Below, in pieces: positions 1 to 64,000 of a stretch of 64,000 nt of DNA. The notes under the pieces were generated by a model. That model worked only from the letters and a program-made list of their open reading frames with translations. It ran no database searches and had not been told where the DNA came from. A program made the translations under genes and the position numbers. Source of the DNA: Candidatus Schekmanbacteria bacterium RIFCSPLOWO2_02_FULL_38_14 (lineage in GTDB: Bacteria; Schekmanbacteria; GWA2-38-11); NCBI GenBank assembly GCA_001790855.1, contig MGDH01000018.1:1-64000 (forward strand), read 5' to 3'. Every line of letters begins with the position of its first letter. The first letter of the stretch is position 1.

Positions 1-563
1 GCGGTTTTGTGTTCCTTTTCCTTTTCAGCAAACTTTTCATTGGTATTTTTAGTGACTCTGAAATACATCTTCCAAGTTCTTCAGACTGATTAAACCCTCT
101 GCTCCTCTTTTTTATCCAGTGAAGAGGAACAGGTATTAATACATCAGCTTTTAAAAATTCTGGTTCCCCCTTTATTCTTTTTATCATAATCTCAGACAAT
201 ATATCCTTAAGCTGTTCTTTTTTATTATATTTATAAATGTGTATTATTTCCTTTAAGGTTCCAGCATATTCTCCCAATCCCAAAATAGCGTCATATCTGA
301 TACGATTGCCTTTATTCTGACATTTACCGCATACAGGTTTCTCAATACCTTCTAAAGCATTTTTAGATACAAAGCCTCTCCCGCATTTTGCACAGAAAGG
401 CGGATTAATCTCTTTTATCTGATCCAGACAGGATTCACATATATACTTACTTCCGTCTCCTGATGTATCCTCTTTGCATACAAGGCAGAAAGGGGGATAA
501 AGGAAATCTGTAAAGGAAGACAATAAAGAGATTAAATATGAAAACATAAAACCTTGCTTCATT
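1..563 (-). CDS. comF: ComF-family phosphoribosyltransferase-like protein (3' end cut by the window)
   Basis: Read on the minus strand from an ATG at 561-563, this frame stays open to base 1, so the C-terminus lies outside the window. About 187 residues are visible. The N-terminal half has the ComF double zinc-finger pattern: CLVC and CESC, then CAKCG and CGKC. A segment ending ADVLIPVPLHW and the following RGFNQSEEL match the conserved start of the ComF phosphoribosyltransferase domain. The PRPP-binding loop itself is not in the window. ComF proteins are linked to DNA uptake in competent bacteria, but many non-competent bacteria carry one, so uptake is not implied. It is divergent from apgM, with about 150 bases between them. 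The family call is firm; the role is inferred. Confidence 0.85.
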
Positions 564-632
564 GAAAAAAACTATAAATTCAAATATCATATTTTCAAAT
601 AATAAAACAACGCCAAAATTACGTTTTGTTAT

Positions 633-661
633 TTGACATTAGATTTTCTAGTGTTTATATT
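633..661 (+). promoter_or_regulatory. Sigma-70-type promoter for apgM
   Basis: A perfect -35 TTGACA (633-638) is separated by 17 bases from TATATT (656-661). A GGAGG ribosome binding site follows at 701-705, ten bases before the apgM ATG. The hexamers and spacing are read directly; activity is inferred. Confidence 0.65.
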
Positions 662-715
662 TTGTAGCAAATAAAATGATTATCAGGTTAAAATAGGATA
701 GGAGGAATAAAAAGA

Positions 716-1921
716 ATGGTCCCATTTAATATAATGAAAAACCTTTCAACGCCAACTGATTCAAAAATACTGTTTATAGTCCTTGATGGATTAAGCGGGC
801 TTCCTGATGAAAAGAGAGGGAAAACAGAGCTTGAACAAGCCAACATACCAAACCTTGACTCCCTTGCAGCAGATTCAGTTTGCGGAATGTCAGTTCCTGT
901 TGCCCATGGAATTACTCCGGGAAGCGGTCCATCCCACCTCTCACTTTTTGGATATGACCCTCTAAAATACGAAGTCGGCAGAGGTATTCTTGAAGCGCTT
1001 GGAATAGACTTCCCCCTTGAGCCTTCTGATGTAGCCTTCAGAATAAATTTTGCAACAGTTGATGAAAACAATATTGTTACTGACAGAAGGGCTGGAAGGA
1101 TAAGCTCAGAAAAATGTAAGGAAATCTGCGAAGAACTTGATAAAATAAAAATAGAAGGGGTTGAAATTTTTGTAAGGGCTGTAAAGGAACACAGGGCTGC
1201 GATGATTCTGAGAGGAAAAGGGCTTGCAGGAAACATTGCAGACACTGACCCTCAAAGGATAGGACTTAAAGTAAAAAAAGTTATTGCCATTGACAGTGAA
1301 AGCAAGAAAACAGCAGCTCTTGCAGATGAATTTGTAGAAAGGGCAAAAGAGGTTTTAAAAAAACATTATCCTGCAAATATGCTTATGTTAAGAGGTGCGT
1401 CAAAGCACGAGGAATTTCCATCAATGCAGGAAATCTACAAATTAAATCCTGCAGCCATTGCTACTTACCCTATGTACAAGGGAATTGTAAGGCTTATTGG
1501 GATGAATGTCCTTGACGCAGGAGAAACTTATGAAACTGAAATAGAAACTCTTAAAAGCAATTTTTCTAAATATGACTTTTTCTATTTCCATTACAAAAAA
1601 ACCGACTCAACAGGCGAAGACGGAGACTTTGAAAGAAAAGTCAAAGCCCTTGAGGATTTTGACAAGAAACTTCCTGAGATTTTATCGCTGAACCCCGATG
1701 TGGTTGTCCTGACAGGAGACCACTCCACACCATCTGTGCTCAAAGCCCATAGCTGGCATTCTGTGCCTGTCCTGATTAACTCAAAATACTGCAGAAAAGA
1801 TGAAGTGAAAGTTTTTAATGAAACAGAATGTACAAAAGGCGGTCTTGGCACAATTCAGGCAACTGATATAATGCCTCTTGCTATGGCAAATGCGCTGAAG
1901 CTGCTGAAGTTTGGAGCGTAG
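716..1921 (+). CDS. apgM: 2,3-bisphosphoglycerate-independent phosphoglycerate mutase, archaeal type
   Basis: 401 residues, the usual length for the archaeal-type iPGAM of the alkaline phosphatase superfamily. It interconverts 3- and 2-phosphoglycerate in glycolysis and gluconeogenesis in the cytosol. The N-terminal metal-binding strand is ILFIVLDGL (about 18-26). The PGSGPSHLSLFGYDP segment (about 68-82) carries the catalytic serine region. The C-terminal metal site is TGDHSTPS followed by HSWHSVP. The ATG at 716 has a GGAGG site ten bases upstream; a second in-frame ATG at 734 would remove only six residues. It appears monocistronic, with a consensus promoter upstream. This form is typical of archaea but also occurs in deep-branching bacteria such as Nitrospirota and some delta-type lineages. 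Confidence 0.93.
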   Translation: MVPFNIMKNLSTPTDSKILFIVLDGLSGLPDEKRGKTELEQANIPNLDSLAADSVCGMSVPVAHGITPGSGPSHLSLFGYDPLKYEVGRGILEALGIDFPLEPSDVAFRINFATVDENNIVTDRRAGRISSEKCKEICEELDKIKIEGVEIFVRAVKEHRAAMILRGKGLAGNIADTDPQRIGLKVKKVIAIDSESKKTAALADEFVERAKEVLKKHYPANMLMLRGASKHEEFPSMQEIYKLNPAAIATYPMYKGIVRLIGMNVLDAGETYETEIETLKSNFSKYDFFYFHYKKTDSTGEDGDFERKVKALEDFDKKLPEILSLNPDVVVLTGDHSTPSVLKAHSWHSVPVLINSKYCRKDEVKVFNETECTKGGLGTIQATDIMPLAMANALKLLKFGA

Positions 1922-2080
1922 ATTATAGGGTCAAGTAGTAAACGATTTCGGTCAAAAAATTCTACTTATCTCTTACGGTTTCAACTCCCTATAATACCCC
2001 TCAAACCACTTCCGTTTGAATAAATCATTGACCTTTGGGTCAGAGAGTTTCTTGTAGAGGTCTATCTTGGTATTAAAACT

Positions 2081-2129
2081 TTAAAGGGGACGGTTCTCTT
2101 TATTAAGAAAAGAGAACCGTCCCCTTTAA
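2081..2129. repeat. Perfect 21-bp inverted repeat with a 7-base loop
   Basis: The left arm at 2081-2101 begins TTAAAGGGGACGG. Its exact reverse complement is at 2109-2129. The short loop makes a strong hairpin just before the G+C-rich gene. It could be a transposon end, a REP-like element or a terminator. Similar AGAACCGTCCCC palindromes are, from memory, dispersed repeats in environmental genomes. Confidence 0.8.
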
Positions 2130-2173
2130 CACGGGGCCGCGGGCGGGGTGGATGTTGATGTTGGATGTGGATC

Positions 2174-3136
2174 TCATGTCCCTTTTGCATCGATGGCAGC
2201 TTCAAGGGCTTTGACCTTCTTTTTGAGCCCGATTTTCGGGTTCAGCTCCATAGCTGCCAAATACTCTGCGAGTGCAGCCCTTACGTCGCCTCGTCTCTCC
2301 GCTATCTCGCCGAGGATACGGTGGGCGCTTGCCTTCGTGTTGGGGGACATCTTCTTTTCCAACGCCTTCCTGATCCACTCTTCAATCTCTGCGATCGCCT
2401 CAGCGCAGCAGTCGCCAGAAAGCTTGTTGTCAAGGCGAGATCGTGCCAGGTCGAAGAGCTGATATCCGTACTCGTCACTGAGTGCGCGCCGCATACTCGC
2501 GCGCCCCAGAGCTTCAGCATCGAGGAATTCACCGTCGTACGTGTAGCGGAAGATGTCCTCCGATTCACCATGCACAACGACGTGGCGCGATGCCTCATCG
2601 AACGTAATGCGTTTCGGCCAGACAACAGGGACGGATTGTTTCCACAGAATCACTGAGTCATGAAGATCCACAAGGAAAACGCTCTCGCCATCCTCTGGCC
2701 GCGGGGATTCGTGCGGAGCCGTTAGCGTGTGAAATGCGAGGTAGCGTCCATCTGCCGAGAGGGTTGGAAGTTCGACTGCAGCGCCAGCGCGATGCTGGAG
2801 GACGCACCTTTCTTCAGGGGTGAACACTCGCAGGCGACAACGCGGCCCAAGAAACTCGCTGGACGGCCCCCACTCATACACAGCGAAAACGCCTGCGTCG
2901 CAGATTGCCACGGTTTCCGGCCGAGAAAGCCCGTCCAACCGGCATACCTGCTTATCATGGTCGAATAAGAGCACCGCGTCGGTTGGATTGTTGCTGGACC
3001 AACTGCCGGCGTTGGAATCGTGAATCTGTCCGTGGGTGAGGAGCCACCGCTGATTCGGCGAGCAGATCCATCTGCCATGGAAGCCTATTGTGTCAATACT
3101 GAGCCACTCATCGTGCATTTCACCGATTTCGCTCAC
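2174..3136 (-). CDS. Uncharacterised protein with propeller-like N-terminus and TPR-like C-terminus (G+C-rich islet)
   Basis: 320 residues, no assigned function. A GTG start at 3136 is preceded by AAAGGAG. The first 200 residues contain short repeats such as SPNQRWLLTHG and LSADGRYLAFHT, which look like beta-propeller blades (WD40/PD40 type). The last 60 residues, from about AHRILGEIAERRGD to YLAAMELNP, form a TPR-like helical pair. There is no signal peptide or membrane segment. Base composition is visibly much richer in G+C than any neighbour, and codons favour C or G at third positions. The gene is flanked downstream by the 2081-2129 hairpin. Both facts suggest recent horizontal acquisition as a single-gene cargo. 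A role in protein interaction is only a guess. Confidence 0.75.
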   Translation of the reverse strand: MSEIGEMHDEWLSIDTIGFHGRWICSPNQRWLLTHGQIHDSNAGSWSSNNPTDAVLLFDHDKQVCRLDGLSRPETVAICDAGVFAVYEWGPSSEFLGPRCRLRVFTPEERCVLQHRAGAAVELPTLSADGRYLAFHTLTAPHESPRPEDGESVFLVDLHDSVILWKQSVPVVWPKRITFDEASRHVVVHGESEDIFRYTYDGEFLDAEALGRASMRRALSDEYGYQLFDLARSRLDNKLSGDCCAEAIAEIEEWIRKALEKKMSPNTKASAHRILGEIAERRGDVRAALAEYLAAMELNPKIGLKKKVKALEAAIDAKGT

Positions 3137-3278
3137 GGGTCCTCTCCTTTCGGAATATTAGTTGGTACAAACCCGTATTGTATCTCTCGCCACCGGAATC
3201 CCAAACTCCAAGGGCATCCAACATTTACTTTTAAACTTATTCTACAGCTAAAAACATTTTATATTGAAACAATTTAGT

Positions 3279-3407
3279 GTCAAGTTTTTCTCAGAGCACC
3301 ACAAAAGGCAGAATTACATCACCATATTCATGCTGCTTGAAAGACCCTCTTAAAATATCATCAGCAACCTACCAAATGAAGTTTGCTTTGTCCTGGAAGT
3401 TGTTCAT
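3279..3407 (-). pseudogene. hsdM: N-terminal remnant of a type I restriction methyltransferase (HsdM)
   Basis: From an ATG at 3405-3407 with a TAGGAG-like site upstream, the frame reads MNNFQDKANFIW, stop, VADDILRGSF, then YGDVILPFVVL, stop, EKLD. This matches the HsdM N-terminal domain, where intact proteins read IWSVADxLRG and YGxVILPxxVLRRLD. A TAG at 3369-3371 and a TGA at 3291-3293 break the frame, and homology ends near 3279. No downstream HsdM methylase motifs are present. It is a dead fragment of a restriction-modification locus, next to other defence debris. Confidence 0.75.
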
Positions 3408-3502
3408 AATTGATATTGACTCCTAAAACTAATAAATCGTAGGTTCAGGGTGTAATGTATTATTGCGTTTATAACCGGGATAGCACATTATCAAGAAGTT
3501 TT

Positions 3503-3592
3503 TTAAACCTTTGCGTAAGATATGTCTTTCAGTTTTCCTTCTCTTATGTCTTTATGCGGTGTTGTTACCTGCCACCATGACTGTAATGCCAT
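3503..3592 (-). pseudogene. N-terminal remnant resembling a DUF499 ATPase (defence-associated)
   Basis: A 29-codon frame starts at ATG 3590-3592, only five bases after the HepT stop, with GAGGAATAAGGG just upstream. It begins MALQSWWQVTTPHKDIREGKL. The pattern WxxVxTPHxDIxxG is the recognisable beginning of large DUF499-type ATP-binding proteins that accompany DUF1156 DNA methylases in anti-phage loci. Similarity ends after about 20 residues and a TAA follows at 3503-3505. It is probably a truncated former operon member that once followed mntA-hepT. The identification is from memory of the family start and rests on a short stretch. Confidence 0.55.
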
Positions 3593-3596
3593 GCCC

Positions 3597-3941
3597 TTAT
3601 TCCTCCATCTCGTCTAAGATTTTATGTATGATGGGTTTTATTTCTGGTAATCTTTCTTTAATGACTTTCCAGACAACTTCATAGTCTATACCAAAATAGA
3701 AATGAGTTATCTTATCTCTCATCTTTGCCATATCACTCCAGGGCACATCTTTGTATCTCTGCCTTATATGTTTTGGGATATTCTTTGTTGCCTCACCTAT
3801 TATTTCAATTTTTCTAACTACTGCACTTGAAGTTTTATCATCCTGTACAAATTTATCGAAATCTATGCCTTTTATAAATTCATCGATTCTCGCAATACAC
3901 TCCAGTATGTCCTTAATAAAAAGTTTATAGTCCCTTTTCAT
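3597..3941 (-). CDS. hepT: HepT-like ribonuclease toxin (DUF86)
   Basis: 114 residues, the normal length for HepT/DUF86 HEPN-fold toxins. The catalytic HEPN motif R-x4-H-x-Y is present as RDKITHFY, about residues 78-85. The surrounding sequence (KIEIIGEATKNIP, then WSDMAKMRDKITH) is typical of the family. HepT cleaves RNA and is silenced when its partner MntA AMPylates the tyrosine of this motif. Its start overlaps the mntA stop by four bases, so the two are translationally coupled. The pair sits between decayed restriction and DUF1156/DUF499 fragments, so it may be the surviving part of a larger defence island. All key residues are intact, so it is probably functional. Confidence 0.9.
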   Translation of the reverse strand: MKRDYKLFIKDILECIARIDEFIKGIDFDKFVQDDKTSSAVVRKIEIIGEATKNIPKHIRQRYKDVPWSDMAKMRDKITHFYFGIDYEVVWKVIKERLPEIKPIIHKILDEMEE

Positions 3942-4240
3942 ATATAAACAACCTCTTCTAAGATTATATCTTTCAATTCTGGTCTTATTCCCTCTTTCCT
4001 TACAAGATCCACTTTCTTCTTCAAAATCCTTGTGAGATATCTTTCAATTTCAATAAATTTGAGAAGGTCTGGAACTTCCTCAAACTCAACAAGAATATCT
4101 ATATCGCTTCTCTTTCTCTGCTCACCTCTGATGAAGGAACCAAATATCCCTATCTCTTTTACCTTGTATTTTTTATACAGTTCTTCTTTATGTTTTCTCA
4201 GTACTTCATTAATTTCTTTGATTGATTGCATTTTTATCAC
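3938..4240 (-). CDS. mntA: MntA-like nucleotidyltransferase antitoxin
   Basis: 100 residues of the minimal nucleotidyltransferase (MNT) fold. The active-site pattern GSFIRGE followed by SDIDILVEF (about residues 34-53) supplies the GS motif and the DxD metal ligands. In characterised pairs MntA transfers AMP groups from ATP to the tyrosine of HepT and so blocks the toxin. The gene precedes hepT with a four-base overlap, the standard MntA-HepT arrangement. MKKI-type leaders and membrane segments are absent, so it is cytosolic. Upstream lies the DUF1156-like remnant, not an obvious promoter. Confidence 0.88.
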   Translation of the reverse strand: MIKMQSIKEINEVLRKHKEELYKKYKVKEIGIFGSFIRGEQRKRSDIDILVEFEEVPDLLKFIEIERYLTRILKKKVDLVRKEGIRPELKDIILEEVVYI

Positions 4241-4304
4241 TCCCTGCTGCCTGTCTGCCGTGCTGGCACAGGCAGGTTAGCATCTATATTCTACATCATA
4301 ACCT

Positions 4305-4595
4305 TTACTTCCTCTCAAACAATTCTTCCTGTTTTTTGACTTCTGTTTTCTTTATTTCCTTCCCATAGCTTTCTTTCCCATATAGGAATCCCTGTATCAT
4401 TTGCTTTTCCTTATCTCCATCTGGCAGAACTTCAGAAATTGCCTGTGCAACCTACCAGAATGAATTGTTGCTTAAATTTCCAGTTCTAGCAAGAACCTCT
4501 GTAATTGCTTTTCTGTTATTCTGCTCCCAATAGAGAAGATAGGCATGGAGAACATCAATCATTGAGAACGGTACCTCAGCATGCACTTTGTTACC
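4305..4595 (-). pseudogene. C-terminal remnant resembling a DUF1156 DNA methylase, with an internal amber codon
   Basis: The minus frame reads through about 50 residues containing HAEVPFSMIDVLHAYLLYWE, then SNNSFW, TAG (4452-4454), VAQAISEVLPDGDKEKQ and so on to a TAA at 4305-4307. Upstream, another in-frame TAG lies at 4596-4598. From memory, the VDxLHxxLLxWE...FWxVAQALSEVLPxGDxEKQ pattern is the C-terminus of large DUF1156-type adenine DNA methylases of anti-phage loci, where glutamine or arginine follows the tryptophan. Only this tail survives. Its position just upstream of mntA-hepT and a DUF499-like fragment supports one ancestral defence operon. Confidence 0.6.
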
Positions 4596-4675
4596 CTAAG
4601 ATTATGAAATTTGTCAACAGGAAAGAAACTGATATTAGCTAAAAGATTTGAAGAATAAACAATCAATTAAATGAA

Positions 4676-4830
4676 CTACCCCGCAGCAGAGCTGCGAGGT
4701 ATCAAAGTCTCCCCTCCCTTGATGGGAGGGGACTAAGGGGAGGGTGAAAGGCAAACCAATCACCCCCACCCTAACCCTCCCCCATCAAGGGGGAGGAAAC
4801 TCTGGGAGACTCCGATGCAAAGCTTCGAGG
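4676..4830. repeat. Composite inverted repeat of C-rich and G-rich arms
   Basis: Outer arms AGTCTCC and GGAGACT enclose two smaller palindromes, one built on CTCCCTTGATGGGAG and one on CTCCCCCATCAAGGGGGAG. The arrangement is nested and non-coding. The stretch 4596-4841 otherwise holds no gene that I can see. It belongs to the dispersed palindrome families of this genome. Confidence 0.7.
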
Positions 4831-4841
4831 AATTCTTTGGT

Positions 4842-5315
4842 TCAATCCTTCTGATAGGGCAATTTGTGTATAATACAGAATCCCCTGTAAATCTGCTCAA
4901 GAAGAAACAGCCTTACCATTTCGTGGTTTATTATCATTGCCGAAAGAGAAAGTTTTTTATCAACCCTTTTTAATACCAGCGGATTAAGCCCGTAAGTTCC
5001 GCCTACAACAAATTCAATCTCTCTACCTGTTTCAATCATCTGCTTTTTCAAAATAGCGCTGAAAGCCTTTGAATCCATCATCTCCCCTTCTGAATCAAGA
5101 ACGATTTTAAAAGAAGAGTTTTTAAAAGATTTTATAATTTTAATGCTTTCCTCAAGCTTTGCCCTTTCAACATCAACATTCTTTGTATACTTTTGGCTTG
5201 CTATTTCAACAATCTCAAGCCTTGTGAATCTTTTTATCCTTTTGACAAAATCACTGATTCCCTCTCTAAGATAAGCCTGTTTGGTTTTGTCAACCCATAT
5301 TATTCTTATTGCCAT
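4842..5315 (-). CDS. rlmH: 23S rRNA (pseudouridine-1915 N3) methyltransferase RlmH
   Basis: 157 residues from the ATG at 5313-5315, matching the usual RlmH length of about 155. RlmH methylates pseudouridine 1915 in helix 69 of 23S rRNA on assembled ribosomes, using S-adenosylmethionine. The SPOUT knot region is clear: FVVGGTYGLNP, then LSLSAMIINHEMVRLFLLEQIYR and the family-typical end near HKLPYQKD. The frame is open to 5402, but the extra N-terminal residues come from the 5361-5448 repeat. The AAGGAG site seven to eight bases before 5315 decides the shorter start. The gene stands alone between repeats. Confidence 0.93.
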   Translation of the reverse strand: MAIRIIWVDKTKQAYLREGISDFVKRIKRFTRLEIVEIASQKYTKNVDVERAKLEESIKIIKSFKNSSFKIVLDSEGEMMDSKAFSAILKKQMIETGREIEFVVGGTYGLNPLVLKRVDKKLSLSAMIINHEMVRLFLLEQIYRGFCIIHKLPYQKD

Positions 5316-5360
5316 TAAATCCAACTCCTTTATAGACTGCTTAAAAAGGAGATAACGAGC

Positions 5361-5448
5361 GTCATTGCGAGGAGCGACAGCGACGTGGCAATCTCTAAAC
5401 AATTGTTTTAGATAAAACTGAGATTGCTTCGTTTCACTCGCAATGACA
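5361..5448. repeat. Dispersed TCATTGCGAG...CAATGAC palindromic repeat
   Basis: GTCATTGCGAGGAGCGAC opens the element and CACTCGCAATGAC closes it in inverted orientation. The internal GTGGCAATCTC and GAGATTGC are further inverted arms. Copies or half copies recur near 21686, 40433, 43982 and 62715. This motif is a widespread bacterial repeat family. Part of it is read as a spurious N-terminal extension of rlmH. Confidence 0.85.
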
Positions 5449-5493
5449 GTAAAATGGGCTTATCAACAATTTGTTACAACCTATTCTTTTCAT

Positions 5494-7053
5494 TTATTGC
5501 AATTCCGCGGTGTAACTGTATGGAACCCCGTATCTAAAATTTTTAGGTCCCTTGGACAGAACAGTAGTGACAAGATATACCTCAGTGTATGTTGTTCCGA
5601 ATCCGCTTATCTGGACTGAACCCTGTTGGTTTGAATCAAGAATTATCTCTTCTACCTCAGGAGCCCCAAGAGAATCTATTTTCACAACAACAGCCCCCCA
5701 TTTGACATTAACAAAATTATATCTCTTCTTCCCTGCAAAGCCTATATTCAAAGTCTCACCGCTTCCGCCTGAAAATTTTATGTAGTTTGCCCCAAGATAA
5801 CTTGGAGGATTAGGAAAAAACGTTGATGATATCGGGTCAATTGATTCGCTGACAGAATAGGTTTCGTGCACCATCATATCACTTACAGGACCATAATGCT
5901 CACCCTCCTTGTAAGATTTGCTCATTGTCACATTCCTTGCAGAAAAATCCTTAAAAGCCTTGCTCAGGTTAGTGTCATTGTTTTTAAAAAATATTTTATT
6001 AGCATCAAGGGCTGAATATTTTTTACAAAGCTCCCAGATATCCTTGAATATTCCGCTTCCACCATAGTATTCAGATAAATATTTTACCCAGATTACATCC
6101 CCGTATTCACGCAACATGCCTTTTTTTGTAAGCGATTTTCCAGGAAATTCTCCCCAGCCATCTTCTGCAAGATACTGGTAATAGTCATTAACATAATCAA
6201 AAACCTCATCCTCCATCCACGTTGCCGTTGCTTCCTGCCACCATACAGCCGTAGCCATGTTATATGCATACTGAATAGTATGGTTGAACTCATGGGCAGC
6301 AGTCACCTTCATAGCCCCTATTTCATCTCCCTCAGAGTCATCATTTATAGTATTCGGCATAAGGTTATTCACAAGAATATAAGGCGTGTCGTCTGAATAG
6401 ATAGTTGTATAAGCATAGTTCCCTTTCCCGAGGGAAAGCCTCTTGCTGTCAGAAGTATTTGCTATGTAAATATCTATTTTATACTGACCTGAGCTTTTTG
6501 GTTTTTTCAGTTCCATTTCGTTAACTTCCTTATTCCAAGATTCCTCAAGATATTCTCCCCATTTTTCAACAAGGTCAGGAATATCATCATTATCATCATC
6601 AGCAGGGTTAACACCCTTTCCTGTTGCTGAATTGTATGCCTCATCTCCCCATCTGATTACAAAATTACTTGTAGCATAATAATTGGGCGCTTCCTTAAAA
6701 GTATTGCTTCTGCTAATCTTATACGATTTTCTATAGCTTCTTTTCAAAGGTTCGGGCTGTTTCTCAAATAGGTATTCCATAATCATTTTTCTGTTTTCAT
6801 CACTGAAAGAATTTATATTTTTCCTGATTTCGCTGATTACAGGAGTAGCACACCTCCGGACCCTTTTATCCTCTGTCATTCTGAAAGTAAAAACAGTGCT
6901 CTCAGGTTCAGCTCCCACTACTGAAAAAAATTCATTTAAGAGAAGAGTATTTCTTTCAATCAAGCCGCCTTTATAGACTGCGTGATTGTCAGCAAAAGAG
7001 GAGTTTTCAAGGAAAGCAATTACCAATAAAACCACAAAAAAATATTTTTTCAT
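5494..7053 (-). CDS. Secreted zinc metalloprotease (MXAN_6640-like)
   Basis: 519 residues with a signal peptide (KKYFFVVLLVIAFLENSSFA). The zinc-protease motif HEFNH (HExxH) lies in VTAAHEFNHTIQYAYN, followed by WWQEATATWMEDEVFD, whose glutamates are candidates for the third zinc ligand. Then come YGDVIWVKYLSEYYGG and a C-terminal beta-rich region of about 130 residues. The order of motifs resembles MXAN_6640-type putative metalloproteases of myxobacteria and related environmental bacteria. The protein probably acts in the periplasm or outside the cell. Substrates are unknown. A DDDNDDIPD stretch (about residue 152) looks like a calcium-binding loop. It ends well before the rlmH repeat and is followed upstream by hspR. 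Confidence 0.8.
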   Translation of the reverse strand: MKKYFFVVLLVIAFLENSSFADNHAVYKGGLIERNTLLLNEFFSVVGAEPESTVFTFRMTEDKRVRRCATPVISEIRKNINSFSDENRKMIMEYLFEKQPEPLKRSYRKSYKISRSNTFKEAPNYYATSNFVIRWGDEAYNSATGKGVNPADDDNDDIPDLVEKWGEYLEESWNKEVNEMELKKPKSSGQYKIDIYIANTSDSKRLSLGKGNYAYTTIYSDDTPYILVNNLMPNTINDDSEGDEIGAMKVTAAHEFNHTIQYAYNMATAVWWQEATATWMEDEVFDYVNDYYQYLAEDGWGEFPGKSLTKKGMLREYGDVIWVKYLSEYYGGSGIFKDIWELCKKYSALDANKIFFKNNDTNLSKAFKDFSARNVTMSKSYKEGEHYGPVSDMMVHETYSVSESIDPISSTFFPNPPSYLGANYIKFSGGSGETLNIGFAGKKRYNFVNVKWGAVVVKIDSLGAPEVEEIILDSNQQGSVQISGFGTTYTEVYLVTTVLSKGPKNFRYGVPYSYTAELQ

Positions 7054-7071
7054 TTTATTTTCAATTTATAA

Positions 7072-7461
7072 TTATTTATTATCATTTTTAATCCTTGTTA
7101 TTTCTCTTCCTGAAACCTTTACCAGCGCTTCTCCACTTGTCTCCTTCCACTTTTTCACTTCATTGCTGAAACGCTCCAGAAAGCTTTTTAATAACTCATC
7201 CATCTGTGTCTGCATCTCCTCCATCTTTTCCCTCATCCGCATAATTATCTCAACTCCTGCCAGATTTACTCCCAAATCCTGAGTCAACCTCTGAATCATC
7301 TCTACCTTTCTTACATCATCATCTGAATAAAGCCTGGTGTTTCCGCCAGTTCTTTTTGGAGAAATCAAACCTTCTCTCTCATAAAGCCTTAAGGTCTGGG
7401 GATGGACATCAAGCATTTCAGACACTACCCCAATAGAGTAATATCCTTTTTTCTTTGCCAT
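7072..7461 (-). CDS. hspR: MerR-family regulator, HspR-like
   Basis: 129 residues. The N-terminal winged helix is that of HspR: YSIGVVSEMLDVHPQTLRLYEREGL, then SPKRTGGNTRLYSDDDV. A coiled-coil dimerisation helix rich in E, M and K (about residues 85-115) follows. HspR represses heat-shock chaperone genes (dnaK, clpB, lon) by binding HAIR-type inverted repeats. Here no dnaK, dnaJ or grpE is adjacent, so it would act at a distance. The ATG at 7461 is preceded by an AGGAGAAGG-type site. The gene lies 18 bases upstream of the metalloprotease on the same strand; co-transcription is possible but the functional link is unclear. Confidence 0.85.
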   Translation of the reverse strand: MAKKKGYYSIGVVSEMLDVHPQTLRLYEREGLISPKRTGGNTRLYSDDDVRKVEMIQRLTQDLGVNLAGVEIIMRMREKMEEMQTQMDELLKSFLERFSNEVKKWKETSGEALVKVSGREITRIKNDNK

Positions 7462-7547
7462 ATTCCTTCTCCTCTCTGAACCCTTGCCTCAAAATGCTGG
7501 TTTTTTTGTTCCTCTGTTTTTTTTTCTGCTCTCTACCCTTAACCCTA

Positions 7548-8768
7548 TCAAAGACTCATCTCCTTTGGCACAACAACTATACCCGTATCAGATACGAAAA
7601 ATCTTTTTCTGTCCTCCTCAGGATTTAAACCAATAGTTGTCCCCTGAGGAATCTTAACTTCCTTGTCTATTATGGCTCTCTTTATTTTACAGTACCTTCC
7701 TATGTCAACTCCATCCAGTATTACTGATTCTTCAACCTCGCTCCCCCTGTGGATATAAACATTCGGTGAAAGAACTGACCTGTTTACTCTGGCGCCGCTG
7801 ATTACTGACCCGCTTGAAATCAGCGAGTCCTGAGCCAGACCTGCTCTCATTTCCGAGCTTTCTCCTGAAACAACAAGCTTTGCAGGAGGATATTGCCCCT
7901 GATACGTCCTGATAGGCCATTCTTCATCATACAAACTGAACGCAGGCTTAACAGAGAGTAAATCCATATTTGCTTCCCAGTAGGCGTCAACAGTCCCGAC
8001 ATCTCTCCAGTACTTTACCTGTTTGTTATCCTCTTCCCTGAATATAAAACCAAAGACCCTGTAATTAGAAATCATCATTGGAATAACATCCCTGCCAAAA
8101 TCGTGCTCTGTATCTTTCCATGCGTCATTGTGAAGCGCTTCATAAAGTATATTGGTTTTAAAAACATAAACACCCATTGATACCAGAGCAGAAGACTGGT
8201 CGGACAAAAAAGCCTTGGGATTTTTTGGCTTTTCCTCAAAACCTGTTATTCTGTAAGAATCATCAACCTCAACAACTCCAAACTGCGAAGCCTTTTTCCT
8301 CTCGAAAGGAATTGTTGCAACGGTTAAATCTGCGTTCTTTTCGATATGAGCCTTCAGCATTAAGTTGTAATTCATCTTGTACACGTGGTCTCCTGAAAGG
8401 ACAAAGATATAGCTTTGTTTTTCTCTTTCAAGAAAATATATGTTCTGGTATATTGCATCAGCAGTTCCCCTGTACCACTGCTCCCCGATCCTTTGCTGAG
8501 GATGCAATGAAATAATATATTCTCCAAGGTCGGGATTGAACACATTCCACCCAAGCCTGATATGCCTGTCAAGAGAAAGCGATTTATACTGAGGAATAAT
8601 ACAAATCCTTCTTATATTGGAGTTAGCACAGTTGCTAAGAGTAAAATCTATGAGCCGATATATTCCTCCAAACGGCACAGCTGGCTTTGCCCTGTCTTTT
8701 GTAAGGGGATATAGCCTGCTGCCAACCCCGCCTGCTAAAATCAGCGCTAATGTTTTTTTTGTCTCCAT
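7548..8768 (-). CDS. glgC: Glucose-1-phosphate adenylyltransferase (ADP-glucose pyrophosphorylase)
   Basis: 406 residues, close to typical bacterial GlgC. It makes ADP-glucose from glucose 1-phosphate and ATP, the committed step of glycogen synthesis. The pyrophosphorylase signature is GGVGSRLYPLT, followed by RAKPAVPFGG. SGDHVYKMNY (about 125-134), FEEKPKNP and YWRDVGTVDAYW are the substrate-binding landmarks. The last 120 residues form a left-handed beta-helix with hexapeptides such as ISGARVNRSVLSPNVYI. No other glycogen gene is next to it; a different sugar-phosphate cluster lies near 16-18.7 kb. It is flanked by a palindromic repeat (8804-8856) on its upstream side. Confidence 0.95.
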   Translation of the reverse strand: METKKTLALILAGGVGSRLYPLTKDRAKPAVPFGGIYRLIDFTLSNCANSNIRRICIIPQYKSLSLDRHIRLGWNVFNPDLGEYIISLHPQQRIGEQWYRGTADAIYQNIYFLEREKQSYIFVLSGDHVYKMNYNLMLKAHIEKNADLTVATIPFERKKASQFGVVEVDDSYRITGFEEKPKNPKAFLSDQSSALVSMGVYVFKTNILYEALHNDAWKDTEHDFGRDVIPMMISNYRVFGFIFREEDNKQVKYWRDVGTVDAYWEANMDLLSVKPAFSLYDEEWPIRTYQGQYPPAKLVVSGESSEMRAGLAQDSLISSGSVISGARVNRSVLSPNVYIHRGSEVEESVILDGVDIGRYCKIKRAIIDKEVKIPQGTTIGLNPEEDRKRFFVSDTGIVVVPKEMSL

Positions 8769-8803
8769 AATTTATTTTTAAATCCCAAATTCCAAAATAA
8801 AAT

Positions 8804-8856
8804 GTAGAAACGGGTCTTTAGACCCATTAATAACAGACCTAAAGGTCTGTTTCTAC
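8804..8856. repeat. GTAGAAACRGGTCTTTAGACC... palindromic repeat, copy 1
   Basis: The element begins GTAGAAACGGGTC and ends GGTCTGTTTCTAC. It contains two small hairpins (GGGTCTTTAGACCC and CAGACCTAAAGGTCTG). A second copy with the same ends is at 30925-30976. It is non-coding and lies between the radical SAM gene and glgC. Confidence 0.85.
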
Positions 8857-8916
8857 AAATACATATCATATACAATTTGACCTTGCTCATGGTTTCCCAA
8901 CAGCCTATCAAACAAA

Positions 8917-10041
8917 TCACAGAAACCCTGAACTCTCCATTTTCTTCCTGAGCCATTTTTCTGAACCCCTGCCAAGTGTATCTCTGAGCCAGAGCCCCCT
9001 GCAGTCGCTGCATACCTGGACAGAGTTGAATTTTCCCTCAAGATGGGCAACTCTGATTTCCTGAAGCTTTTCCCCTTTCCATATTTTATTAATGCTGCTT
9101 TTCCTGAGATTTCCGAGTATGCCGCGATGATAGAAATCAATACAGCATACTGAAACAGTTCCATCCCAGTTTATTGCAAGAGCAAGCCATAAAGAAATAC
9201 AAGGGTACCTTTTATCGCTTGTGTATCCGGGCTTATTATTCTCTTTTCGTATAAAACCTGGCCAGGAAAATTCCCTGCTAATCACCACTTCATCAGCAAG
9301 TCTGTTCCATCTCTTCTTAAAAGCCTCGACCTCGCCAAGGTTTTCCTCTAAAGGAATAAGTTTTACTCTTATAAGAGGCTTAGCCAGATTAAGTTTTTTT
9401 TTAGTTTCTATAAAATTTTTAATATTCTCCTCAACCTTATCAAACCCCGGGACTCTTTTGATTTTCCTGTAAGTCTCCTCAGTTGCAGCATCTACGTTTA
9501 TTATTATACTGTCAATTCCTGATTTCAAAATATCCTCCATCATTTTTCCTTCTAAAAGTATTGCATTTGTGCTGAGGTGAGTCTGATAAGCTGCCTTTTT
9601 GTTAACAGCATACTCAATCATCTCTGGCAATCTTGGATGCAGAAGCGGCTCTCCGTCTTTATGGAAAAAAATTGTTGTCCTCTTACCAAATTTCAGGCTT
9701 TCATCAATTATATTTTTATACAGCTCAAAATCCATGTATCCTTTTTCAACTGCAGGAGTTAAACCTATATCAGACTCATCAGGATGGGCGCGCACGGTGG
9801 CGGCCCCTACAGAATTAGAATTTTGTAGGGGCTGGCTCAGTCCATGCCCTCTTTCAAAACCTACTGATGACTGCGGACACATACTGCATTTAAGGTTACA
9901 GAGATTTGTTGGCTCGATAAAAAGTGAAGCAGGAAACTCCATTGAAATCTGGCGTTTCTCAATCACGTTCCTGATAAACTTGCTTTTGGTAGCAATGAGA
10001 GCAATTTTTTTTGCAGAATTTTCAAAAATATTATTGAGCAT
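8917..10041 (-). CDS. Radical SAM/SPASM-domain protein with an in-frame palindromic insertion
   Basis: 374 residues. The radical SAM cluster motif CNLKCSMC (CxxxCxxC) is at about 48-55, after SLFIEPTN. HKDGEPLLHP and LSTNAILL are conserved barrel segments. The C-terminal SPASM-like cysteines occur in VSVCCIDFYHRGILGN and VCSDCRGL. Such proteins use S-adenosylmethionine and iron-sulfur clusters to modify peptides, cofactors or cell-surface precursors; the substrate is not evident. Between CPQSSVGFERG and YMDFELY sits an extra stretch of about 35 residues encoded by a palindrome (9792-9850). Homologues would be expected to run directly from one part to the other. No partner peptide gene is visible nearby. 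Confidence 0.87.
   Translation of the reverse strand: MLNNIFENSAKKIALIATKSKFIRNVIEKRQISMEFPASLFIEPTNLCNLKCSMCPQSSVGFERGHGLSQPLQNSNSVGAATVRAHPDESDIGLTPAVEKGYMDFELYKNIIDESLKFGKRTTIFFHKDGEPLLHPRLPEMIEYAVNKKAAYQTHLSTNAILLEGKMMEDILKSGIDSIIINVDAATEETYRKIKRVPGFDKVEENIKNFIETKKKLNLAKPLIRVKLIPLEENLGEVEAFKKRWNRLADEVVISREFSWPGFIRKENNKPGYTSDKRYPCISLWLALAINWDGTVSVCCIDFYHRGILGNLRKSSINKIWKGEKLQEIRVAHLEGKFNSVQVCSDCRGLWLRDTLGRGSEKWLRKKMESSGFL
9792..9850. repeat. GCCCCTAC...GTAGGGGC palindrome inside the radical SAM gene
   Basis: Arms GGCCCCTACA and TGTAGGGGC flank a short centre (GAATTAGAATTT). The element continues into GCGCGCACGGTGGCG on one side and GGCTCAGTCCATGCCC on the other. The gene's frame stays open through it, giving residues such as GLSQPLQN and VGAATVRAHP. 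The extra segment directly follows the radical SAM cysteine motif. Confidence 0.75.
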
Positions 10042-10100
10042 ACTTTTAAAGGGCTATGCAGGTTAAAAACATCTGGTCTGGAGTTTTGACTTTTGCATCT

Positions 10101-11006
10101 TTACTTATTATTGAATCCTTCCATCATAGAACGATTGAGAAGTCTTTCCCATTCATAATCCACTCTTTTCTGAATATCCTTTATCTCTTCCTCTTTAAGG
10201 TGCCTGAATCTCATCTGGTGTTTGAAGTATTCTGAAACAGGTATCTTTTTTGGTTGTACATTTATTATATATTCTTCACCATTTATCACTTCATATAGCG
10301 GAAATACCTTTGTAAGGGTTGCAAGCCTCGCAATTTTTATGGTCTTCTCTGTAGATGACCTCCATCCCGGAGGACATGGGGCAAGTATATGAAGAAATCT
10401 TGTTCCTTTCATGTCCCTTGCTTTTTCAGCCTTTCTGGCCAAATCCTCAGGGTATGCGACTGATGCTGTTGCTGCATAGGGAATCTTGTGCCCTGCCAGT
10501 ATTTCAATAATGTTCTTTTTTGGACTGTCCTTGAACTGTCTCTCAGGAGTCGTTGTTGTCCACGCACCGTAGGGAGTTGCAGAACTGCGCTGTATTCCAG
10601 TATTCATATAAGCCTCATTATCGTAGCAGCCATATATAATATTCTCATTCCTTTCAGCAGCTCCTGAAAGCGCCTGAAGCCCGATATCAAAAGTTGCTCC
10701 ATCTCCTGCCCACGCAAGGACATGAACGTCCCCGTTTCCATTCATATCAAGCGCTGCCCTTATTCCTGAAGCTGTTGAAGCCGCAGTTTCAAATGCGCAG
10801 TGCACAACCGGAACCTTCATTGTTGAATACGGGAATGGAGACTGGATTACTGAAAAGCATCCGGCAGGAATTACAACTACTGTCCTTTTTCCAAGAGCCC
10901 TGATTACATACCTCATTGCAAGAGGTGCACCACATCCCTGGCATGCAAAATGCCCCGGATGCATATGTTCGATTTCTGTTTTTTTCAGATCTTTAATCCC
11001 GCCCAA
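10101..11006 (-). CDS. porB: 2-oxoacid (pyruvate):ferredoxin oxidoreductase, beta subunit
   Basis: 301 residues. PorB binds thiamine diphosphate and a [4Fe-4S] cluster. CQGCGAPLAMRY (about 22-33) gives the first cluster cysteines. The TPP-Mg motif is GDGATFDIGLQALSG followed by CYDNEAYMNTG. The TTG at 11006 is supported by an AGGAGG site eight bases upstream inside the porA end, so porA and porB overlap by 22 bases. It is the last gene of the porG-flavoprotein-porA-porB operon. The enzyme oxidises pyruvate or a related 2-oxoacid to acyl-CoA and CO2, or works in reverse. The exact substrate cannot be told from sequence alone. Confidence 0.93.
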   Translation of the reverse strand: MGGIKDLKKTEIEHMHPGHFACQGCGAPLAMRYVIRALGKRTVVVIPAGCFSVIQSPFPYSTMKVPVVHCAFETAASTASGIRAALDMNGNGDVHVLAWAGDGATFDIGLQALSGAAERNENIIYGCYDNEAYMNTGIQRSSATPYGAWTTTTPERQFKDSPKKNIIEILAGHKIPYAATASVAYPEDLARKAEKARDMKGTRFLHILAPCPPGWRSSTEKTIKIARLATLTKVFPLYEVINGEEYIINVQPKKIPVSEYFKHQMRFRHLKEEEIKDIQKRVDYEWERLLNRSMMEGFNNK

Positions 11007-12139
11007 ATTCCACCCTCCTCTCCGCGCTCATGGTTCAGAGTATACTTTGTAATCTCCTCTATTGTATTGGGAGTTATGTCTCTTCCGCCAAGTCCTGCAA
11101 TGAATTCAAAAACCACAGGCATATTGCTGTAGCCAGAAAGGGCTGCCCTTATCTCCTGGGCAAAAATGCCACCTACTCCAAACGACATGTTGCGGTCTAT
11201 AACTGCTATCTTGTCATATCCTCTCACGGCGTCTCTGATTTCCTGGCTTGGAAACGGCCTGAACATTTTTATTCTAATCATTCCTATCTTGTTACCCCTT
11301 TTTCTTAAATTATCTATCACAATCCTCGTTGTGCTTGCTGCAGTTCCTGTAGTTATTAATAAAACCCTTGCATCCTCTGTTTTGTATTTTTCAATAATAC
11401 CATACCCTCTTTTAAAAATATCCCTGAACTCATCATTAACTTTAACAGCTACATCCCTTACCCCATCCATTGCTTTTTTTATCAGATATCTCATCTCCAT
11501 ATAATGCTCAGGATATGCAATGCTTCCAAAGGCATTTGGATTATCAACATCAACTTTTATTTGCGGCTCATAACCGGGAAGAAAAGAATCTACCGTTTTC
11601 TGGTCCGGAATATCCACAGGCTCTAAAGTATGGGAAAGGTAAAATCCGTCATAAGCAAGCATCAACGGAAGCAAAGTCTTCTCAGCTATCTTGTAAGCCT
11701 GAAAAACAGTATCAAGGATTTCCTGATTGCTCTCACAATACATCTGTATCCATCCTGTATCCCTTTGTGCGAGAGAGTCAGTTTCCTCAGTCCAGATATT
11801 CCATGCAGGGCCAAGCGCCCTGTTGACATTTGCCATTACAATAGGAAGCCTTGCCCCTGCTGCCCAGTGCAAGAGCTCATGCATTAATAGCAGTCCCTGA
11901 GATGATGTTGCAGTAAAAGTCCTTGCACCTGCTGTTGATGCACCTATGCAGGAAGCCATTGCAGAGTGCTCTGATTCAACCTTTAAAAACCGTGTATTAA
12001 TTTTCTTGTCAGCACACATCTCAGAAAGAAGCTCAACCACCTGAGTCTGCGGAGTTATTGGATATGCCGCAATAACATCAACCCTTGAAAGCATTACTCC
12101 AAAGGACACTGCATGGTTTCCCATAATCAGTTTTTTCAC
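10985..12139 (-). CDS. porA: 2-oxoacid (pyruvate):ferredoxin oxidoreductase, alpha subunit
   Basis: 384 residues from a GTG at 12137-12139. The frame is open to 12181, but the GAGGAGG site lies just ahead of the GTG, and the GTG shares its first base with the TAG stop of the upstream gene. Conserved PorA features are AAYPITPQTQVVELLSEM, KVESEHSAMASCIGAS and FTATSSQGLLLMHE in the pyrimidine-binding domain. A C-terminal transketolase-like domain begins near RVLLITTGT. With PorB it forms the TPP site. The operon order gamma, delta-type flavoprotein, alpha, beta is unusual in having a large flavoprotein in place of a small ferredoxin subunit. Confidence 0.93.
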   Translation of the reverse strand: MKKLIMGNHAVSFGVMLSRVDVIAAYPITPQTQVVELLSEMCADKKINTRFLKVESEHSAMASCIGASTAGARTFTATSSQGLLLMHELLHWAAGARLPIVMANVNRALGPAWNIWTEETDSLAQRDTGWIQMYCESNQEILDTVFQAYKIAEKTLLPLMLAYDGFYLSHTLEPVDIPDQKTVDSFLPGYEPQIKVDVDNPNAFGSIAYPEHYMEMRYLIKKAMDGVRDVAVKVNDEFRDIFKRGYGIIEKYKTEDARVLLITTGTAASTTRIVIDNLRKRGNKIGMIRIKMFRPFPSQEIRDAVRGYDKIAVIDRNMSFGVGGIFAQEIRAALSGYSNMPVVFEFIAGLGGRDITPNTIEEITKYTLNHERGEEGGIWAGLKI

Positions 12140-13923
12140 TATCTTTCCTCCTCTTCCATTGATATGACATATCTCGGGCATTCTTCAGCACATATTCCGC
12201 ACCCCTTGCAGTGGTCATAATCGAAAATATATCCCTCTTCCCCTTCTTTTCTCAGAACTGAAATATCAGGGCAGAATATATAGCAATTATCACAGCAAGT
12301 ACATGAACCGCAGCTAAAGCATCTCTCTGCATCCCGCAAGGCAATCTCCCGGGACAAACCGAGCTTTACTTCTTTGAATCCCTTCAGTCTGTTCTTGACA
12401 GAAACATATGGCATCCTGCCACGTTCAGATACTTCAAAATAATCAAGGTTTATGTTTTCAAAACCTACAATTGTCCTGTTCTTCTCATTGTCCCCGGCTC
12501 CGTCAGTATAACATCTCATTGAAACGCTTCCTTTGGAACCGAGCTCAATATCTTCCATAAAGGCAAGAGGGTTTTTCCCTTTTATAAAACAGTCAATTGC
12601 TATTGCCCCTCTCTTGCCAGAGCCTATGGCATGGACAACAGTGCGGGGCTGGTCTATAATATCACCGCCGGCAAAGACTCCGTTAATTGATGTAGCTCCG
12701 ACCATATCAATCTCAACAGCCCCTTCATTTATCCTGATATCTTCCGGAAGGTATGAAAAATCGGTTTCCTCGCCTGTTGCTGTTATTATGTTATCAGCCT
12801 CGATGATGAAATTTGACTCCTTTACAGGCACAGGAGTTCTTCTTCCGCCTGAATCAACATTTCCAAGACGCATCCTCACACATTCCATTCCGATTATTCT
12901 TCCGTTCTCTTCAATTACCCTCACAGGAGCTGCCAGAAATTCAAGTATAGCGCCTTCCCTCTCTGCTTCTGATATCTCTTCCTCATTAGCAGGCATCTCA
13001 TTCTTTGTTCTGCGGTAAAGAATCTTAACTTTCTTTTTTAAACGCAGAGCGCTTCTTGCCACATCAATTGCCGTGTTTCCACCGCCAATCACGGCAACAA
13101 ACTCTCCAAGTTCAACTCTCTGTCCTGTGTTTACTCTTCTGAGAAAATCAAGCCCTGAGTAAACTCCCGGCAAATCATCTCCCGGAATTCCAAGTTTCCT
13201 GTTCTTATGAGCCCCTGTAGCAAGAAACACGCAATCATGTCCCCGCCTGATTTTTTCAAACTCAATATCTTTTCCGATTTTTAAATTGGTTTTGACTTCA
13301 ACTCCAAGAGAAAGAATCTGGTTGATTTCCCATTTCAGGATATCCTTTGGAAGCCTGTAGTCTGGTATTCCAACAGCAAGAATCCCGCCTATTTCCGACA
13401 AAGCCTCATAAACAGTAACATTGTATCCAATTCTTGCAAGATGAAAGGCACAGGTAAGTCCTGCAGGACCTGAACCGACAATTGCAACCTTCCTTTTCAT
13501 TTTATTCCTGACATTTGCCTGTCTTTCTTTTGCTAAAAAAGCCTCTCCCTTTTTAGTTGTTCTTGCAAAATCAGCTACAAGCCTTTCAAGGGAATTAATA
13601 GATACTTCCCTGTCAAAATTCCTCCTGTTGCAATTATCCTCACACGGATGGTAGCATACCCTTCCGCACACTGAAGGAAACGGATTCTCTTCCATTATCA
13701 GCATATATGCTTCAACATATCTTTCCTCTTTTATCAGCTCTATGTACTTCTCTATGTCTTCCCCTGCAGGACATCCCTCCCGGCAGGGTGCAAGCTTGTC
13801 CTGGTATCTGGGCTTGATATATCTCCATGTGCCGGTTTTGTTCCACGAAATAGAATTAAACGCTGCTGGCATCTCAGGCATATCAGAAACTTTTTTGTAG
13901 CTTACGGGTCTTGAATCAATCAT
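12139..13923 (-). CDS. GltD-like FAD/NAD(P) oxidoreductase fused to a 2x[4Fe-4S] PorD-type ferredoxin
   Basis: 594 residues in four parts. Residues 45-115 carry the GltD-type N-terminal cluster cysteines (CREGCPAG, then CGRVCYHPCEDNC). VAIVGSGPAGLTCAFHLARI (about 144) is the FAD site. VIGGGNTAIDVARSALR (about 274) is the NAD(P) site. The C-terminus has CFSCGSCTCCDNCYIFCP and CKGCGICAEECP, a two-cluster ferredoxin like PorD. Placed between porG and porA, it probably replaces the delta subunit and couples the oxidoreductase to NAD(P)H. That would allow NAD(P)-linked electron exchange with ferredoxin; this role is inference. Its stop shares one base with the porA GTG. A related protein occurs at 58505-60409. 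Confidence 0.9.
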   Translation of the reverse strand: MIDSRPVSYKKVSDMPEMPAAFNSISWNKTGTWRYIKPRYQDKLAPCREGCPAGEDIEKYIELIKEERYVEAYMLIMEENPFPSVCGRVCYHPCEDNCNRRNFDREVSINSLERLVADFARTTKKGEAFLAKERQANVRNKMKRKVAIVGSGPAGLTCAFHLARIGYNVTVYEALSEIGGILAVGIPDYRLPKDILKWEINQILSLGVEVKTNLKIGKDIEFEKIRRGHDCVFLATGAHKNRKLGIPGDDLPGVYSGLDFLRRVNTGQRVELGEFVAVIGGGNTAIDVARSALRLKKKVKILYRRTKNEMPANEEEISEAEREGAILEFLAAPVRVIEENGRIIGMECVRMRLGNVDSGGRRTPVPVKESNFIIEADNIITATGEETDFSYLPEDIRINEGAVEIDMVGATSINGVFAGGDIIDQPRTVVHAIGSGKRGAIAIDCFIKGKNPLAFMEDIELGSKGSVSMRCYTDGAGDNEKNRTIVGFENINLDYFEVSERGRMPYVSVKNRLKGFKEVKLGLSREIALRDAERCFSCGSCTCCDNCYIFCPDISVLRKEGEEGYIFDYDHCKGCGICAEECPRYVISMEEEER

Positions 13924-13953
13924 ATGAACCTTTCAAAATACCATTGTTCTTAA

Positions 13954-14003
13954 TAGGCGGGACATTCCTGTCCCGCAAAGACGGGGTTAGAAAACCCCGT
14001 CTA
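13954..14003. repeat. Two adjacent hairpins between porG and the flavoprotein gene
   Basis: GCGGGAC-ATTCCT-GTCCCGC is followed directly by GACGGGGTT-AGA-AAACCCCGTC. This is a dispersed-palindrome type also common elsewhere. Lying inside the por operon, it could attenuate or stabilise the transcript. Confidence 0.75.
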
Positions 14004-14024
14004 TCGAAACGAAACATAGAAGTT

Positions 14025-14618
14025 TTATTTTATTAAAACGGCTTTTTCTCTCTTCAAATTCTCTTTGAGCTCAAACCTGCACATCTTATATGCATCCCTT
14101 GCAGCCAGTATGTTTTTTTCAGTATTAACAAGAATCTCCTCTGCTATTGCTTTTTCCAGTGACTTAAAAGGAACAATCTCTGTAATCTTCAAAAAAGCCC
14201 CAAGTATTGCTGTGTTTACAATAGGGGATGAAGGATTCCCGAGGCCATGGGAATAGGCAATTGAAGAAGCATCAACTGTGGCAACACTAAAAGAGGAAAG
14301 CTGAGGATAATCATCAGGTTTTTTATGGGTATTAATAAGTATCATGCCGCCTTTTTCCAGTCCCTCTGTTACATCAACGCTTTCAATCAGAGTAGAATGA
14401 AGGACTACTACATAGTCCGGCTCATACACACATGTGCGCAGTCTGATTGGTTCATCATCAATTCTGATAAAGGCTGCGACAGGCGCGCCTCTTCGCTCTA
14501 TCCCAAAAATGGGGAAGGACTGGACATGTCTTCCCTCATTGAACAAAGCCAATGAGAGGATTTTTGAAGCAACTACTGCTCCCTGTCCTCCCCTGCCATG
14601 AAATCTGATTTCAATCAT
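14025..14618 (-). CDS. porG: 2-oxoacid (pyruvate):ferredoxin oxidoreductase, gamma subunit
   Basis: 197 residues when started at the ATG 14616-14618 ([13 protein letters not shown]). The longer frame to 14669 adds AT-rich repeat-derived sequence. The gamma-subunit signature is [18 protein letters not shown], followed by [19 protein letters not shown] and the central [14 protein letters not shown]. PorG completes the CoA-handling part of the complex. It is the first gene of the operon. The next gene starts about 100 bases downstream, separated by two palindromes. Upstream lies the XRE-cupin regulator on the same strand, a plausible controller. Confidence 0.92.
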
Positions 14619-14639
14619 CTTTTGTATCCAAATTTTGTT

Positions 14640-14775
14640 TTCAAAAATAATTATAAGTTCAAATGTCAAAATCCAAATTTCAAATGAAGTTCAAATTATT
14701 AAATGCCAAAATATTCAATTTAGGCTTTAAACTTCCCCATTCATTTGAGCTTTGAGCTTTGGCATTTGACATTAG
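14640..14775. repeat. AT-rich TTTGAACTTTGAGCTTTGACATTTGA-type repeat
   Basis: The stretch holds alternating words such as CAAATGTCAAAATCCAAATTTCAAA and, inverted, TTTGAGCTTTGGCATTTGACATT. Related copies are at 16135-16260, 29740-29875 and 60412-60550. It is non-coding, with an imperfect long hairpin. It separates porG from the regulator. Confidence 0.75.
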
Positions 14776-14790
14776 CTCCTCTACTGACCG

Positions 14791-15402
14791 TTACTCCTTC
14801 GGTGTATACAGCACCACCACTGCCTTGGGCTTAATATTTCCAATGCCGTTGAAAGCGTGAGGAATCTTGGAATCGAAACAAAGGCTGTCTCCTTTTTTCA
14901 AAGTAATTATTTCATTTTCCAGTTTATATTCAAGCTCGCCTTCAAGAAGAAAAAGGAACTCCTCTCCTTCGTGGCTTACAGGAGCAACCTCCTCTTCTAT
15001 ATTAATATCAAATTCAACCAGAAAAGGCTGCATATGATTTTCTTTCCTGTGAGATGAAAGCATTTCATAGGAATAACTCAAAGGCATTGCCTTTCTCTGA
15101 GGCAGTTTCCGTTCAACCTTTTTTCTCTCATTAACCCTGACTATATCAAATTTCCTGTCAGACCTCTCTTCACTGAAAAAATATACTATTTCAACACCCA
15201 AAGCCCTGGAAATCTTTAAAAGAGCCGGAATCGGAGGAGCAACCGTATCATCTTCTATCTGCGACAGCACAGTCTCTGAAAAACCTGTTTTCTCAGACAG
15301 TCCCTTTAAAGAAACTTCCCTGCTTTTTCTTAGCCCTTTTATTTTTTCTCCAATCTTTAAACCCCTTACCTCCTCTTTAGTATTCTTATTATCTAAAGCC
15401 AT
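14791..15402 (-). CDS. XRE-family regulator with C-terminal cupin
   Basis: 203 residues. The N-terminal helix-turn-helix covers about 16-72 (KIKGLRKSREVSLKGLSEKTGF and VLSQIEDDTVAPPIP). A linker leads to a cupin barrel (about 135-200), with SHEGEEFLFLLEGELEY and KKGDSLCFDSKIPHAF as its two motifs. Such regulators typically sense a small molecule through the cupin and control nearby metabolic genes. It lies just upstream of the por operon on the same strand and may control it; this is inference from position. No operator is evident beyond the dispersed repeat in between. Confidence 0.88.
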   Translation of the reverse strand: MALDNKNTKEEVRGLKIGEKIKGLRKSREVSLKGLSEKTGFSETVLSQIEDDTVAPPIPALLKISRALGVEIVYFFSEERSDRKFDIVRVNERKKVERKLPQRKAMPLSYSYEMLSSHRKENHMQPFLVEFDINIEEEVAPVSHEGEEFLFLLEGELEYKLENEIITLKKGDSLCFDSKIPHAFNGIGNIKPKAVVVLYTPKE

Positions 15403-15565
15403 TTAATGACTCCTTTAAGCTATAAGTTGGAGTGCAAAACAGAAAGTTAAAATTATTAGTTTTTTTAAAAAGCTTACAGCTAACAGAATTATTTTGATTT
15501 TGTCATTTGCCACTTTATTAAGATTACCTTAGTTTTTTTGTCTGTTCAAGGAGTTTTCTTCACTG

Positions 15566-15847
15566 TCAAAATTTAATATCAAAGCCTTTGTACTCCCCTC
15601 TGTAATCCTCCCATACAACTTCTACATCTGTTACTTTTGACAGCGAAGGGCCCTTTTTTAATCTAAGGATAAACTTTTCAATTTCTTTTTTCTCTCCCTC
15701 TGCAACAGTTTCCACATTGCCATCGTAAAGGTTTTTTACATGTCCGTTTAATCCAAGGTTTGCTGCCTCTCTTACAGTAAAATAGCGGTAACCTACGCCT
15801 TGAACAAACCCCTTTACTACTGCCTTTATCCTGACCTTATCATTCAT
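15566..15847 (-). CDS. acyP: Acylphosphatase
   Basis: 93 residues, the standard acylphosphatase length. The enzyme hydrolyses acyl phosphates such as acetyl phosphate or carbamoyl phosphate in the cytosol. The active-site loop is KGFVQGVGYRYFTVREA, holding the catalytic arginine. GLNGHVKNLYDGNVETVAEG supplies the catalytic asparagine. It ends with the family-typical YKGFDIKF. It stands apart, upstream of the regulator gene, divergent from the sugar-nucleotide genes beginning at 15953. Confidence 0.93.
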   Translation of the reverse strand: MNDKVRIKAVVKGFVQGVGYRYFTVREAANLGLNGHVKNLYDGNVETVAEGEKKEIEKFILRLKKGPSLSKVTDVEVVWEDYRGEYKGFDIKF

Positions 15848-15952
15848 AACCCAGAAAACCTTTTGACAAACCTATTGTGTTTAAGATAAAAAACAAAAAC
15901 TTGATTAGATAAGAACTTTTTTGCTCTCTAAATTATCATATTTCGCTGTTAT

Positions 15953-16159
15953 ATGCAACTTAAAGAAAAATTTCGGAAAAGAAAAGCAAAATTAGGAGTA
16001 ATCGGTCTTGGTTATGTCGGACTGCCTCTGTGCCTTGAAATGGCAAATGCAGGCTTTGATGTAACAGGAATTGATGTTGATAAAGAAAAGGTTAAGAAGA
16101 TTAACAAAGGAATCTCATATATCTTAGATGCCAAAGTTCAAAGTCCAAATGCAAAATAA
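15953..16159 (+). pseudogene. Truncated UDP-sugar dehydrogenase (N-terminal NAD-binding fragment only)
   Basis: 68 codons are open. The first 56 match the start of UDP-N-acetyl-mannosamine/UDP-glucose dehydrogenases (WecC/Ugd type): KLGVIGLGYVGLPLCLEMAN is the dinucleotide-binding loop, then GIDVDKEKVKKINKGISYI. After ISYI the frame runs into the AT-rich repeat at 16135-16260 and stops. The catalytic and C-terminal domains (about 370 residues) are missing from the window. The rest seems deleted at the repeat. It is probably non-functional, although a start codon is present. Confidence 0.8.
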
Positions 16160-16260
16160 ATTTCAAATGATTAAATGCTAAAATGAATTAAAAATTAAAT
16201 TTTGGATTTTAGATTTCATTTGAACTTTGAGCTTTGACATTTGAATTTTTAATTATTTTT
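16135..16260. repeat. AT-rich repeat at the breakpoint of the truncated dehydrogenase
   Basis: It starts GATGCCAAAGTTCAAAGTCC and ends, inverted, with TTTGAACTTTGAGCTTTGAC. It is the same family as 14640-14775 and 29740-29875. The dehydrogenase homology stops exactly where it begins. Confidence 0.75.
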
Positions 16261-16276
16261 CTTTAGAAGGAACATC

Positions 16277-17227
16277 ATGCAAAATTGTCTTATTGCCGGC
16301 GGAGCGGGTTTTATAGGTTCTAATCTCTGCAAAGAATTACTTGAGAGAGGACACTTTGTAAGGGTTCTTGATAATCTTTCAACAGGAAAGATTGAAAACA
16401 TAAAGCCATTTATTAATAAGATCGAATTCATTCAGGGAGATTTAAGATCCGGAGATGATGTCAGAAAAGCCTGCTCGGAGGTTGATTACATATTCCACCA
16501 AGGAGCAATTCCTTCAGTCACAAGGTCTGTTCAGGACCCTATACCATCAAATGATTCCAATATTTCAGGCACATTAAATTTATTAATTGCTGCAAGGGAA
16601 GCAAAGGTAAAAAGATTTATTTTTGCAAGTTCCTCTTCTGTGTATGGTGATTCCCCTTCCCTTCCAAAGAAAGAGGATATGAAACCAAACCCCCTTTCCC
16701 CATACGCAATTACAAAACTCACAGGGGGATATTACTGCAAAGTATTTTTTTCCCTCTACGGGCTTGAAACAGTAGCTCTCAGGTACTTCAATGTCTTTGG
16801 TCCAAATCAGGAACCAACATCCCCGTATTCAGGAGTCATATCAATATTTATAAAAAAGCTTCTTGAGAAAAATTCTCCCCTTGTTTACGGAAATGGAGAA
16901 CAGTCAAGAGACTTCACCTTCGTAAAAAATGTTGTCCAAGCAAATATTTTTGCAGCAACTTCTCCTGATGCAGCAGGAAAAATCATCAATATCTCCTGCG
17001 GAGACAGAATTGATCTCAATAAAATGTTAGGACAGCTTAATAGAATTTTAAACTTGGATATAAAACCAACCTACATCGACCCGAGGCCCGGTGACATAAT
17101 GCACTCTCGGGCTGACATCTCTCTTGCCAGAGAAATTTTAGGTTATAAACCCCTGGTCTCATTTGAAGATAGGTTACTTGAAACAGTCAGGTGGTATCAA
17201 GAAGATAGAAAAGAAATAGACAATTGA
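16277..17227 (+). CDS. NAD-dependent sugar-nucleotide epimerase (UDP-GlcNAc 4-epimerase-like)
   Basis: 316 residues, an extended short-chain dehydrogenase. The NAD loop is IAGGAGFIGSNLCKELLERG. The catalytic serine region is FIFASSSSVYGD and the YxxxK pair is in LSPYAITKLTGG. LRYFNVFGPNQEPTSPYSG is the substrate loop, typical of WbpP/UDP-GlcNAc 4-epimerases that precede a dehydrogenase in surface-polysaccharide loci. The adjacent truncated UDP-sugar dehydrogenase fits that pairing. An AGAAGGA site precedes the ATG. It probably makes a precursor for cell-surface glycans. The exact sugar is not certain; UDP-glucose and dTDP-sugars are alternatives. Confidence 0.85.
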   Translation: MQNCLIAGGAGFIGSNLCKELLERGHFVRVLDNLSTGKIENIKPFINKIEFIQGDLRSGDDVRKACSEVDYIFHQGAIPSVTRSVQDPIPSNDSNISGTLNLLIAAREAKVKRFIFASSSSVYGDSPSLPKKEDMKPNPLSPYAITKLTGGYYCKVFFSLYGLETVALRYFNVFGPNQEPTSPYSGVISIFIKKLLEKNSPLVYGNGEQSRDFTFVKNVVQANIFAATSPDAAGKIINISCGDRIDLNKMLGQLNRILNLDIKPTYIDPRPGDIMHSRADISLAREILGYKPLVSFEDRLLETVRWYQEDRKEIDN

Positions 17228-17238
17228 AATTCTGGCAG

Positions 17239-17306
17239 AACAGGCGCCTGCCTGCCGGCAGGCAGGTCTCGCCTGTCTGATAGGCAGGGTTTTCTAACCC
17301 TGCCAA
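17239..17306. repeat. CCTGCCTGCCGGCAGGCAGG palindrome and flanking hairpin
   Basis: A perfect 20-bp palindrome is followed by GGCAGGGTT-TTCT-AACCCTGCC. Variants of the CCTGCCTGCCGG core occur at 4247, 18742, 21750, 54957 and 62798. It lies between the epimerase and the phosphomannomutase. Confidence 0.8.
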
Positions 17307-17333
17307 ACTAATTTTCAGAAAAAAGGCAAAAGA

Positions 17334-18692
17334 ATGAATCCACAGATATTCAGGGAATATGACATAAGAGGGTTAGTTGATGTTGACTTGACTGAGGATA
17401 TTGTTACAAAAATAGGAGTTGGATTTGGTACATACATGGCAGTATCAGGTAAAAGAAAATTATCTGTTGGCTATGATATCAGGCTGAGTTCAGAGCGTTT
17501 TAAGGATGCCCTCATCAAAGGGCTCACATCTGCTGGCTGCGATTGCATTAATATCGGAATGGTGCCAAGCCCTGTTCTTTATTTTTCCCTGTTTCATCTT
17601 GATGTTGACGGAGGTGTGATGATAACAGGCAGCCATAACCCTCCTGAGTTTAATGGACTGAAGCTATGCGATAACAAAACATCTCTTTATGGTGAAGAGA
17701 TTCAGAGAGTCAGAAAAATCATCGAAGAAGGGAAATTCAGCAAAGGAAATGGAAATATCACTTCAAGAAATATAACTGAAGACTACATAGAGCTTATAAA
17801 AAATAAAATAAAGCTAAGAAGAAAGCTCAGGGTAGTTTTGGATGCAGGAAACGGAACAGCATCTTTAATAGCTCCAAAACTGATAAAAGGAATAGGCTGT
17901 GATGTAACAGAGCTTTTCTGTGAACCTGATGGAAGATTCCCGAATCACCATCCTGACCCTACAGTTCCAAAATACCTGGAATCGCTCATTGCAACAGTAA
18001 AAAAAGAAAAAGCAGATGTTGGTATTGGGTATGACGGTGACGCTGATAGAATCGGTGTGATTGACGACAGGGGAGAAATAATATGGGGCGACCAGCTTCT
18101 TGTCATATTTTCAAGGGAAGTCCTGAAAAAAGGAAAAGCCCCTATTATCTTTGAAGTAAAATGCTCACAGGTGCTCAATGATGACATATTAAAACACGGA
18201 GGAATACCAATAATGTGGAAGGCAGGGCATTCTCTTTTAAAGAGCAAGATGAAGGAAGAAAAATCTCCTCTTGGAGGTGAGATGAGCGGACATATGTTCT
18301 TTGCAGATGGCTACTTTGGGTATGATGATGCAATCTATGCCTCATGCAGGCTTCTTGAAATCCTCTCAAATACAGATTTAAGGCTTTCTGAAATACTTAA
18401 AGACCTTCCAAAGATGTATAATACCCCTGAAATCCGTGTTAACTGCCCTGATGAAACAAAGTTCAGTGTTGTTGAAGATGTAAAAAAATATTTCAAGGAA
18501 AAATATAAGACCATTGACATTGATGGTGTAAGAATAACCTTTGAAAACGGCTGGGGCCTTGTAAGGGCTTCAAACACACAGCCTGTTCTTGTCCTGAGGT
18601 TTGAAGCTGATTCCCAGAAGGCACTGGAAGAAATAAAAAAAATTGTCTTTGACAAACTGGCTCAGTATCCCGGAGTTTCAATCCCTGAATAA
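17334..18692 (+). CDS. manB: Phosphomannomutase/phosphoglucomutase
   Basis: 452 residues, typical of bacterial AlgC/ManB-type enzymes. They interconvert hexose 1- and 6-phosphates. FREYDIRGL opens the protein. The catalytic phosphoserine loop is MITGSHNPPEFNG (about 99-111), the metal-binding loop is GYDGDADRIGVID (about 234), and the sugar-binding loop is GGEMSGHMFF (about 320). Near the C-terminus, RASNTQPVLVLRFEA is the phosphate-contact region. It is on the same strand as the epimerase and may supply GDP-mannose or UDP-glucose precursors. The PGI/PMI isomerase at 31055 belongs to the same pathway. Confidence 0.94.
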   Translation: MNPQIFREYDIRGLVDVDLTEDIVTKIGVGFGTYMAVSGKRKLSVGYDIRLSSERFKDALIKGLTSAGCDCINIGMVPSPVLYFSLFHLDVDGGVMITGSHNPPEFNGLKLCDNKTSLYGEEIQRVRKIIEEGKFSKGNGNITSRNITEDYIELIKNKIKLRRKLRVVLDAGNGTASLIAPKLIKGIGCDVTELFCEPDGRFPNHHPDPTVPKYLESLIATVKKEKADVGIGYDGDADRIGVIDDRGEIIWGDQLLVIFSREVLKKGKAPIIFEVKCSQVLNDDILKHGGIPIMWKAGHSLLKSKMKEEKSPLGGEMSGHMFFADGYFGYDDAIYASCRLLEILSNTDLRLSEILKDLPKMYNTPEIRVNCPDETKFSVVEDVKKYFKEKYKTIDIDGVRITFENGWGLVRASNTQPVLVLRFEADSQKALEEIKKIVFDKLAQYPGVSIPE

Positions 18693-18720
18693 ATCTGATT
18701 TCTCTTATAATTTTTTTCAA

Positions 18721-18788
18721 ATTCCCCCCTTACCCCCCTTTTCCCTGCCTGCCGGTAGGCAAGTAAAAAAAAGGGGGATGGGGGGATT
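18721..18788. repeat. CCCCCC/GGGGGG palindrome carrying a nested CCTGCCTGCCGGTAGGCA core
   Basis: Outer arms AATTCCCCCCTTACCCCCC and GGGGGATGGGGGGATTAATT enclose CCTGCCTGCCGGTAGGCAAG. One repeat family is nested inside another, as again at 62777-62840. It lies between convergent genes and could act as a terminator. Confidence 0.8.
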
Positions 18789-18875
18789 AATTCCAATATT
18801 CCTTTGTATGGCCCTAAAACTTATGAAACTTACAATAATCCTAATCTCTGTAATCATATTAAACATACACAACAA

Positions 18876-21599
18876 CTATCTGGATTTAGAAAAAAAGGAT
18901 TTCAACAGCTCTGATGCCAAATCTCTGTATATGCTGAATTCAAGCAATTCTGCCACTATTTCCTTATAGGATTTCTCTCCTGAAACAAAGTCATATATCA
19001 GCTTATACAGCTTTTCGTTTCTCTGGGATATGTGGATAATTCCATCAATTATATGGTAATTTGTTGATATATTGCAGAGCCTTCTCATTAAAATTCCGTG
19101 ATAATAATCTTCAGTCAAATCCATGCACTTATAGGCATATTCTGAAAAAGCCTTTCTTGAGAATCCGTATCTGTGCATTACCAGGGCAGCCCTTATTCCT
19201 GTAATCATTGCAACATTAATTCCCTGGCTCTTAAACGGCTTCATCCATCCTGTTGCATCCCCAACAATAACATAGCGGTGGCCATATGTGTTTTTTGCGG
19301 CAGAAGTCGGGAATCTTCCCGCATAGTAATTTAACTGGCTCTTGTCATATTCCGGAAGCAGCGATTTTACCTGCGGCTGGTTTAAAAAAAAGTCCATGTC
19401 AAGGGATGTCACATTCTTTCCTGCTATGTTAATTATTATGTGGTCACCCTTTGGACCAATAGCACCAAATTCCACTGTTGGAAGAGATGAAAGAAGAAAG
19501 GCAAAGATTGAGTCATTAAATTTTTTATTGATAAATTCCGGGTCTGTATGAATTTTCGTGATAAAAGTCTTAAGATAACCTTTAGGCCTTTTGTATGGAT
19601 AAAAGTTAGCAGTTGCATGTTCAAACTGATTCAGCATTGCCTCATCAAGCCCAAACGCACCAACCACAGCATCTGCCCTGAAATACTGGCTCTCGCAGTA
19701 AATCCTCACTTCATCATTGTTTGCAGTCCTTACAAATTCAACTCCGCTTACCCTGCTGTTAACAACCTCTACGCCAGTCTCCCTTGCCTTATCAAGAAGA
19801 AACCGGTCAAACTCAACCCTGCGGACAGTGTAATACCTCTTATCCCTGTTTTTCTGGTCAAGAAAAATTTCTTTTCTGCCGGAGCGAAGGACATATCCCT
19901 TTATAGTCCGTTTTATAAGCTCTTCAGGAAGGCTTATGCCTAACTCTTTTACGAGACACTCTTCAACCTTAGGAGAAAGAATCCCCATGCACTGATTATA
20001 ATGAAAATTGAAATCCTTTCCTTCAAATATAACAACCCTTATATTCTTGTTCTCTTTCTGTGCTTCAAGAAGCAGTTTTATTGCACAGCTTGCGCCGCTT
20101 GGTCCTCCGCCGATTATTGCAATTGTTGTTCCGTTTTCAATAAATGGAGGTTTCTCTCTTCCTGTTTTTACTGACTTGGGCTGAGTTGCAAAACCCCTTC
20201 CGTCAAAATCATATTCAGAAGCTTTGTCAAAGTCGATTTCCTTAGGTTTTTCTCCGGAAAGTTTCCTTGAAATTTCACTGATTTTTTTTAAAAGCGTCTT
20301 TAAAAGCTGCCAGACAAGTGTAAGCTGAAGCCTCGGGTCTAACCCCTTCCAGAAGATTTTCTTGTAAGGCATTTCTCCTGTAAAGAGATACCACAGGGTT
20401 TTGCTGAAAAACCTGACCTTTGGGGCAAGCTTTTCCTGCTCAAAATTTGCTATTGAGAACTGAAGCTCAGAGAAAAATGGGTGTGATGCTGCAAACTCAT
20501 TTACTTTAAAGAGAAATTTCCCAAACCGGTTATCAAAAGAAAACATTTTTCTGCATCTTGGATAATAATATTTCTTAAATGCTTCTTTTGAAACACCATG
20601 CCTGATTGCACTTTCAGCAGCAAAAAGAGAAGTATAAATCGCAGACTCAATTCCATTCTTTAAATACCTGCTGTCACAGGCATCACCAACCATTACAAGC
20701 CGTTTATAAAAAGGAACCTTTGCAGCAGTAACAGGAATCTTTGGATGGCAGTGGCAACTTATTCTCCAGCCCTCTGGCAGATAGGCGCGAACCTCCTTGT
20801 AATCCAAGACCTCTTCAAGGGCTTTTATCTTCACATGCTCGCCAATAGCGCTTATTGTAACAAACCTTCCTTTAGGCGTGAAGGCTACAAACTTAACATT
20901 CTTCTCGCCAAGGGTAAATATGTGTATCATATCCCTGTGCCTGTCTTTTATAAATCCGGGCTCCACTTCTATCTCTGCCTGACATGCATGCCATGTTTCA
21001 GGAGGGAAATATCCGAAATCCCATTTCTTTGAAAGCCTGCTGTTCACACCAAAAGCCCCGACAACAAGGTCAACCTCTTCTGTCTTTGTCCCTTCTCTTA
21101 ATTTAATTAATGGCTTTTCACTATCTCTATCAGAAAGAATAATATTTTCTACAAGCTCAGGAACATGGTTGGCTCCTGATTTTATTGCGTTATCAAGCAG
21201 ATATTTATCAAAGCTTACATACTCATCAACACAGGGTTTTGGAGTGATTCCCCTGAAAACAGTATAGATTGGAGAAAAAGGGTCCTGAGGTATTGCAACA
21301 ACCCTTTTGTTAGAGTGGAATGCATAACCTTTTACCTCGTGCCTTATGACTTTTGTCCCAAGAGGCATCCCTTCATTTTCAAGCCTTCTGTAAAGGTTGC
21401 TTCCAATGACTCCGGCACACATATTGCAGTCCTTTGGAAGGTGGGTTGCAAAAGTCTTGCGGTCATAGATGTCAACCTTCAAGGCAATTCCGGTTTCTCT
21501 TGCAAATTTTAAAATGAAATGAGCAAAAAAGCTTCCTGCGGGTCCCCCTCCGATTACTGCAATCTTAGAGCCGTTTTGAAGTTTTGTGTAAGGTTCCAT
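18876..21599 (-). CDS. Double-length geranylgeranyl-reductase-like flavoprotein (tandem fusion)
   Basis: 907 residues made of two homologous flavoprotein halves. The first has the FAD loop VIGGGPAGSFFAHF (about 15) and KDCNMCAGVIG. The second has AIIGGGPSGASCAIK (about 493) and YNQCMGILSP. Each half later has a second flavin motif: VMVGDACDSRYLKNG in the first, VIVGDATGWMKPFKSQGIN in the second. Such GGR-type proteins reduce isoprenoid chains or related lipids, usually as about 400-residue single units. A natural tandem fusion suggests an internal heterodimer or electron hand-over between two flavins. Both FAD loops are intact. The gene stands alone between repeats. Substrate unknown; other class A flavin monooxygenase-fold reductases are the alternative. 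Confidence 0.8.
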   Translation of the reverse strand: MEPYTKLQNGSKIAVIGGGPAGSFFAHFILKFARETGIALKVDIYDRKTFATHLPKDCNMCAGVIGSNLYRRLENEGMPLGTKVIRHEVKGYAFHSNKRVVAIPQDPFSPIYTVFRGITPKPCVDEYVSFDKYLLDNAIKSGANHVPELVENIILSDRDSEKPLIKLREGTKTEEVDLVVGAFGVNSRLSKKWDFGYFPPETWHACQAEIEVEPGFIKDRHRDMIHIFTLGEKNVKFVAFTPKGRFVTISAIGEHVKIKALEEVLDYKEVRAYLPEGWRISCHCHPKIPVTAAKVPFYKRLVMVGDACDSRYLKNGIESAIYTSLFAAESAIRHGVSKEAFKKYYYPRCRKMFSFDNRFGKFLFKVNEFAASHPFFSELQFSIANFEQEKLAPKVRFFSKTLWYLFTGEMPYKKIFWKGLDPRLQLTLVWQLLKTLLKKISEISRKLSGEKPKEIDFDKASEYDFDGRGFATQPKSVKTGREKPPFIENGTTIAIIGGGPSGASCAIKLLLEAQKENKNIRVVIFEGKDFNFHYNQCMGILSPKVEECLVKELGISLPEELIKRTIKGYVLRSGRKEIFLDQKNRDKRYYTVRRVEFDRFLLDKARETGVEVVNSRVSGVEFVRTANNDEVRIYCESQYFRADAVVGAFGLDEAMLNQFEHATANFYPYKRPKGYLKTFITKIHTDPEFINKKFNDSIFAFLLSSLPTVEFGAIGPKGDHIIINIAGKNVTSLDMDFFLNQPQVKSLLPEYDKSQLNYYAGRFPTSAAKNTYGHRYVIVGDATGWMKPFKSQGINVAMITGIRAALVMHRYGFSRKAFSEYAYKCMDLTEDYYHGILMRRLCNISTNYHIIDGIIHISQRNEKLYKLIYDFVSGEKSYKEIVAELLEFSIYRDLASELLKSFFSKSR

Positions 21600-21685
21600 A
21601 AAAATGGGTCTTTTATTCTTAATATCTTTGCAAGAAACAGCTCTGTCAAGGGATTTCTATGAGGCTTCTGAAAAACCCGCCTCAT

Positions 21686-21780
21686 GGTCATTGCGAGAAG
21701 CGTTAACGACGTGGCAATCTCAAAAATGTCATTGTTATTAAAGAAATTGCCACCTGCCTGCGGTAGGCAGGCAATGACAA
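21686..21780. repeat. TCATTGCGAG repeat with a nested CCTGCCTGCGGTAGGCAGG core
   Basis: GTCATTGCGAGAAGCG and GTGGCAATCTC open the element; GAAATTGCC...GGCAATGAC closes it, with the core at 21750-21771. It is non-coding, between the flavoprotein and the MFS gene. Confidence 0.8.
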
Positions 21781-21839
21781 AAAAGGAATTCTCGGACAGC
21801 CTGCTCTGCTGCGAGTTAGTTCATTTATATAACCATTTA

Positions 21840-23105
21840 TTAGTTCTCTATTCTGAATAACTCTTCTTTTAAGAATAACGAGAGCACTGCTGCCATTAGT
21901 GCGCACAGGGAGAAGAAGATAAAGGCATTGCCATAAAAAATATTACCATTAGTTTTTGTTATTAGAAAGCCTGCAATTACCGGTGAAAGAAACGCGCCGC
22001 ACTGGCCTATGAAATTACTGATTCCTGCAGCAGTTCCTACTATTTCTCTCGGATATCTTAACTGAATGAATGCAATAAAGGGGCCCCAGTTAAGATTTGC
22101 GAAGAAGCCAAGAAGGACAAAGAGTAAAATCAGCATTGATATATTTCCTGTCTGAATTTTTCCTATGGCATAAAGGCACGGTATGCAGCCTAAAAATGAG
22201 ATAAGGAGAATCGGCTTTATTTTTCCATGAAAAACCTTGTCCATAAGATAGCCGCCAAGAATCTGTGAGGCTCCTCCTACTATAAAAGGTATGGCAGCTA
22301 TTACTCCCATCTCCGCGATTTTAATTTTGTGCTGTTCATAGAGAAAAGATGAAATCCAAGTAGTGTTTCCCCAGAAAACCGCAAGGTTAAAAAAAAAGGC
22401 AATAGAGTAAAGCCAGAAAACAGAATCCTTCAGAATTGCCCCATAAACATTTTTTTTCTCTCCTGCAAGCGCCGGAAGAAGTCCTGAGCTGATATAGTCA
22501 AATTCATTTTTTTCCAGTCTGCCAAGTTCATATGCCTGTTTTGGAGTGTTTATAATAAAATAATAGAGAAATATTATTCCGATTAGTCCGGGAATTGCCA
22601 GAAAGAAAAAAACATTTCTCCATCCAAATGATGCTGCAATCAGAGTGGCGACAATTGGAGCAACAGCAGGGCCCATGGTGAATGAAGTGCTGTATATCCC
22701 TGTAGCCCGTCCTTTTTCTTTTGTAGGAAACCAATCAGCGCATATTTTTAAGCTTGGAGTCCAGTGCTGACCTTCTCCCAGCCCAAGGGCAACTCTGATA
22801 AGAAGGAATTGTTTAAGGTTCTGAATAAGCCCTGTAACAAAGGTTACAACCGTAAAAGCAGATATGGCAATTGTCATCATTATTTTTGCGCCAAAACGGT
22901 CAGCCATGTGACCTGCAAAGACCTGAGCAATAGCATAGGCAAGAAAGAAAATTGATGCAGCAAAACCGATTTCTGCATGGGTGAGGTGCAAGTCCTCTCT
23001 TATCAGAGGGAGAAGGGTTAAAACACTTATCCTGTCCCAGTAGTTTATGAAATAAAGAAGCCAGAGGGTAAAAAGTATCTTGTAACGAAATCTGCCGGTT
23101 TTCAT
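21840..23105 (-). CDS. MFS transporter, anion:cation symporter (ACS)-like
   Basis: 421 residues with 12 predicted membrane helices. The N-terminus (FINYWDRISVLTLLPLI) and the loop 2-3 motif GHMADRFGAK fit ACS-family carriers for organic anions such as hexuronates, sugar phosphates or allantoate. LGLGEGQHWTPSLKICADWFP is the typical ACS signature region around helix 4. The substrate cannot be assigned. Its start overlaps the end of the next upstream gene by four bases, so the two MFS genes are co-transcribed. Confidence 0.87.
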   Translation of the reverse strand: MKTGRFRYKILFTLWLLYFINYWDRISVLTLLPLIREDLHLTHAEIGFAASIFFLAYAIAQVFAGHMADRFGAKIMMTIAISAFTVVTFVTGLIQNLKQFLLIRVALGLGEGQHWTPSLKICADWFPTKEKGRATGIYSTSFTMGPAVAPIVATLIAASFGWRNVFFFLAIPGLIGIIFLYYFIINTPKQAYELGRLEKNEFDYISSGLLPALAGEKKNVYGAILKDSVFWLYSIAFFFNLAVFWGNTTWISSFLYEQHKIKIAEMGVIAAIPFIVGGASQILGGYLMDKVFHGKIKPILLISFLGCIPCLYAIGKIQTGNISMLILLFVLLGFFANLNWGPFIAFIQLRYPREIVGTAAGISNFIGQCGAFLSPVIAGFLITKTNGNIFYGNAFIFFSLCALMAAVLSLFLKEELFRIEN

Positions 23106-24409
23106 TTCTTTATTTCCTTGTGATGAGGAATCTTTGACCAGTTTGAAAGTATATATATTATAACAAGAATATCACCTGCCCCTTTAAGCAGAAATGGCGT
23201 TGTAAATCCTATATTGTCAAATAAGTAGCCTCCTATGAGGGCAAAAAACATTATCCCTATTGCTCCTGTTGTGTTGAATCCCCCAAGAACAGAACCTACA
23301 ATTTCCTTTGGTGCCAGGTCTGCTGTCAGGGTTTGTGCGGCAATGGTCATTCCAGAAATTCCGAATCCAAGAAAAGTCATAAAAAGATAAATAAACGGCG
23401 AGAAAGGGGAAGAGAGAAACCCGAGTCCCAAATATGCTATGCCGCTTAGACCAAGGCACAGACAGAGAACGCTTTTCCTGCTCCATCTGTCAGTAAGATA
23501 ACCAAAAAGCGGTGATGAGAGCGCTGCAAGAATCACATTGAAACCCATAACAGCAGAAGCAAGCGCTGTTGCAAATGCAGAGGTTTTGCCAAAATTCTGC
23601 GCTACCTTAACAGCCCATGTAATAAGAAAGAGCCCGAGAATTGACTGGTCAGCCCTTGCAGAAAAGGCGGAAACAAAGCATACCCGCAAACCAACGCTTT
23701 CCTTTGCGGCAGTAAGAACTCTTTTCCACTCCTTTTTTTCAAGCGAGTGATGAGGAGCCTTGCTTTTTGAAGTTCTATCTACTATGCCTGCAGCAACAAC
23801 AGTGAATCCAAGAACTCCGAGAATCGGTCCAAGATAGAAAAATTCCATAATTCCAACAAGCTGAGGAAGCCTTGAGAGGAAAATAAGGGAGATTACAGCT
23901 CCTAATATTCCAATAAGGTTTACTGCCCCCATCCCTTTCCCCCTGCTTTCAACAGAGGTATAGTCAGCAATCAGGGTTATGAGCTGAGGCCAGAGAAAAA
24001 GAAAAGCCAATGCATTTACCCCGCGCAGAATATATACAATTATTACAGGGTCAATTCCAAGTGATGCTGCTATTGAATTCGAGTATCCATAGACGAAGAA
24101 CACGCTTCCAAAAAGGATATATCCTGTTGCCATCAGAATTTTTCTTCCAAACCTGTCTGAAAGGATTCCTATGTAGCCGACAAATGCAATGTTAACTATC
24201 TCCATAATAATCTGGAGGTTGGCATTTATCTTTCCGTATGATGAAGGGTCAATTTTAATAACCTTCTCAAGCCAGATTGGCTGGATAATATGGAAAAGAG
24301 GGAGGATTATATTGATAAGAAATGCTGCACAGATAAGGGACCAGAAGTTAACTGGCTTAAGACCTTCAGCAATTCTGACCCAGAGGGTTTTGTAACCAGA
24401 TTTTGTCAT
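23102..24409 (-). CDS. MFS transporter of unknown specificity
   Basis: 435 residues with about 12 membrane segments. The loop 2-3 motif GILSDRFGRK is well conserved, and GYLTDRWSRKSV repeats it in the second half. The N-terminus is cytosolic and basic. Homologues are often annotated as sugar or drug exporters; no specificity is visible. It is coupled to the downstream ACS-like carrier by an ATGA overlap and follows the APH-like kinase after only nine bases. The three genes form one transcription unit. A pathway importing a compound that the kinase phosphorylates is possible but unproved. Confidence 0.85.
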   Translation of the reverse strand: MTKSGYKTLWVRIAEGLKPVNFWSLICAAFLINIILPLFHIIQPIWLEKVIKIDPSSYGKINANLQIIMEIVNIAFVGYIGILSDRFGRKILMATGYILFGSVFFVYGYSNSIAASLGIDPVIIVYILRGVNALAFLFLWPQLITLIADYTSVESRGKGMGAVNLIGILGAVISLIFLSRLPQLVGIMEFFYLGPILGVLGFTVVAAGIVDRTSKSKAPHHSLEKKEWKRVLTAAKESVGLRVCFVSAFSARADQSILGLFLITWAVKVAQNFGKTSAFATALASAVMGFNVILAALSSPLFGYLTDRWSRKSVLCLCLGLSGIAYLGLGFLSSPFSPFIYLFMTFLGFGISGMTIAAQTLTADLAPKEIVGSVLGGFNTTGAIGIMFFALIGGYLFDNIGFTTPFLLKGAGDILVIIYILSNWSKIPHHKEIKK

Positions 24410-24418
24410 TTTTAATCC

Positions 24419-25537
24419 TTATATATATTTAACAAAAAAATCTTTTAGCCCTTTCAGCTCTTCATATTTCTCAAGATTCTCCTTCACATATCTCAGTGTA
24501 TCCGGGATATACTGCAAATAGAAATCATTTCCTTTTCCCATTTTTTGAAAAGCAAATGTTCCTATGGCTTTAATGTTTCTCTGGACAGACATAAAATCAA
24601 ATAATTTTCTAAACTCTTTTCTGTCTGTGTTGGTGCTGTAATGCTCATCAATCCTGAGAATATAATATTCTATAAGTCCATCCCTTAAAGAATCATCAAG
24701 AACCACATAAGAGTCCCTCAGCAGTGACGCAAGGTCATACTGGCAGAGTCCCATCCTTGCATCCTGAAAATCTACCATTGCAAGCTCATTGCCAACAACC
24801 ATCAGGTTTCTTGAATGGTAATCCCTATGGGCAAAAACTCGTGGCTCTTGCGCAAGTTTCTGTGAAAGTTTTAAAAATTCATTATTTAAATTTATTAAAT
24901 CATCATTGCTGATTTCTGCCATAAGGAGACCTTCAAGGTAATGCTCTCTGAAAAAATTCAATTCAAACATAAATTTTTCAACATCGAATGACAGGGTAAA
25001 GGCTATGCTTTTTGGCTTTTTTGGGATGGATGCTTTTACCTGCAAATGAACAAGAAGAGCAACTGCTTTTTCATAGAGGTTTTTTTTTCTTTTACCATCA
25101 AGAAAAGATAACCTCCTTTCCATAGTTTCATCACCCAGGTCCTCAAGCAAGAGGAATTTTTCATCTCCGTCAAAACCATATATCTCAGGAACCCTCAACC
25201 CTGATTTTTTCAGATGTTCCTGCACATCAATAAAGGAAAGATTTTTGCCTGAAAACCCTTCCTGCAGTTCCATTACAATTAATGACTTCTTTGCGCCTCC
25301 AGTTTTGTAGCTGTACCTGTAAAAAGAGCGGTCTGAAGCATCTCCTGGAAGTTTTTCAGTTTTCAGAGTCTCAATTTTCCCCTTATGGAGATTTTCAATA
25401 GCAAGCTTGATTTTCAAACTCATGGAAGGATTTATTTGTCCACAGACTTTTGTATTAATATAATCTTGAAGTTTATCTCTTTCCAATTGTAATTCAACTT
25501 GTTTTGAATTTATAAAAATATTTTTTTTATTATCCAT
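24419..25537 (-). CDS. Aminoglycoside-phosphotransferase-fold kinase (AmgK-like)
   Basis: 372 residues. The protein kinase-like fold is recognised by HRDYHSRNLMV (catalytic loop, about 241) and MVDFQDARMGLCQYDLASLL (metal-binding DFQ segment). The N-terminal lobe has SLIVMELQEG and LLLEDLGDETME. The combination GDASDRSFYR and VDFQDARMG is typical of AmgK-type kinases, which phosphorylate N-acetylmuramate or N-acetylglucosamine at the anomeric position. No MurU-type partner nucleotidyltransferase is next to it; instead two MFS carriers follow. Drug resistance is not implied. Confidence 0.8.
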   Translation of the reverse strand: MDNKKNIFINSKQVELQLERDKLQDYINTKVCGQINPSMSLKIKLAIENLHKGKIETLKTEKLPGDASDRSFYRYSYKTGGAKKSLIVMELQEGFSGKNLSFIDVQEHLKKSGLRVPEIYGFDGDEKFLLLEDLGDETMERRLSFLDGKRKKNLYEKAVALLVHLQVKASIPKKPKSIAFTLSFDVEKFMFELNFFREHYLEGLLMAEISNDDLINLNNEFLKLSQKLAQEPRVFAHRDYHSRNLMVVGNELAMVDFQDARMGLCQYDLASLLRDSYVVLDDSLRDGLIEYYILRIDEHYSTNTDRKEFRKLFDFMSVQRNIKAIGTFAFQKMGKGNDFYLQYIPDTLRYVKENLEKYEELKGLKDFFVKYI

Positions 25538-25543
25538 AACTAC

Positions 25544-25593
25544 ACCTAACGACAGACATTACTCGCGAGTGTCCGAAGGGCGCAAGTTAGGTG
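25544..25593. repeat. Inverted repeat CACCTAAC...GTTAGGTG
   Basis: Eight-base outer arms at 25544-25551 and 25586-25593 flank an inner ACTCGCGAGT palindrome. It is non-coding and lies between the MBL-HNH gene and the kinase gene. It could be a small mobile element remnant or a terminator. Confidence 0.6.
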
Positions 25594-25622
25594 CATGCCT
25601 TTATTAGATTTGCTTTTACATA

Positions 25623-26633
25623 CTAAATGATGTTGTCACTCTTTTTTCGATTACACTTCTCACACAGAAGTTCTATGTTTCTTGCAGTGTTACTTCCACC
25701 TTTTGAAACAGGTACCATATGGTCAAATTCTAACCTCTCTCGGCTTCCACATTTTACGCATGATCCATCATCACGTTTCCAGACGAATCTCTTTACTTCA
25801 TCAGGAATTCTTTGTCTATCAGGCTTTATACATTTCTCCTGAATAGGAATAGTATCATAGACCCTATCAATTAATTGTTCAGGTCTCCTCTTTATTAATT
25901 GTTCAAGTCTTCTCTTTCCATCTTTTTTTATAGAGAGTCCATGACTTGGCAGGATTGTATCAAAACTATAGTTCAACAACTTTGGTAGATTATCCCATGC
26001 CTTTTTGTAGGAAAAGCAAGACCATTCTGCTGAAAGGTTTAATTCCTCAGGTGCCATTTTAGGATTTAAAAGATTCTTCCCTAAAACTGTATCACCTGTA
26101 ATAAGTACCTTGTTTCGATAGAGCAAGCATATATTTCCTTTTGTATGCCCTTCAATGTGAATTATTCTTAAATCTTCATTAAAGAATTCATCATCTTTTA
26201 AACTGATATCCACTTTACAGGGCGCAACATCAAAATGTTTTTGAAGCTCTTCAGGAACAAATTGAGGATTTGAAACCTTTTCTCTGCCTTCAATGAATGG
26301 TATGTCAGCGCTGTGTGCAGCAACAGGAACATTTAATTCTTCTTTAAGTTGGGCAAGGTTTCCTGTGTGGTCCCCATGGCAGTGAGTGCATATGATGACA
26401 TCAACTTTGAACTTGTTTTTTTTCAAAAAGTTAAGGATTGTATGGTGAGAGCCCTTTTTAAAAAATTCAAATCCTCCTTCGCCAAAATTATATCCGTTTT
26501 TTGAAAGAAAATTCAAGACATCATTGTGCAATGGCTTTAGCCCGGTATCTACCAGTATCTTTTCAGACCCGTCTATATAAAATGCTTTTGTATTTGCCAG
26601 CTCAATTTCATGGACACCATGAAAACTGTTCAT
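25623..26633 (-). CDS. Metallo-beta-lactamase-fold hydrolase fused to an HNH endonuclease domain
   Basis: 336 residues. Residues 1-255 are a metallo-beta-lactamase fold: LVDTG, the metal motif THCHGDHTG (HxHxDH at 84-89), IEGHTKGNICL, ITGDTVLG and PSHG supply the two-metal site. Residues 275-336 are a complete HNH domain: KRDDGSCVKCG, FDHMVPVSKGG with D304-H305, N319, and CEKC, with C292/C295 and C324/C327 as zinc ligands. A linker with a small repeat (RRLEQLIK, RRPEQLID) joins them. Domains of this kind normally occur separately. There is no frameshift or stop at the junction. It could be a nuclease-processing fusion or the result of an HNH element joining a housekeeping hydrolase. The substrate is unknown. 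Confidence 0.85.
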   Translation of the reverse strand: MNSFHGVHEIELANTKAFYIDGSEKILVDTGLKPLHNDVLNFLSKNGYNFGEGGFEFFKKGSHHTILNFLKKNKFKVDVIICTHCHGDHTGNLAQLKEELNVPVAAHSADIPFIEGREKVSNPQFVPEELQKHFDVAPCKVDISLKDDEFFNEDLRIIHIEGHTKGNICLLYRNKVLITGDTVLGKNLLNPKMAPEELNLSAEWSCFSYKKAWDNLPKLLNYSFDTILPSHGLSIKKDGKRRLEQLIKRRPEQLIDRVYDTIPIQEKCIKPDRQRIPDEVKRFVWKRDDGSCVKCGSRERLEFDHMVPVSKGGSNTARNIELLCEKCNRKKSDNII

Positions 26634-26653
26634 TGCTCTCCCTCTTAAAAAAT

Positions 26654-26684
26654 ATCCCGTCCTGCAAAAAAATCAGGACGGGAT
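26654..26684 (-). terminator. Rho-independent-type terminator
   Basis: Stem arms ATCCCGTCCTG (26654-26664) and CAGGACGGGAT (26674-26684) with a 9-base loop. On the minus strand the stem is followed by ATTTTTTAA. It closes the transcript of the small gene at 26729-26965. Confidence 0.85.
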
Positions 26685-26728
26685 TATGTTTATATTCTTA
26701 CTCTTAAATAATTGTTTTTCAACAATCA

Positions 26729-26965
26729 CTATTTTTTAATAAGAGGCTCAATTGATTTCATTGCCATAGCAAGAAAGGGCTTTGGTGTGATTTCCTTTAC
26801 AACTTCAACAAGAATTTCAGGTGTTACTTTCCCGCCATCCCCGACTTTAGCAACAAGGGTTTCATTCGCTTTTTTTCTGGTCATTTCCTGAAAAGGTTTT
26901 GGTGAGCCGGAAATGAGTTTATCATAGATTTCTTTTGAGTTTCCTTCCCATGCGAATTCAGCCAT
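26729..26965 (-). CDS. Small protein, possibly PCP_red-domain-like
   Basis: 78 residues with a GGAGG site before the ATG and a good terminator after it, so it is a real gene. It has no signal or membrane segment. The part KPFQEMTRKKANETL, then GGKVTPEILVEVVKEITPK resembles the short PCP_red domain that is found at the end of light-independent protochlorophyllide reductase subunits and in small stand-alone proteins. The resemblance is weak. A second half ends with AMAMKSIEPLIKK. Function is unknown. It sits next to tusA and moeB, which may hint at sulfur or cofactor metabolism. Confidence 0.65.
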   Translation of the reverse strand: MAEFAWEGNSKEIYDKLISGSPKPFQEMTRKKANETLVAKVGDGGKVTPEILVEVVKEITPKPFLAMAMKSIEPLIKK

Positions 26966-27053
26966 TTTTTTCCTCCTGTGTAAGGTTTTTTAATAAGTAA
27001 TTAATGAAATTTGTTTTGATTATAATTATTATCAAAAAGTTGTCAAGGATGAA

Positions 27054-27100
27054 AAAAACATAAAAGCCGCCCTGATAATCAGAACGGCTTTTATGTTTTT
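27054..27100. terminator. Strong bidirectional hairpin terminator
   Basis: Perfect 16-base arms at 27054-27069 (reading AAAAACATAAAAGCCG) and 27085-27100, with an inner CTGA/TCAG stem in the loop. A- and T-rich flanks make it usable from both strands. It ends the moeB-tusA transcript. Confidence 0.88.
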
Positions 27101-27141
27101 ATAAAAACTCTCTCAGGTGAGAGAGAATGGCCCATAGTGTT

Positions 27142-27378
27142 TTATTGTTTGAGGATTATGAGACGAAAAACATCTCCATTTTGTTCAACTTTTAAAACCT
27201 TATGCCCTTCATCTGTAACTGACCTTGGAACATTTTTGATCGGCTCTCCATCTTTCAGAAAAACCTCTAAAATATCGCCTGCCTGAAGGGATTCAAGCTT
27301 AAGCTTGGTTTTCACAAAGGTCATCGGGCATGTTTCTCTGGTTATATCCAATGTTGCTGTAATGGAATATTCGTTCAT
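27142..27378 (-). CDS. tusA: TusA-family sulfur carrier protein
   Basis: 78 residues, typical TusA length. The sulfur-carrying cysteine is in TRETCPMTFVKTK (CPxxxxK motif, about residue 17). DILEVFLKDGEPIKNVPRSV is the second conserved stretch. TusA-like proteins accept persulfide sulfur and pass it to thiolation, molybdenum cofactor or sulfur-oxidation partners. It lies about 120 bases downstream of a MoeB/ThiF-type enzyme on the same strand, and both end at the hairpin at 27054-27100. The pairing suggests a role in sulfur transfer for cofactor synthesis. The molybdopterin enzyme at 49198 would need that cofactor. Confidence 0.9.
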   Translation of the reverse strand: MNEYSITATLDITRETCPMTFVKTKLKLESLQAGDILEVFLKDGEPIKNVPRSVTDEGHKVLKVEQNGDVFRLIILKQ

Positions 27379-27498
27379 TGCTCTTTAAGATAACCCTCCT
27401 TTTCTGCTTTCCAGATATAATCTCTCTTTAAGTTTGTCAATTAGAATTTATCTGAGGGCTTAAAGGAACTCTACTTTAGAGACTTTTTCAAAGACATA

Positions 27499-28302
27499 TT
27501 ATCTAATCCCACAGAACTGTTCGTAGTCAATCAGCTCTTTTATTGATGGGTTTTCACCACAAATAGGGCAGGCAGGGTCTTTTCTTATCTTTAATTCTCT
27601 AAATTCCATATCCAAAGCATCATACATTAAAAGCCTTCCTGTTAAAGGCTCTCCGATTCCAAGTATGATTTTTATGGCTTCTATTGCCTGTATAATTCCA
27701 ATTATTCCGGGAAGTACTCCTAATACCCCTGCTTCCTGGCAGCTTGGGACTGCTCCCGGAGGAGGTGGTTGAGGGTAAAGGCACCTGTAGCAAGGGCCAT
27801 CAAAGGGTTTAAAGACTGTTGCCTGCCCTTCAAACCTGAAAATACTGCCGTGCACATTTGTCTTTTTTGCAAATACACAGGCATCATTCACAAGATAACG
27901 GGTTGGAAAGTTATCGCATCCGTCTAAAATCACATCATAGTCTTTAATAATTCCCATTATGTTTTTGGAATCTATTCTCTCTTTATATGTTATTACCTTA
28001 ACATCGCTGTTTAGTTTGTTTATTGTTTCTTTTGCAGATTCTACTTTTGGTCTTCCCAAGTCAGTGGTGCTGTGGATTATTTGCCTCTGAAGATTGCTCA
28101 ACTCAACAACATCTCCGTCTATTATACCAATTTTTCCTATTCCTGCAGCTCCAAGATAATATGCTGACGGAGAGCCAAGCCCTCCTGCCCCGATAATCAG
28201 AACACTTGACTCAAGAAGCTTTTTCTGTCCCTTTCCGCCAACTTCAGGCAGGATTATATGACGGCTGTATCTTTCTATCTGTTCTTCAGAAAAATCAAAC
28301 AT
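27499..28302 (-). CDS. moeB: MoeB/ThiF-family adenylyltransferase
   Basis: 267 residues, E1-like fold. SEEQIERYSRHIILPEVG opens it. The ATP-binding loop is IIGAGGLGSPSAYYL, with the arginine finger in LQRQIIHS. DVILDGCDNFPTRYLVND, a CYRCLYP zinc pair and a C-terminal CPICG zinc pair complete the family pattern. It activates the C-terminus of a small sulfur carrier (MoaD or ThiS type) by adenylation for molybdopterin or thiamine synthesis. No moaD or thiS is in the window. The tusA gene follows. MoeB and ThiF cannot be told apart with certainty here; the symbol is the likelier option. Confidence 0.87.
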   Translation of the reverse strand: MFDFSEEQIERYSRHIILPEVGGKGQKKLLESSVLIIGAGGLGSPSAYYLGAAGIGKIGIIDGDVVELSNLQRQIIHSTTDLGRPKVESAKETINKLNSDVKVITYKERIDSKNIMGIIKDYDVILDGCDNFPTRYLVNDACVFAKKTNVHGSIFRFEGQATVFKPFDGPCYRCLYPQPPPPGAVPSCQEAGVLGVLPGIIGIIQAIEAIKIILGIGEPLTGRLLMYDALDMEFRELKIRKDPACPICGENPSIKELIDYEQFCGIR

Positions 28303-28678
28303 TAAAAACTTACTCCAATAATTAGTCTATAGACCCACGCAACACAATATTATAAAGTAAAAATCAAATCCCCCCTCGCCCCCCTTTAGCAAAGGGGGGT
28401 TGGGGGGATTTGAACATTCAATTTATTTAACCTTTGACTTCTTTAAATTCATAAAAAATTGTTTTTGTCAAGGGCTTTTAACTCAATAAAAAAATAGGTC
28501 AAGCAAAGAAATTGAAAATGTATAGTAAGTGCAATTCCCACAGGTTGCTGCAGGGTTGGCAGGGTTGGCAAACGAATCTATAAAAACTGTTACTTGCATT
28601 TTGAGATTTTCTGCAGTTTATTGGAGGAGCTTCAATTTATTTGACAATTGGATATTTTTCTGATAGCAAAATCTGAAT
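28303..28678. other. Divergent intergenic region with one large palindrome
   Basis: The 376 bases between moeB and argC hold the 48-bp palindrome at 28365-28412 (CAAATCCCCCCTCGCC... and its inverse) and a GGTTGGCAGGGTTGGCA direct repeat near 28553-28569. A TTGACA at 28641-28646 lies upstream of argC, but the matching -10 is poor. I see no gene. Confidence 0.6.
28365..28412. repeat. CAAATCCCCCC...GGGGGGATTTG palindrome, intergenic copy
   Basis: Near-perfect arms surround CTTTAGCAAAG. It is almost the same element, inverted, as the one inside ppx at 30193-30242. Other family members are at 18721, 37719, 41126 and 62777. Confidence 0.88.
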
Positions 28679-29734
28679 ATGGAAATGGTAGAAATGATAA
28701 AAGTTGGAATCATCGGAACATCGAGCCTGACATCAGGCGAGATTTTAAAAATTTTAATAAACCATCCAAAAGCAAAGCTTGCCTATCTTGAATCAGAACA
28801 TTTTACCGGGAAAAAGGTCTGGGAAGTCCATAAATTCTTAAAAGGAATTCTGGATTTGACTCTTAAGGCTTTTTCTGAAGAAGAGATTATTGAAAACTGC
28901 TCTGTGGTTTTTATTTCAAAGCAACATGACTATGCCTCAAAGATTTCAAGAAAATTGATTGAAAATGGAGTGAAAGTCATAGACCTTGGCGCTGATTTCA
29001 GGCTCAAGGATTGTAAGGAATATCAGAAATGGTATGGGGTTGACCACAAAGACCACGCTCTTGTTAAAATTGCAATTTACGGACTTCCTGAAATATATGG
29101 AAATAAAATCAAAAAGGCAATGCTTGTTGCAAATCCCGGGTGCTATCCAACAAGCATAATACTTGGCTGCAATCCTTTGGTTAAAAATGAATGGATTGAC
29201 TTGAAGGATATAATTGTCAGTTCTTATTCTGGAATTTCAGGCGCAGGAAGGTTTGCAAAACCCGGAATGAATCTTTTTATGGACAACTACCGCAATCTTT
29301 TTCCTTACAATGTGGCTTCTCACCGCCATACCCCTGAGATTGAACAGGAGCTTTCCGTAATTTCCGGAAGTTCAGTTAATCTGACATTTGTTCCCCATGT
29401 TGCACCTCTTGATAAGGGAATTTTAAGCACAATTTACTTGAAACCTGAAAAAAAATGCTCTGAGGATGAAATCAGGGAACTTTATAATGAAGCCTACAGG
29501 AAATGTCATTTTGTAAGGGTATATGGCAAAGGTGAATACCCTTCAACACTGAATGTGGTTGATACCAATTTCTGCGATATAGGGATAAAATATGACGAGC
29601 GCAGTAATAGAATTATTGTAATTTCTGCAATTGATAATCTTGTAAAGGGAGCTGCAGGACAGGCTGTTCAGAATATGAATATTATGATGGGTATTGATGA
29701 AACAGAGGGATTGCCTGTTGGCAAAAAAATTTAA
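28679..29734 (+). CDS. argC: N-acetyl-gamma-glutamyl-phosphate reductase
   Basis: 351 residues. ArgC reduces N-acetylglutamyl phosphate with NADPH in arginine synthesis. The NADP loop is KVGIIGTSSLTSGEILKIL. The catalytic cysteine is in VANPGCYPTSIILG (about 155). GISGAGRFAKP and FNVASHRHTPEIEQEL-like SYNVASHRHTPE segments are typical; here the text reads YNVASHRHTPEIE. The histidine of FVPHVAPLDKGIL is also present. In-frame ATGs at 28679, 28685 and 28694 are possible starts; no ribosome site decides between them. The gene is isolated from other arg genes. A repeat follows downstream. Confidence 0.93.
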   Translation: MEMVEMIKVGIIGTSSLTSGEILKILINHPKAKLAYLESEHFTGKKVWEVHKFLKGILDLTLKAFSEEEIIENCSVVFISKQHDYASKISRKLIENGVKVIDLGADFRLKDCKEYQKWYGVDHKDHALVKIAIYGLPEIYGNKIKKAMLVANPGCYPTSIILGCNPLVKNEWIDLKDIIVSSYSGISGAGRFAKPGMNLFMDNYRNLFPYNVASHRHTPEIEQELSVISGSSVNLTFVPHVAPLDKGILSTIYLKPEKKCSEDEIRELYNEAYRKCHFVRVYGKGEYPSTLNVVDTNFCDIGIKYDERSNRIIVISAIDNLVKGAAGQAVQNMNIMMGIDETEGLPVGKKI

Positions 29735-29739
29735 ATAAT

Positions 29740-29875
29740 AAGTTCAAATTTCAAAATCCAAAATTCAAAATCAAATAAGAGCTTCAAGTGATTATTTTTT
29801 CACTTAAACCTTTGAATCCCTGACACTCTGAACCCTTTTTTATTTGAACTTTGAGCTTTGGCATTTGACATTTTA
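29740..29875. repeat. AT-rich TTTGAACTTTGAGCTTTGGCATTTGACATTT repeat
   Basis: AAGTTCAAATTTCAAAATCC at one end pairs loosely with TTTGAACTTTGAGCTTTGGC at the other. CCTTTGAATCCCTGACACTCTGAACCC lies in the middle. It belongs to the family at 14640, 16135 and 60412. It fills the gap between convergent argC and ppx. Confidence 0.75.
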
Positions 29876-30817
29876 TATCATCTCCATCATTACACCATAG
29901 CGCAGCCCTCTTGTGCTCACATGTAGCTCATAGAATTTCAGATAGTTTATTATCTCTTCAAGAATAATAGCTCCAGCAATAATAACATCTGCTCTATCAG
30001 GTTCAAGACCTATTATCTTTTTCCTCTCATCCATGTCCTTTTTCTTCAAAACAGAAATAATTCTTTTTAAATTTTCACTTTTCAATTTCCAATTTTCAAT
30101 TTTCAACCTGTCATATCCTGGGATTTTCAGGTCTATCTGCGCAAGGGTGGTGACTGTTCCTGCAACTCCGATTAGAAGATTATCCTTGTTAGGCAAATCC
30201 CCCCAACCCCCCTTTGCTAAAGGGGGGCGAGGGGGGATTTGCTTGAGATTATTTTTTATTGCTTCCCTTATATTTCTAACCTCATTTTCTTCTACAGGGT
30301 CTGATTTCAAGAACTTTTCTGTCAGTCTCACTGAGCCGATTTCAAGGCTTTTAGAATATTGAATTTTATCATCTGCTCCAAAAATTATTTCAGTGCTTCC
30401 TCCTCCAATATCTATGATTGTTGTATTAATACCTTTATCTTCTATTCCTGAAACTGCTCCAAGAAAAGAAAGCTCAGCTTCTTTTTTCCCTGATATTACT
30501 TCAACTATTATATCTGTTTCATTTTTTACAAGATTTAAGAAGGCTGATGAGTTTTCTGCCATTCTTAAAGCGCTTGTTCCCACTACCTTGATATTTTCTG
30601 CTCCTGATTTTTTGCACTTATCAATATAGTCCTTCAGAACGCTGAGGGTTTTTGTCATCGCTTCGTTTTTTATCAGTTTTGTATCATAAACCCCTTTGCC
30701 GATTCTTGTAACTTTTAAATCTTCGTGGATGGGTTCAATGTGTTTATTTTTATCAATTCTTCCTATTAATAATAAAACTGAGTTTGTTCCTATATCTATT
30801 GCACCATAAGTTTTCAT
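29873..30817 (-). CDS. ppx: Ppx/GppA-family exopolyphosphatase with an in-frame palindromic insertion
   Basis: 314 residues. Ppx/GppA enzymes remove phosphate from polyphosphate or pppGpp. The actin-like nucleotide fold shows AIDIGTNSVLLLIG at the N-terminus, VVGTSALRMAENS (about 83), TTIIDIGGGSTEIIFG (about 134) and IGVAGTVTTLAQI (about 217). Near residue 196 the sequence NNLKQ is followed by IPPRPPLAKGGWGDLP, encoded by a G/C-run palindrome, then NKDNLLIGVAGTV. This segment would be absent from homologues. The frame is open, so the protein is probably still made. Members of this short type (about 300 residues) lack the C-terminal HD domain of E. coli Ppx. Confidence 0.88.
   Translation of the reverse strand: MKTYGAIDIGTNSVLLLIGRIDKNKHIEPIHEDLKVTRIGKGVYDTKLIKNEAMTKTLSVLKDYIDKCKKSGAENIKVVGTSALRMAENSSAFLNLVKNETDIIVEVISGKKEAELSFLGAVSGIEDKGINTTIIDIGGGSTEIIFGADDKIQYSKSLEIGSVRLTEKFLKSDPVEENEVRNIREAIKNNLKQIPPRPPLAKGGWGDLPNKDNLLIGVAGTVTTLAQIDLKIPGYDRLKIENWKLKSENLKRIISVLKKKDMDERKKIIGLEPDRADVIIAGAIILEEIINYLKFYELHVSTRGLRYGVMMEMI
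30193..30242. repeat. GCAAATCCCCCC...GGGGGGATTTGC palindrome inside ppx
   Basis: A 50-bp near-perfect palindrome centred on TTTGCTAAA. It adds 16 to 17 codons in frame to the ppx-like gene. Its intergenic counterpart is 28365-28412. Confidence 0.88.
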
Positions 30818-30924
30818 AAGGTTACTTCAAAAATTAGTTTAATTATTTTTATTCTTGACTCTTGACTATCTTTTAGCTTGCATATATCAAATATGTTTTA
30901 AAAGATTAAAGCAAAAAAGGATTT

Positions 30925-30976
30925 GTAGAAACAGACCTTAAGGTCTGTTGTCAACAGGTCTAAAGACCTGTTTCTA
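30925..30976. repeat. GTAGAAACAGACC... palindromic repeat, copy 2
   Basis: Outer ends GTAGAAACAG and CTGTTTCTAC enclose two smaller hairpins (AGACCTTAAGGTCT and AGGTCTAAAGACCT). It is the same family as 8804-8856. It lies between ppx and the PGI/PMI gene. Confidence 0.85.
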
Positions 30977-31054
30977 CATTTTAAAAAACTTACTACTTAC
31001 AGCTCAATGCTTATAGCTTACAGCCATTAAAAGTCTTAAATCAAGGAGAAGTTT

Positions 31055-32110
31055 ATGAGTGAAGTTTTGAATAATAATAGTTTCATAAGCTCTATTGACA
31101 AAAGTAACATGTACAGGGAACTGGATAATTTTCCAACAACTCTTTCTGAAAAAGTAGCTCTCTCACTTCCTAAAGAATACTCATCTGTTAAAAATATAAT
31201 GATTGGCGGAATGGGTGGTTCAGGAATCTGTGGAGATATAATTCAGTCCCTTTTTCTTGAAAAAGCAGATGTGCCGGTTGAAGTAGTAAAAGACTACACC
31301 CTTCCAAAACATATAGGGCCAGACTCTTTGGTTATAGCAATCAGTTATTCAGGAAACACAGAAGAAACTCTTTCGCTTTATGATGAAGCCCGCAGGAGAA
31401 AATCAAAAATCATTGCTATCTCAAATGGCGGGGAATTAGAAGAAAAGGCAAGAAAAAATAAATGCCCTTTTATGAAAGTCAGGGACAGCCTTATGCCAAG
31501 GACAGCCCTCGGGCACCTTCTCAATCCGCTTTTTAACATAATCCTTAAACTTTTTCCAAAAGCATTACCTTACAAGGATATCCTTGAAGCTGAGAAAATC
31601 TTAAAAAAGCTTCAAGAAAAATATACCCTTTCATCTCTGGTTTCTGGAAACAGGGCAAAGGAGATTGCAAAGAGGGTTGAAGGTAAGAATATAATGATTT
31701 TTGGTTCTGAACAAATAACAAAGCCCGCAGTATTCCGTTTAAAGACTCAATTTAATGAGAATTCAAAACTTTCGGTCTATTATAACTTCTTTCCCGAACT
31801 TGGGCATAATGAAATTATAGGGCTTGCAGATGACCCTGAGTCAAAAAAGAGTACAATAGTTGTATGTCTGCGTTCTTCTATGGAAAATCCTGAGCTTAAG
31901 AAATGTATTGATGTAGCTCTGGAAATTATAAAACCAAAGGTTGGAAGCATTATAGAATTATGCGGAGAGGGGAAATCAAAACTGGCTCAGATGCTTTCTC
32001 TTATCTGTCTTGGTGACTGGACAAGCTATTATTTTGCAATTCTCAGAAAAGTTGACCCTACACCAGTGCCGTCAATCAATCAATTCAAGAGAATGAAGAA
32101 AGAGAGATAA
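31055..32110 (+). CDS. Bifunctional phosphoglucose/phosphomannose isomerase
   Basis: 351 residues, with the tandem SIS domains of the archaeal-type PGI/PMI family. It interconverts glucose 6-phosphate, fructose 6-phosphate and mannose 6-phosphate. GGMGGSGICGDIIQ (about 50) and VIAISYSGNTEETLSLY (about 90) are the phosphosugar-binding loops. NFFPELGHNEIIG (about 245) holds the catalytic glutamate and histidine region. The end, PTPVPSINQFKRMK, is family-typical. The ATG is preceded by AAGGAG. It complements manB and glgC in sugar-phosphate metabolism. Confidence 0.92.
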   Translation: MSEVLNNNSFISSIDKSNMYRELDNFPTTLSEKVALSLPKEYSSVKNIMIGGMGGSGICGDIIQSLFLEKADVPVEVVKDYTLPKHIGPDSLVIAISYSGNTEETLSLYDEARRRKSKIIAISNGGELEEKARKNKCPFMKVRDSLMPRTALGHLLNPLFNIILKLFPKALPYKDILEAEKILKKLQEKYTLSSLVSGNRAKEIAKRVEGKNIMIFGSEQITKPAVFRLKTQFNENSKLSVYYNFFPELGHNEIIGLADDPESKKSTIVVCLRSSMENPELKKCIDVALEIIKPKVGSIIELCGEGKSKLAQMLSLICLGDWTSYYFAILRKVDPTPVPSINQFKRMKKER

Positions 32111-32129
32111 TTGGAAATTGAAAATTTAT

Positions 32130-32570
32130 TTACTTCTTTAATCTTTTGTACTTAATAACATCTCCAGATGGTGTACCGCCGATTGCATCTAAATACTGCA
32201 TTTTAATTCTGTTTTTCCCATTGCTTATAAGTGTTATTCTTACAAAATCACTTGGCGAACCAATTTGAGTGGCTCCTAAAATGGTAATATCAGCAGTTTT
32301 TTTGTTTTCGTTAACAGTTCCTGATGCATTTATTGTGGGAAGATCTACGCCATTATAATTTGTGTCTACTGTTCCTGAAATGTTATTTCCTTCCATTTTC
32401 AGAATGTAAACTATAATAATAGGCACTTGTTGATACTCAATGCTTGCTTCAAATTTTCCTGCAAAAGGTTTTTTTGGTTTGAATTTAAAATTTCCTCCTG
32501 CAAAGGCACTGCTGCAAACCAGAAACATTGGGATAAGAAAGATTAAGATTAGTAAACGCGACTTTTTCAT
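32130..32570 (-). CDS. Small secreted protein of unknown function
   Basis: 146 residues with a clear signal peptide (LLILIFLIPMFLVCSSAFA, cut before GGNFKFK). The mature 122 residues are predicted to be mostly beta-strand, with alternating hydrophobic residues (FEASIEYQQVPIIIVYILKM, ISGTVDTNYNG). It resembles small lipocalin-like periplasmic proteins in pattern only. No family is recognised. It is followed on the same strand, upstream, by the FadL-like porin gene with 190 bases between, so a link to lipid handling is possible but unproved. Confidence 0.7.
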   Translation of the reverse strand: MKKSRLLILIFLIPMFLVCSSAFAGGNFKFKPKKPFAGKFEASIEYQQVPIIIVYILKMEGNNISGTVDTNYNGVDLPTINASGTVNENKKTADITILGATQIGSPSDFVRITLISNGKNRIKMQYLDAIGGTPSGDVIKYKRLKK

Positions 32571-32758
32571 TTTGAAAAACCTCCTTCTAAAAAGATTGTT
32601 GTAGAATATTATGCAAAAATTATGCCAGAGTAATCTTGGAAATATTTAAGTTGCTAACTTCTTGAAAAAATAGAGTATGATCTCTTAAAACATTTCAATT
32701 GAGAAAATAACTGAGATTGTAATGGTACAAAAATGAACATATCCGTTATATAACTAAC

Positions 32759-34063
32759 TTAAAATTTGTAACCAACACTCATTGAAACTATATTTGCATA
32801 GCTGTTGTATTTTGCATTGAACCTGAACATGTTATTGAATCCGACCCTTGCAGTCCGGGTTGAGGCTTCTTCAAAGAAGATAGCCATATTGGAAATATCA
32901 AACTTCCATTTTCCAAGCTTGTAGCCGAGTCCAAGGGTTACAGCGTGTTTGTCAGCATCAGGTACCATCGGGTCAAGACGGTTGTTAGGAACAGTGCTTG
33001 GGTCATAAGCGTAACCTCCCCTTAGTGCCAGATTATTGTTTAACCTGTATTCAAGTCCTGCCCTGTAGGTTACTGTATCCTTCCACTGCTGGGAAATCTT
33101 TACGTTTTTCATCCTTTTATTCCTGAACTGAATTCTAAGTGTATCACTCCGCGACCAGCCTCTCCAGTCAATGTCAAACTCAGCAGTAAGATTTTTAGAG
33201 ATATTGTAGGATACGCCTGCTAAAAGCTGCGGAGGCATTGTTATCTTTGTTCTTGCCCTGCTGTTAAATAATGTTGCATTTATAAGAGCTACTGTTGGAC
33301 TGTTTGCACTGTTAGCTTTATTGAACTCTGTCCTTCCTGAATATCTTATTCTTATTGGAGACCTGTAGGACAGACCGATTTTTAGATTATCAGTAACGCT
33401 GTATAACCCTCCGGCATTTATTCCTGCGCCACCCCCATCCCCTTTAAGTTTTGAATGTCCTTCTATTCCGGTCAAAGTTCCTGGAGTAAAGCCGGGTATG
33501 CTGGCTGCGGCAAGATTTTCATAAACAAGCCTGCTGTTCAATACTACGTCTGAGTATACTCCAATACCTCCAACTCCAATTGATAGATTTTTTGTTGGTT
33601 GCCATGCGATGACAGGATTAAAGAAAAAGGTTTTGAGCATCGCGTAAGTAACAATGTGTCTTCCGGGCCAGCCACTCTGCCAGTCTGATGCAAGGCCAAA
33701 TGGCTGGTAAAAACCAAAACCTGTTGCAAACTTGTCATTTATTTTTCCTGTTACATAGAAATAACTTGGAGTGTCTAACCTGTCTTTTGTTGAGCTTTTA
33801 TCACCGCCTCCGGATTTATTGTATGTAGTTTTTACAGTTACCAGATTAGTTCCCAAAGTCATATTGATTCCATCAAGCTGTGTGATTCCTGCCGGATTGT
33901 AGAATATTGCAGATGGGTTGCTTGCCCTTGCAGCAAAGGCGCTTGCCCCACCCATTGCCTCTGCATCCTGCTCGCCAATAATAAAGCCATTGCCAAAGGA
34001 GGCAGAAGGGTGCAGAAATATAATGATTGCTAAAACAAAGAAACTTATCAGATATTTTTTCAT
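32759..34063 (-). CDS. fadL: FadL/TodX-type outer membrane transporter
   Basis: 434 residues. The signal peptide is KKYLISFFVLAIIIFLHPSASFG. The mature start GFIIGEQDAEAMGGASAFAA and SNPSAIFYNPAGITQL are the FadL/TodX (OMPP1) signature: the N-terminal plug and the NPA loop. Amphipathic strands run through to the end SMSVGYKF, with the terminal phenylalanine expected for outer-membrane assembly. This family imports long-chain fatty acids or hydrophobic compounds. It confirms a Gram-negative envelope. Solo gene with about 190-200 non-coding bases on each side. Confidence 0.9.
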   Translation of the reverse strand: MKKYLISFFVLAIIIFLHPSASFGNGFIIGEQDAEAMGGASAFAARASNPSAIFYNPAGITQLDGINMTLGTNLVTVKTTYNKSGGGDKSSTKDRLDTPSYFYVTGKINDKFATGFGFYQPFGLASDWQSGWPGRHIVTYAMLKTFFFNPVIAWQPTKNLSIGVGGIGVYSDVVLNSRLVYENLAAASIPGFTPGTLTGIEGHSKLKGDGGGAGINAGGLYSVTDNLKIGLSYRSPIRIRYSGRTEFNKANSANSPTVALINATLFNSRARTKITMPPQLLAGVSYNISKNLTAEFDIDWRGWSRSDTLRIQFRNKRMKNVKISQQWKDTVTYRAGLEYRLNNNLALRGGYAYDPSTVPNNRLDPMVPDADKHAVTLGLGYKLGKWKFDISNMAIFFEEASTRTARVGFNNMFRFNAKYNSYANIVSMSVGYKF

Positions 34064-34263
34064 GCTATTCCTTTCTTTTAGAATTCAAGTAAAGCAAACT
34101 TAATTCTTTATCTATGCAATTATTATGCCAACTCTTCCAATCCATTAAACTCTTGAAACCACAATAATAATACACTGTAAATTCTCATAGAGAAAGAAAT
34201 ATGTTAATTTTATGTCGCTTTAATGTTCTTAGTGTACAGAAATGTAATGTTACTAATGATAGC

Positions 34264-37200
34264 TTAAAATGGCTGGATGATTTCCTTTTTCTTTTCCGCA
34301 AACCATTTATATATGGTTGGCAGAACAAGCAATGTTAAAAGTGTTGATGATACCAGTCCGCCTACCACCACCGTTGCCAAAGGTCTCTGAATTTCAGAGC
34401 CTGGACCTTGAGCAAAGAGCATGGGAATAAGTCCCATAATGGCTACAAAAGCTGTCATAAGCACAGGCCTTAAGCGTTTCTCACACCCTAAAGTTATAGC
34501 CTCTTCAATATTCAAACCTTCTTCCCTCAGCTTATTGATGTAAGAAACAAGGACTACGCCATTTAGAACTGCCACACCAAAAAGGGCAATGAAGCCAACT
34601 GATGCGGGGACACTTAAGTATTGTCCAGAAATAAAAAGACTTAGAATACCGCCTATCAGAGCAAGTGGGAGGTTTAAGATTATCAAAAGAGCGTATCTCA
34701 TGGAGTTAAAAGTCGAGAATAGCAGAAAGAAGATAAGACCAATTGTCAGGGGAACAATAATCAAAAGCCTCTTCATAGCCCTCTGCTGATTTTCAAAAGT
34801 ACCTCCCCATGTAATGTAATATTCAGGTGGAAGTTTTACCTGTTCTCTTATTTTCTCCTTTCCCTCCTGCACAAAACTCCCTATGTCTCTTCCTTCAACA
34901 TTGCATTCAATCACAACTCTCCTTTTGCTGTTTTCCCTACTTATTTGGACAGGACCTTCAGTAATTGAGATTTTGGCAAGCTGGGCAAGAGGAATATTAG
35001 CTCCATTAGAAGCCTTCACCCCGTTAGAACGCCCCATCACTTGGGATGGGGATGAATCTAAAGCCCCGTCCTTTCTAACGGGGTTCACAAAAATATTACC
35101 AATCGCTTTAATGCTATTTCTTTTCTCTTCAGGAAACCTTAACACCACTGAAAACCTTTTATCTCCTTCAAAGACTTCTGTGGCAGCTTTTCCACCAATA
35201 GCAGTCTCAATTATTTCTTGAATATTTGCTACATTGATTCCATATCTTGCAATTTTCCTCCTATCTATATCTATTGTCAGGTAAGGCTGGCCAGCCACCT
35301 GTTCAACTCTCAAGTCCCTAACTCCATCAACTTTAGCCATCACTCTTGCTATCTCCTCAGCTTTTTCTTTTAAAACTTCCATATCATCTCCAAAGAGTTT
35401 TATGGCAATCTGGGACTTTACTCCGGATATAAGCTCATCAACTCTCATTGCTATGGGCTGAGTGATATTAAGACCTATACCCGGAATCTTCTCAAGTTCT
35501 TCTCTAATCTTTTCTATGAGTTCATTCTTAGTCCTTGCTGTTTTCCACTTCTCCCTTGGTTTAAGCCTTACAAAGGGGTCGCTCAAATTCGGCCCCATGG
35601 GGTCTGTGGCAATCTCAGGCGTTCCTATCCTTGATACAACTCCTTCAACTTCGGGAATATTGAGAAGCGCTTTCTGCACCTTTTTTTCTATCTCCACAGA
35701 TTCTGTAAGAGAAATACTTGGAAGCCTTATAATCTGTGGCATGATAGTTCCTTCATCAAGGCTTGGTATGAATTCAGTGCCAAGAAAAGGGAATAGAGCA
35801 ATGCTTCCTATCAGAAGAATCAAAGCAGCGGTTATAACCACCTTGGGATGTTTCATAACCCAACGGAGGAGAATAGTATAAGGTTTCTTTACCCAATGGA
35901 TAATAAAACTTTCCTTCTCCTTCCCCGGTTTTAAGAATAAAAAACAGAGAACCGGTATTACAAAGATAGAAAGGATGAGGGATGAGAGAATAGCTATGAC
36001 TACTGTAAAGGCTAAGGGTGAAAATATCTTTCCCTCCATTCCCTGAAGTGTCATGATGGGGATAAAGGTTAAGGCTATTATAAGTTCCCCAAAAAAACTG
36101 GGTTTCCTCACTTCAATCACAGCATTTAAAACTGTATGCAACTTATGTTTTGATGCCCCGGTTTCTGACAAATGCCTGTGGACATTTTCCACCTGGATGA
36201 TGGCTGCATCCGCAATCATGCCTAAGGATATGGCAAGGCCTCCTAAAGACATAAGGTTTGCAGAAAGACCGAGCCTCTCCATTACGATAAAGGTTGCAAG
36301 AGTTGCAAGGGGCAAACTTAAGGCCACAACAAAGGCACCTCTTATGTCTCTCAAGAAGAGATATAGAACTATGATAATGAGAATACCACCCTCCTCAATG
36401 GCCCTTGTTACGGTTCCAATACATTTTTCAACAAGCTCAGTCCTGTCATAATAAGGCTTAATCTTTATCCCTCTCGGAAGAATACTGCTCTCATTTATTT
36501 CCTTTACCTTTTCCTTAACCTTCGCTACTACATCCCTGCCGCTTCCTCCCTTTATCATCATGACAATCCCAGCAACAACCTCTCCCTTACCATCCTTCAC
36601 AGTAGCACCCTGCCTCGTCTCTGGACCAATCTTTACTTCAGCTACATCCTTAACAAAAATAGGTGTTCCTGCTTCTTCCCTGACAATGATATTTTCAATA
36701 TCCTGAATAGATTTGATAAGGCCAAAACCTTGAACTATATATCGCTCTGATGAGTGCTCGAGAATATTGCCTGCTGCATTTGTATTATTTTGAAGGACGG
36801 ACTCAAAAATTTCCCTCAAGCTCAAGTCATATTTTCTCAGTTTGTCTGGATGGACAAGCACCTGATACTGCTTAACAAATCCTCCAAAAGCATTGACCTC
36901 TACAACTTCTGGGATGGTTTTTAAGATGGGTCTTATAACCCAATCTTGAAGAGTTCTTAATCCCATAAGATCTTTTTCTGTGAAGTTGGGATTGCCTTCC
37001 TTTTCAAAGGTATACTGATAAATTTCTCCAAGAGCTGTCGATATTGGACCTAAGCTTGCCTCTATACCTTCAGGTAACTTCTCCTTAGCTTCAATTAATC
37101 TCTCAAGAACCAACTGCCTTGCAAAATAAATATCTACATCATCTTCAAAAACAATTGTTACGAGAGAGAGCCCGAATTTTGATAGGGAGCGAAGTTCGAC

Positions 37201-37437
37201 AAGTCTTGGAAGTCCGCTCATTTGAACTTCTATAGGGAATGTTACAAATTTTTCAACTTCAATGGGAGAACGACCAGGAGATTCTGCTATGACCACAACC
37301 TGGATATTTGTCACATCTGGGAAGGCATCAATGGGAAGCCTTTGGAAAGAATATATTCCAAAAACGGCTAACAAGATGACTCCGATTATTATAAGAAGCC
37401 TTTGCTCAAGGGCAAAAATGATTAACTTTTCAATCAT
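34264..37437 (-). CDS. Heavy-metal RND efflux pump (CzcA/CusA family) with an in-frame palindromic insertion
   Basis: 1057 residues, two sets of six membrane helices and two large periplasmic loops. LPIDAFPDVTNIQVVV and SPIEVEKFVTFPIE are HME-RND hallmarks. The proton-relay region reads AISLGMIADAAIIQVEN: the central aspartate and glutamate are kept, but the first aspartate of the CzcA-type DFGxxxD pattern is serine, closer to CusA-type. PFLGTEFIPSLDEG is conserved. Near residue 785, IGNIFV is followed by about 24 residues (NPVRKDGALDSSPSQVMG and so on) encoded by a palindrome at 35018-35084, before SNGANIPLAQLAKI. The pump exports metal ions with its adaptor and outer membrane partner. Metal identity is uncertain. 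Confidence 0.92.
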   Translation of the reverse strand: MIEKLIIFALEQRLLIIIGVILLAVFGIYSFQRLPIDAFPDVTNIQVVVIAESPGRSPIEVEKFVTFPIEVQMSGLPRLVELRSLSKFGLSLVTIVFEDDVDIYFARQLVLERLIEAKEKLPEGIEASLGPISTALGEIYQYTFEKEGNPNFTEKDLMGLRTLQDWVIRPILKTIPEVVEVNAFGGFVKQYQVLVHPDKLRKYDLSLREIFESVLQNNTNAAGNILEHSSERYIVQGFGLIKSIQDIENIIVREEAGTPIFVKDVAEVKIGPETRQGATVKDGKGEVVAGIVMMIKGGSGRDVVAKVKEKVKEINESSILPRGIKIKPYYDRTELVEKCIGTVTRAIEEGGILIIIVLYLFLRDIRGAFVVALSLPLATLATFIVMERLGLSANLMSLGGLAISLGMIADAAIIQVENVHRHLSETGASKHKLHTVLNAVIEVRKPSFFGELIIALTFIPIMTLQGMEGKIFSPLAFTVVIAILSSLILSIFVIPVLCFLFLKPGKEKESFIIHWVKKPYTILLRWVMKHPKVVITAALILLIGSIALFPFLGTEFIPSLDEGTIMPQIIRLPSISLTESVEIEKKVQKALLNIPEVEGVVSRIGTPEIATDPMGPNLSDPFVRLKPREKWKTARTKNELIEKIREELEKIPGIGLNITQPIAMRVDELISGVKSQIAIKLFGDDMEVLKEKAEEIARVMAKVDGVRDLRVEQVAGQPYLTIDIDRRKIARYGINVANIQEIIETAIGGKAATEVFEGDKRFSVVLRFPEEKRNSIKAIGNIFVNPVRKDGALDSSPSQVMGRSNGVKASNGANIPLAQLAKISITEGPVQISRENSKRRVVIECNVEGRDIGSFVQEGKEKIREQVKLPPEYYITWGGTFENQQRAMKRLLIIVPLTIGLIFFLLFSTFNSMRYALLIILNLPLALIGGILSLFISGQYLSVPASVGFIALFGVAVLNGVVLVSYINKLREEGLNIEEAITLGCEKRLRPVLMTAFVAIMGLIPMLFAQGPGSEIQRPLATVVVGGLVSSTLLTLLVLPTIYKWFAEKKKEIIQPF
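35018..35084. repeat. ACCCCGTTAGAA...TTCTAACGGGGT palindrome inside the RND pump gene
   Basis: Twelve-base arms at 35018-35029 and 35073-35084 enclose a second hairpin, CCCCATC/GATGGGG. The element adds 22 to 24 codons in frame. Its family differs from the G/C-run palindromes in ppx and in the adaptor gene. Confidence 0.85.
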
Positions 37438-37438
37438 C

Positions 37439-38680
37439 TTATTCTTCCTCCAATTCCGCTTTGAGAAGTTCTGATTTTAGATAAAAAGCTCCATCAGTGA
37501 CCACACTATCTCCGGCTTTAAGCCCTTTTAGAACTTGATAAAAACCATTTATTTCTTCTCCTACTTCTATTTCTCTTTTTTCAAAGGTATTGTTGCTCTT
37601 TGCAATAAAGATAATTTTCTTTCCATCCTCCATCTGAATTGCTTTTTCAGACACAACCAACAACTCTGGGGACGATTTAGTTATAATCTGTACATCAGCA
37701 AACATTTCGGGTTTCAGAATCCCCCCATTCCCCCCTTTAAAATCCCCCTCAGCCCCCCTTTTCCAAAGGGGGGTGTGGGGGGATTCAGGGGGATTATCAA
37801 TCTCAATCCTTACTTTTGCCATACGGGTTGAAGCATCTACAATATCACTAATATAAGTGACTTTTCCTTTAAACTCTTCTTTAGGATAAGTTGAGACTTT
37901 AATATTTGCTTCCAACCCCTTTTCAACTGATGATATATCCTTCTCAGGAACATCAGCTATAACCCATAATCTTGATAAATCTATAATAGTAAAAAGCTGA
38001 CTTGAAGACTCAATTACTTCTCCTAAAGTCAAGTTCCTTTCAACCACTGTTCCAGAAAACGGAGATCTTATTGACATTTGAGGATTGATTATGTGGGTTG
38101 AGGTCAATCTTTCTATATCTTTATCACTTATTCCAAAAAGGTATAATTTCTCTTTAGAGGCTTGAAACTCTGCTTTGACATTTAAATACTCTGCCTCTCT
38201 CCGTTGAAACTCACCAAGTCCGATTGCTTTACCGTCAAAAAGCCTTTTTGCACGCTCATACCCCTTTTCAGCTACCCTCAAATTCGCTTCAAGTTTTAGA
38301 AAATTTGACTCTGCTTCTCCAAGTTCAGGACTGTCTATTGTGGCAAGGGCTTCACCTTTTTTAACCTCGTCACCAAGATTTACTTTTATCTCAATAACCC
38401 TTCCAGGTATTCTGCTTCCTATACGGGCAACTCTGTTTTCATCAGGCATTATTTTGCCAGGAAAATTATGAGAAAGGCTTAGTTTTTTTAATGTTACCTC
38501 TTCAACTTTTATCCCTGCTATTTTTATAGAGGAAGGATCAAAATGAACTATATTTAGATTGGTATCTTGCTTGGTTACATTTTCTTTGTTCTCTTTTTTT
38601 GGAGAACATGCGTTGAAAGTAAAAACACCAATTTGTAAAATTAAAATCATTAAAAGTAAATTAATCAGATTTTTTTTCAT
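37439..38680 (-). CDS. RND efflux periplasmic adaptor (CzcB/CusB-like) with an in-frame palindromic insertion
   Basis: 413 residues with a lipoprotein-type signal (IGVFTFNACSPKK). The membrane-fusion fold appears in order: KIMPDENRVARIGSRIPGRV (beta-barrel/lipoyl), GDEVKKGEALATIDSPEL, a coiled-coil hairpin (about 115-185), MSIRSPFSGTVVERN and a C-terminal domain ending ELLKAELEEE. Between RIEIDNP and LKPEMFADVQI lies about 22 extra residues (PESPHTPLWKRG, EGDFKGGNGG) from a palindrome at 37719-37795. Homologues normally read IDNPDGxLKPGMFA. It bridges the inner-membrane pump and the TolC-like channel. The ATG overlaps the czcC-like gene by four bases; the pump start follows its stop by one base. 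Confidence 0.9.
   Translation of the reverse strand: MKKNLINLLLMILILQIGVFTFNACSPKKENKENVTKQDTNLNIVHFDPSSIKIAGIKVEEVTLKKLSLSHNFPGKIMPDENRVARIGSRIPGRVIEIKVNLGDEVKKGEALATIDSPELGEAESNFLKLEANLRVAEKGYERAKRLFDGKAIGLGEFQRREAEYLNVKAEFQASKEKLYLFGISDKDIERLTSTHIINPQMSIRSPFSGTVVERNLTLGEVIESSSQLFTIIDLSRLWVIADVPEKDISSVEKGLEANIKVSTYPKEEFKGKVTYISDIVDASTRMAKVRIEIDNPPESPHTPLWKRGAEGDFKGGNGGILKPEMFADVQIITKSSPELLVVSEKAIQMEDGKKIIFIAKSNNTFEKREIEVGEEINGFYQVLKGLKAGDSVVTDGAFYLKSELLKAELEEE
37719..37795. repeat. CCCCCC/GGGGGG palindrome inside the RND adaptor gene
   Basis: Arms such as AATCCCCCTCAGCCCCCC and GGGGGGTGTGGGGGGATT form the main hairpin, with further C-rich and G-rich runs outside. The reading frame stays open through all 77 bases. 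Same family as 30193 and 28365. Confidence 0.85.
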
Positions 38681-39918
38681 CTCAACTCTCCTCCAGCAAG
38701 TCTTTCCAAACGTGCTTTGCTTGAATTTCCCTCGAAGAGGGTCTGGTAATATTCAAAAGATACCTGCCTGTAAACTCGTTGGGCATCTAAGAAATCAATC
38801 AAACCGGATTCCCCTTCCACATATCTTAATTTTGCAATTCTCAAAGCCTCTTCCGCTTGTTTGAGAAGCCCTTTTTCAAAGATTTCTATCTGTTCAGAGG
38901 ATATTTGATAGTTTTTAAGTTCTTCTGTGATAAGCCTTGAAAGCTCAATTTTAATTTGATTTAATTCCTCTTGTGCTTTTCTTTCCTCTGCAGAAGCTCT
39001 TGCTATTGCTCCCTGATTTCTATTCCAGAGAGGAAGTGGTAGTGAGAAGCCAAAACCAAAAGACCTTTTATCTATTTCTCTTGCAAAAATAGTTTTTAGG
39101 GAAATGTCAGGAAAACGGTTATTCTTTTGAAAAGAAATATTATATTGCTGTTTCTGTAAGCCACTCTCCTTCTGGAGTAACAAAGGTTGTTTTTTATATG
39201 CAATGTTCAGAAGTGGATTAATTTCATATATTTCATAAGGTGCTTTTAGTTCACCTGAAACATCAAAGCCTTCTGGAAGAAATTTTCCTAAGAGGCTATT
39301 TAAATTTGATTTTGCAATAATAATTTTATTCTCTGCTTTCTTTAACTCTTTCTCAGCACGCAGAACTTCAACTTGGGCTTTTATCAATTCAAACTCTGGT
39401 GCCTCACCTGACTCAACCCTTACCTTTACAGAAGTCAAAATTTTCTCTGAATCTGAAAGGTTTTCTTTTGTTAAAGTAAGCTCTTTTTCAAGTTTTAAAA
39501 TTTCATAGAAAGATGTTTTAACTTGAGAGGTCAAATCTAATTTGAACTCTTCCAGTTCAAGGGTTGCTATATCTACATCTTTTCCTGCAACTTTTTTTCT
39601 ATAAAACCTTTTTAAAGGCCATTCAAAGGGCTGGCTTAAGGTGAAGTTGTACTCCTTTCCTCTCTTACTTTCTCCTCCAAGTGCCCTTCCTCGCAAACCC
39701 TCTCCCTCTATTTCAGGATTTGGATATAGAGAGGCTTGAATTAAATCGCCCTGACTTGCGTCTACTCCTGCTTTAAAGGCTTTTAGCTGAGGATTTTCTT
39801 TAATGGCTATTTCAATCACTTCTTCAATGGGATAAAAATGGCTTTCTTCAAATGCATGAAGAAGGAAATTAAAAAGAGAAATTAAAACAACAAAGGTAAT
39901 GATTAAAAAATTTTTCAC
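38677..39918 (-). CDS. TolC-family outer membrane efflux protein (CzcC/CusC-like)
   Basis: 413 residues with a signal peptide (FLIITFVVLISLFNFLLHAFE). The two-repeat TolC fold is seen in VIEIAIKENPQLKAFKAGVDASQGDL and its second copy (NIAYKKQPLLLQKESGLQKQQYN). Long heptad-rich helices (about 150-210 and 310-375) form the periplasmic tunnel. FGFSLPLPLWNRNQGAI and YVEGESGLIDFLDAQRVY are typical of CzcC/CusC. It supplies the outer-membrane exit for the RND pump and overlaps the adaptor start by four bases. Confidence 0.92.
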   Translation of the reverse strand: MKNFLIITFVVLISLFNFLLHAFEESHFYPIEEVIEIAIKENPQLKAFKAGVDASQGDLIQASLYPNPEIEGEGLRGRALGGESKRGKEYNFTLSQPFEWPLKRFYRKKVAGKDVDIATLELEEFKLDLTSQVKTSFYEILKLEKELTLTKENLSDSEKILTSVKVRVESGEAPEFELIKAQVEVLRAEKELKKAENKIIIAKSNLNSLLGKFLPEGFDVSGELKAPYEIYEINPLLNIAYKKQPLLLQKESGLQKQQYNISFQKNNRFPDISLKTIFAREIDKRSFGFGFSLPLPLWNRNQGAIARASAEERKAQEELNQIKIELSRLITEELKNYQISSEQIEIFEKGLLKQAEEALRIAKLRYVEGESGLIDFLDAQRVYRQVSFEYYQTLFEGNSSKARLERLAGGELR

Positions 39919-39982
39919 ACCTATTCCTTTCGCTACGAAAAATTAAAAGAAATTATTTGAAATTAAAAAATAGAATAGAAAT

Positions 39983-40252
39983 TTAGAATTTTGGAGGTCT
40001 GTAAAGTAGATTGATTGAAATTGAAGGGATGAAGATGCAGTAGTAAATCGTAATTAATGAAATAAACAAATACAAGACAATTCCATTAGATAAAGGGATA
40101 AAACTTAAATTCAAACAGAAAGAACAGATATGGGAGTTAATATCAATTCCATATGGGCTTCCACATTCATCGCACAGAAAAAAGTCCACACAATATGCAA
40201 ATAGATATAGAACTAGAAAAATTATTATCACTAAAAAATAAATCTTTTTCAT
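39983..40252 (-). CDS. Small membrane protein with a putative zinc-ribbon loop, first in the efflux operon
   Basis: 89 residues. Two strongly hydrophobic segments (about 4-22 and 55-78) flank a loop with two CxxC pairs: CDECGSPYG and CSFC. The pairs are suited to bind a metal ion between the membrane passes. The gene lies 65 bases upstream of the czcC-like gene on the same strand. A metal-sensing or accessory role in the efflux operon is plausible but only inferred from these cysteines and from position. A TTGACA at 40285-40290 (minus strand) lies close upstream. Confidence 0.6.
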   Translation of the reverse strand: MKKIYFLVIIIFLVLYLFAYCVDFFLCDECGSPYGIDINSHICSFCLNLSFIPLSNGIVLYLFISLITIYYCIFIPSISINLLYRPPKF

Positions 40253-40522
40253 ATTGCTTTTTATAAATTATTAATTTTCTTTTTTGTCAAGACAAAAAAT
40301 TGTGAGTGTAGTAAAATATTGCTTATGAAAGTCAATTCCTATATACTTCATTTGTACATCTCCTTTATTGTTTTTAATCAAGCAGTAGTTTATTCCATCT
40401 ACTACTTCGAGGATCACAACTTTTTTATGTTATCATTGCGAGCTATGAGCTTGCCGCGTTGCTACTTTTCCCGCAACGACTAAGAGTAGTTTTTTCAGAG
40501 ACTAATATATAAGGCATTAACA

Positions 40523-41086
40523 TTGAAGAAGCAGTCATGGAATGAAAAATATAGTGAAGATGAATATGCGTTAGGAATTGAGCCTGCGGAATTTCTTGTT
40601 GAGCATATTGGAAGGCTTACAAAAGGAAAAGCACTTGATATTGCAATGGGCGAGGGGAGGAATGCAGTTTATTTAACAAAGAAGGGTTATGAGGTAGACG
40701 GTGTTGAATTTTCAGAGGAGGGGATAAAAAAGGCATTAGCCCTTGCCCAAAAAAACAATGTTACTATCAATGCTATAAGGGCTGACCTTGAAAAACACGA
40801 GCATAGAATAGAAAAAGAGAAATATGATTTAATCTCCTGCTTTTATTATTTGCAGAGAGACTTGTTTCCGGAGATTAAGGAAGGATTAAAAAAAGGAGGG
40901 ATGGTAATCTGCCAGACCTTTACAACAGACAACCTGAAATACCAGCCCCACCCCAAAAACCCTGACCATGTATTGCAGCCAAATGAGCTTTTCAGGTATT
41001 TTCTTGATTTGAGAATTATTTTTTACAGGGAATGTGTTTTGAATAACGAGACTGCTGTTGCAAGCATTATTGCGCAGAAGATATAG
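40523..41086 (+). CDS. Class I SAM-dependent methyltransferase (TehB/UbiE-like)
   Basis: 187 residues. The start used is a TTG at 40523 (KKQSWNEKYSEDEYALGIEP); no better codon lies upstream. The SAM-binding loop is ALDIAMGEGRNAVYLTKKGYEVDGVEFSEE in two parts, with the acidic residue at the end of strand 2. YDLISCFYYLQRDLFPEI is motif post-II. The size and pattern resemble TehB and other small-molecule methyltransferases. Substrate unknown. An upstream half copy of the TCATTGCGAG repeat lies near 40433. It is on the same strand as the HAD gene, about 110 bases away with a palindrome between. Confidence 0.85.
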   Translation: MKKQSWNEKYSEDEYALGIEPAEFLVEHIGRLTKGKALDIAMGEGRNAVYLTKKGYEVDGVEFSEEGIKKALALAQKNNVTINAIRADLEKHEHRIEKEKYDLISCFYYLQRDLFPEIKEGLKKGGMVICQTFTTDNLKYQPHPKNPDHVLQPNELFRYFLDLRIIFYRECVLNNETAVASIIAQKI

Positions 41087-41125
41087 TAAAAAGGTCTTAG
41101 GGTCAAGGGTCAAGGATGAAAAATT

Positions 41126-41171
41126 AAATCCCTCCAGCCCCCCTTTGATAAAGGGGGGTAAGGGGGGATTT
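41126..41171. repeat. AAATCCCTCCAGCCCCCC...GGGGGGATTT palindrome
   Basis: Intergenic copy of the G/C-run family, centred on CTTTGATAAAG. It lies between the methyltransferase and HAD genes. Confidence 0.85.
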
Positions 41172-41199
41172 TTCATAAAAGTAAAAGAGGTAAATTAAA

Positions 41200-41844
41200 A
41201 TGCAGAATCTGAAATACTTAATAATTGATCTTGATAACACTATTTATCCTGAATCAGCAGGTGTGTTCAAGAAAGTTGACCAGAAGATAAATCGCTATCT
41301 TGAGGAAAAAATGGGGTTTTCAAGAGAAGAGGTTAATCCGCTGAGGCTTAGATATTATAAAGAATACGGCACAACACTCAGAGGACTTATGATTAACTAT
41401 AAAATTGCTCCTGAAGACTATCTTGAATATGTACACAATATCAATATGAAAGAGCTTCTTTCAAAGGATACAAAACTTGATAAGGTATTGAAAGGCATTT
41501 CCATAGAAAAAGTTATTTTTACAAATGCCTCTAAGGCTCATGCTGAAAATGTTCTTAATACACTGGAAATCACGGATAATTTTGTTCGTATATTTGATAT
41601 TGTTGCTATGGATTATCTGGCAAAACCTCACCCCGTAACATATGAAAAACTTCTAAATACGCTTGGGGTAAAAGGGGAAAGGTGTCTTTATTCTGATGAT
41701 ATTGAAATAAACTTACAGCCGGCAAAAGAACTTGGCATGAAAACGGTTTTTGTCAGCAACAACGGATATGAGAAAAAGCCTTTTGTTGATTTTGTGATAA
41801 AAGAGATTAGCGAGATTGGAAAGTTTTTTAGCTGTAAGCTATAA
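41200..41844 (+). CDS. HAD-superfamily hydrolase, pyrimidine 5'-nucleotidase-like
   Basis: 214 residues. The HAD motif I is LIIDLDNTIYPES (nucleophile Asp at about 10). Motif II is VIFTNASKAHAENV, motif III is KPHPVTYEKLL and motif IV is LYSDDIEINLQPA. The cap region (VFKKVDQKINRYLEEKMGF and YGTTLRGLM) is that of pyrimidine 5'-nucleotidases of the SDT1/phosphoglycolate phosphatase-like group. It probably clears nucleoside monophosphates or related phosphates. Its end overlaps the end of the convergent HIT gene by six bases. Confidence 0.88.
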   Translation: MQNLKYLIIDLDNTIYPESAGVFKKVDQKINRYLEEKMGFSREEVNPLRLRYYKEYGTTLRGLMINYKIAPEDYLEYVHNINMKELLSKDTKLDKVLKGISIEKVIFTNASKAHAENVLNTLEITDNFVRIFDIVAMDYLAKPHPVTYEKLLNTLGVKGERCLYSDDIEINLQPAKELGMKTVFVSNNGYEKKPFVDFVIKEISEIGKFFSCKL

Positions 41845-42330
41845 GCTCTCTAATCCCTCAAACATCTTTTTGAGTGTCTTATATGTCTTGCTTATATGTT
41901 CAGGAATGACTCTTACATCAGCAAGAACAGGCATAAAGTTAGTGTCGCCTTCCCATCTTGGTACTATATGGAGATGGACATGGTCTTTGATTCCGGCTCC
42001 TGCAACTTTGCCAAGGTTTATTCCGACATTGAATCCATCAGGCTTAAAGGTTTTTTCAAGAATCTTTAAGCAGACTTGCATTGTTTCAAATATCTCCAGG
42101 CTTTCTTCCTTATTTGCTTCAGTAACATTACCAAAGTGTCTGTATGGGGCAATCATAATATGACCGTTGTTATATGGATAGAGATTCATGATTGCAAAAC
42201 AGAGGTTTTTCCTCAGAAGAATCAGATTGTTTTCATCTTTATTTTCTTTTGATTTGTTGCAGAAAATGCATCCATTTTCTTTATTGTTCAGGATATAATC
42301 CATTCTCCACGGCGCCCATATGTTCTCCAA
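41839..42330 (-). CDS. HIT-family hydrolase/phosphorylase
   Basis: 163 residues. The histidine triad is KDHVHLHIVPRW (HxHxHxx, about 109). NIWAPWRMDYIL and GCIFCNKSKEN with a CxxC near the start are typical of the AP4A phosphorylase-like HIT branch, which often carries a zinc site. FAIMNLYPYNNGHIMIAPYRHF is the substrate-side strand. It probably degrades dinucleoside polyphosphates or AMP-linked compounds. On the same strand as ybeY and phoH, it is likely co-transcribed with them. Confidence 0.92.
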   Translation of the reverse strand: MENIWAPWRMDYILNNKENGCIFCNKSKENKDENNLILLRKNLCFAIMNLYPYNNGHIMIAPYRHFGNVTEANKEESLEIFETMQVCLKILEKTFKPDGFNVGINLGKVAGAGIKDHVHLHIVPRWEGDTNFMPVLADVRVIPEHISKTYKTLKKMFEGLESL

Positions 42331-42382
42331 TACCAGTCTCCTTTTTTCTGAAAATTCTAAATTCTAATTTGGATTTAGAATT

Positions 42383-42832
42383 TTAATTTTTATGTTTATA
42401 ATATTTCTCCATAAGCTCTTTCTGGAGGGAGTTCATTTTTTCTTCATCTTTCTTGTTATGATGGTCATAACCTAAAAGGTGAAGAACCCCATGGGTCAGC
42501 AGAAGCGTTACTTCTTTTTCAAGTGAATTCTTAAAGATTTTTGACTGAAGTTTAGCCATTTCCAAAGAGATTGCTATATCTCCCATTTCTTTTTCATTGC
42601 CTTCCTTTAGCTCTTTTTCCTGGTCTGCAGTAAATGCCAAAATATCAGTAGCACGGTTTATCTTGCGGTATCTTAGATTTAATTCTTTGATATATTCATT
42701 ATTTACAAGAACAATATTGAGGCTTGCCTTTTTTTCTCCAAGCTCGGCAAGAATATCATTTAAATGTTTTTTTAGTTTATTTGTATCTATTTTAAGATCA
42801 GTCTTGGAAATATTCTGGATGGTAATTTTCAT
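42383..42832 (-). CDS. ybeY: Endoribonuclease YbeY
   Basis: 149 residues, standard YbeY length. The metal site is THGVLHLLGYDHHNKKDE (HxxxHxxxxxH pattern: HGVLHLLGYDH). NYRKINRATDILAF-type RYRKINRATDILAF segment is the second conserved block. YbeY matures 16S rRNA ends and takes part in ribosome quality control. It follows phoH closely on the same strand, the classical phoH-ybeY arrangement. Confidence 0.95.
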   Translation of the reverse strand: MKITIQNISKTDLKIDTNKLKKHLNDILAELGEKKASLNIVLVNNEYIKELNLRYRKINRATDILAFTADQEKELKEGNEKEMGDIAISLEMAKLQSKIFKNSLEKEVTLLLTHGVLHLLGYDHHNKKDEEKMNSLQKELMEKYYKHKN

Positions 42833-42873
42833 TTGGGTAATTCAAAATCCTATTCTTAACAGCCCATCAAACC

Positions 42874-43899
42874 CTAAAGTCCTTTTCCATTCTTGTTGTT
42901 TTCATAAGCCTTGATTATTTTTTTTATCAAATCGTGCCGTACCACGTCTTTTTCATCAAAGTAGACGAATTTAATATCCTCTATATCAGAAAGGATTTTC
43001 TGTGTTTCAATCAAACCAGAAGATTTTCCTTCTGGCAAATCAATTTGTGTAATATCTCCGGTAATTACTGCTTTTGAATTAGACCCTAACCTGGTTAAAA
43101 ACATTTTCATCTGCTCAGAAGTAGTATTCTGAGCTTCATCAAGAATTACAAATGAATCGTTCAATGTTCTGCCTCTCATAAAAGCCAGAGGTGCAATCTC
43201 AATTGAACCCCTCTCAACCAGATTTTCTATTTTTTCTTTATCAATCATTTCATATAAGGCATCATAAAGAGGACGCAGATAGGGGTGTACTTTTTCATAC
43301 ATATCCCCTGGCAGGAATCCGAGCCGTTCTCCTGCCTCTACTGCAGGTCTTGCTAAAATCAGACGGTTTACTTTTTTATTCATTAAAGCTGAAATAGCCA
43401 TTGCCATTGCAAGATAGGTTTTCCCTGTTCCTGCAGGACCTATTCCTATTACTATATCATAATTTTTGATTGCGTCTATGTATCTTTTCTGGTTGCTGCT
43501 TTTTGGTGAGATAGATTTCCTTAATGCCAAATGTATTTTTTCAAGAAAAACATCGTCTAAATCATCTTTAATGCTATCAGTGGCGGTGTGTGCAATGTGC
43601 CTGATGTTGGATTTGTTGATTTCTAAACCTTTTTCTGAAAGGTTATGCAGTTTTTTCAATGTATTGTATGCTCCATTGACAGGTTCCTCTTTTCCTCTTA
43701 GTAAAACAGTCCTGCCTCTTGCAAATATTTTTATCTTATAGGTATCTTCCAGAAATCTGAGATGCTCATCAAGAATTCCGTAAAGAACTTTTAGATTGGT
43801 GCTTTCTCCAAAATTTATCTTCTTTTCAAAATCCACTATTTTACTTAGATTGCCTCCTTGAACCACTATTAATTTACAGAGATTTTCAATGTTTGTCAA
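42874..43899 (-). CDS. phoH: PhoH-family ATPase
   Basis: 341 residues. The Walker A loop is GIGPAGTGKTYLAMAMA (about 154) and the Walker B region is SFVILDEAQNTTSEQMKMFL (about 250). FMRGRTLNDSF and ITGDITQIDLP are PhoH-specific. PhoH is an RNA-linked ATPase that partners YbeY. The frame starts with a TTG at 43899 that lacks a clear ribosome site. An AAGGAGG lies downstream, about 16 bases before an in-frame GTG near 43836, so the true start may be there. The N-terminal KH-like region (LRFLEDTYKIKIFARGRTVLLRG) would remain intact either way. Confidence 0.92.
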   Translation of the reverse strand: MTNIENLCKLIVVQGGNLSKIVDFEKKINFGESTNLKVLYGILDEHLRFLEDTYKIKIFARGRTVLLRGKEEPVNGAYNTLKKLHNLSEKGLEINKSNIRHIAHTATDSIKDDLDDVFLEKIHLALRKSISPKSSNQKRYIDAIKNYDIVIGIGPAGTGKTYLAMAMAISALMNKKVNRLILARPAVEAGERLGFLPGDMYEKVHPYLRPLYDALYEMIDKEKIENLVERGSIEIAPLAFMRGRTLNDSFVILDEAQNTTSEQMKMFLTRLGSNSKAVITGDITQIDLPEGKSSGLIETQKILSDIEDIKFVYFDEKDVVRHDLIKKIIKAYENNKNGKGL

Positions 43900-44149
43900 T
43901 TGGTATTTAGGAGCTTTGGATTACACAGATTTCTATCAGTTTGCCGAAAAAGTGCCTTTTTGACCGGGATTGCGGAGTAATGTCATTGCGAGCGAAGCGA
44001 AGCAATCCAGACGAGATTACCACGAGCCGATAAATCGGCTCTAGTGAAATGACCCTTTGGGTCAGATTGCTTCAGGGCTAAAGCCCTTCGCAATGACGGG
44101 CGAGGAAACAGATATTTTTAAAAGGATTCCTTTCAAAAATCATTAGGTC
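43900..44149. other. Repeat-rich intergenic region between phoH and adh
   Basis: No gene seen. It contains a composite TCATTGCGAG/CGCAATGAC element (43981-44097). Inside it are GAGCCGATAAATCGGCTC, ATGACCCTTTGGGTCA and GGGCTAAAGCCC hairpins. Confidence 0.75.
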
Positions 44150-44178
44150 TTGACACTGGATTGCCTTGTAAATATTAT
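44150..44178 (+). promoter_or_regulatory. Sigma-70-type promoter for the alcohol dehydrogenase gene
   Basis: TTGACA at 44150-44155, 17 bases, then TATTAT at 44173-44178. The ATG is 65 bases downstream. A near-consensus match by direct reading. Confidence 0.7.
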
Positions 44179-44242
44179 TAAAAAATCATAGGGTAAAAAA
44201 ATTTAAGTATTCAAACCACATTAACCCCTTGAAGCAACTGAC

Positions 44243-45241
44243 ATGAAAGCAATGGTTTTAAAGTCTTGCAGTCCAATTGAGCAAAACCCATTGGTAGAAG
44301 CAGAAGTTTCTGTTCCTGTGCCAAATGAGAATGAGGTTCTTATTAATATTAAAGCCTGCGGGATATGCCATACTGACCTGCATATAATAGAGGGGGAACT
44401 CCCCTCAAGAAAGCTTCCATTGATTCCAGGGCATCAGATAGTTGGCGTTGTTGAAGGGATGGGTGAAAGGATTTCAAGATTTAAAAAAGGTGACAGGGTT
44501 GGTATTCCGTGGTTAAACTCTGTATGTGGAAAATGCAGTTTTTGCAAAAAAGGAAAGGAAAACCTCTGCGACAATATCAGCTTTACCGGCTACAATGTGA
44601 ATGGAGGCTTTGCCCAGTATATTAGCATGAATGAAAGGTTTGCTTACCATATCCCTCAGGGATTTTCTGACCTTCAGGCAGCTCCTTTGCTCTGTGCAGG
44701 AGTAATAGGGTATAGAGCATTTAGATTAAGCGAAATTAAAGAGGGTGAGCGACTTGCCCTTTATGGGTTTGGCGCTTCAGCGCATATTGTAATCCAGATG
44801 GCTGTTTTTGATGGAATTGAAGTTTATGTTTTTACAAGAAACAGGGAACACCAGAGGCTTGCAGAAAAATTAGGGGCATCATGGGTCGGAACTGCAAAGG
44901 ATAAACCTCCTTCATTTTTTGACAGCGCTATAATATTTGCTCCAGCAGGAGAACTGGTAACTGAGGCTCTATGGTATTTGCAGAAAGGCGGAACTATTGC
45001 GCTTGCAGGAATACATATGTCTCCAATCCCTGAGATGGATTATAATCTGGTCTATAATGAAAGAACTATAAGAAGCGTTGCAAACAGTACAAGGCAGGAT
45101 GCTGAAGAACTTTTGAAAATTGCAGCAAAAATTCCAATTAAAACTGAGGTCGAGGTATTTCCTCTAAAAGATGCAAACCAAGCACTCCAGCACCTGAAGT
45201 ACAGCAAAATTCAGGGCGCCGGAGTGTTGGAAATCCCTTAA
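44243..45241 (+). CDS. adhA: Zinc-dependent alcohol dehydrogenase
   Basis: 332 residues, medium-chain dehydrogenase. The catalytic zinc ligands are in ACGICHTDLHIIEGELP and the GHQIVGVVEG segment. The structural zinc is held by CGKCSFCKKGKENLC. The dinucleotide part reads LALYGFGASAHIVIQMA, where the usual GxGxxG is GFGASA, and a tyrosine-rich AVFDGIEVYVFTRN follows. It is of the AdhA type that oxidises primary alcohols or reduces aldehydes with NAD(P)H. It has its own promoter and no operon partners. The G-F-G-A-S-A loop is slightly atypical but seen in this subfamily. Confidence 0.92.
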   Translation: MKAMVLKSCSPIEQNPLVEAEVSVPVPNENEVLINIKACGICHTDLHIIEGELPSRKLPLIPGHQIVGVVEGMGERISRFKKGDRVGIPWLNSVCGKCSFCKKGKENLCDNISFTGYNVNGGFAQYISMNERFAYHIPQGFSDLQAAPLLCAGVIGYRAFRLSEIKEGERLALYGFGASAHIVIQMAVFDGIEVYVFTRNREHQRLAEKLGASWVGTAKDKPPSFFDSAIIFAPAGELVTEALWYLQKGGTIALAGIHMSPIPEMDYNLVYNERTIRSVANSTRQDAEELLKIAAKIPIKTEVEVFPLKDANQALQHLKYSKIQGAGVLEIP

Positions 45242-45454
45242 CCCAAAAGTTATTGAGATATTGTAATTATAAATGATATCAAAATCTTTAATTCAATAAC
45301 ATATTGACATATCATTATTATAAATTAAGATTCATATCAGAAATTTATACCTAATTATTATTATTAGAAAATTCTAACTAAAAAAGTAAAAGTAGCTAAC
45401 AGATACTCTCCTTAAATATAGGAAATTTACCTAAAAGTTTAAAACTATCAATAT
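45242..45454. other. AT-rich leader before the PhnD-like/sensor operon
   Basis: 213 bases, very rich in A and T, with no gene and no palindrome of the dispersed families. It probably holds the promoter for the whole downstream plus-strand block. No clear -35/-10 pair stands out. Confidence 0.5.
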
Positions 45455-46384
45455 ATGAATCGTAAAATCATTTTATTTATCATCCTGTTTCCATTTATCT
45501 TGGGGTTGATATTCTCCGGGTGTAAAAAAGAGGAAGAAACTTATAAAAAAGTTCGCCTTAATGTTAAAGAAACAGAAGAAAATAGTCCTGCTGCTAAACC
45601 TCAAAAAAAACCGCTTCGTATAGCAATAGCGCCTGTAATCTCGCCAAAAGAAAGTTTTAATGTTTATAGTGACTTAATAGAATATATTTCCAAAAAAGTT
45701 GGAAGGTTGCCGGTTTTTATTCAGGGCAGTAATTACGCTGAGATAAATAATTTAGTCAGATACAGGCATTGTGACGTTGCCTTTGTATGCGATTATGCTT
45801 ATCTGCAAGGAAAAAAAGATTTTGGAATGGAAATATTAGTGGTTCCACAAGTGAATGGGAAGGCAAAATATCAATCTTATATTATAGTGCCAGAAAAAAG
45901 CACTATTAAAAGTTTTTGGGAATTAGAAGGAAAAAGTTTTGCTTTTGCTGACCCTTTATCAAGTTCTGGATATCTGTATCCCAAATACTTACTAAAAAAG
46001 AATGGAAAAACGCCTGAAACTTTTTTCAGCAAGACTATTTTTACATATGGACATGATAATTCCATTGAAGCTGTTTCTCAAGGGCTTGTAGACGGAGCTG
46101 CTGTAGATAGTTTGGTATACGACTTTATGGTTGCAAATAAAAAGACTTATAGAGTTAATGCAAAGATAGTTCATAAATCTCCTTTCTGGGCTTCACCACC
46201 AATAGTTATTCATCCTGCAATTAATCCTGAAACTCGCTCAATGTTGAAAAATGTTTTCCTCTCAATGCATGAGGATAAGGAAGGTAAATTAATTCTCCGC
46301 AGGCTTATGATTGACAGATTTGTGGCACAGAAGGATAAAGCATACGATTCAATTAGAAAAATGGCAAACGAGATAGGTTACTAA
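45455..46384 (+). CDS. PhnD-like periplasmic substrate-binding lipoprotein
   Basis: 309 residues. A lipoprotein signal ends in LIFSGC (lipobox). The mature protein is a type II periplasmic-binding fold of the phosphate/phosphite/phosphonate family: LRIAIAPVISPKESFNVYSDLIEYISKKVG, then DVAFVCDYAYLQGKK, FADPLSSSGYLYPKYLLKK and VDGAAVDSLVYDF. No ABC permease or ATPase gene is nearby. Instead a histidine kinase starts seven bases after its stop. Such orphan PhnD-like proteins often act as the sensing partner of a two-component system. The ligand (oxyanion or other) is unknown. It heads the respiratory gene block. Confidence 0.87.
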   Translation: MNRKIILFIILFPFILGLIFSGCKKEEETYKKVRLNVKETEENSPAAKPQKKPLRIAIAPVISPKESFNVYSDLIEYISKKVGRLPVFIQGSNYAEINNLVRYRHCDVAFVCDYAYLQGKKDFGMEILVVPQVNGKAKYQSYIIVPEKSTIKSFWELEGKSFAFADPLSSSGYLYPKYLLKKNGKTPETFFSKTIFTYGHDNSIEAVSQGLVDGAAVDSLVYDFMVANKKTYRVNAKIVHKSPFWASPPIVIHPAINPETRSMLKNVFLSMHEDKEGKLILRRLMIDRFVAQKDKAYDSIRKMANEIGY

Positions 46385-46391
46385 AACGAAA

Positions 46392-47849
46392 GTGAAAAAA
46401 AATATACTTTGGCTAAGGGAAAGAGTTCTCTCCGTTAGTATACGTATAAAAGTTATGGGGATTGCTTTAGGGATTGTTTTCCTTTTTGCATTAACCATTA
46501 TTTTCCAAATAAGAGAGAGTTTTGAAAAAGAGTTAAGAGAGGAATTGAAAACAAGTGGCATTTTTATTGCTAAAGAAATGACTTCAAGAAGTTCAGGTTT
46601 TATCTTAACTCCCAACCAGTTTGCTCTTAATCTGCTAATAAAAAACATATTTGAAAATAATGAAAATGTAGAGTATGCTTTTATTTTGTCCTCTTCAAAT
46701 GAAATCTTAGTCCATTCTTTTGAAAATGGTTTTCCAAAGGAACTCTTGGCAGTTAACAGGGTATCTCCTGGCAGTAAATTCCGTGTAGAGATGTTGGATA
46801 CTGAAGAGGGAATTATAACTGACGTAGCTGTTCCTCTCTTTGGAGGAAAACTTGGAACTGTAAGAGTTGGGATGAATGAAAAACATTTGCGGAATAAGCT
46901 TAATGCCATCACTTTACAGATTTTAATCGTTACAGCCATAGTTTCCTTGTTAAGTATTGGCGCAGCCTCTCTCTTAACCATAGTATTAACAAGGCCAATT
47001 ACTAATCTTGTTAGTTTTGTAAATGCACTTGGGAAAGGTGATTTCGAACAGAGAGCGAGAATATGGGCTGATGATGAAATAGGAAAGCTAAGTAATGCTT
47101 TTAACGATATGATTCAGAAATTGAAAAACTTCAAAACTGAATTAGAATTTAAAGAGGAAATGACGTCACAGCTTTTAAAAAAGGTTATTAATGCCCAGGA
47201 AGAAGAACGTAAAAGGATTGCCCGGGAATTGCACGACCAAACCAGTCAGTCACTCACATCATTAATGATAGGATTAAAGATATTGAAGTCAGCTAAAACT
47301 CTGGATGAAGTGACCAAGCGGTCTGATGATTTGCGGGAATTGACATCAAAGACACTGGAAGAAGTCCACGACCTTGCTATCCAATTAAGGCCTACAGTGC
47401 TGGATGATATAGGACTGGATATTGCTTTACAAAAATATGTTGCAGACTATTCCATGAAATTCAATATAAAAGTGGATTATCATTCCATTGGTTTTGACTC
47501 TTTTCGTCTTCCAACTGAAATAGAGATAGTCATCTATAGAGTTGTTCAGGAAGCACTCGCCAACATTTTAAAACATTCAGAAGCAAGGAATGCGTGCCTG
47601 CTTTTGGAAAACAGAGGTAACTTACTGAAAGTAATCGTTGAAGATAACGGAAAAGGATTTGATGTAAGAAAAGTAATGAGTTCAGAGATTGATGGAAAAC
47701 TTGGTTTGTTTGGAATGCAGGAAAGAATTAACTTAATAAGTGGAGATATTACTATTGAATCAACTCCGGGGAATGGAACTAATATATATATTACAGTTCC
47801 AATTGATAAAAAACTATCATATGAAAAAGATAAAAATACTTTTAGTTGA
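46392..47849 (+). CDS. NarX-type sensor histidine kinase
   Basis: 485 residues from a GTG at 46392. Two membrane helices (about 17-35 and 176-198) enclose a periplasmic sensor domain of about 135 residues. A HAMP domain follows (TRPITNLVSFVNALGKGDFEQRA). The HisKA_3 phosphoacceptor is KRIARELHDQTSQSLTSL (His at about 281). The C-terminal ATPase domain has VVQEALANILKHSEA, VEDNGKGFD and GLFGMQERI. This architecture matches NarX/DegS-type kinases. It overlaps the response regulator by 29 bases. With the upstream PhnD-like protein it probably senses a periplasmic compound and controls the respiratory genes that follow; this is inference from order. Confidence 0.92.
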   Translation: MKKNILWLRERVLSVSIRIKVMGIALGIVFLFALTIIFQIRESFEKELREELKTSGIFIAKEMTSRSSGFILTPNQFALNLLIKNIFENNENVEYAFILSSSNEILVHSFENGFPKELLAVNRVSPGSKFRVEMLDTEEGIITDVAVPLFGGKLGTVRVGMNEKHLRNKLNAITLQILIVTAIVSLLSIGAASLLTIVLTRPITNLVSFVNALGKGDFEQRARIWADDEIGKLSNAFNDMIQKLKNFKTELEFKEEMTSQLLKKVINAQEEERKRIARELHDQTSQSLTSLMIGLKILKSAKTLDEVTKRSDDLRELTSKTLEEVHDLAIQLRPTVLDDIGLDIALQKYVADYSMKFNIKVDYHSIGFDSFRLPTEIEIVIYRVVQEALANILKHSEARNACLLLENRGNLLKVIVEDNGKGFDVRKVMSSEIDGKLGLFGMQERINLISGDITIESTPGNGTNIYITVPIDKKLSYEKDKNTFS

Positions 47850-48480
47850 TGACCATGCTGTTCTTCGCTCGGGATTAAAGCTTTTATTAAACGCACAACC
47901 AGATATGGAAGTTTTAGACGAAGCAACAGATGGGTTGGAAGCAATAAATAAAGCTGTAAAACTCTTTCCAGACATTGTTTTAATGGATATATCTATGCCT
48001 GGTATCGGAGGTCTTGAAGCTGCAAAGCGAATCAAGGCAAAATGCCCTAAAACAAAGATTCTGGTTTTAACCATGCATGATGATGAAAAATATCTGGATG
48101 AGTTCCTGAGACATGGCGCTTCAGGGTATGTTGTAAAAAAGGCTGCAGATACAGAACTTACGGCTGCTATACGCGCTGTTAATAGAGGCGAAATAGCACT
48201 ACACCCCGCTGTAACCAAAAAACTTATTAATAATTATCTAAATATTTCCTCGCCTTCCAAAAAGAAAAATGGACAGCATGACCATTTAAGTGAACGGGAG
48301 CAGCAGGTATTAAAACTTATAGTTCTCGGCCATACCAACAAGGAAATATCAGAAGCCCTGTTTATAAGCATAAAAACTGTAGAGACTCACAGAACAAGAA
48401 TCTTGCAAAAGCTAAACCTGAACACAAGGGCTCAGCTTGTCCAGTATGCAATGGGAAAAGGTATTTTTAAAAAATCCTGA
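47821..48480 (+). CDS. NarL/FixJ-family response regulator
   Basis: 219 residues from the ATG at 47821; the longer frame to 47740 lies inside the kinase gene. The receiver shows IKILLVDDHAVLRSGLKLLL and FPDIVLMDISMPGIGG, with the phosphorylated aspartate, and LVLTMHDDEKYL for the switch threonine region. The C-terminal LuxR-type helix-turn-helix is LSEREQQVLKLIVLGHTNKEIS and KTVETHRTRILQKL. It should be phosphorylated by the overlapping kinase. Likely targets are the Qrc-like operon starting at 48652 or other respiratory genes. No binding site was identified. Confidence 0.93.
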   Translation: MKKIKILLVDDHAVLRSGLKLLLNAQPDMEVLDEATDGLEAINKAVKLFPDIVLMDISMPGIGGLEAAKRIKAKCPKTKILVLTMHDDEKYLDEFLRHGASGYVVKKAADTELTAAIRAVNRGEIALHPAVTKKLINNYLNISSPSKKKNGQHDHLSEREQQVLKLIVLGHTNKEISEALFISIKTVETHRTRILQKLNLNTRAQLVQYAMGKGIFKKS

Positions 48481-48651
48481 CAAACTCTTAAAACTTATTC
48501 TTTCAAAAACCAAGCCTGCTTTATCATGTTGTAAGGTTTTCCCCTACACAAAAATCAATGTTTTCCCCGATTGTAAATCTTCTGGTTCTCATATTATAAG
48601 TAATAAATATGAAATAAAAAATCTCACTTTTCTTTTTATAAGGAATAAATT

Positions 48652-49155
48652 GTGGGGAAAATCCTATCTACTTTCTTTATTCTTGTTTTTATAGCTTCAT
48701 TATTTTCATGCTTGAAAAGCTCAGAAGAATTACAACAGCCAATCAATTTTAATCACAAGAAACATATTGAGCAGGGAATTGAATGTGAAACCTGCCACAT
48801 ATACATAAAAGAAGAAAGCTTTGCAGGACTTCCAGAGCTTCAAACCTGCCTCGACTGTCATGGGAGTCCTATAACAAAAAGCACTGAAGAGGAGAAGATA
48901 AGGAATTTTGCAAAAAAGGGAATAAGTTTAGAATGGAAAAGAATATATAGGCTTCCTCAGCATGTATATTTCTCCCATAGAAGGCATGTAGCTTTTGCAA
49001 ACTTAGAATGTCAAGTTTGTCATGGCGCAATTGGAGATGCTGTGAAGCCTCCAACAAAGCCTTTAAAGATTTTGATAATGAATGATTGCATAGATTGCCA
49101 CAAGAGTTCCAAGAAAAGTAAGATAAGCGCTGATTGTATTGATTGTCATAAATAA
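48652..49155 (+). CDS. Pentaheme cytochrome c lipoprotein (QrcA/ActA-like)
   Basis: 167 residues from a GTG with an AAGGA site. The leader ends IASLFSC, a lipobox. Five CxxCH haem sites are seen: CETCH, CLDCH, CQVCH and two CIDCH. NFNHKKHIEQGIECETCH and VYFSHRRHVAFANLECQVCH give the bis-histidine partners typical of cytochrome c7/c3-like proteins. In the Qrc complex and in alternative complex III, a multiheme cytochrome of this type accepts or donates periplasmic electrons to the molybdopterin and iron-sulfur subunits. The gene order that follows matches that arrangement. It lies 170 bases after the response regulator. Confidence 0.88.
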   Translation: MGKILSTFFILVFIASLFSCLKSSEELQQPINFNHKKHIEQGIECETCHIYIKEESFAGLPELQTCLDCHGSPITKSTEEEKIRNFAKKGISLEWKRIYRLPQHVYFSHRRHVAFANLECQVCHGAIGDAVKPPTKPLKILIMNDCIDCHKSSKKSKISADCIDCHK

Positions 49156-49197
49156 AAAGATGATTACACAGATTATTTAGGAAGATTATACAGATTT

Positions 49198-51657
49198 ATG
49201 AAGAGAAGAAGATTTTTAAAGACATTGGGTGGAACATCAGCAGGGGTAGCACTCTCTTCTTGCACCAAGATAGAGAGTTTAAACAAAAAAATTGTAACTA
49301 TAATTCCTGCAAAAGAAGAAGTAGTAGTTCCTAAAGGAGTAGAGAAATGGGTGATTTCATCATGTGGGCAATGCTCTGGAGGTTGCGGAATTAAGGTAAG
49401 ACTTATAAATGAAAGAGCTGTAAAAATTGATGGTAATCCACTGCATCCTGTAAACCAGGGAACCCTTTGTCCTAAAGGACAGTCAGGGTTACAGCTCCTT
49501 TATAATCCAGACAGATTAAAAAGTCCTCTGAAAAGAAAAGGAAATAGGGGAGCAAATCAATGGAAAAAAATTAGCTGGGATGAGGCTGCTAAATTAGTGG
49601 TTGAAAAACTAAAAGAGATTCGAACAAATGGAAAAGCTCACCAACTAACTTTTCTATCAGGCGAATGTGGTGGTCTGATGAAAAGTTTGAGCAAAAGATT
49701 TTTAGAATCATTCGGCTCCCCAAATTATTTTGATATTTCTGGTTCAATGGATGGTAATGACCAGGGGCCCTCAGACAGTCTTTTTGCAACTCAGGGTATC
49801 AGAAAAAATCCAGTCTATAATCTGGAAAAAACTAAATTAATTCTTTCCTTCGGCTCTAATTTTTTGGAATCTTTTTCATCTCCTGTACAGATTTCCCAGG
49901 CATATGGCTATTTCAGGAGAGAAAGGACAGGCTCAAGAGCCAAACTTATCCAAATAGACTCCAGGCTTTCAGTCACTGGCGCAAAAGCTGACGAATGGAT
50001 TCCAACAAACCCGGGCACATTAGGCGCTCTTGCACTGGGACTCGCTTATATAATTATAAAAGAGGACCTTTATGACAAGGATTTTATAGATGAAGACAGT
50101 TTTGGTTTTGAAGATTTCAAAGATGATAATGGCACATTACATCAAGGTTTTAAAAGAATGGTGCTTGATGAATATACATCCGGTGTAGTCTCCAAAATCA
50201 CAGGAGTCTCAACAAATAATATAATAAGGCTTGCCAGAGAATTTGCCACAAATAAACCTGCTATTGCCATAAGTGATAAAATAGGAATATATGATCAGAT
50301 AGCAATTCATTGCCTCAATGCTTTATGCGGGAATATTGATGTTGAAGGAGGGGTTTTAGTACCTAGGGATGTCCCTCTTAAGAGCTTGCCTCCTTTTAAG
50401 CTTGATGAGATCTCAAAAAAAGGCTTGTCAATGACAAGGGTCGACGGAAGTAACCCGGAGCAATCTTCTGTTTTTTTTAACCCTTTTAAATTTATTATAG
50501 AAGCAAATGCAACAGGCAATCCCTATAAAATAGATGCCATTTTTATTTACAACTCAAATCCTTTATTTACTTATCCTGATAAAGAAAATTTGAAAAAATT
50601 CTTTGCAGAAATACCTTTCATCTTAAGTTTTTCCTCTTATCTTGATGAAACTTCAGAAATGGCTGATTTAATCTTACCAGATCACACCTATCTGGAAAAA
50701 TGGGAAGATGTCCAGACAAACACCCTGAACGGATACCCTGTTTTAGGAATAAGACAACCTGTAGTCAGCAAAATTAATGATACCATGCACACTGGTGACT
50801 TTTTACTGAAGGTTTCAAAAGAGATAGGGGGTCCGGTGGCGCAGGCTTTACCTTGGAATGATTTTAAAGATTTTCTTTCCTATAGCATTGAAGGAATTTA
50901 CGAAAATCAGAGTGGTAATATATTTGGACCAAAATTTGAAGAAGCATGGGTCCGCCTCCTTGAAAAAGGGGGATGGAGTATTCCTTTGCATTCATCTTTT
51001 GAAGAGTTCTGGAAAAAGGTATTAGAAAAGGGCGGCTGGTGGGATTCGATGTACTATTTTAATGAATGGAGCAGAATTTTTAATACCTTATCAGGAAAAT
51101 TTGAATTCTATTTTCAAACCCTGAAGAATGAGGTTGATAAAACAAAGGATGAAAGAAGAAAAGAGATATTTAAAATGTTAGGAGGGACTAAAGACAAAGG
51201 AAAAGAGGATAAAATATATATGCCCCATTATGAGGCAAAAGCAGAAACAAATGGAAAGAGTTATCCCTTTTATCTTAACGTCTATAAACTTATGTCGCTT
51301 TCAGGTTTAAATGTAACGAATCAGCCATGGCTTCAAGGAATTCTGGCAGTCAATGTTCCAATTAAATGGAATACATGGGTTGAAATAAATCCAGAAACTG
51401 CAAAGAAAATGGCTATATCTGAAGGAGACTTGGTTGTTGTAGAATCAATAAAAAGGAAAATAATTGTTTATGCTCATTTATATGAAGGTGCAATGCCTGA
51501 GGTAGTAAATATTCCTTTTGGGTTAGGGCATTCAGCAAATGGACGGTGGGCTAAAGATATAGGTAAGAATCCAGTTTCTATCCTGGAAGAATTTTCAGAT
51601 CCGTTAACTGGAAACTTCTTCAAAGATTACACACGGGTAAAAATCTATAAGGCTTAA
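49198..51657 (+). CDS. Molybdopterin oxidoreductase catalytic-type subunit (QrcB/TtrA/ActB-like)
   Basis: 819 residues. The leader has a twin-arginine motif RRRFLKTLGG and a possible lipobox (LSSC). An N-terminal [4Fe-4S] site is CGQCSGGC plus LCPKG (C56, C59, C63, C91). The molybdopterin domains follow, with LIQIDSRLSVTGAKADEWIPT and NALCGNIDVEGGVL. At the place where a Mo-ligating Cys or Ser is expected (after SFGSPNYFDISGSMDGND) there is no cysteine, so the active site is atypical. The C-terminal domain ends near LGHSANGRWA. It groups with QrcB, TtrA and the molybdopterin part of ActB, some of which are not catalytic. Its neighbours make a complete membrane complex. Substrate specificity cannot be deduced. 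Confidence 0.9.
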   Translation: MKRRRFLKTLGGTSAGVALSSCTKIESLNKKIVTIIPAKEEVVVPKGVEKWVISSCGQCSGGCGIKVRLINERAVKIDGNPLHPVNQGTLCPKGQSGLQLLYNPDRLKSPLKRKGNRGANQWKKISWDEAAKLVVEKLKEIRTNGKAHQLTFLSGECGGLMKSLSKRFLESFGSPNYFDISGSMDGNDQGPSDSLFATQGIRKNPVYNLEKTKLILSFGSNFLESFSSPVQISQAYGYFRRERTGSRAKLIQIDSRLSVTGAKADEWIPTNPGTLGALALGLAYIIIKEDLYDKDFIDEDSFGFEDFKDDNGTLHQGFKRMVLDEYTSGVVSKITGVSTNNIIRLAREFATNKPAIAISDKIGIYDQIAIHCLNALCGNIDVEGGVLVPRDVPLKSLPPFKLDEISKKGLSMTRVDGSNPEQSSVFFNPFKFIIEANATGNPYKIDAIFIYNSNPLFTYPDKENLKKFFAEIPFILSFSSYLDETSEMADLILPDHTYLEKWEDVQTNTLNGYPVLGIRQPVVSKINDTMHTGDFLLKVSKEIGGPVAQALPWNDFKDFLSYSIEGIYENQSGNIFGPKFEEAWVRLLEKGGWSIPLHSSFEEFWKKVLEKGGWWDSMYYFNEWSRIFNTLSGKFEFYFQTLKNEVDKTKDERRKEIFKMLGGTKDKGKEDKIYMPHYEAKAETNGKSYPFYLNVYKLMSLSGLNVTNQPWLQGILAVNVPIKWNTWVEINPETAKKMAISEGDLVVVESIKRKIIVYAHLYEGAMPEVVNIPFGLGHSANGRWAKDIGKNPVSILEEFSDPLTGNFFKDYTRVKIYKA

Positions 51658-51671
51658 TCAAGAGGTATTTT

Positions 51672-52358
51672 ATGGCAAAATGGGGAATGGTTATAGATTT
51701 GGATAAATGTACAGCCTGTCAAGCCTGCGTAGTTGCATGCCAGGCTGAAAACAACATTCCTATAGCAGGACCAAAAGAGACCCAGATGGGTAGGGCAATC
51801 CACTGGATAGAACTAATATCTCATATAGAGGGGGAGTATCCTAACACCAAAATCAAGCTTATACCCAGACCCTGTTTCCATTGCGATGAACCCCCATGTA
51901 TCAAGGTTTGTCCTGTAAGGGCTACTTATAAAAGCGAGGAAGAGGGAATAGTTGGACAGATATTCCCCAGGTGTATAGGCTGTCGTTACTGTACCACAGC
52001 ATGTCCTTATACGGTACGGTATTTTAACTGGGAAAAACCCGAATGGCCGGAAATGATGAAAAACCTTCTTAATCCTGATGTATCAGTGAGGCCAAAAGGT
52101 GTTGTTGAGAAATGCAGTTTCTGCTATCACAGGCTGGTAAAGGCAAGAGAAAAAGCAAAAGCAGAAGGAAGAGATTTCTCTCCTGATGAATATATACCAG
52201 CATGTGTCCAAACATGTCCAAGCAAGGCAATGTATTTTGGTGATTTAAGCAATCCCAACAGTAAAGTCTCAATTCTGGCAAGAACCAACAGAGCTTTCAG
52301 AATTCTGGAAGATTTGGGAACAGAACCAAAGGTTATTTATCTCTCGGAAGGGGAATAG
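51672..52358 (+). CDS. Four-cluster ferredoxin subunit (QrcC/PsrB/TtrB-like)
   Basis: 228 residues. Four [4Fe-4S] binding sets can be traced: CTACQACVVACQ, CFHCDEPPCIKVCP, CIGCRYCTTACP and CSFCYHR with CVQTCP. This is the electron-transfer subunit between the molybdopterin protein and the NrfD membrane subunit. There is no leader, so it would be exported with the Tat-bearing partner. AAGAGGT precedes the ATG by seven bases. The next gene starts one base after its stop. Its gene order is that of psr, ttr and qrc operons. Confidence 0.94.
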   Translation: MAKWGMVIDLDKCTACQACVVACQAENNIPIAGPKETQMGRAIHWIELISHIEGEYPNTKIKLIPRPCFHCDEPPCIKVCPVRATYKSEEEGIVGQIFPRCIGCRYCTTACPYTVRYFNWEKPEWPEMMKNLLNPDVSVRPKGVVEKCSFCYHRLVKAREKAKAEGRDFSPDEYIPACVQTCPSKAMYFGDLSNPNSKVSILARTNRAFRILEDLGTEPKVIYLSEGE

Positions 52359-52359
52359 G

Positions 52360-53694
52360 ATGGAGTTAAAGAACGCTAAAGTAAAAGATGAAGATCATAT
52401 CCTCTTAGATCCAATCCTCAAAATAGGAAAGGGTTTTTATCTGACGGTAGTTATATTAGGGTCCTTTGTCCTGTTAGCAATTTATGCCTATATTACTCAA
52501 TTCCAGAAAGGACTGGGGGTAACCGGATTAAATAGACCAACCTTCTGGGGAGTTTATATTACTAATTTTGTATTTTTCATAGGAATAAGCCATGCCGGCA
52601 CTTTAATATCAGCTATCCTGAGAATTGCTCAGGCTGAATGGAGAAGAGCAATTACAAGGTCTGCAGAAGTAATAACTGTTCTTGTTCTTTTCTTTGGAGT
52701 TGGGAATATTCTGATTGATTTAGGAAGACCTGATAGGCTTTTTAATATGCTACTGTACGGCAGGTTTCAGTCACCACTCCTGTGGGATTTTGTTAGCATT
52801 TCAACCTATCTAACAGCAAGTACAATATACCTTTATCTTCCTTTAATTCCGGATATAGCCATTTTAAGAGATACTTCCGGCAAAAGAAAATGGCTATATA
52901 GTGTATTAGCTTTAGGCTGGAAAGGAACAGAAAAGCAGCATCAAATTTTAGAAAAAGCCATAGCCATAATGGCAATATTAGTAATACCTATAGCAATTTC
53001 AGTTCATACAGTGGTCTCTTTTGTTTTTGCAATGACAATTCAACCTATGTGGCATAGCGCAATTTTTGGCCCTTATTTTGTAGCAGGGGCGATATTTTCA
53101 GGTATTGCTGCTCTTATCATCGCCATGGCAATTATTAGAAAAGTTTATAAACTTGATAATTATCTGAAGGATATACATTTCAATAATCTGAGTCTCCTTT
53201 TGCTGGTAATGAGCTGTCTCTGGTTCTATTTTACATTCTGTGAATATATAACTGTCTTTTACGGCAGTGAACCAGTTCATTTAGCTGTCTTGTACTCTAA
53301 ATTCAGCGGTGAATATGCCCTATATTTCTGGACTATGGTCGCAACCTGTTTTGTAATACCATTTTCTATCCTGTCAAACAGCAAGACCAGAACAATTACA
53401 GGTAGTGTAATAGCATCAATATCTGTAACCATTGGTATGTGGCTTGAACGTTTTACAATAGTTGTTCCAACCCTTGTTAATCCCAGACTCCCCTATGAGC
53501 GAGGCATTTATCACCCAACATGGGTTGAGGCAGCTATAACAGCAGGCTCTCTCTCATTGTTCATTCTTCTATATATGATATTTACTAAGTTTTTCCCTAT
53601 TGTATCTATCTGGGAAATAAAAGAGGGGAGAGAAAAAGGTGTAGCTGAGGTACAGGAGAGGATTAAAACTTACCTCCCTGGGTCTGAGACTTGA
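52360..53694 (+). CDS. NrfD/PsrC-type integral membrane quinone subunit (QrcD/ActC-like)
   Basis: 444 residues with about ten membrane helices. FFIGISHAGTLISAILRIAQAEWRR and LIDLGRPDRLFNMLLYGR are hallmarks of the long NrfD subfamily (ActC, QrcD, HybB). SPLLWDFVSISTYLTAS and WLERFTIVVPTLVNPRLPY follow. It carries the quinone site and may move protons. It starts one base after the ferredoxin gene (GGGGAATAGG ahead of the ATG). Together the three proteins and the pentaheme cytochrome can link the quinone pool with periplasmic cytochromes. The direction of flow, quinol oxidation or quinone reduction, is not evident. Confidence 0.94.
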   Translation: MELKNAKVKDEDHILLDPILKIGKGFYLTVVILGSFVLLAIYAYITQFQKGLGVTGLNRPTFWGVYITNFVFFIGISHAGTLISAILRIAQAEWRRAITRSAEVITVLVLFFGVGNILIDLGRPDRLFNMLLYGRFQSPLLWDFVSISTYLTASTIYLYLPLIPDIAILRDTSGKRKWLYSVLALGWKGTEKQHQILEKAIAIMAILVIPIAISVHTVVSFVFAMTIQPMWHSAIFGPYFVAGAIFSGIAALIIAMAIIRKVYKLDNYLKDIHFNNLSLLLLVMSCLWFYFTFCEYITVFYGSEPVHLAVLYSKFSGEYALYFWTMVATCFVIPFSILSNSKTRTITGSVIASISVTIGMWLERFTIVVPTLVNPRLPYERGIYHPTWVEAAITAGSLSLFILLYMIFTKFFPIVSIWEIKEGREKGVAEVQERIKTYLPGSET

Positions 53695-53716
53695 AAAATA
53701 TAAGGAGATGTTTCAA

Positions 53717-54937
53717 ATGGGATTTTTGAAATTAGTCTTTAGAAAATGGCGAATGAACTACAAGGTGTTCTTTTTAATATTAATCATATTTTCTTTTCTG
53801 CCATTAAATATTCATTCTGAGAAGAATACTAATCTTTTCCCTGAAAACCCTCTGGAAGGCTCGAAGATATTTGTGATTAAAGGTTGTGTAAAGTGTCATG
53901 CCATTAAGGGAGAGGGAGGAAATATAGGGGCAGATCTAGGCAAAGTCACCTTTAAAGATACATTGCTTGATATGGCAGGAATTATGTGGAACCATTTTCC
54001 GTTTATGAGTGAAAAAATGGAGGAGGAGAAGATTGACTGGCCAAAGTTTTTAAGTGGGGAAATGGCAAGTCTAATAGGCTACCTTTATTATATAAATTAT
54101 TTTGATGAGCCAGGCAATACTAAAAAGGGAGAAAATTTATTTTCAGTAAAAGGGTGCGCGCAATGCCATGGCATAGAAAAAAAAGGTGGCAAACCAGGAC
54201 CAAGTTTAAGTAAGTTTAAACGTGACTACTCACCAATCTTCATGGCACAAGCTATGTGGAATCATGGTTCTGAAATGGAGGCATCCATGAAGAAATTAGG
54301 GATTAAGAGACCTCAGTTTAATGATAAAGAGATGGCTGACCTATCTGCTTATATTAGAAAAGAAGCAAGAGGGGAAAAGAAGGGATATGGTTTTATGTTG
54401 CCTGGAAATCCAAAAGAGGGGAAACAACTTTTTAACAAAAAAGGATGCATACACTGTCATGCCATTTCAAATGAAGGTGGAAACATAGGGCCAGACCTTG
54501 GCAAAAAGGCAGAAGAGCTGCACAGGAGTCTAAATGAAGTAGCAGGCATTATGTGGAATCACTGGCCTAATATGTATAGAAAAATGATAGAGATGAGAAT
54601 AGAGGTTCCAAGTTTTTCAGATAAAGAGATGGCAGACATAATAGCATATCTCTATTTTCTTGGATACTTTGATGAAAAAGGAGATATGAAAAAGGGGTCT
54701 ATAATTTTCAATGAGAAGGGGTGTATTAAATGTCATTTTTTTGATGGAAAACAAATGATAGGGCCTGATTTGAGAAAATTATCTAATACTACTTCTTCCA
54801 TAGAAGTTGTTACAGAGATGTGGAACCATGCCTCAAAGATGAAAAATAAAATGGCAGAGCTTAAAATCCAATGGCCCAAATTCAAAAAAGGCGAGGTAGC
54901 AGACCTTATGCAATATCTCAGGTCTTTAAAAAAATAA
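53717..54937 (+). CDS. Tetraheme protein made of four repeated one-heme modules (first copy)
   Basis: About 406 residues. The ATG at 53717 is preferred because AAGGAG lies nine bases before it; the ATG at 53708 is immediately next to the site. After a signal peptide (VFFLILIIFSFLPLNIHS) there are four modules of about 95 residues, each with CxxCH, a GGxxGxDL segment, an MWNH(x)PxM motif and a closing helix near YLY: CVKCH, CAQCH, CIHCH and CIKCH. The second module lacks YLYY and has YIRK. The repeated methionine and histidine in MWNH...M may be distal haem ligands, which is an inference. A sister gene with the same plan is at 55327. Probable periplasmic electron carrier of the adjacent complex. 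Confidence 0.87.
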   Translation: MGFLKLVFRKWRMNYKVFFLILIIFSFLPLNIHSEKNTNLFPENPLEGSKIFVIKGCVKCHAIKGEGGNIGADLGKVTFKDTLLDMAGIMWNHFPFMSEKMEEEKIDWPKFLSGEMASLIGYLYYINYFDEPGNTKKGENLFSVKGCAQCHGIEKKGGKPGPSLSKFKRDYSPIFMAQAMWNHGSEMEASMKKLGIKRPQFNDKEMADLSAYIRKEARGEKKGYGFMLPGNPKEGKQLFNKKGCIHCHAISNEGGNIGPDLGKKAEELHRSLNEVAGIMWNHWPNMYRKMIEMRIEVPSFSDKEMADIIAYLYFLGYFDEKGDMKKGSIIFNEKGCIKCHFFDGKQMIGPDLRKLSNTTSSIEVVTEMWNHASKMKNKMAELKIQWPKFKKGEVADLMQYLRSLKK

Positions 54938-54956
54938 CAGGCTGCTTAATGTCATT

Positions 54957-55022
54957 TCTGCCTGCCTGTCGGCACCTGTCTGCCGCCTGACTGCCGTCAG
55001 GCAGGTCAGGCTGGGACAGGTA
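54957..55022. repeat. CCTGCCTGTCGGC...-type palindrome with internal repeats
   Basis: CCTGCCTGTCGGCACCTGTCTGCC runs into CCTGACTGCCGTCAGGCAGG. It is a composite of the CCTGCCTGCCGG family, between the first tetraheme gene and the small membrane gene. Confidence 0.75.
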
Positions 55023-55060
55023 AGAGCAGGAATCCAAAAGCAAAGGAGGTTAATAATCTT

Positions 55061-55321
55061 TTGAATCAGCAGAGAGAAGTAATAAAAAATAAATCTGTAA
55101 ATATTTTTCAATTACTGATGCTATTTGCTTTCTACTTGTTTGTTGGATCCATAATTGCCTTTGTTGTCAATGGAATTTATAATGCATTGGAAAATAATGA
55201 TGCTTTTATGTATTCTATAGTTATAGGAGCAATAGTTATTCCTGTATTTTTGACTTTAACTATTCTGGTTACATTAGTTTTCTGGGTCATCGTGAGAGAA
55301 GGCAGGAAGGATATGAGGTAG
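55061..55321 (+). CDS. Small two-helix membrane protein between the two tetraheme genes
   Basis: 86 residues from a TTG with an AGGAGG site 12 bases upstream. Two strongly hydrophobic helices (about 17-38 and 52-78) end in a basic tail (REGRKDMR). No family is recognised. It is six bases upstream of the second tetraheme gene and lies in the same operon. It may anchor or assemble a cytochrome complex, in the manner of small respiratory-complex subunits. This is inference from size and position. Confidence 0.65.
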   Translation: MNQQREVIKNKSVNIFQLLMLFAFYLFVGSIIAFVVNGIYNALENNDAFMYSIVIGAIVIPVFLTLTILVTLVFWVIVREGRKDMR

Positions 55322-55326
55322 AGTTT

Positions 55327-56553
55327 ATGAAGAATCTAAAGAAAATTACCATCTATATGTTTTCAGTTTTTTTGATAGTAGGGTCATTATTAACCGTAGG
55401 AATAAATGTTGTTTGCAGCACAGAAAAATACCTTTTGCCTGGAGATGCTAAAAAAGGGTGGCAGAGTTTTTTCACCAAAGGGTGCATCAAATGCCATTCT
55501 GTTTGGGGAGAGGGAGGTACAGCCGGTCCTAATCTTGGCATTACACCCTCTAAGCATTTGACTGAAGCAGAGCTTACAGCAGCCATGTGGAACCATGCTC
55601 CGGCAATGTGGGAGAAAATGTTAGCAAAAGGGATAGATTTTAAAGCCATAAGCCAGGAAGAAATGGCTGATATATTCGCATTTCTCTACTTTATTAGATA
55701 TATGGATGAGCCAGGTAATAAGGAAAATGGAAAAGAGTTGCTGGCCACAAAAAAATGCACTAATTGCCATGCAATTCATGGAAAAGGAGGCAGAGTAGGG
55801 CCCGAGCTGACAAAATGGGGAACATATACTAATCCAATTCTGTGGGCGCAGATGATGTGGAATCATGCACCCCAGATGGAAGAGGAAATGAGGAACAGAG
55901 GAATAACCTGGCCAATATTTGGTGAAAACGAGATGGTTGATATTATTGTTTATGTAAAGAGTGTCAGTAAATCGGGAGATAAAATTTTTATTTCACCAGG
56001 TGACTCAAAAGACGGTAAAATACTGTTTTCTAAAAAGGGTTGCAGCCATTGCCATTCTACCGAGACAGGTAGCAAAAAGGATGGACCAAATCTTGGAAGG
56101 GATTTAAGAAAAAAAGAATCTTTCCCAAGGACTATTACTCAGGTTGCAGGCCTTATGTGGAACCATTCTCCTGAAATGTGGAAAGAGATGAAAGAAAAGG
56201 GAATGAAGAGGCCAGAGCTCAATCCTCAAGAGATGGCAGATTTAATCGCATATCTTTTTTCTCTCCAATATTTTGATGAGCAAGGAAACAGAGAAAAAGG
56301 AGAAAAGGTATTTAAAGAAAAATATTGCATAAAGTGTCATACAGTGAATGGCAAAGGCGGTCTGAAAGGTCCTGACCTTAAGGAATGGCGCAGGCAGGTT
56401 TCGCCAATTTCCATGGCGCAAGCTATGTGGAACCATGGTCCTTCAATGTTGGGAGAAATGAAAAAAATGGGCTTTAAATGGCCAAAGTTTGAAGGAAATG
56501 AGATAGTGGATTTGATGGAATATTTAAGAGAACTGGCTAATAAAACACTTTAA
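55327..56553 (+). CDS. Tetraheme protein made of four repeated one-heme modules (second copy)
   Basis: 408 residues. A signal peptide (IYMFSVFLIVGSLLTVGINVVCS) is followed by four modules with CIKCH, CTNCH, CSHCH and CIKCH. Each has a GGxxGP segment and MWNH(x)PxM as in the gene at 53717. The two genes are clear paralogues of the same fold, differing along their whole length. The arrangement suggests duplication followed by divergence. GAGG lies upstream of the ATG. It is followed 32 bases later by the pentaheme gene, so it is part of the same run of cytochromes. Confidence 0.87.
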   Translation: MKNLKKITIYMFSVFLIVGSLLTVGINVVCSTEKYLLPGDAKKGWQSFFTKGCIKCHSVWGEGGTAGPNLGITPSKHLTEAELTAAMWNHAPAMWEKMLAKGIDFKAISQEEMADIFAFLYFIRYMDEPGNKENGKELLATKKCTNCHAIHGKGGRVGPELTKWGTYTNPILWAQMMWNHAPQMEEEMRNRGITWPIFGENEMVDIIVYVKSVSKSGDKIFISPGDSKDGKILFSKKGCSHCHSTETGSKKDGPNLGRDLRKKESFPRTITQVAGLMWNHSPEMWKEMKEKGMKRPELNPQEMADLIAYLFSLQYFDEQGNREKGEKVFKEKYCIKCHTVNGKGGLKGPDLKEWRRQVSPISMAQAMWNHGPSMLGEMKKMGFKWPKFEGNEIVDLMEYLRELANKTL

Positions 56554-56585
56554 GTTATATTATGTGAAAAAGGGAGGTTATTAAA

Positions 56586-57755
56586 ATGAAATATAAAAAA
56601 CATTTTATTTTCCTTATTTTTTTTCTCCTGCTTTATATTAATGTAATTTATGGATTTTCCAAGGATTGGCTGGAAAAGTTAAGTTCTGAATTTAAAGGAC
56701 AAGAATTTATCTCATCCAATATCTGTGGCAAATGTCATGTTGATATTTTCAAGTATTGGAAGAATTCTATGCATTCCCTCTCTTATCAAGACCCGATTTT
56801 TATGAATGCGTATAAACAGGCTTTTTTCGATACTGACGGGAAGGCAAAAGAGTTTTGCCTTAGATGCCATGCCCCTATTGCTTACTATAGTAAAGACTTT
56901 GGATTCAAAAATGAAGTGAGCAAAGAGGGTATTACATGTGACTTCTGTCATTCTGTTTCTGGAATAGACCTGGATAATTTTAATCAACCTTATAAAGTTG
57001 AACCTAGTAAGACAAAATATGGTCCGCATAAGAATATGGAATCTCCGGTTCATATTACCAAGGCAACAAATTATTTTAGAAGATCTGAATTCTGTGCCGG
57101 CTGCCATGAGCTTAAAGGAAAGAACGGAGTCAACATCATAAGTACTTACTCAGAGTGGAAAGAAGGGCCTTATTCCAAAAAAGGAATCCAATGTCAAAAC
57201 TGCCATATGCCTTACGGTCCAGGCTCCATCGTTGACCAGAACCTAAAAAAGAGTGTGGTTAGAATGAATTTGCATGATGTCTCCGGAGGTCATTCAGTGG
57301 AACTTCTTGGTAAAGTAGCAAAGGTAGAAATTATAGAGCTTAAAAAGGGGGATGGAACTATTTCTGCCAAAGTTAAAGTAACAAATGTCAAATCCGGACA
57401 CAAAATACCTACAGGCACCCCTACAAGAGAGTTGATTCTCAAAGTAACAGTAAAAAATTCCAAAGGGAATACACTGTGTCAAGACTCCAAAGTTATTAAA
57501 AAAACCTTGGCAGATGAGCAAAATAAAGAGCTCCTGACTGACAGCGATATTATTCTGAATGCAAATAGTATCTTGAGTGATAACCGGATTCCCCCAGGAG
57601 GCTCAAGAGAGTTTCTCTTTTCATTAGACTGCAATTTAAAAGGTGAATTTTTTGTTGAAGCATCGCTGATTTATATGTATAGACCTGAAATCACTACCTA
57701 CGGGGAAATGTCAATTGATATGTCTAAGGATAGTAAAAAATTAGGTGTTAAATAG
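56586..57755 (+). CDS. Pentaheme cytochrome c554-like protein with C-terminal beta domain
   Basis: 389 residues. A signal peptide (HFIFLIFFLLLYINVIYG) is followed by five CxxCH sites: CGKCH, CLRCH, CDFCH, CAGCH and CQNCH (within the first 215 residues). HSLSYQDPIF and the spacing are typical of the c554/multiheme family. The rest (about 230-380) is a beta-rich domain with SGHKIPTGTPTRELILKV, common in extracytoplasmic multiheme proteins. GGGAGG lies before the ATG. It is a possible electron carrier or partner of surface reductases. No outer-membrane porin-cytochrome genes accompany it. Confidence 0.87.
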   Translation: MKYKKHFIFLIFFLLLYINVIYGFSKDWLEKLSSEFKGQEFISSNICGKCHVDIFKYWKNSMHSLSYQDPIFMNAYKQAFFDTDGKAKEFCLRCHAPIAYYSKDFGFKNEVSKEGITCDFCHSVSGIDLDNFNQPYKVEPSKTKYGPHKNMESPVHITKATNYFRRSEFCAGCHELKGKNGVNIISTYSEWKEGPYSKKGIQCQNCHMPYGPGSIVDQNLKKSVVRMNLHDVSGGHSVELLGKVAKVEIIELKKGDGTISAKVKVTNVKSGHKIPTGTPTRELILKVTVKNSKGNTLCQDSKVIKKTLADEQNKELLTDSDIILNANSILSDNRIPPGGSREFLFSLDCNLKGEFFVEASLIYMYRPEITTYGEMSIDMSKDSKKLGVK

Positions 57756-57878
57756 AAAAGATTTAATATTTTTTTAAAAATTTGATTTATAAAAGAAGTT
57801 TAATAAAGATAAAGACATCAGGCAATAATAGGAATAAAGTTCTTATTTTAACAATATAAAAAATAAAAGGAGGAGATT

Positions 57879-58451
57879 ATGAGAAAAAGAACAGCCTTGG
57901 TTTTTGTGTTTATATTTTTCTCTTTAATTTTAATTAGTAAAGTTCCAGGCGAAGAGACAAAATATAATTACATGGGTGTATTTAAATGCAAGACCTGCCA
58001 TGCAAATGTAAAGCTTGGTGGAACTGAGCATCAGGTATGGGAAAAAAGTGCCCATTCAAAGGCATACCAGACTTTGGCAAGTGAAAAAGCTAAAGCAAAG
58101 GCAAAGGAGCGGGGCATTGATGATCCTCAGAAGAGTGAGAAATGCTATAAGTGTCATGTGACAGGCTATGGGGTTGATAAAAGCAGATTTGATAAAAAGT
58201 TTAAAATTGAAGATGGTATTCAGTGTGAAGAGTGCCATGGTCCTGGAGAGGGTTATTATCCCCGGTTTGTGATGCAGAAAAGAGATGAGTCAATAAAGAA
58301 GGGTTTGATAATTCCAGATGAAAAGGTATGTGTTAAGTGCCATAATGAAGAGAGCCCTTTTTATAAAAAATTTAATTTCAAAGAATTTTTTGCAAAGATG
58401 GATCACAAGGGCCTTGGAACAAGTAAAGTAGGAGGAGGGAGTAAGAAGTAG
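57879..58451 (+). CDS. Tetraheme cytochrome c554-family protein
   Basis: 190 residues with a signal peptide (ALVFVFIFFSLILISKVPG). Four haem sites occur: CKTCH, CYKCH, CEECH and CVKCH. YNYMGVFKCKTCHANVKLGG, WEKSAHSKAYQTL and CEECHGPGEGYYP are the hallmarks of the cytochrome c554 family. Originally described as the electron acceptor of hydroxylamine oxidoreductase, members also occur in many anaerobes without that enzyme, as here. AGGAGG precedes the ATG. A short hairpin follows the stop. Confidence 0.92.
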   Translation: MRKRTALVFVFIFFSLILISKVPGEETKYNYMGVFKCKTCHANVKLGGTEHQVWEKSAHSKAYQTLASEKAKAKAKERGIDDPQKSEKCYKCHVTGYGVDKSRFDKKFKIEDGIQCEECHGPGEGYYPRFVMQKRDESIKKGLIIPDEKVCVKCHNEESPFYKKFNFKEFFAKMDHKGLGTSKVGGGSKK

Positions 58452-58457
58452 GGTAGA

Positions 58458-58477
58458 GGCAGGTCTCCTGACCTGCC
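58458..58477 (+). terminator. Short hairpin after the c554-like gene
   Basis: GGCAGGT-CTCCTG-ACCTGCC followed by ATTTTC. A 7-bp stem, weak for a terminator. It may separate the cytochrome run from the downstream Rieske/cytochrome b unit. Confidence 0.4.
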
Positions 58478-58504
58478 ATTTTCAAAGCAAAAAAATTTAA
58501 TTCT

Positions 58505-60409
58505 ATGAATGAAAAGAAATACAAAGTAGAGATTCCAGATTTAGAATATTACCAGCGTGTAATTAATTGCCAGTATGCCTGTCCAGTTAAAACTGCTGCT
58601 GGAAGCTATGTTACTGCAATTACAGATAGGGAATATGAAAAGGCTTATGATTTTGCAAGAATGCCAAATCCCTTTGTTTATGTCTGTGGAAGGATATGTG
58701 ACCATCCATGTGAAACAGCCTGCAGGCGTGGTGCTATTGATGAGCCAATAGCAATATGCGCCCTTAAGAGAACAGCCACTGACCACCATAATTTGAGTTT
58801 AGGTCATTGGCTAGGCTTGCCTCTTGAAAAGAAAAGAGAGGAAAAGGTAGCTGTTATTGGCGCAGGACCAGCAGGTTTATCAGCAGCCAATGATTTAGCA
58901 AGGCTCGGTTATCAGGTTACTGTTTTTGAAGCATCACCTGTCGCTAGTGGAATGTTATATCTTGGTCTGCCAGGTTATCGCCTGCCAAGAGATATAATCA
59001 AATTAGAGGTTGATTCCATATTAAACCTTGGGGTTGAGCTTAAGACAAATACTCCTTTGGGTGAAGGGTTGAATTTAGAGGATTTAAAGAGGCAAAAATA
59101 TAAGGCAATTTTTATTGCTACAGGATGCACAAAAAGCAGGGATTTAAATATAGAAGGAGCTAATCTTGACGGGGTCTTAAAGGGTGTTGATTTTCTCTTA
59201 AACATTAACCTCGGTTATAGGGTTGAACTTGGGAAGAGGGTCATTGTAATTGGTGGTGGAAATGTGGCAATGGATGTGGCTCGTTCAGCTATCAGAAAAG
59301 GAACAGAGCTTGAATCTTTAAGCCCTGAGGAGATGAAAGATGCTTTGGAAAAGGCAAGAAAGGCATTACAGCAATTGGTTGAGAGTGAAGAGGAGAGAGA
59401 AAAGGAGATGCACATTGCAATGGATGTTGCAAGGTTAGCTCTGAGAAAAGGGGCAAAGGATGTGCATTTAGTCTGCCTTGAATCAAGAGAAGAGATGCCT
59501 GCCCATGCTTGGGAGACAGAAGAAGCATTCGCAGAGGGGATTGTGTTTCATAATAGACTCGGGCCAAAAAGGATTTTAGGAAGAGATGGAAAGGTTACAG
59601 GCATTGAGACCATTAGATGCTCGTCGGTTTTTGATAGTGAGCATAGATTTAATCCAACCTTTATCAAAGGGACAGAAGAATTTATTGAGGCTGATTCAAT
59701 TATTTTGGCTATTGGCCAGGCAGCAGATATCTCTTTTTTCAAGAAAGAGGATGGCATTTCAATAACTCGCCAGGGTTTGATAGAAGTTAATCCTGACACC
59801 CTCGCAACAACAGCAGATGGAATTTATGCAGGTGGAGATATAGCTTTTGGGCCAAGAAATGTTATTGCAGCAATTGCAGATGGACAGAAGGCTGCAAGGT
59901 CAATTGACTCTTATTTAAGAGGAGAGAGCAAGAAAAGGATTCGGGCAAGAATGGCAGTGATTAAGGATCATAAGATGCATGAAGGATATGAGAGAATCAA
60001 AAGGCAGAAAATGCCTACATTGCCACTTAATAGAAGGATTGGCATTGCTGAGGTAGAATTAGGTTTTTCTGATGAACAGGCAATAGAAGAAGGGAAGCGA
60101 TGCCTCAGATGCAATATAAATACAGTCTTTAATGGTAATAAATGTATCCTGTGTGGTGGGTGTGTAGATATATGTCCTGAATATTGCTACAGAATGGCAA
60201 AAATTGAAGAGTTAGAAGAGAATGAGGTTCTTGAAAAGTTAGTTGAAGCAAGATATGGCATTTCTTTTGAAAAATTAAAAAGTGAAAGTGGTTTAAACAG
60301 GGCTATGATAAAGGATGAAGAGAAATGCATTAGATGCGGCCTATGTGCTGAGCGCTGCCCTACTGGTGCTATTACTATGGAGCTTTTTGAATATAGTGAA
60401 AGGATTTAA
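58505..60409 (+). CDS. GltD-like FAD/NAD(P) iron-sulfur flavoprotein with two C-terminal [4Fe-4S] clusters
   Basis: 634 residues. The N-terminal cysteine cluster is CQYACPVKTAAGSY with CGRICDHPCETACRRG. VIGAGPAGLSAANDLARLG (about 118) is the FAD loop, and VIGGGNVAMDVARSAIRKG (about 247) is the NAD(P) loop. Here about 50 residues are inserted: after the loop comes a charged helix and then a second AMDVARLALRKGAKDV before the normal sequence resumes at SREEMPAHAW. The end has CILCGGCVDICP and CIRCGLCAERCP. Next to a Rieske protein and cytochrome b, it probably feeds NAD(P)H or ferredoxin electrons into, or out of, the bc-type complex. A relative (without the insertion) sits in the por operon at 12139-13923. 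Confidence 0.9.
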   Translation: MNEKKYKVEIPDLEYYQRVINCQYACPVKTAAGSYVTAITDREYEKAYDFARMPNPFVYVCGRICDHPCETACRRGAIDEPIAICALKRTATDHHNLSLGHWLGLPLEKKREEKVAVIGAGPAGLSAANDLARLGYQVTVFEASPVASGMLYLGLPGYRLPRDIIKLEVDSILNLGVELKTNTPLGEGLNLEDLKRQKYKAIFIATGCTKSRDLNIEGANLDGVLKGVDFLLNINLGYRVELGKRVIVIGGGNVAMDVARSAIRKGTELESLSPEEMKDALEKARKALQQLVESEEEREKEMHIAMDVARLALRKGAKDVHLVCLESREEMPAHAWETEEAFAEGIVFHNRLGPKRILGRDGKVTGIETIRCSSVFDSEHRFNPTFIKGTEEFIEADSIILAIGQAADISFFKKEDGISITRQGLIEVNPDTLATTADGIYAGGDIAFGPRNVIAAIADGQKAARSIDSYLRGESKKRIRARMAVIKDHKMHEGYERIKRQKMPTLPLNRRIGIAEVELGFSDEQAIEEGKRCLRCNINTVFNGNKCILCGGCVDICPEYCYRMAKIEELEENEVLEKLVEARYGISFEKLKSESGLNRAMIKDEEKCIRCGLCAERCPTGAITMELFEYSERI

Positions 60410-60411
60410 GC

Positions 60412-60550
60412 AGAAGGGTTCGAGGATTCGAGGGTTCAAATGAAAATCAAAGTTTAAAAATAAAAAATTAAAATTTTGGTATTTGAATTTTGATATTTGA
60501 TTTTTATTTCACTTGAACCCTTGACACCTAGACCCCTTGAACCCTTTTTT
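60412..60550. repeat. AT-rich repeat with GGTTCRAG/CTTGAACCC arms
   Basis: AAGGGTTCGAGGATTCGAGGGTTCAA at one end is mirrored by TTGAACCCTTGACACC and CCCCTTGAACCC at the other, with TTTGAATTTTGATATTTGA between. It belongs with 14640, 16135 and 29740. It does not contain a tRNA. Confidence 0.75.
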
Positions 60551-60561
60551 GAGGTTAACTA

Positions 60562-61035
60562 ATGTCTAAAGACGAAAAAATAGAGGAAATTTCACGTAGA
60601 TATTTTTTAGCAGCAGGATGGTCATCTCTTGGCATTATTATGGCTGGCTCAGCCGGTGCAAGCATTCGCTTCTTGCTCCCCAATGTTCTTTTTGAGCCTC
60701 CAACTTCTTTTAGAATTGGAAAGCCTGAAGACTATGCTGATGGTTCAGTAAATTTTTTTCCTGAGAGAAAGATCTTTGTAATTAAAAAAGAGAATGGAAT
60801 TTTTCAAACTATCTCTGCAGTATGCACTCATCTACGTTGTATTGTGAAATGGTCAGAGACAAACAAGAATTTTGAGTGCCCCTGCCATGGAAGTATATTT
60901 GATGGGAAAGGCAGAATTATTGGTGGACCTGCTCCAACACCACTTGACTGGTATGAGATAACACTTGGAGAGGATGGTAAATTGTTCATAGATACTATGA
61001 AAGTTGTGGATAGCGGATATTATTTAAAGGTATAA
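60562..61035 (+). CDS. Rieske [2Fe-2S] protein
   Basis: 157 residues. An N-terminal SRRYFLAAGW (twin arginine-type) begins a single membrane anchor (about 20-40). The cluster ligands are clear: CTHLRC (C88, H90) and CPCHGSIFDGKG (C106, H109), with the GPAPTPL proline loop after it. It carries electrons from quinol bound at the cytochrome b subunit to a cytochrome c. GAGG lies before the ATG. The cytochrome b gene follows after a 150-base repeat-rich gap. Shorter than typical mitochondrial forms but normal for bacterial menaquinol complexes. Confidence 0.94.
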   Translation: MSKDEKIEEISRRYFLAAGWSSLGIIMAGSAGASIRFLLPNVLFEPPTSFRIGKPEDYADGSVNFFPERKIFVIKKENGIFQTISAVCTHLRCIVKWSETNKNFECPCHGSIFDGKGRIIGGPAPTPLDWYEITLGEDGKLFIDTMKVVDSGYYLKV

Positions 61036-61065
61036 AACATTTCTCCTCATCCTTTATCCTTCTCC

Positions 61066-61182
61066 CCATAGGGGAGAAGGCAGGTTGAGGGGGAGAAGAA
61101 AAACATTCAACCCCAGAAGGGGTTTCCCACAGGAAATTGTGGGAGAGAATAAGAGGGACGACAGAGACGTCGTTCCCTACAT
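61066..61182. repeat. Palindrome cluster between the Rieske and cytochrome b genes
   Basis: Three hairpins in a row: CCTTCTCCCC-ATA-GGGGAGAAGG, CCCCAGAAGGGG with TTTCCCACAGGAAATTGTGGGA, and AGGGACGACAGAGACGTCGTTCCCT. It is non-coding. It may alter the ratio of Rieske to cytochrome b transcripts. Confidence 0.75.
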
Positions 61183-61193
61183 GATAGGATAAT

Positions 61194-62678
61194 ATGGGGA
61201 ATATATTAAGCAAGTGGACTGAAAGAATTACACAAAACAGAATCTGGAAATCAATTTTCAGACATGGCTATCCTGATACAGAGCTTAATCAATCCCTTGT
61301 CATGTATACCAATCTTTTTCTTCATATTCAACCTGTAAAGGTTCATAAAAATGTTTTAAGACCATCATATACCTTAAGCCTTGGTTTGATCTCTTTTATA
61401 CTATTTCTTGTCCTTGTAATAACAGGGATATATTTAATGTTCTATTATGTCCCTTCAGTTGACAGGGCTTACAATGATATGAAGGAGCTTCAATTTGTTG
61501 TCTCCTTTGGCATATTTTTGAGAAACCTGCACCGATGGTCAGCTCATGGAATGGTGGCTGCAGTATTTTTACATATGTGCAGGGTTTTCTATACGGCTTC
61601 TTATAAACCTCCAAGAGAATTTAACTGGGTCTTAGGAGTTATACTTTTAATAGTGACATTTGGTTTAAGTTTTACAGGCTATCTTCTTCCCTGGGACCAG
61701 CTTGCTTTCTGGGCAATTACAGTGGGTACAAGCATTGCCAGCTATGCACCAATTATTGGGCAGAAACTACGCTATTTTCTGTTAGGTGGGAATATTGTTG
61801 GGCAGAATGCTCTTTTGCGGTTTTACGTTCTCCACTGCGTTGTTCTGCCATCAGTTGCTGCTGTCTTAATAGGAATACATTTCTGGCGGATAAGAAAGGA
61901 TGGAGGGTTATCAAAGCCTGCAGAAAAATTAAAACAAGAAGAAAAGTTTGAAGAGCTGCAGGAAGAAGGGCTTTCCCCAAAAGGAACAAGTAAGACTTAT
62001 GGTTTAATGGAACTTGTAAAAGGTGCTACTATTCCTGTAGAACAGGAGCCCGAGAATGAGATAATGTCATGGCCACATTTGATCTTTAGAGAGTTCCTTG
62101 TCGCCATAGTTGTTTTAGTAGTGCTTATTGCTATTTCCTTATTTTTTAATGCACCTCTTGAGGAGCTTGCAAATCCTTCAGAGCCTCCGAATCCAGCAAA
62201 GGCTCCATGGTATTTCTTAGGACTTCAGGAGCTTGTATCTTATTCAGCCTTTATAGGAGGTGTAATTACACCTTTTCTTGTTGTTTTTGCGCTCCTGATG
62301 GCAATACCTTATATAGATTACAGAGCAGAAGATGTGGGGATATGGTTTTCCTCTAAGAAGGGTCGTTTAATAGCATTAATTACAGCAACCCTGACATTAA
62401 TAAGTATTCCTGTCTTGATTTTTCTTAATATGAAATACGGGATTAGAGTTTTCTACCCTGATGCTCCTTCAATTCTTGTGGATTTGATAAATCCTGGAAC
62501 AATTCTGATTGGAGTTACAGCAGTTATCTCAATTATTATAGGGGTCCGCACTAAGTCATGGAGGTTAGCTGCCATGATGATATTTACCTCCTTTGTAACT
62601 GGTTTTATTGTGTTGACTGTTATTGGAACATTATTCAGGGGTCCTAACTGGGAGTTTGTTTTCCCATGGAAAGGATAA
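61194..62678 (+). CDS. Cytochrome b (fused b6/subunit IV type) of a bc-type complex
   Basis: 494 residues. The N-terminal half is b6-like. Haem ligands are H113 and H127 in helix B ([18 protein letters not shown]) and H214 and H229 in helix D ([18 protein letters not shown]); the 15-residue step in helix D is the b6-type spacing. The b6 cysteine that binds the extra haem c in chloroplasts and cyanobacteria is a leucine here (about 70). The C-terminal third ([19 protein letters not shown]) is subunit IV-like, where PEWY would be expected; here the glutamate is replaced by PWYF. A charged insert (about 240-275) lies between. It oxidises menaquinol, with the Rieske protein as acceptor. Confidence 0.93.
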
Positions 62679-62712
62679 AAAAATATATAGGAGTCTGTCA
62701 GAGAACCCTTTT

Positions 62713-62872
62713 TTGTCATTGCGAGCGACTCCCTCGATATTGCTCGGGACAGGCTCCGGGAGCGTGGCAATCTCAAATCCCCCTATATCCCCCTTTTCCC
62801 TGCCTGCCGGTAGGCAAGTAAAGGGGGAGAAAAGAGGGATTGCTTTGGATTCGCCTCGCAATGACAAGAAAA
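62713..62872. repeat. TCATTGCGAG element with nested G/C-run and CCTGCCTGCCGG cores
   Basis: TGTCATTGCGAGCGACTCC and GCCTCGCAATGACAA form the outer arms. Inside are AATCCCCCTATATCCCCC and GGGGGAGAAAAGAGGGATT, and CCTGCCTGCCGGTAGGCA at the centre. Three families are nested in one element, between cytochrome b and the last cytochrome c gene. Confidence 0.85.
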
Positions 62873-62919
62873 CTCATATTATTTAGAATTTCGAATTTAG
62901 GATTTTAGATTTTAAATAC

Positions 62920-64000
62920 ATGGTTAAATATTTTACATTTTTTAGTATTATTCTCCTGGTCTTTTTTTCTCTTGCCATCTTTAAGGATTATGATAGAGAG
63001 TGGAAGGATTTCCAGAAGAGGTTCTACGAGATTGAATCAGAGAGAGGAAAAAACGCTGAAGAGAAAAAAGTGATAAGAAATACTCCTTTGAGAATAAAAC
63101 AGATAGTGTTAGAGGATTTGAATAGAGTTGATAGGTGCACAACCTGCCATCTCGGAATGGAATATGAGAAAAAGTCTTACAAAAAGAATCCATATAAGTC
63201 TCATCCCGACCCAACAATGCATCCCTTTGATCAATTTCCCTTTGATAGATTTGGATGCACCATCTGCCATGAAGGGCAGGGAAGAGCTACTACAAAGGAT
63301 GATGCCCATGGTGATGTGGATTTCTGGGATAAGACCATGCTAAGGGGTATTTATCTGCAAGCCTCATGTCTAAAATGTCATGATGACCCTGACCTTAAGG
63401 GTGCTGAGATTGCAATGAAAGGGAAAAAACTTTTTGAGGAAAATGACTGCTATGAGTGTCATAAAGTAGGAGATAAAGGAGAAAGTGTAGGACCTGAGCT
63501 TACAAAGGAAGGATTAAAGACAAAACACCATTTTGATTTTACCCGTGTAAAGGGCAAGCACACTATTGCTAACTGGCAATTCGAGCATCTAAAAAATCCG
63601 GAAGCAGTTGTTCCTGATTCAGTGATGCCAAATTTGGAACTCAGTGATGAAGATGCAAGAGCCTTGACTATATATCTCTTAAGCCTTACTGATGAAAAGG
63701 TGCCAGAAGAATACATAGCGTCTCTAAAAAGAGGTCCTATCCTTGCATTAAGTAGAAAAGTTACAAAGCCTGAGATGAGTCCAGGTGAAAAGCTTTATAT
63801 AGAGATGAACTGCTATTACTGCCATAAGATAAAAGGGGAAGGAGGTGATGGAGCACCTGATTTAACTGGAGTTGGCGCAAGGCATGATGAAGATTGGCTT
63901 ATAAAACATTTTGACACTCCGCGGTCAATAAGTCCTCATTCTTTTATGCCTGACTATAAACTTACACCCGAGGAGATAAAGGCTCTGACAGATTTTATGT
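62920..64000 (+). CDS. Multiheme cytochrome c (runs off the window)
   Basis: The ATG at 62920-62922 starts a frame that stays open to the end (360 codons). The signal/anchor is YFTFFSIILLVFFSLAIF. Five CxxCH sites are visible: CTTCH, CTICH, CLKCH, CYECH and CYYCH. The first two (RCTTCHLGMEYEKK and GCTICHEGQGRATT) resemble the N-terminal part of the multiheme c partner of bc-type complexes. The last two have class I-like surroundings: ENDCYECHKVGDKGESVGPELT and MNCYYCHKIKGEGGDGAPDLTG. SVMPNLELSDEDARALTIYL carries a candidate methionine ligand. It is the likely electron acceptor of the Rieske/b complex. Total haem count is at least five, because the end is missing. Confidence 0.9.
   Translation, partial: MVKYFTFFSIILLVFFSLAIFKDYDREWKDFQKRFYEIESERGKNAEEKKVIRNTPLRIKQIVLEDLNRVDRCTTCHLGMEYEKKSYKKNPYKSHPDPTMHPFDQFPFDRFGCTICHEGQGRATTKDDAHGDVDFWDKTMLRGIYLQASCLKCHDDPDLKGAEIAMKGKKLFEENDCYECHKVGDKGESVGPELTKEGLKTKHHFDFTRVKGKHTIANWQFEHLKNPEAVVPDSVMPNLELSDEDARALTIYLLSLTDEKVPEEYIASLKRGPILALSRKVTKPEMSPGEKLYIEMNCYYCHKIKGEGGDGAPDLTGVGARHDEDWLIKHFDTPRSISPHSFMPDYKLTPEEIKALTDFM

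Follow-up and report, generated by a model that had tools for sequence, protein, structure and literature searches.

A title once, reportedly, called protein-coding palindromes a unique but recurrent Rickettsia feature. The palindromic elements of Rickettsia and Wolbachia occur both between genes and, in frame, within them, and their mobilising enzyme has not been identified (PMC10969869, PMC2229807, PMC4224334). Besides Wolbachia, in-frame palindromes are known from Methanocaldococcus and, in the form of GTAG/CGTC REPs, from Opitutus, Thauera, and others (PMC3733652, PMC2229807, PMC4224334), the coding palindromes of the archaeal Methanocaldococcus going back to a 2005 study as it is cited in PMC2229807. 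The GTAG/CGTC REPs are short hairpins whose dimers code for 20-30 amino acids; genic copies are a minority, RAYTs occur in the same genomes, and RPE-4 and RPE-6 are members of this group (PMC3733652).

The palindromes described here, found in the window (the whole 64-kb stretch of DNA that was analysed) and in the rest of its genome, work like the Rickettsia elements, being genome-wide, in frame, and absent from orthologs, as the preliminary description had proposed, but they form another family by length and host lineage. With RPE-1 to RPE-3 and the Wolbachia elements they share intergenic as well as in-frame genic copies, the latter in unrelated conserved genes. RPEs, however, measure 100-150 bp and our family B only 45-60 bp, with a consensus given as different, and RPEs reside in Rickettsia (related WPEs in Wolbachia), whereas the host lineage of B is unrelated by our kinship table. 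An exclusively genic sub-lineage and mutual nesting are counted as further differences from RPEs and WPEs. The statement that nothing equivalent had been described was too strong, since in-frame palindromes have been reported beyond Rickettsia (PMC3733652, PMC2229807, PMC4224334); those of Methanocaldococcus, likened here by description, are also coding, but archaeal. Short hairpins, dimers that code for 20-30 amino acids, a genic minority, and RAYT-type genes in the genome are shared with the GTAG/CGTC REPs. On direct reading, a GTAG/CGTC tag stands at one hairpin end in our families C (GTAGGGGC...) and E (GTAGAAAC...), while B bears neither of the two tags and its sub-lineage B2 is coding-only. 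A literature search by element sequence returned nothing relevant. In-frame palindromes as such are already known; new are the coding-only sub-lineage, the nesting, and the occurrence of B across phyla.

Palindromes within and between the genes of the window

Three window genes hold in-frame palindromes that are missing in relatives, namely those for a radical SAM/SPASM protein, a Ppx/GppA phosphatase, and an HlyD/CusB-type membrane-fusion protein. The radical SAM/SPASM gene (8917-10041, minus strand; Pfam PF04055 and PF13186) carries at 9786-9849, minus strand, a GTAG-tagged family C palindrome, GCCCCTACA...TGTAGGGGC, with the in-frame reading ...SVGAATVRAHPDE... and an RNA fold of z = -4.0. 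The insert corresponds to amino acids about 60-97; the ortholog in comparison genome G003 is 35 aa shorter at this point, and G002 lacks the insert as well. In the Ppx/GppA gene (29873-30817, minus strand; PF02541, E 1e-63), a family B palindrome at 30193-30242, minus strand, codes for QIPPRPPLAKGGWGDLP and folds as RNA with -43 kcal/mol (z = -6.8), the ortholog of G001 being 12 aa shorter and without insert. A second apparent repeat of Ppx, LKIENWKLKSEN, was rejected as an insert and is native, since G001 has LQIENYKMQISN. The HlyD gene (37439-38680, minus strand; PF16576) contains a double family B palindrome at 37717-37795, minus strand, confirmed in frame over 37717-37786 and coding for ESPHTPLWKRGAEGDFKGGNGGILK, and its homologs in G002 and G003 are about 21 aa shorter and devoid of it.

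Four such genes and at least three genic families had been claimed for the window; three genes stand, with two families, B (twice) and C (once), and a hairpin scan, a repeat map, and a repeat-peptide motif scan of all window ORFs yielded no fourth gene. Beyond these three, the ORF scan of the window showed only a family A copy, at 5361-5395, where a 186-aa ORF has an N-terminus that is itself doubtful. Strong hairpins number 24 in the window vs 0-1 per block-shuffled window, and a chance origin is ruled out by the shuffles together with the reversed-pattern controls. Rfam gave no match within the window.

Many copies are intergenic, as had been noted and is confirmed by B, A, E, and F copies as well as by B/D and A/B/D nests. 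Family B (CCCCCCTTTnnnAAAGGGGGG) lies between genes at 28364-28413 and 41126-41171, and the copy at 18720-18790 has its tip occupied by a nested palindrome of family D (CTGCCTGCCGGTAGGCA). Family A (GTCATTGCGAG...CTCGCAATGAC) is found at 5361-5447 and 43982-44097, one arm of a further copy (21687-21780) having a D palindrome, and at 62715-62865 a triple nest places D inside B inside A. Intergenic copies of family E (TGTAGAAAC...GTTTCTACA) are located at 8803-8857 and 30924-30978, and one of family F (AAAGGGGACGGTTCTC) at 2081-2129. The palindromes nest within each other, entering the centres of other palindromes, and family A consists of inverted hairpin pairs, as does B in genomes G312 and G227. 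For families other than B, the assessment covers about 784 kb, ~30% of the genome, picked mainly around B copies.

Family B in the genome and its coding-only sub-lineage

The genome is a 43-contig assembly with ORF-based gene calls, and orthologs were compared at the protein level, the nearest relative showing only about 64-69% protein identity. Family B, with a core of 44-46 bp and the tag AAATCCCCC at its 5' end, has 46 strict copies, the reversed-pattern control giving 0. Inside ORFs there are 16 B-type copies (12 of the 46 strict ones and four diverged), all of them in frame; no out-of-frame genic copy was found in this genome, and the density of B in genes is about 16-fold lower than between genes. 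The host ORFs belong mostly to known families (HisF, RimO, HemW, NuoM, YfiH, LolC-like, and others). Far from being confined to a few window genes, in-frame palindromic inserts occur genome-wide in at least 18 genes, each protein gaining roughly 12-40 aa. They are missing in orthologs or PDB homologs of Ppx, radical SAM, HlyD, HisF, YfiH, and RimO, and sit between aligned blocks of PDB homologs; in HisF the insert comprises aa 137-176, and the rest of the enzyme aligns end to end with its homologs. That intergenic B copies split genes is ruled out at the 15 same-strand gene pairs tested around them (0/15 split), the flanking families being complete or unrelated. The reading phases of the 16 genic copies are distributed as 13:3:0. 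On intergenic B copy-strands the unused phase is open in 36/66 vs 43/66 for the favoured one, and target preference instead of peptide tolerance could be the cause of the phase bias.

One lineage within B, termed B2, was found in coding sequence only, with nine of nine copies over two genera being genic (7/7 in the host genome and 2/2 in G001). Displaying one orientation and one frame throughout, these copies encode the peptide IIPLSPPLxKGDxGGF by a unit of roughly 60 nt, or 20 codons, that includes a 45-bp core. The right arm reads GATTTAG or GATTCAG, while a perfectly symmetrical arm would be GACTAAG and contain TAA in frame. The sister lineage B1 differs from B2 by few bases, and 34 of its 40 strict copies are intergenic. 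Among strict copies the genic bias of B2 reaches a Fisher p of 1e-4, a value that is partly post hoc, B2 having been defined after the genic copies were seen. In a GT4 gene, B copies occupy the same site in both genera and could be ancestral, not recent; 9/12 shared residues of these inserts use the same codon vs 54% in the flanks, and a further B/D insert lies in another loop.

Mobilisation and the origin of the in-frame inserts

No transposase in the window explains the spread of the palindromes, as already stated in the preliminary description, but this is no argument for the genome, where seven Y1_Tnp (Y1/HUH, RAYT-like) loci lie outside the window; REP-associated tyrosine transposases, suggested earlier, are present. 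One of the Y1_Tnp genes contains a C palindrome in frame, and the link of family C to these enzymes is direct. Another two have hairpins of their own on their flanks, and matching hairpins occur at two loci of G001. For family B the link is circumstantial: at the seven loci of the host genome, no B flanks or lies within a Y1_Tnp gene, B is inserted in a Y1_Tnp paralog in G227 and follows a Y1_Tnp on its downstream side in G001, and the B-carrying genomes G250 and G377 revealed no Y1_Tnp match at all. Two sister copies of the G227 paralog show the exact empty site of this insertion, with no target duplication (one case). Inverted hairpin pairs and hairpin-flanked Y1_Tnp genes are shared with REPINs/RAYTs (PMC2817692, PMC3116915), and the lack of target duplication in that one exact case may be a further likeness, whereas the host genome differs from these in having no B-flanked Y1_Tnp.

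Most simply, the palindromes are REP/REPIN-type elements sieved by selection for reading frame. We give a probability of about 75% to REP/REPIN-like elements that were spread by transposition and frame-filtered by selection, with a Rickettsia-type logic of independent origin and a coding-adapted B2. The genome would harbour several short, non-autonomous families of this kind spreading by transposition, and insertions into coding sequence would persist, under purifying selection, only with whole codons, an open frame, and a tolerated place, so that the surviving genic copies would be in-frame peptide inserts. The same logic as in Rickettsia palindromic elements would have been reached independently. 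Y1/HUH (RAYT-like) transposases most likely move family C and the hairpins flanking the two other transposase genes, and family B is probably moved likewise by a Y1/HUH transposase. Within B, the B2 lineage appears to have adapted to coding sequence: the in-frame TAA is avoided in the right arm.

A mechanism that directs B2 into coding sequence, such as copying into a codon-biased target in transcribed or single-stranded DNA, is unlikely; it would make the distribution of B2 a matter of insertion preference and not of selection. The exclusively genic copies in a single orientation and frame fit such targeting, the GT4 insertion point common to two genera together with the second B/D insert suggests hot spots, and palindromes entering palindrome centres hint at a structural target; yet the sister B1 is mostly intergenic, and the overall genic depletion is as selection predicts. 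Doubtful as well is the idea of B2 as a dedicated peptide-inserting element, which would propagate between genes in a constant reading frame, with a stop-avoiding arm, and be directed to tolerated points, and would not be a random, selection-filtered repeat.

Useful inserts, that is, proline/glycine-rich peptides or mRNA hairpins under positive or stabilising selection, such as translation pauses or mRNA processing sites, would agree with the strong folding of the RNA (z between -4 and -7 in 4/5 tested; about -34 kcal/mol for the B2 mRNA hairpin) and with the GT4 codon sharing, which is weak for conservation beyond protein. We consider this very improbable, as the host genes are unrelated, orthologs manage without inserts, and codon identity is explained equally by recent amplification, the excess of 9/12 over 54% being small on 12 residues. 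Hardly credible at all is annotation noise, with low-complexity or misassembled segments keeping a frame open by accident: the assembly is a MAG, and the 91-aa ORF L056 and the A copy at 5361 with its doubtful N-terminus may be spurious, but the insert is flanked by two homologous halves in HisF, YfiH, RimO, radical SAM, HlyD, and Ppx, the pattern is repeated in the independent genomes G001 and G088, and reversed-pattern controls are zero.

Coding palindromes of an unrelated repeat, found in a lineage that is likewise unrelated and alongside the intergenic sister B1 in one genome, offer a direct test of selfish hairpins becoming protein segments. The B hairpin core was found in 24/386 genomes across the bacterial domain, and the process may thus be common; it may also account for odd proline/glycine-rich inserts, e.g., PPLxKGG, in predicted proteins. 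The compared genomes comprise one of the same family and two of the same order, the rest being related at the domain level only. Viral contigs contained no exact match to B2. In the remote genome G088, TsaC/Sua5 and GT2 genes carry B in the same frame.

In-frame palindromes in the window and in the genome

The host genome is a MAG of 2.68 Mb in 43 contigs, 99% complete and with ORF-based gene calls; the window is the initial 64 kb of its contig 18. The genomes compared include one relative from the same family and two from the same order, the others being kin at the domain level only. Four window genes with in-frame palindromes had been proposed in the preliminary description; three were recovered, namely those for a radical SAM/SPASM protein (GTAG-tagged family C, 9786-9849), Ppx/GppA (family B, 30193-30242) and an HlyD-type protein (doubled family B palindrome, 37717-37795), while a fourth was not found. 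None of the three inserts is shared by the orthologues of relatives. At the insert point, the radical SAM protein of the relative G003 reads CPQNDEDFMERGFMDF, and the host carries 35 additional residues there. HlyD of G002 and G003 is devoid of about 21 residues, and Ppx of G001 of 12. In the same window, two adjoining ORFs of 409 and 408 aa (53708-56553), with several CxxCH-containing repeats and a mutual DNA identity of 60-76%, apparently encode multi-domain cytochrome c proteins.

A genome-wide consensus search, as proposed earlier, revealed 46 strict copies of the B core CCCCTTTN(1-8)AAAGGGG and none of the reversed pattern; the other families were judged on about 30% of the genome. Retrieval of the stretches around these sites for gene context placed 12 of the 46 inside ORFs, and a peptide-profile search added four diverged genic copies. 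The genes concerned encode RimO, a PIG-L deacetylase, NuoM (C-terminal), HemW, YfiH, HisF, a GT4 and a GT2 glycosyltransferase, a LolC/FtsX-type permease, an LpxL-like acyltransferase, membrane proteins of 837 and 263 aa, a C25 peptidase, Ppx and HlyD, to which an ORF of 91 aa and doubtful status is added. Together with the radical SAM gene of the window and a transposase gene, both carrying C, 18 genes contain in-frame palindromes. HisF aligns with solved HisF proteins over its full length except for residues 137-176, where the palindrome sits, and a similar gap or loop against homologues was seen in RimO, YfiH and also TsaC of the remote genome G088. Elsewhere in the genomic DNA, a regulator and a lipid A enzyme are unusually fused in a single 745-aa ORF (L025:10205-12442, minus strand), where LpxC is joined to a response regulator receiver and a sigma-54 activation AAA domain; long threonine runs occur in ORFs of 648 aa (L025:5557-5674) and 1316 aa (L052:16051-20000).

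Reading frame and the coding lineage of family B

With regard to frame retention, a check proposed in the preliminary description, every genic copy found in the host genome is in frame. Per kilobase, intergenic copies outnumber genic ones about 16-fold, assuming 85% coding. No split gene was found at 15 intergenic B sites between same-strand genes, since the proteins encoded on either side are both complete or come from different families. The reading phase of 16 genic B-type copies, the last four phased from their peptides, is 13:3:0. Among 66 intergenic copy-strands the favoured phase is open in 43 and the unused one in 36, so stops alone are insufficient to explain this bias. Frames are broken outside the host: a Y1_Tnp (Y1/HUH transposase) paralog of G227, one of several clustered within about 8 kb on its contig 13 (L307, L313, L319), is disrupted by a B unit some 107 nt long.

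The majority of B copies (lineage B1) read AAATCCCCCCnnnCCCCCCTTT..., whereas B2 reads AATCCCCCTTAGTCCCCCTTTnnnAAAGGGGGATTnAGGGGGATT, its 45-bp core forming part of a roughly 60-nt unit that reads KGIIPLSPPLLKGDLGGFSE. Allowing up to three mismatches, B2 occurs exactly seven times in the host, always within an ORF and in a single orientation and frame; G001 has two more, both genic and in that same frame, one in a GT4 gene and the other in the gene of a CO-dehydrogenase-type flavoprotein. A perfectly symmetrical B2 right arm would give an in-frame TAA (GAC TAA G); genic copies show GATTTAG or GATTCAG in direct reading. The genic bias (Fisher p = 1e-4) is indicative only, since B2 was partly defined after the genic copies had been seen. 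In most other genomes tested, B is chiefly intergenic, and the B2 peptide reading falls in short frames that often contain stops. In the GT4 genes of host and G001, 69% identical in the aligned part, the conserved blocks that bracket B are the same, which would reflect a hot spot or else an insertion in a common ancestor; the insert codons (9 of 12 shared vs. 54% in the flanks) do not discriminate between the two. A second B in another loop of the G001 gene has a D palindrome nested inside, with the frame still kept.

In-frame palindromes as such are already known: R. conorii has 44 Rickettsia palindromic element insertions, nearly half of them genic (PMC10969869), further cases are described for Wolbachia (PMC4224334) and cited for M. 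jannaschii in PMC2229807, and GTAG/CGTC REPs lie in frame in Opitutus terrae, Thauera, R. conorii and others (PMC3733652). The present case differs from these in its element and its unrelated host; what is new is a sub-lineage of B seen only in coding sequence, and palindromes that nest in one another, in some cases with the frame kept.

Nesting and spread

B is seen in the middle of A elements in several contexts that look independent and in an amplified A-B composite, D is located at the tip of B, and all three are nested at 62715-62865 of the window. At least 7 of the 46 B copies lie within A elements, far more than random placement would give (p about 2e-9), although the independent events perhaps number three or more, as part of this count is one composite amplified as a unit. 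Family A (GTCATTGCGAG...) itself is a REPIN-like arm pair, with 35 pairs in 784 kb, whose centre is taken by B, by repeats of the AGCTGATAGCTG type or by other sequences. Of 386 genomes sampled from all over the domain, 24 contain the B half-element (up to one mismatch) and none the reversed control. In G227, the B hairpin lies inside a MITE of roughly 160 bp with GTAACCATTCAG inverted ends (L230, L232, L234, L237) and apparent 8-bp target duplications, e.g., CCCGTGTT and CGTTCTTT; judging from this larger element, B may travel as a passenger. A tandem array of five B palindromes with a 111-bp period lies within one open frame in G377 (L191:2441-2900).

Mobilisation

A search for a mobilising enzyme, likewise suggested beforehand, uncovered seven Y1_Tnp (PF01797) loci in the host genome. 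One carries an in-frame C palindrome (VGATLAVAQKKRAGARPAPTIG), its VGA frame being common to the C copies of the radical SAM and LpxL-like genes, and the PIG-L gene ends in a C copy. Two further Y1_Tnp genes are hairpin-flanked (GGCAGGTCTCCTGACCTGCC; GCGGGACATTCTTGTCCCGC with GCGGGGTTAGAAAACCCCGC), and G001 shows matching arrangements. Internal C or flanking hairpins follow the same pattern as REP/RAYT systems (PMC3733652, PMC2817692). No Y1_Tnp gene flanked by B was found in the host genome. In two genomes that carry B, G250 and G377, the search for Y1_Tnp had no match at all, which counts against a universal requirement for a Y1 enzyme. As to target duplication at B, the check yielded one exact empty site (G227), without duplication, which fits an HUH mechanism in this single case. 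At L260:9710-11167 (plus strand), one ORF comprises a glutaredoxin-like domain as well as a lipid A acyltransferase; half of a C palindrome (VGADLASAH) lies in the linker, so that two genes may have been fused here by the insertion of a palindrome.
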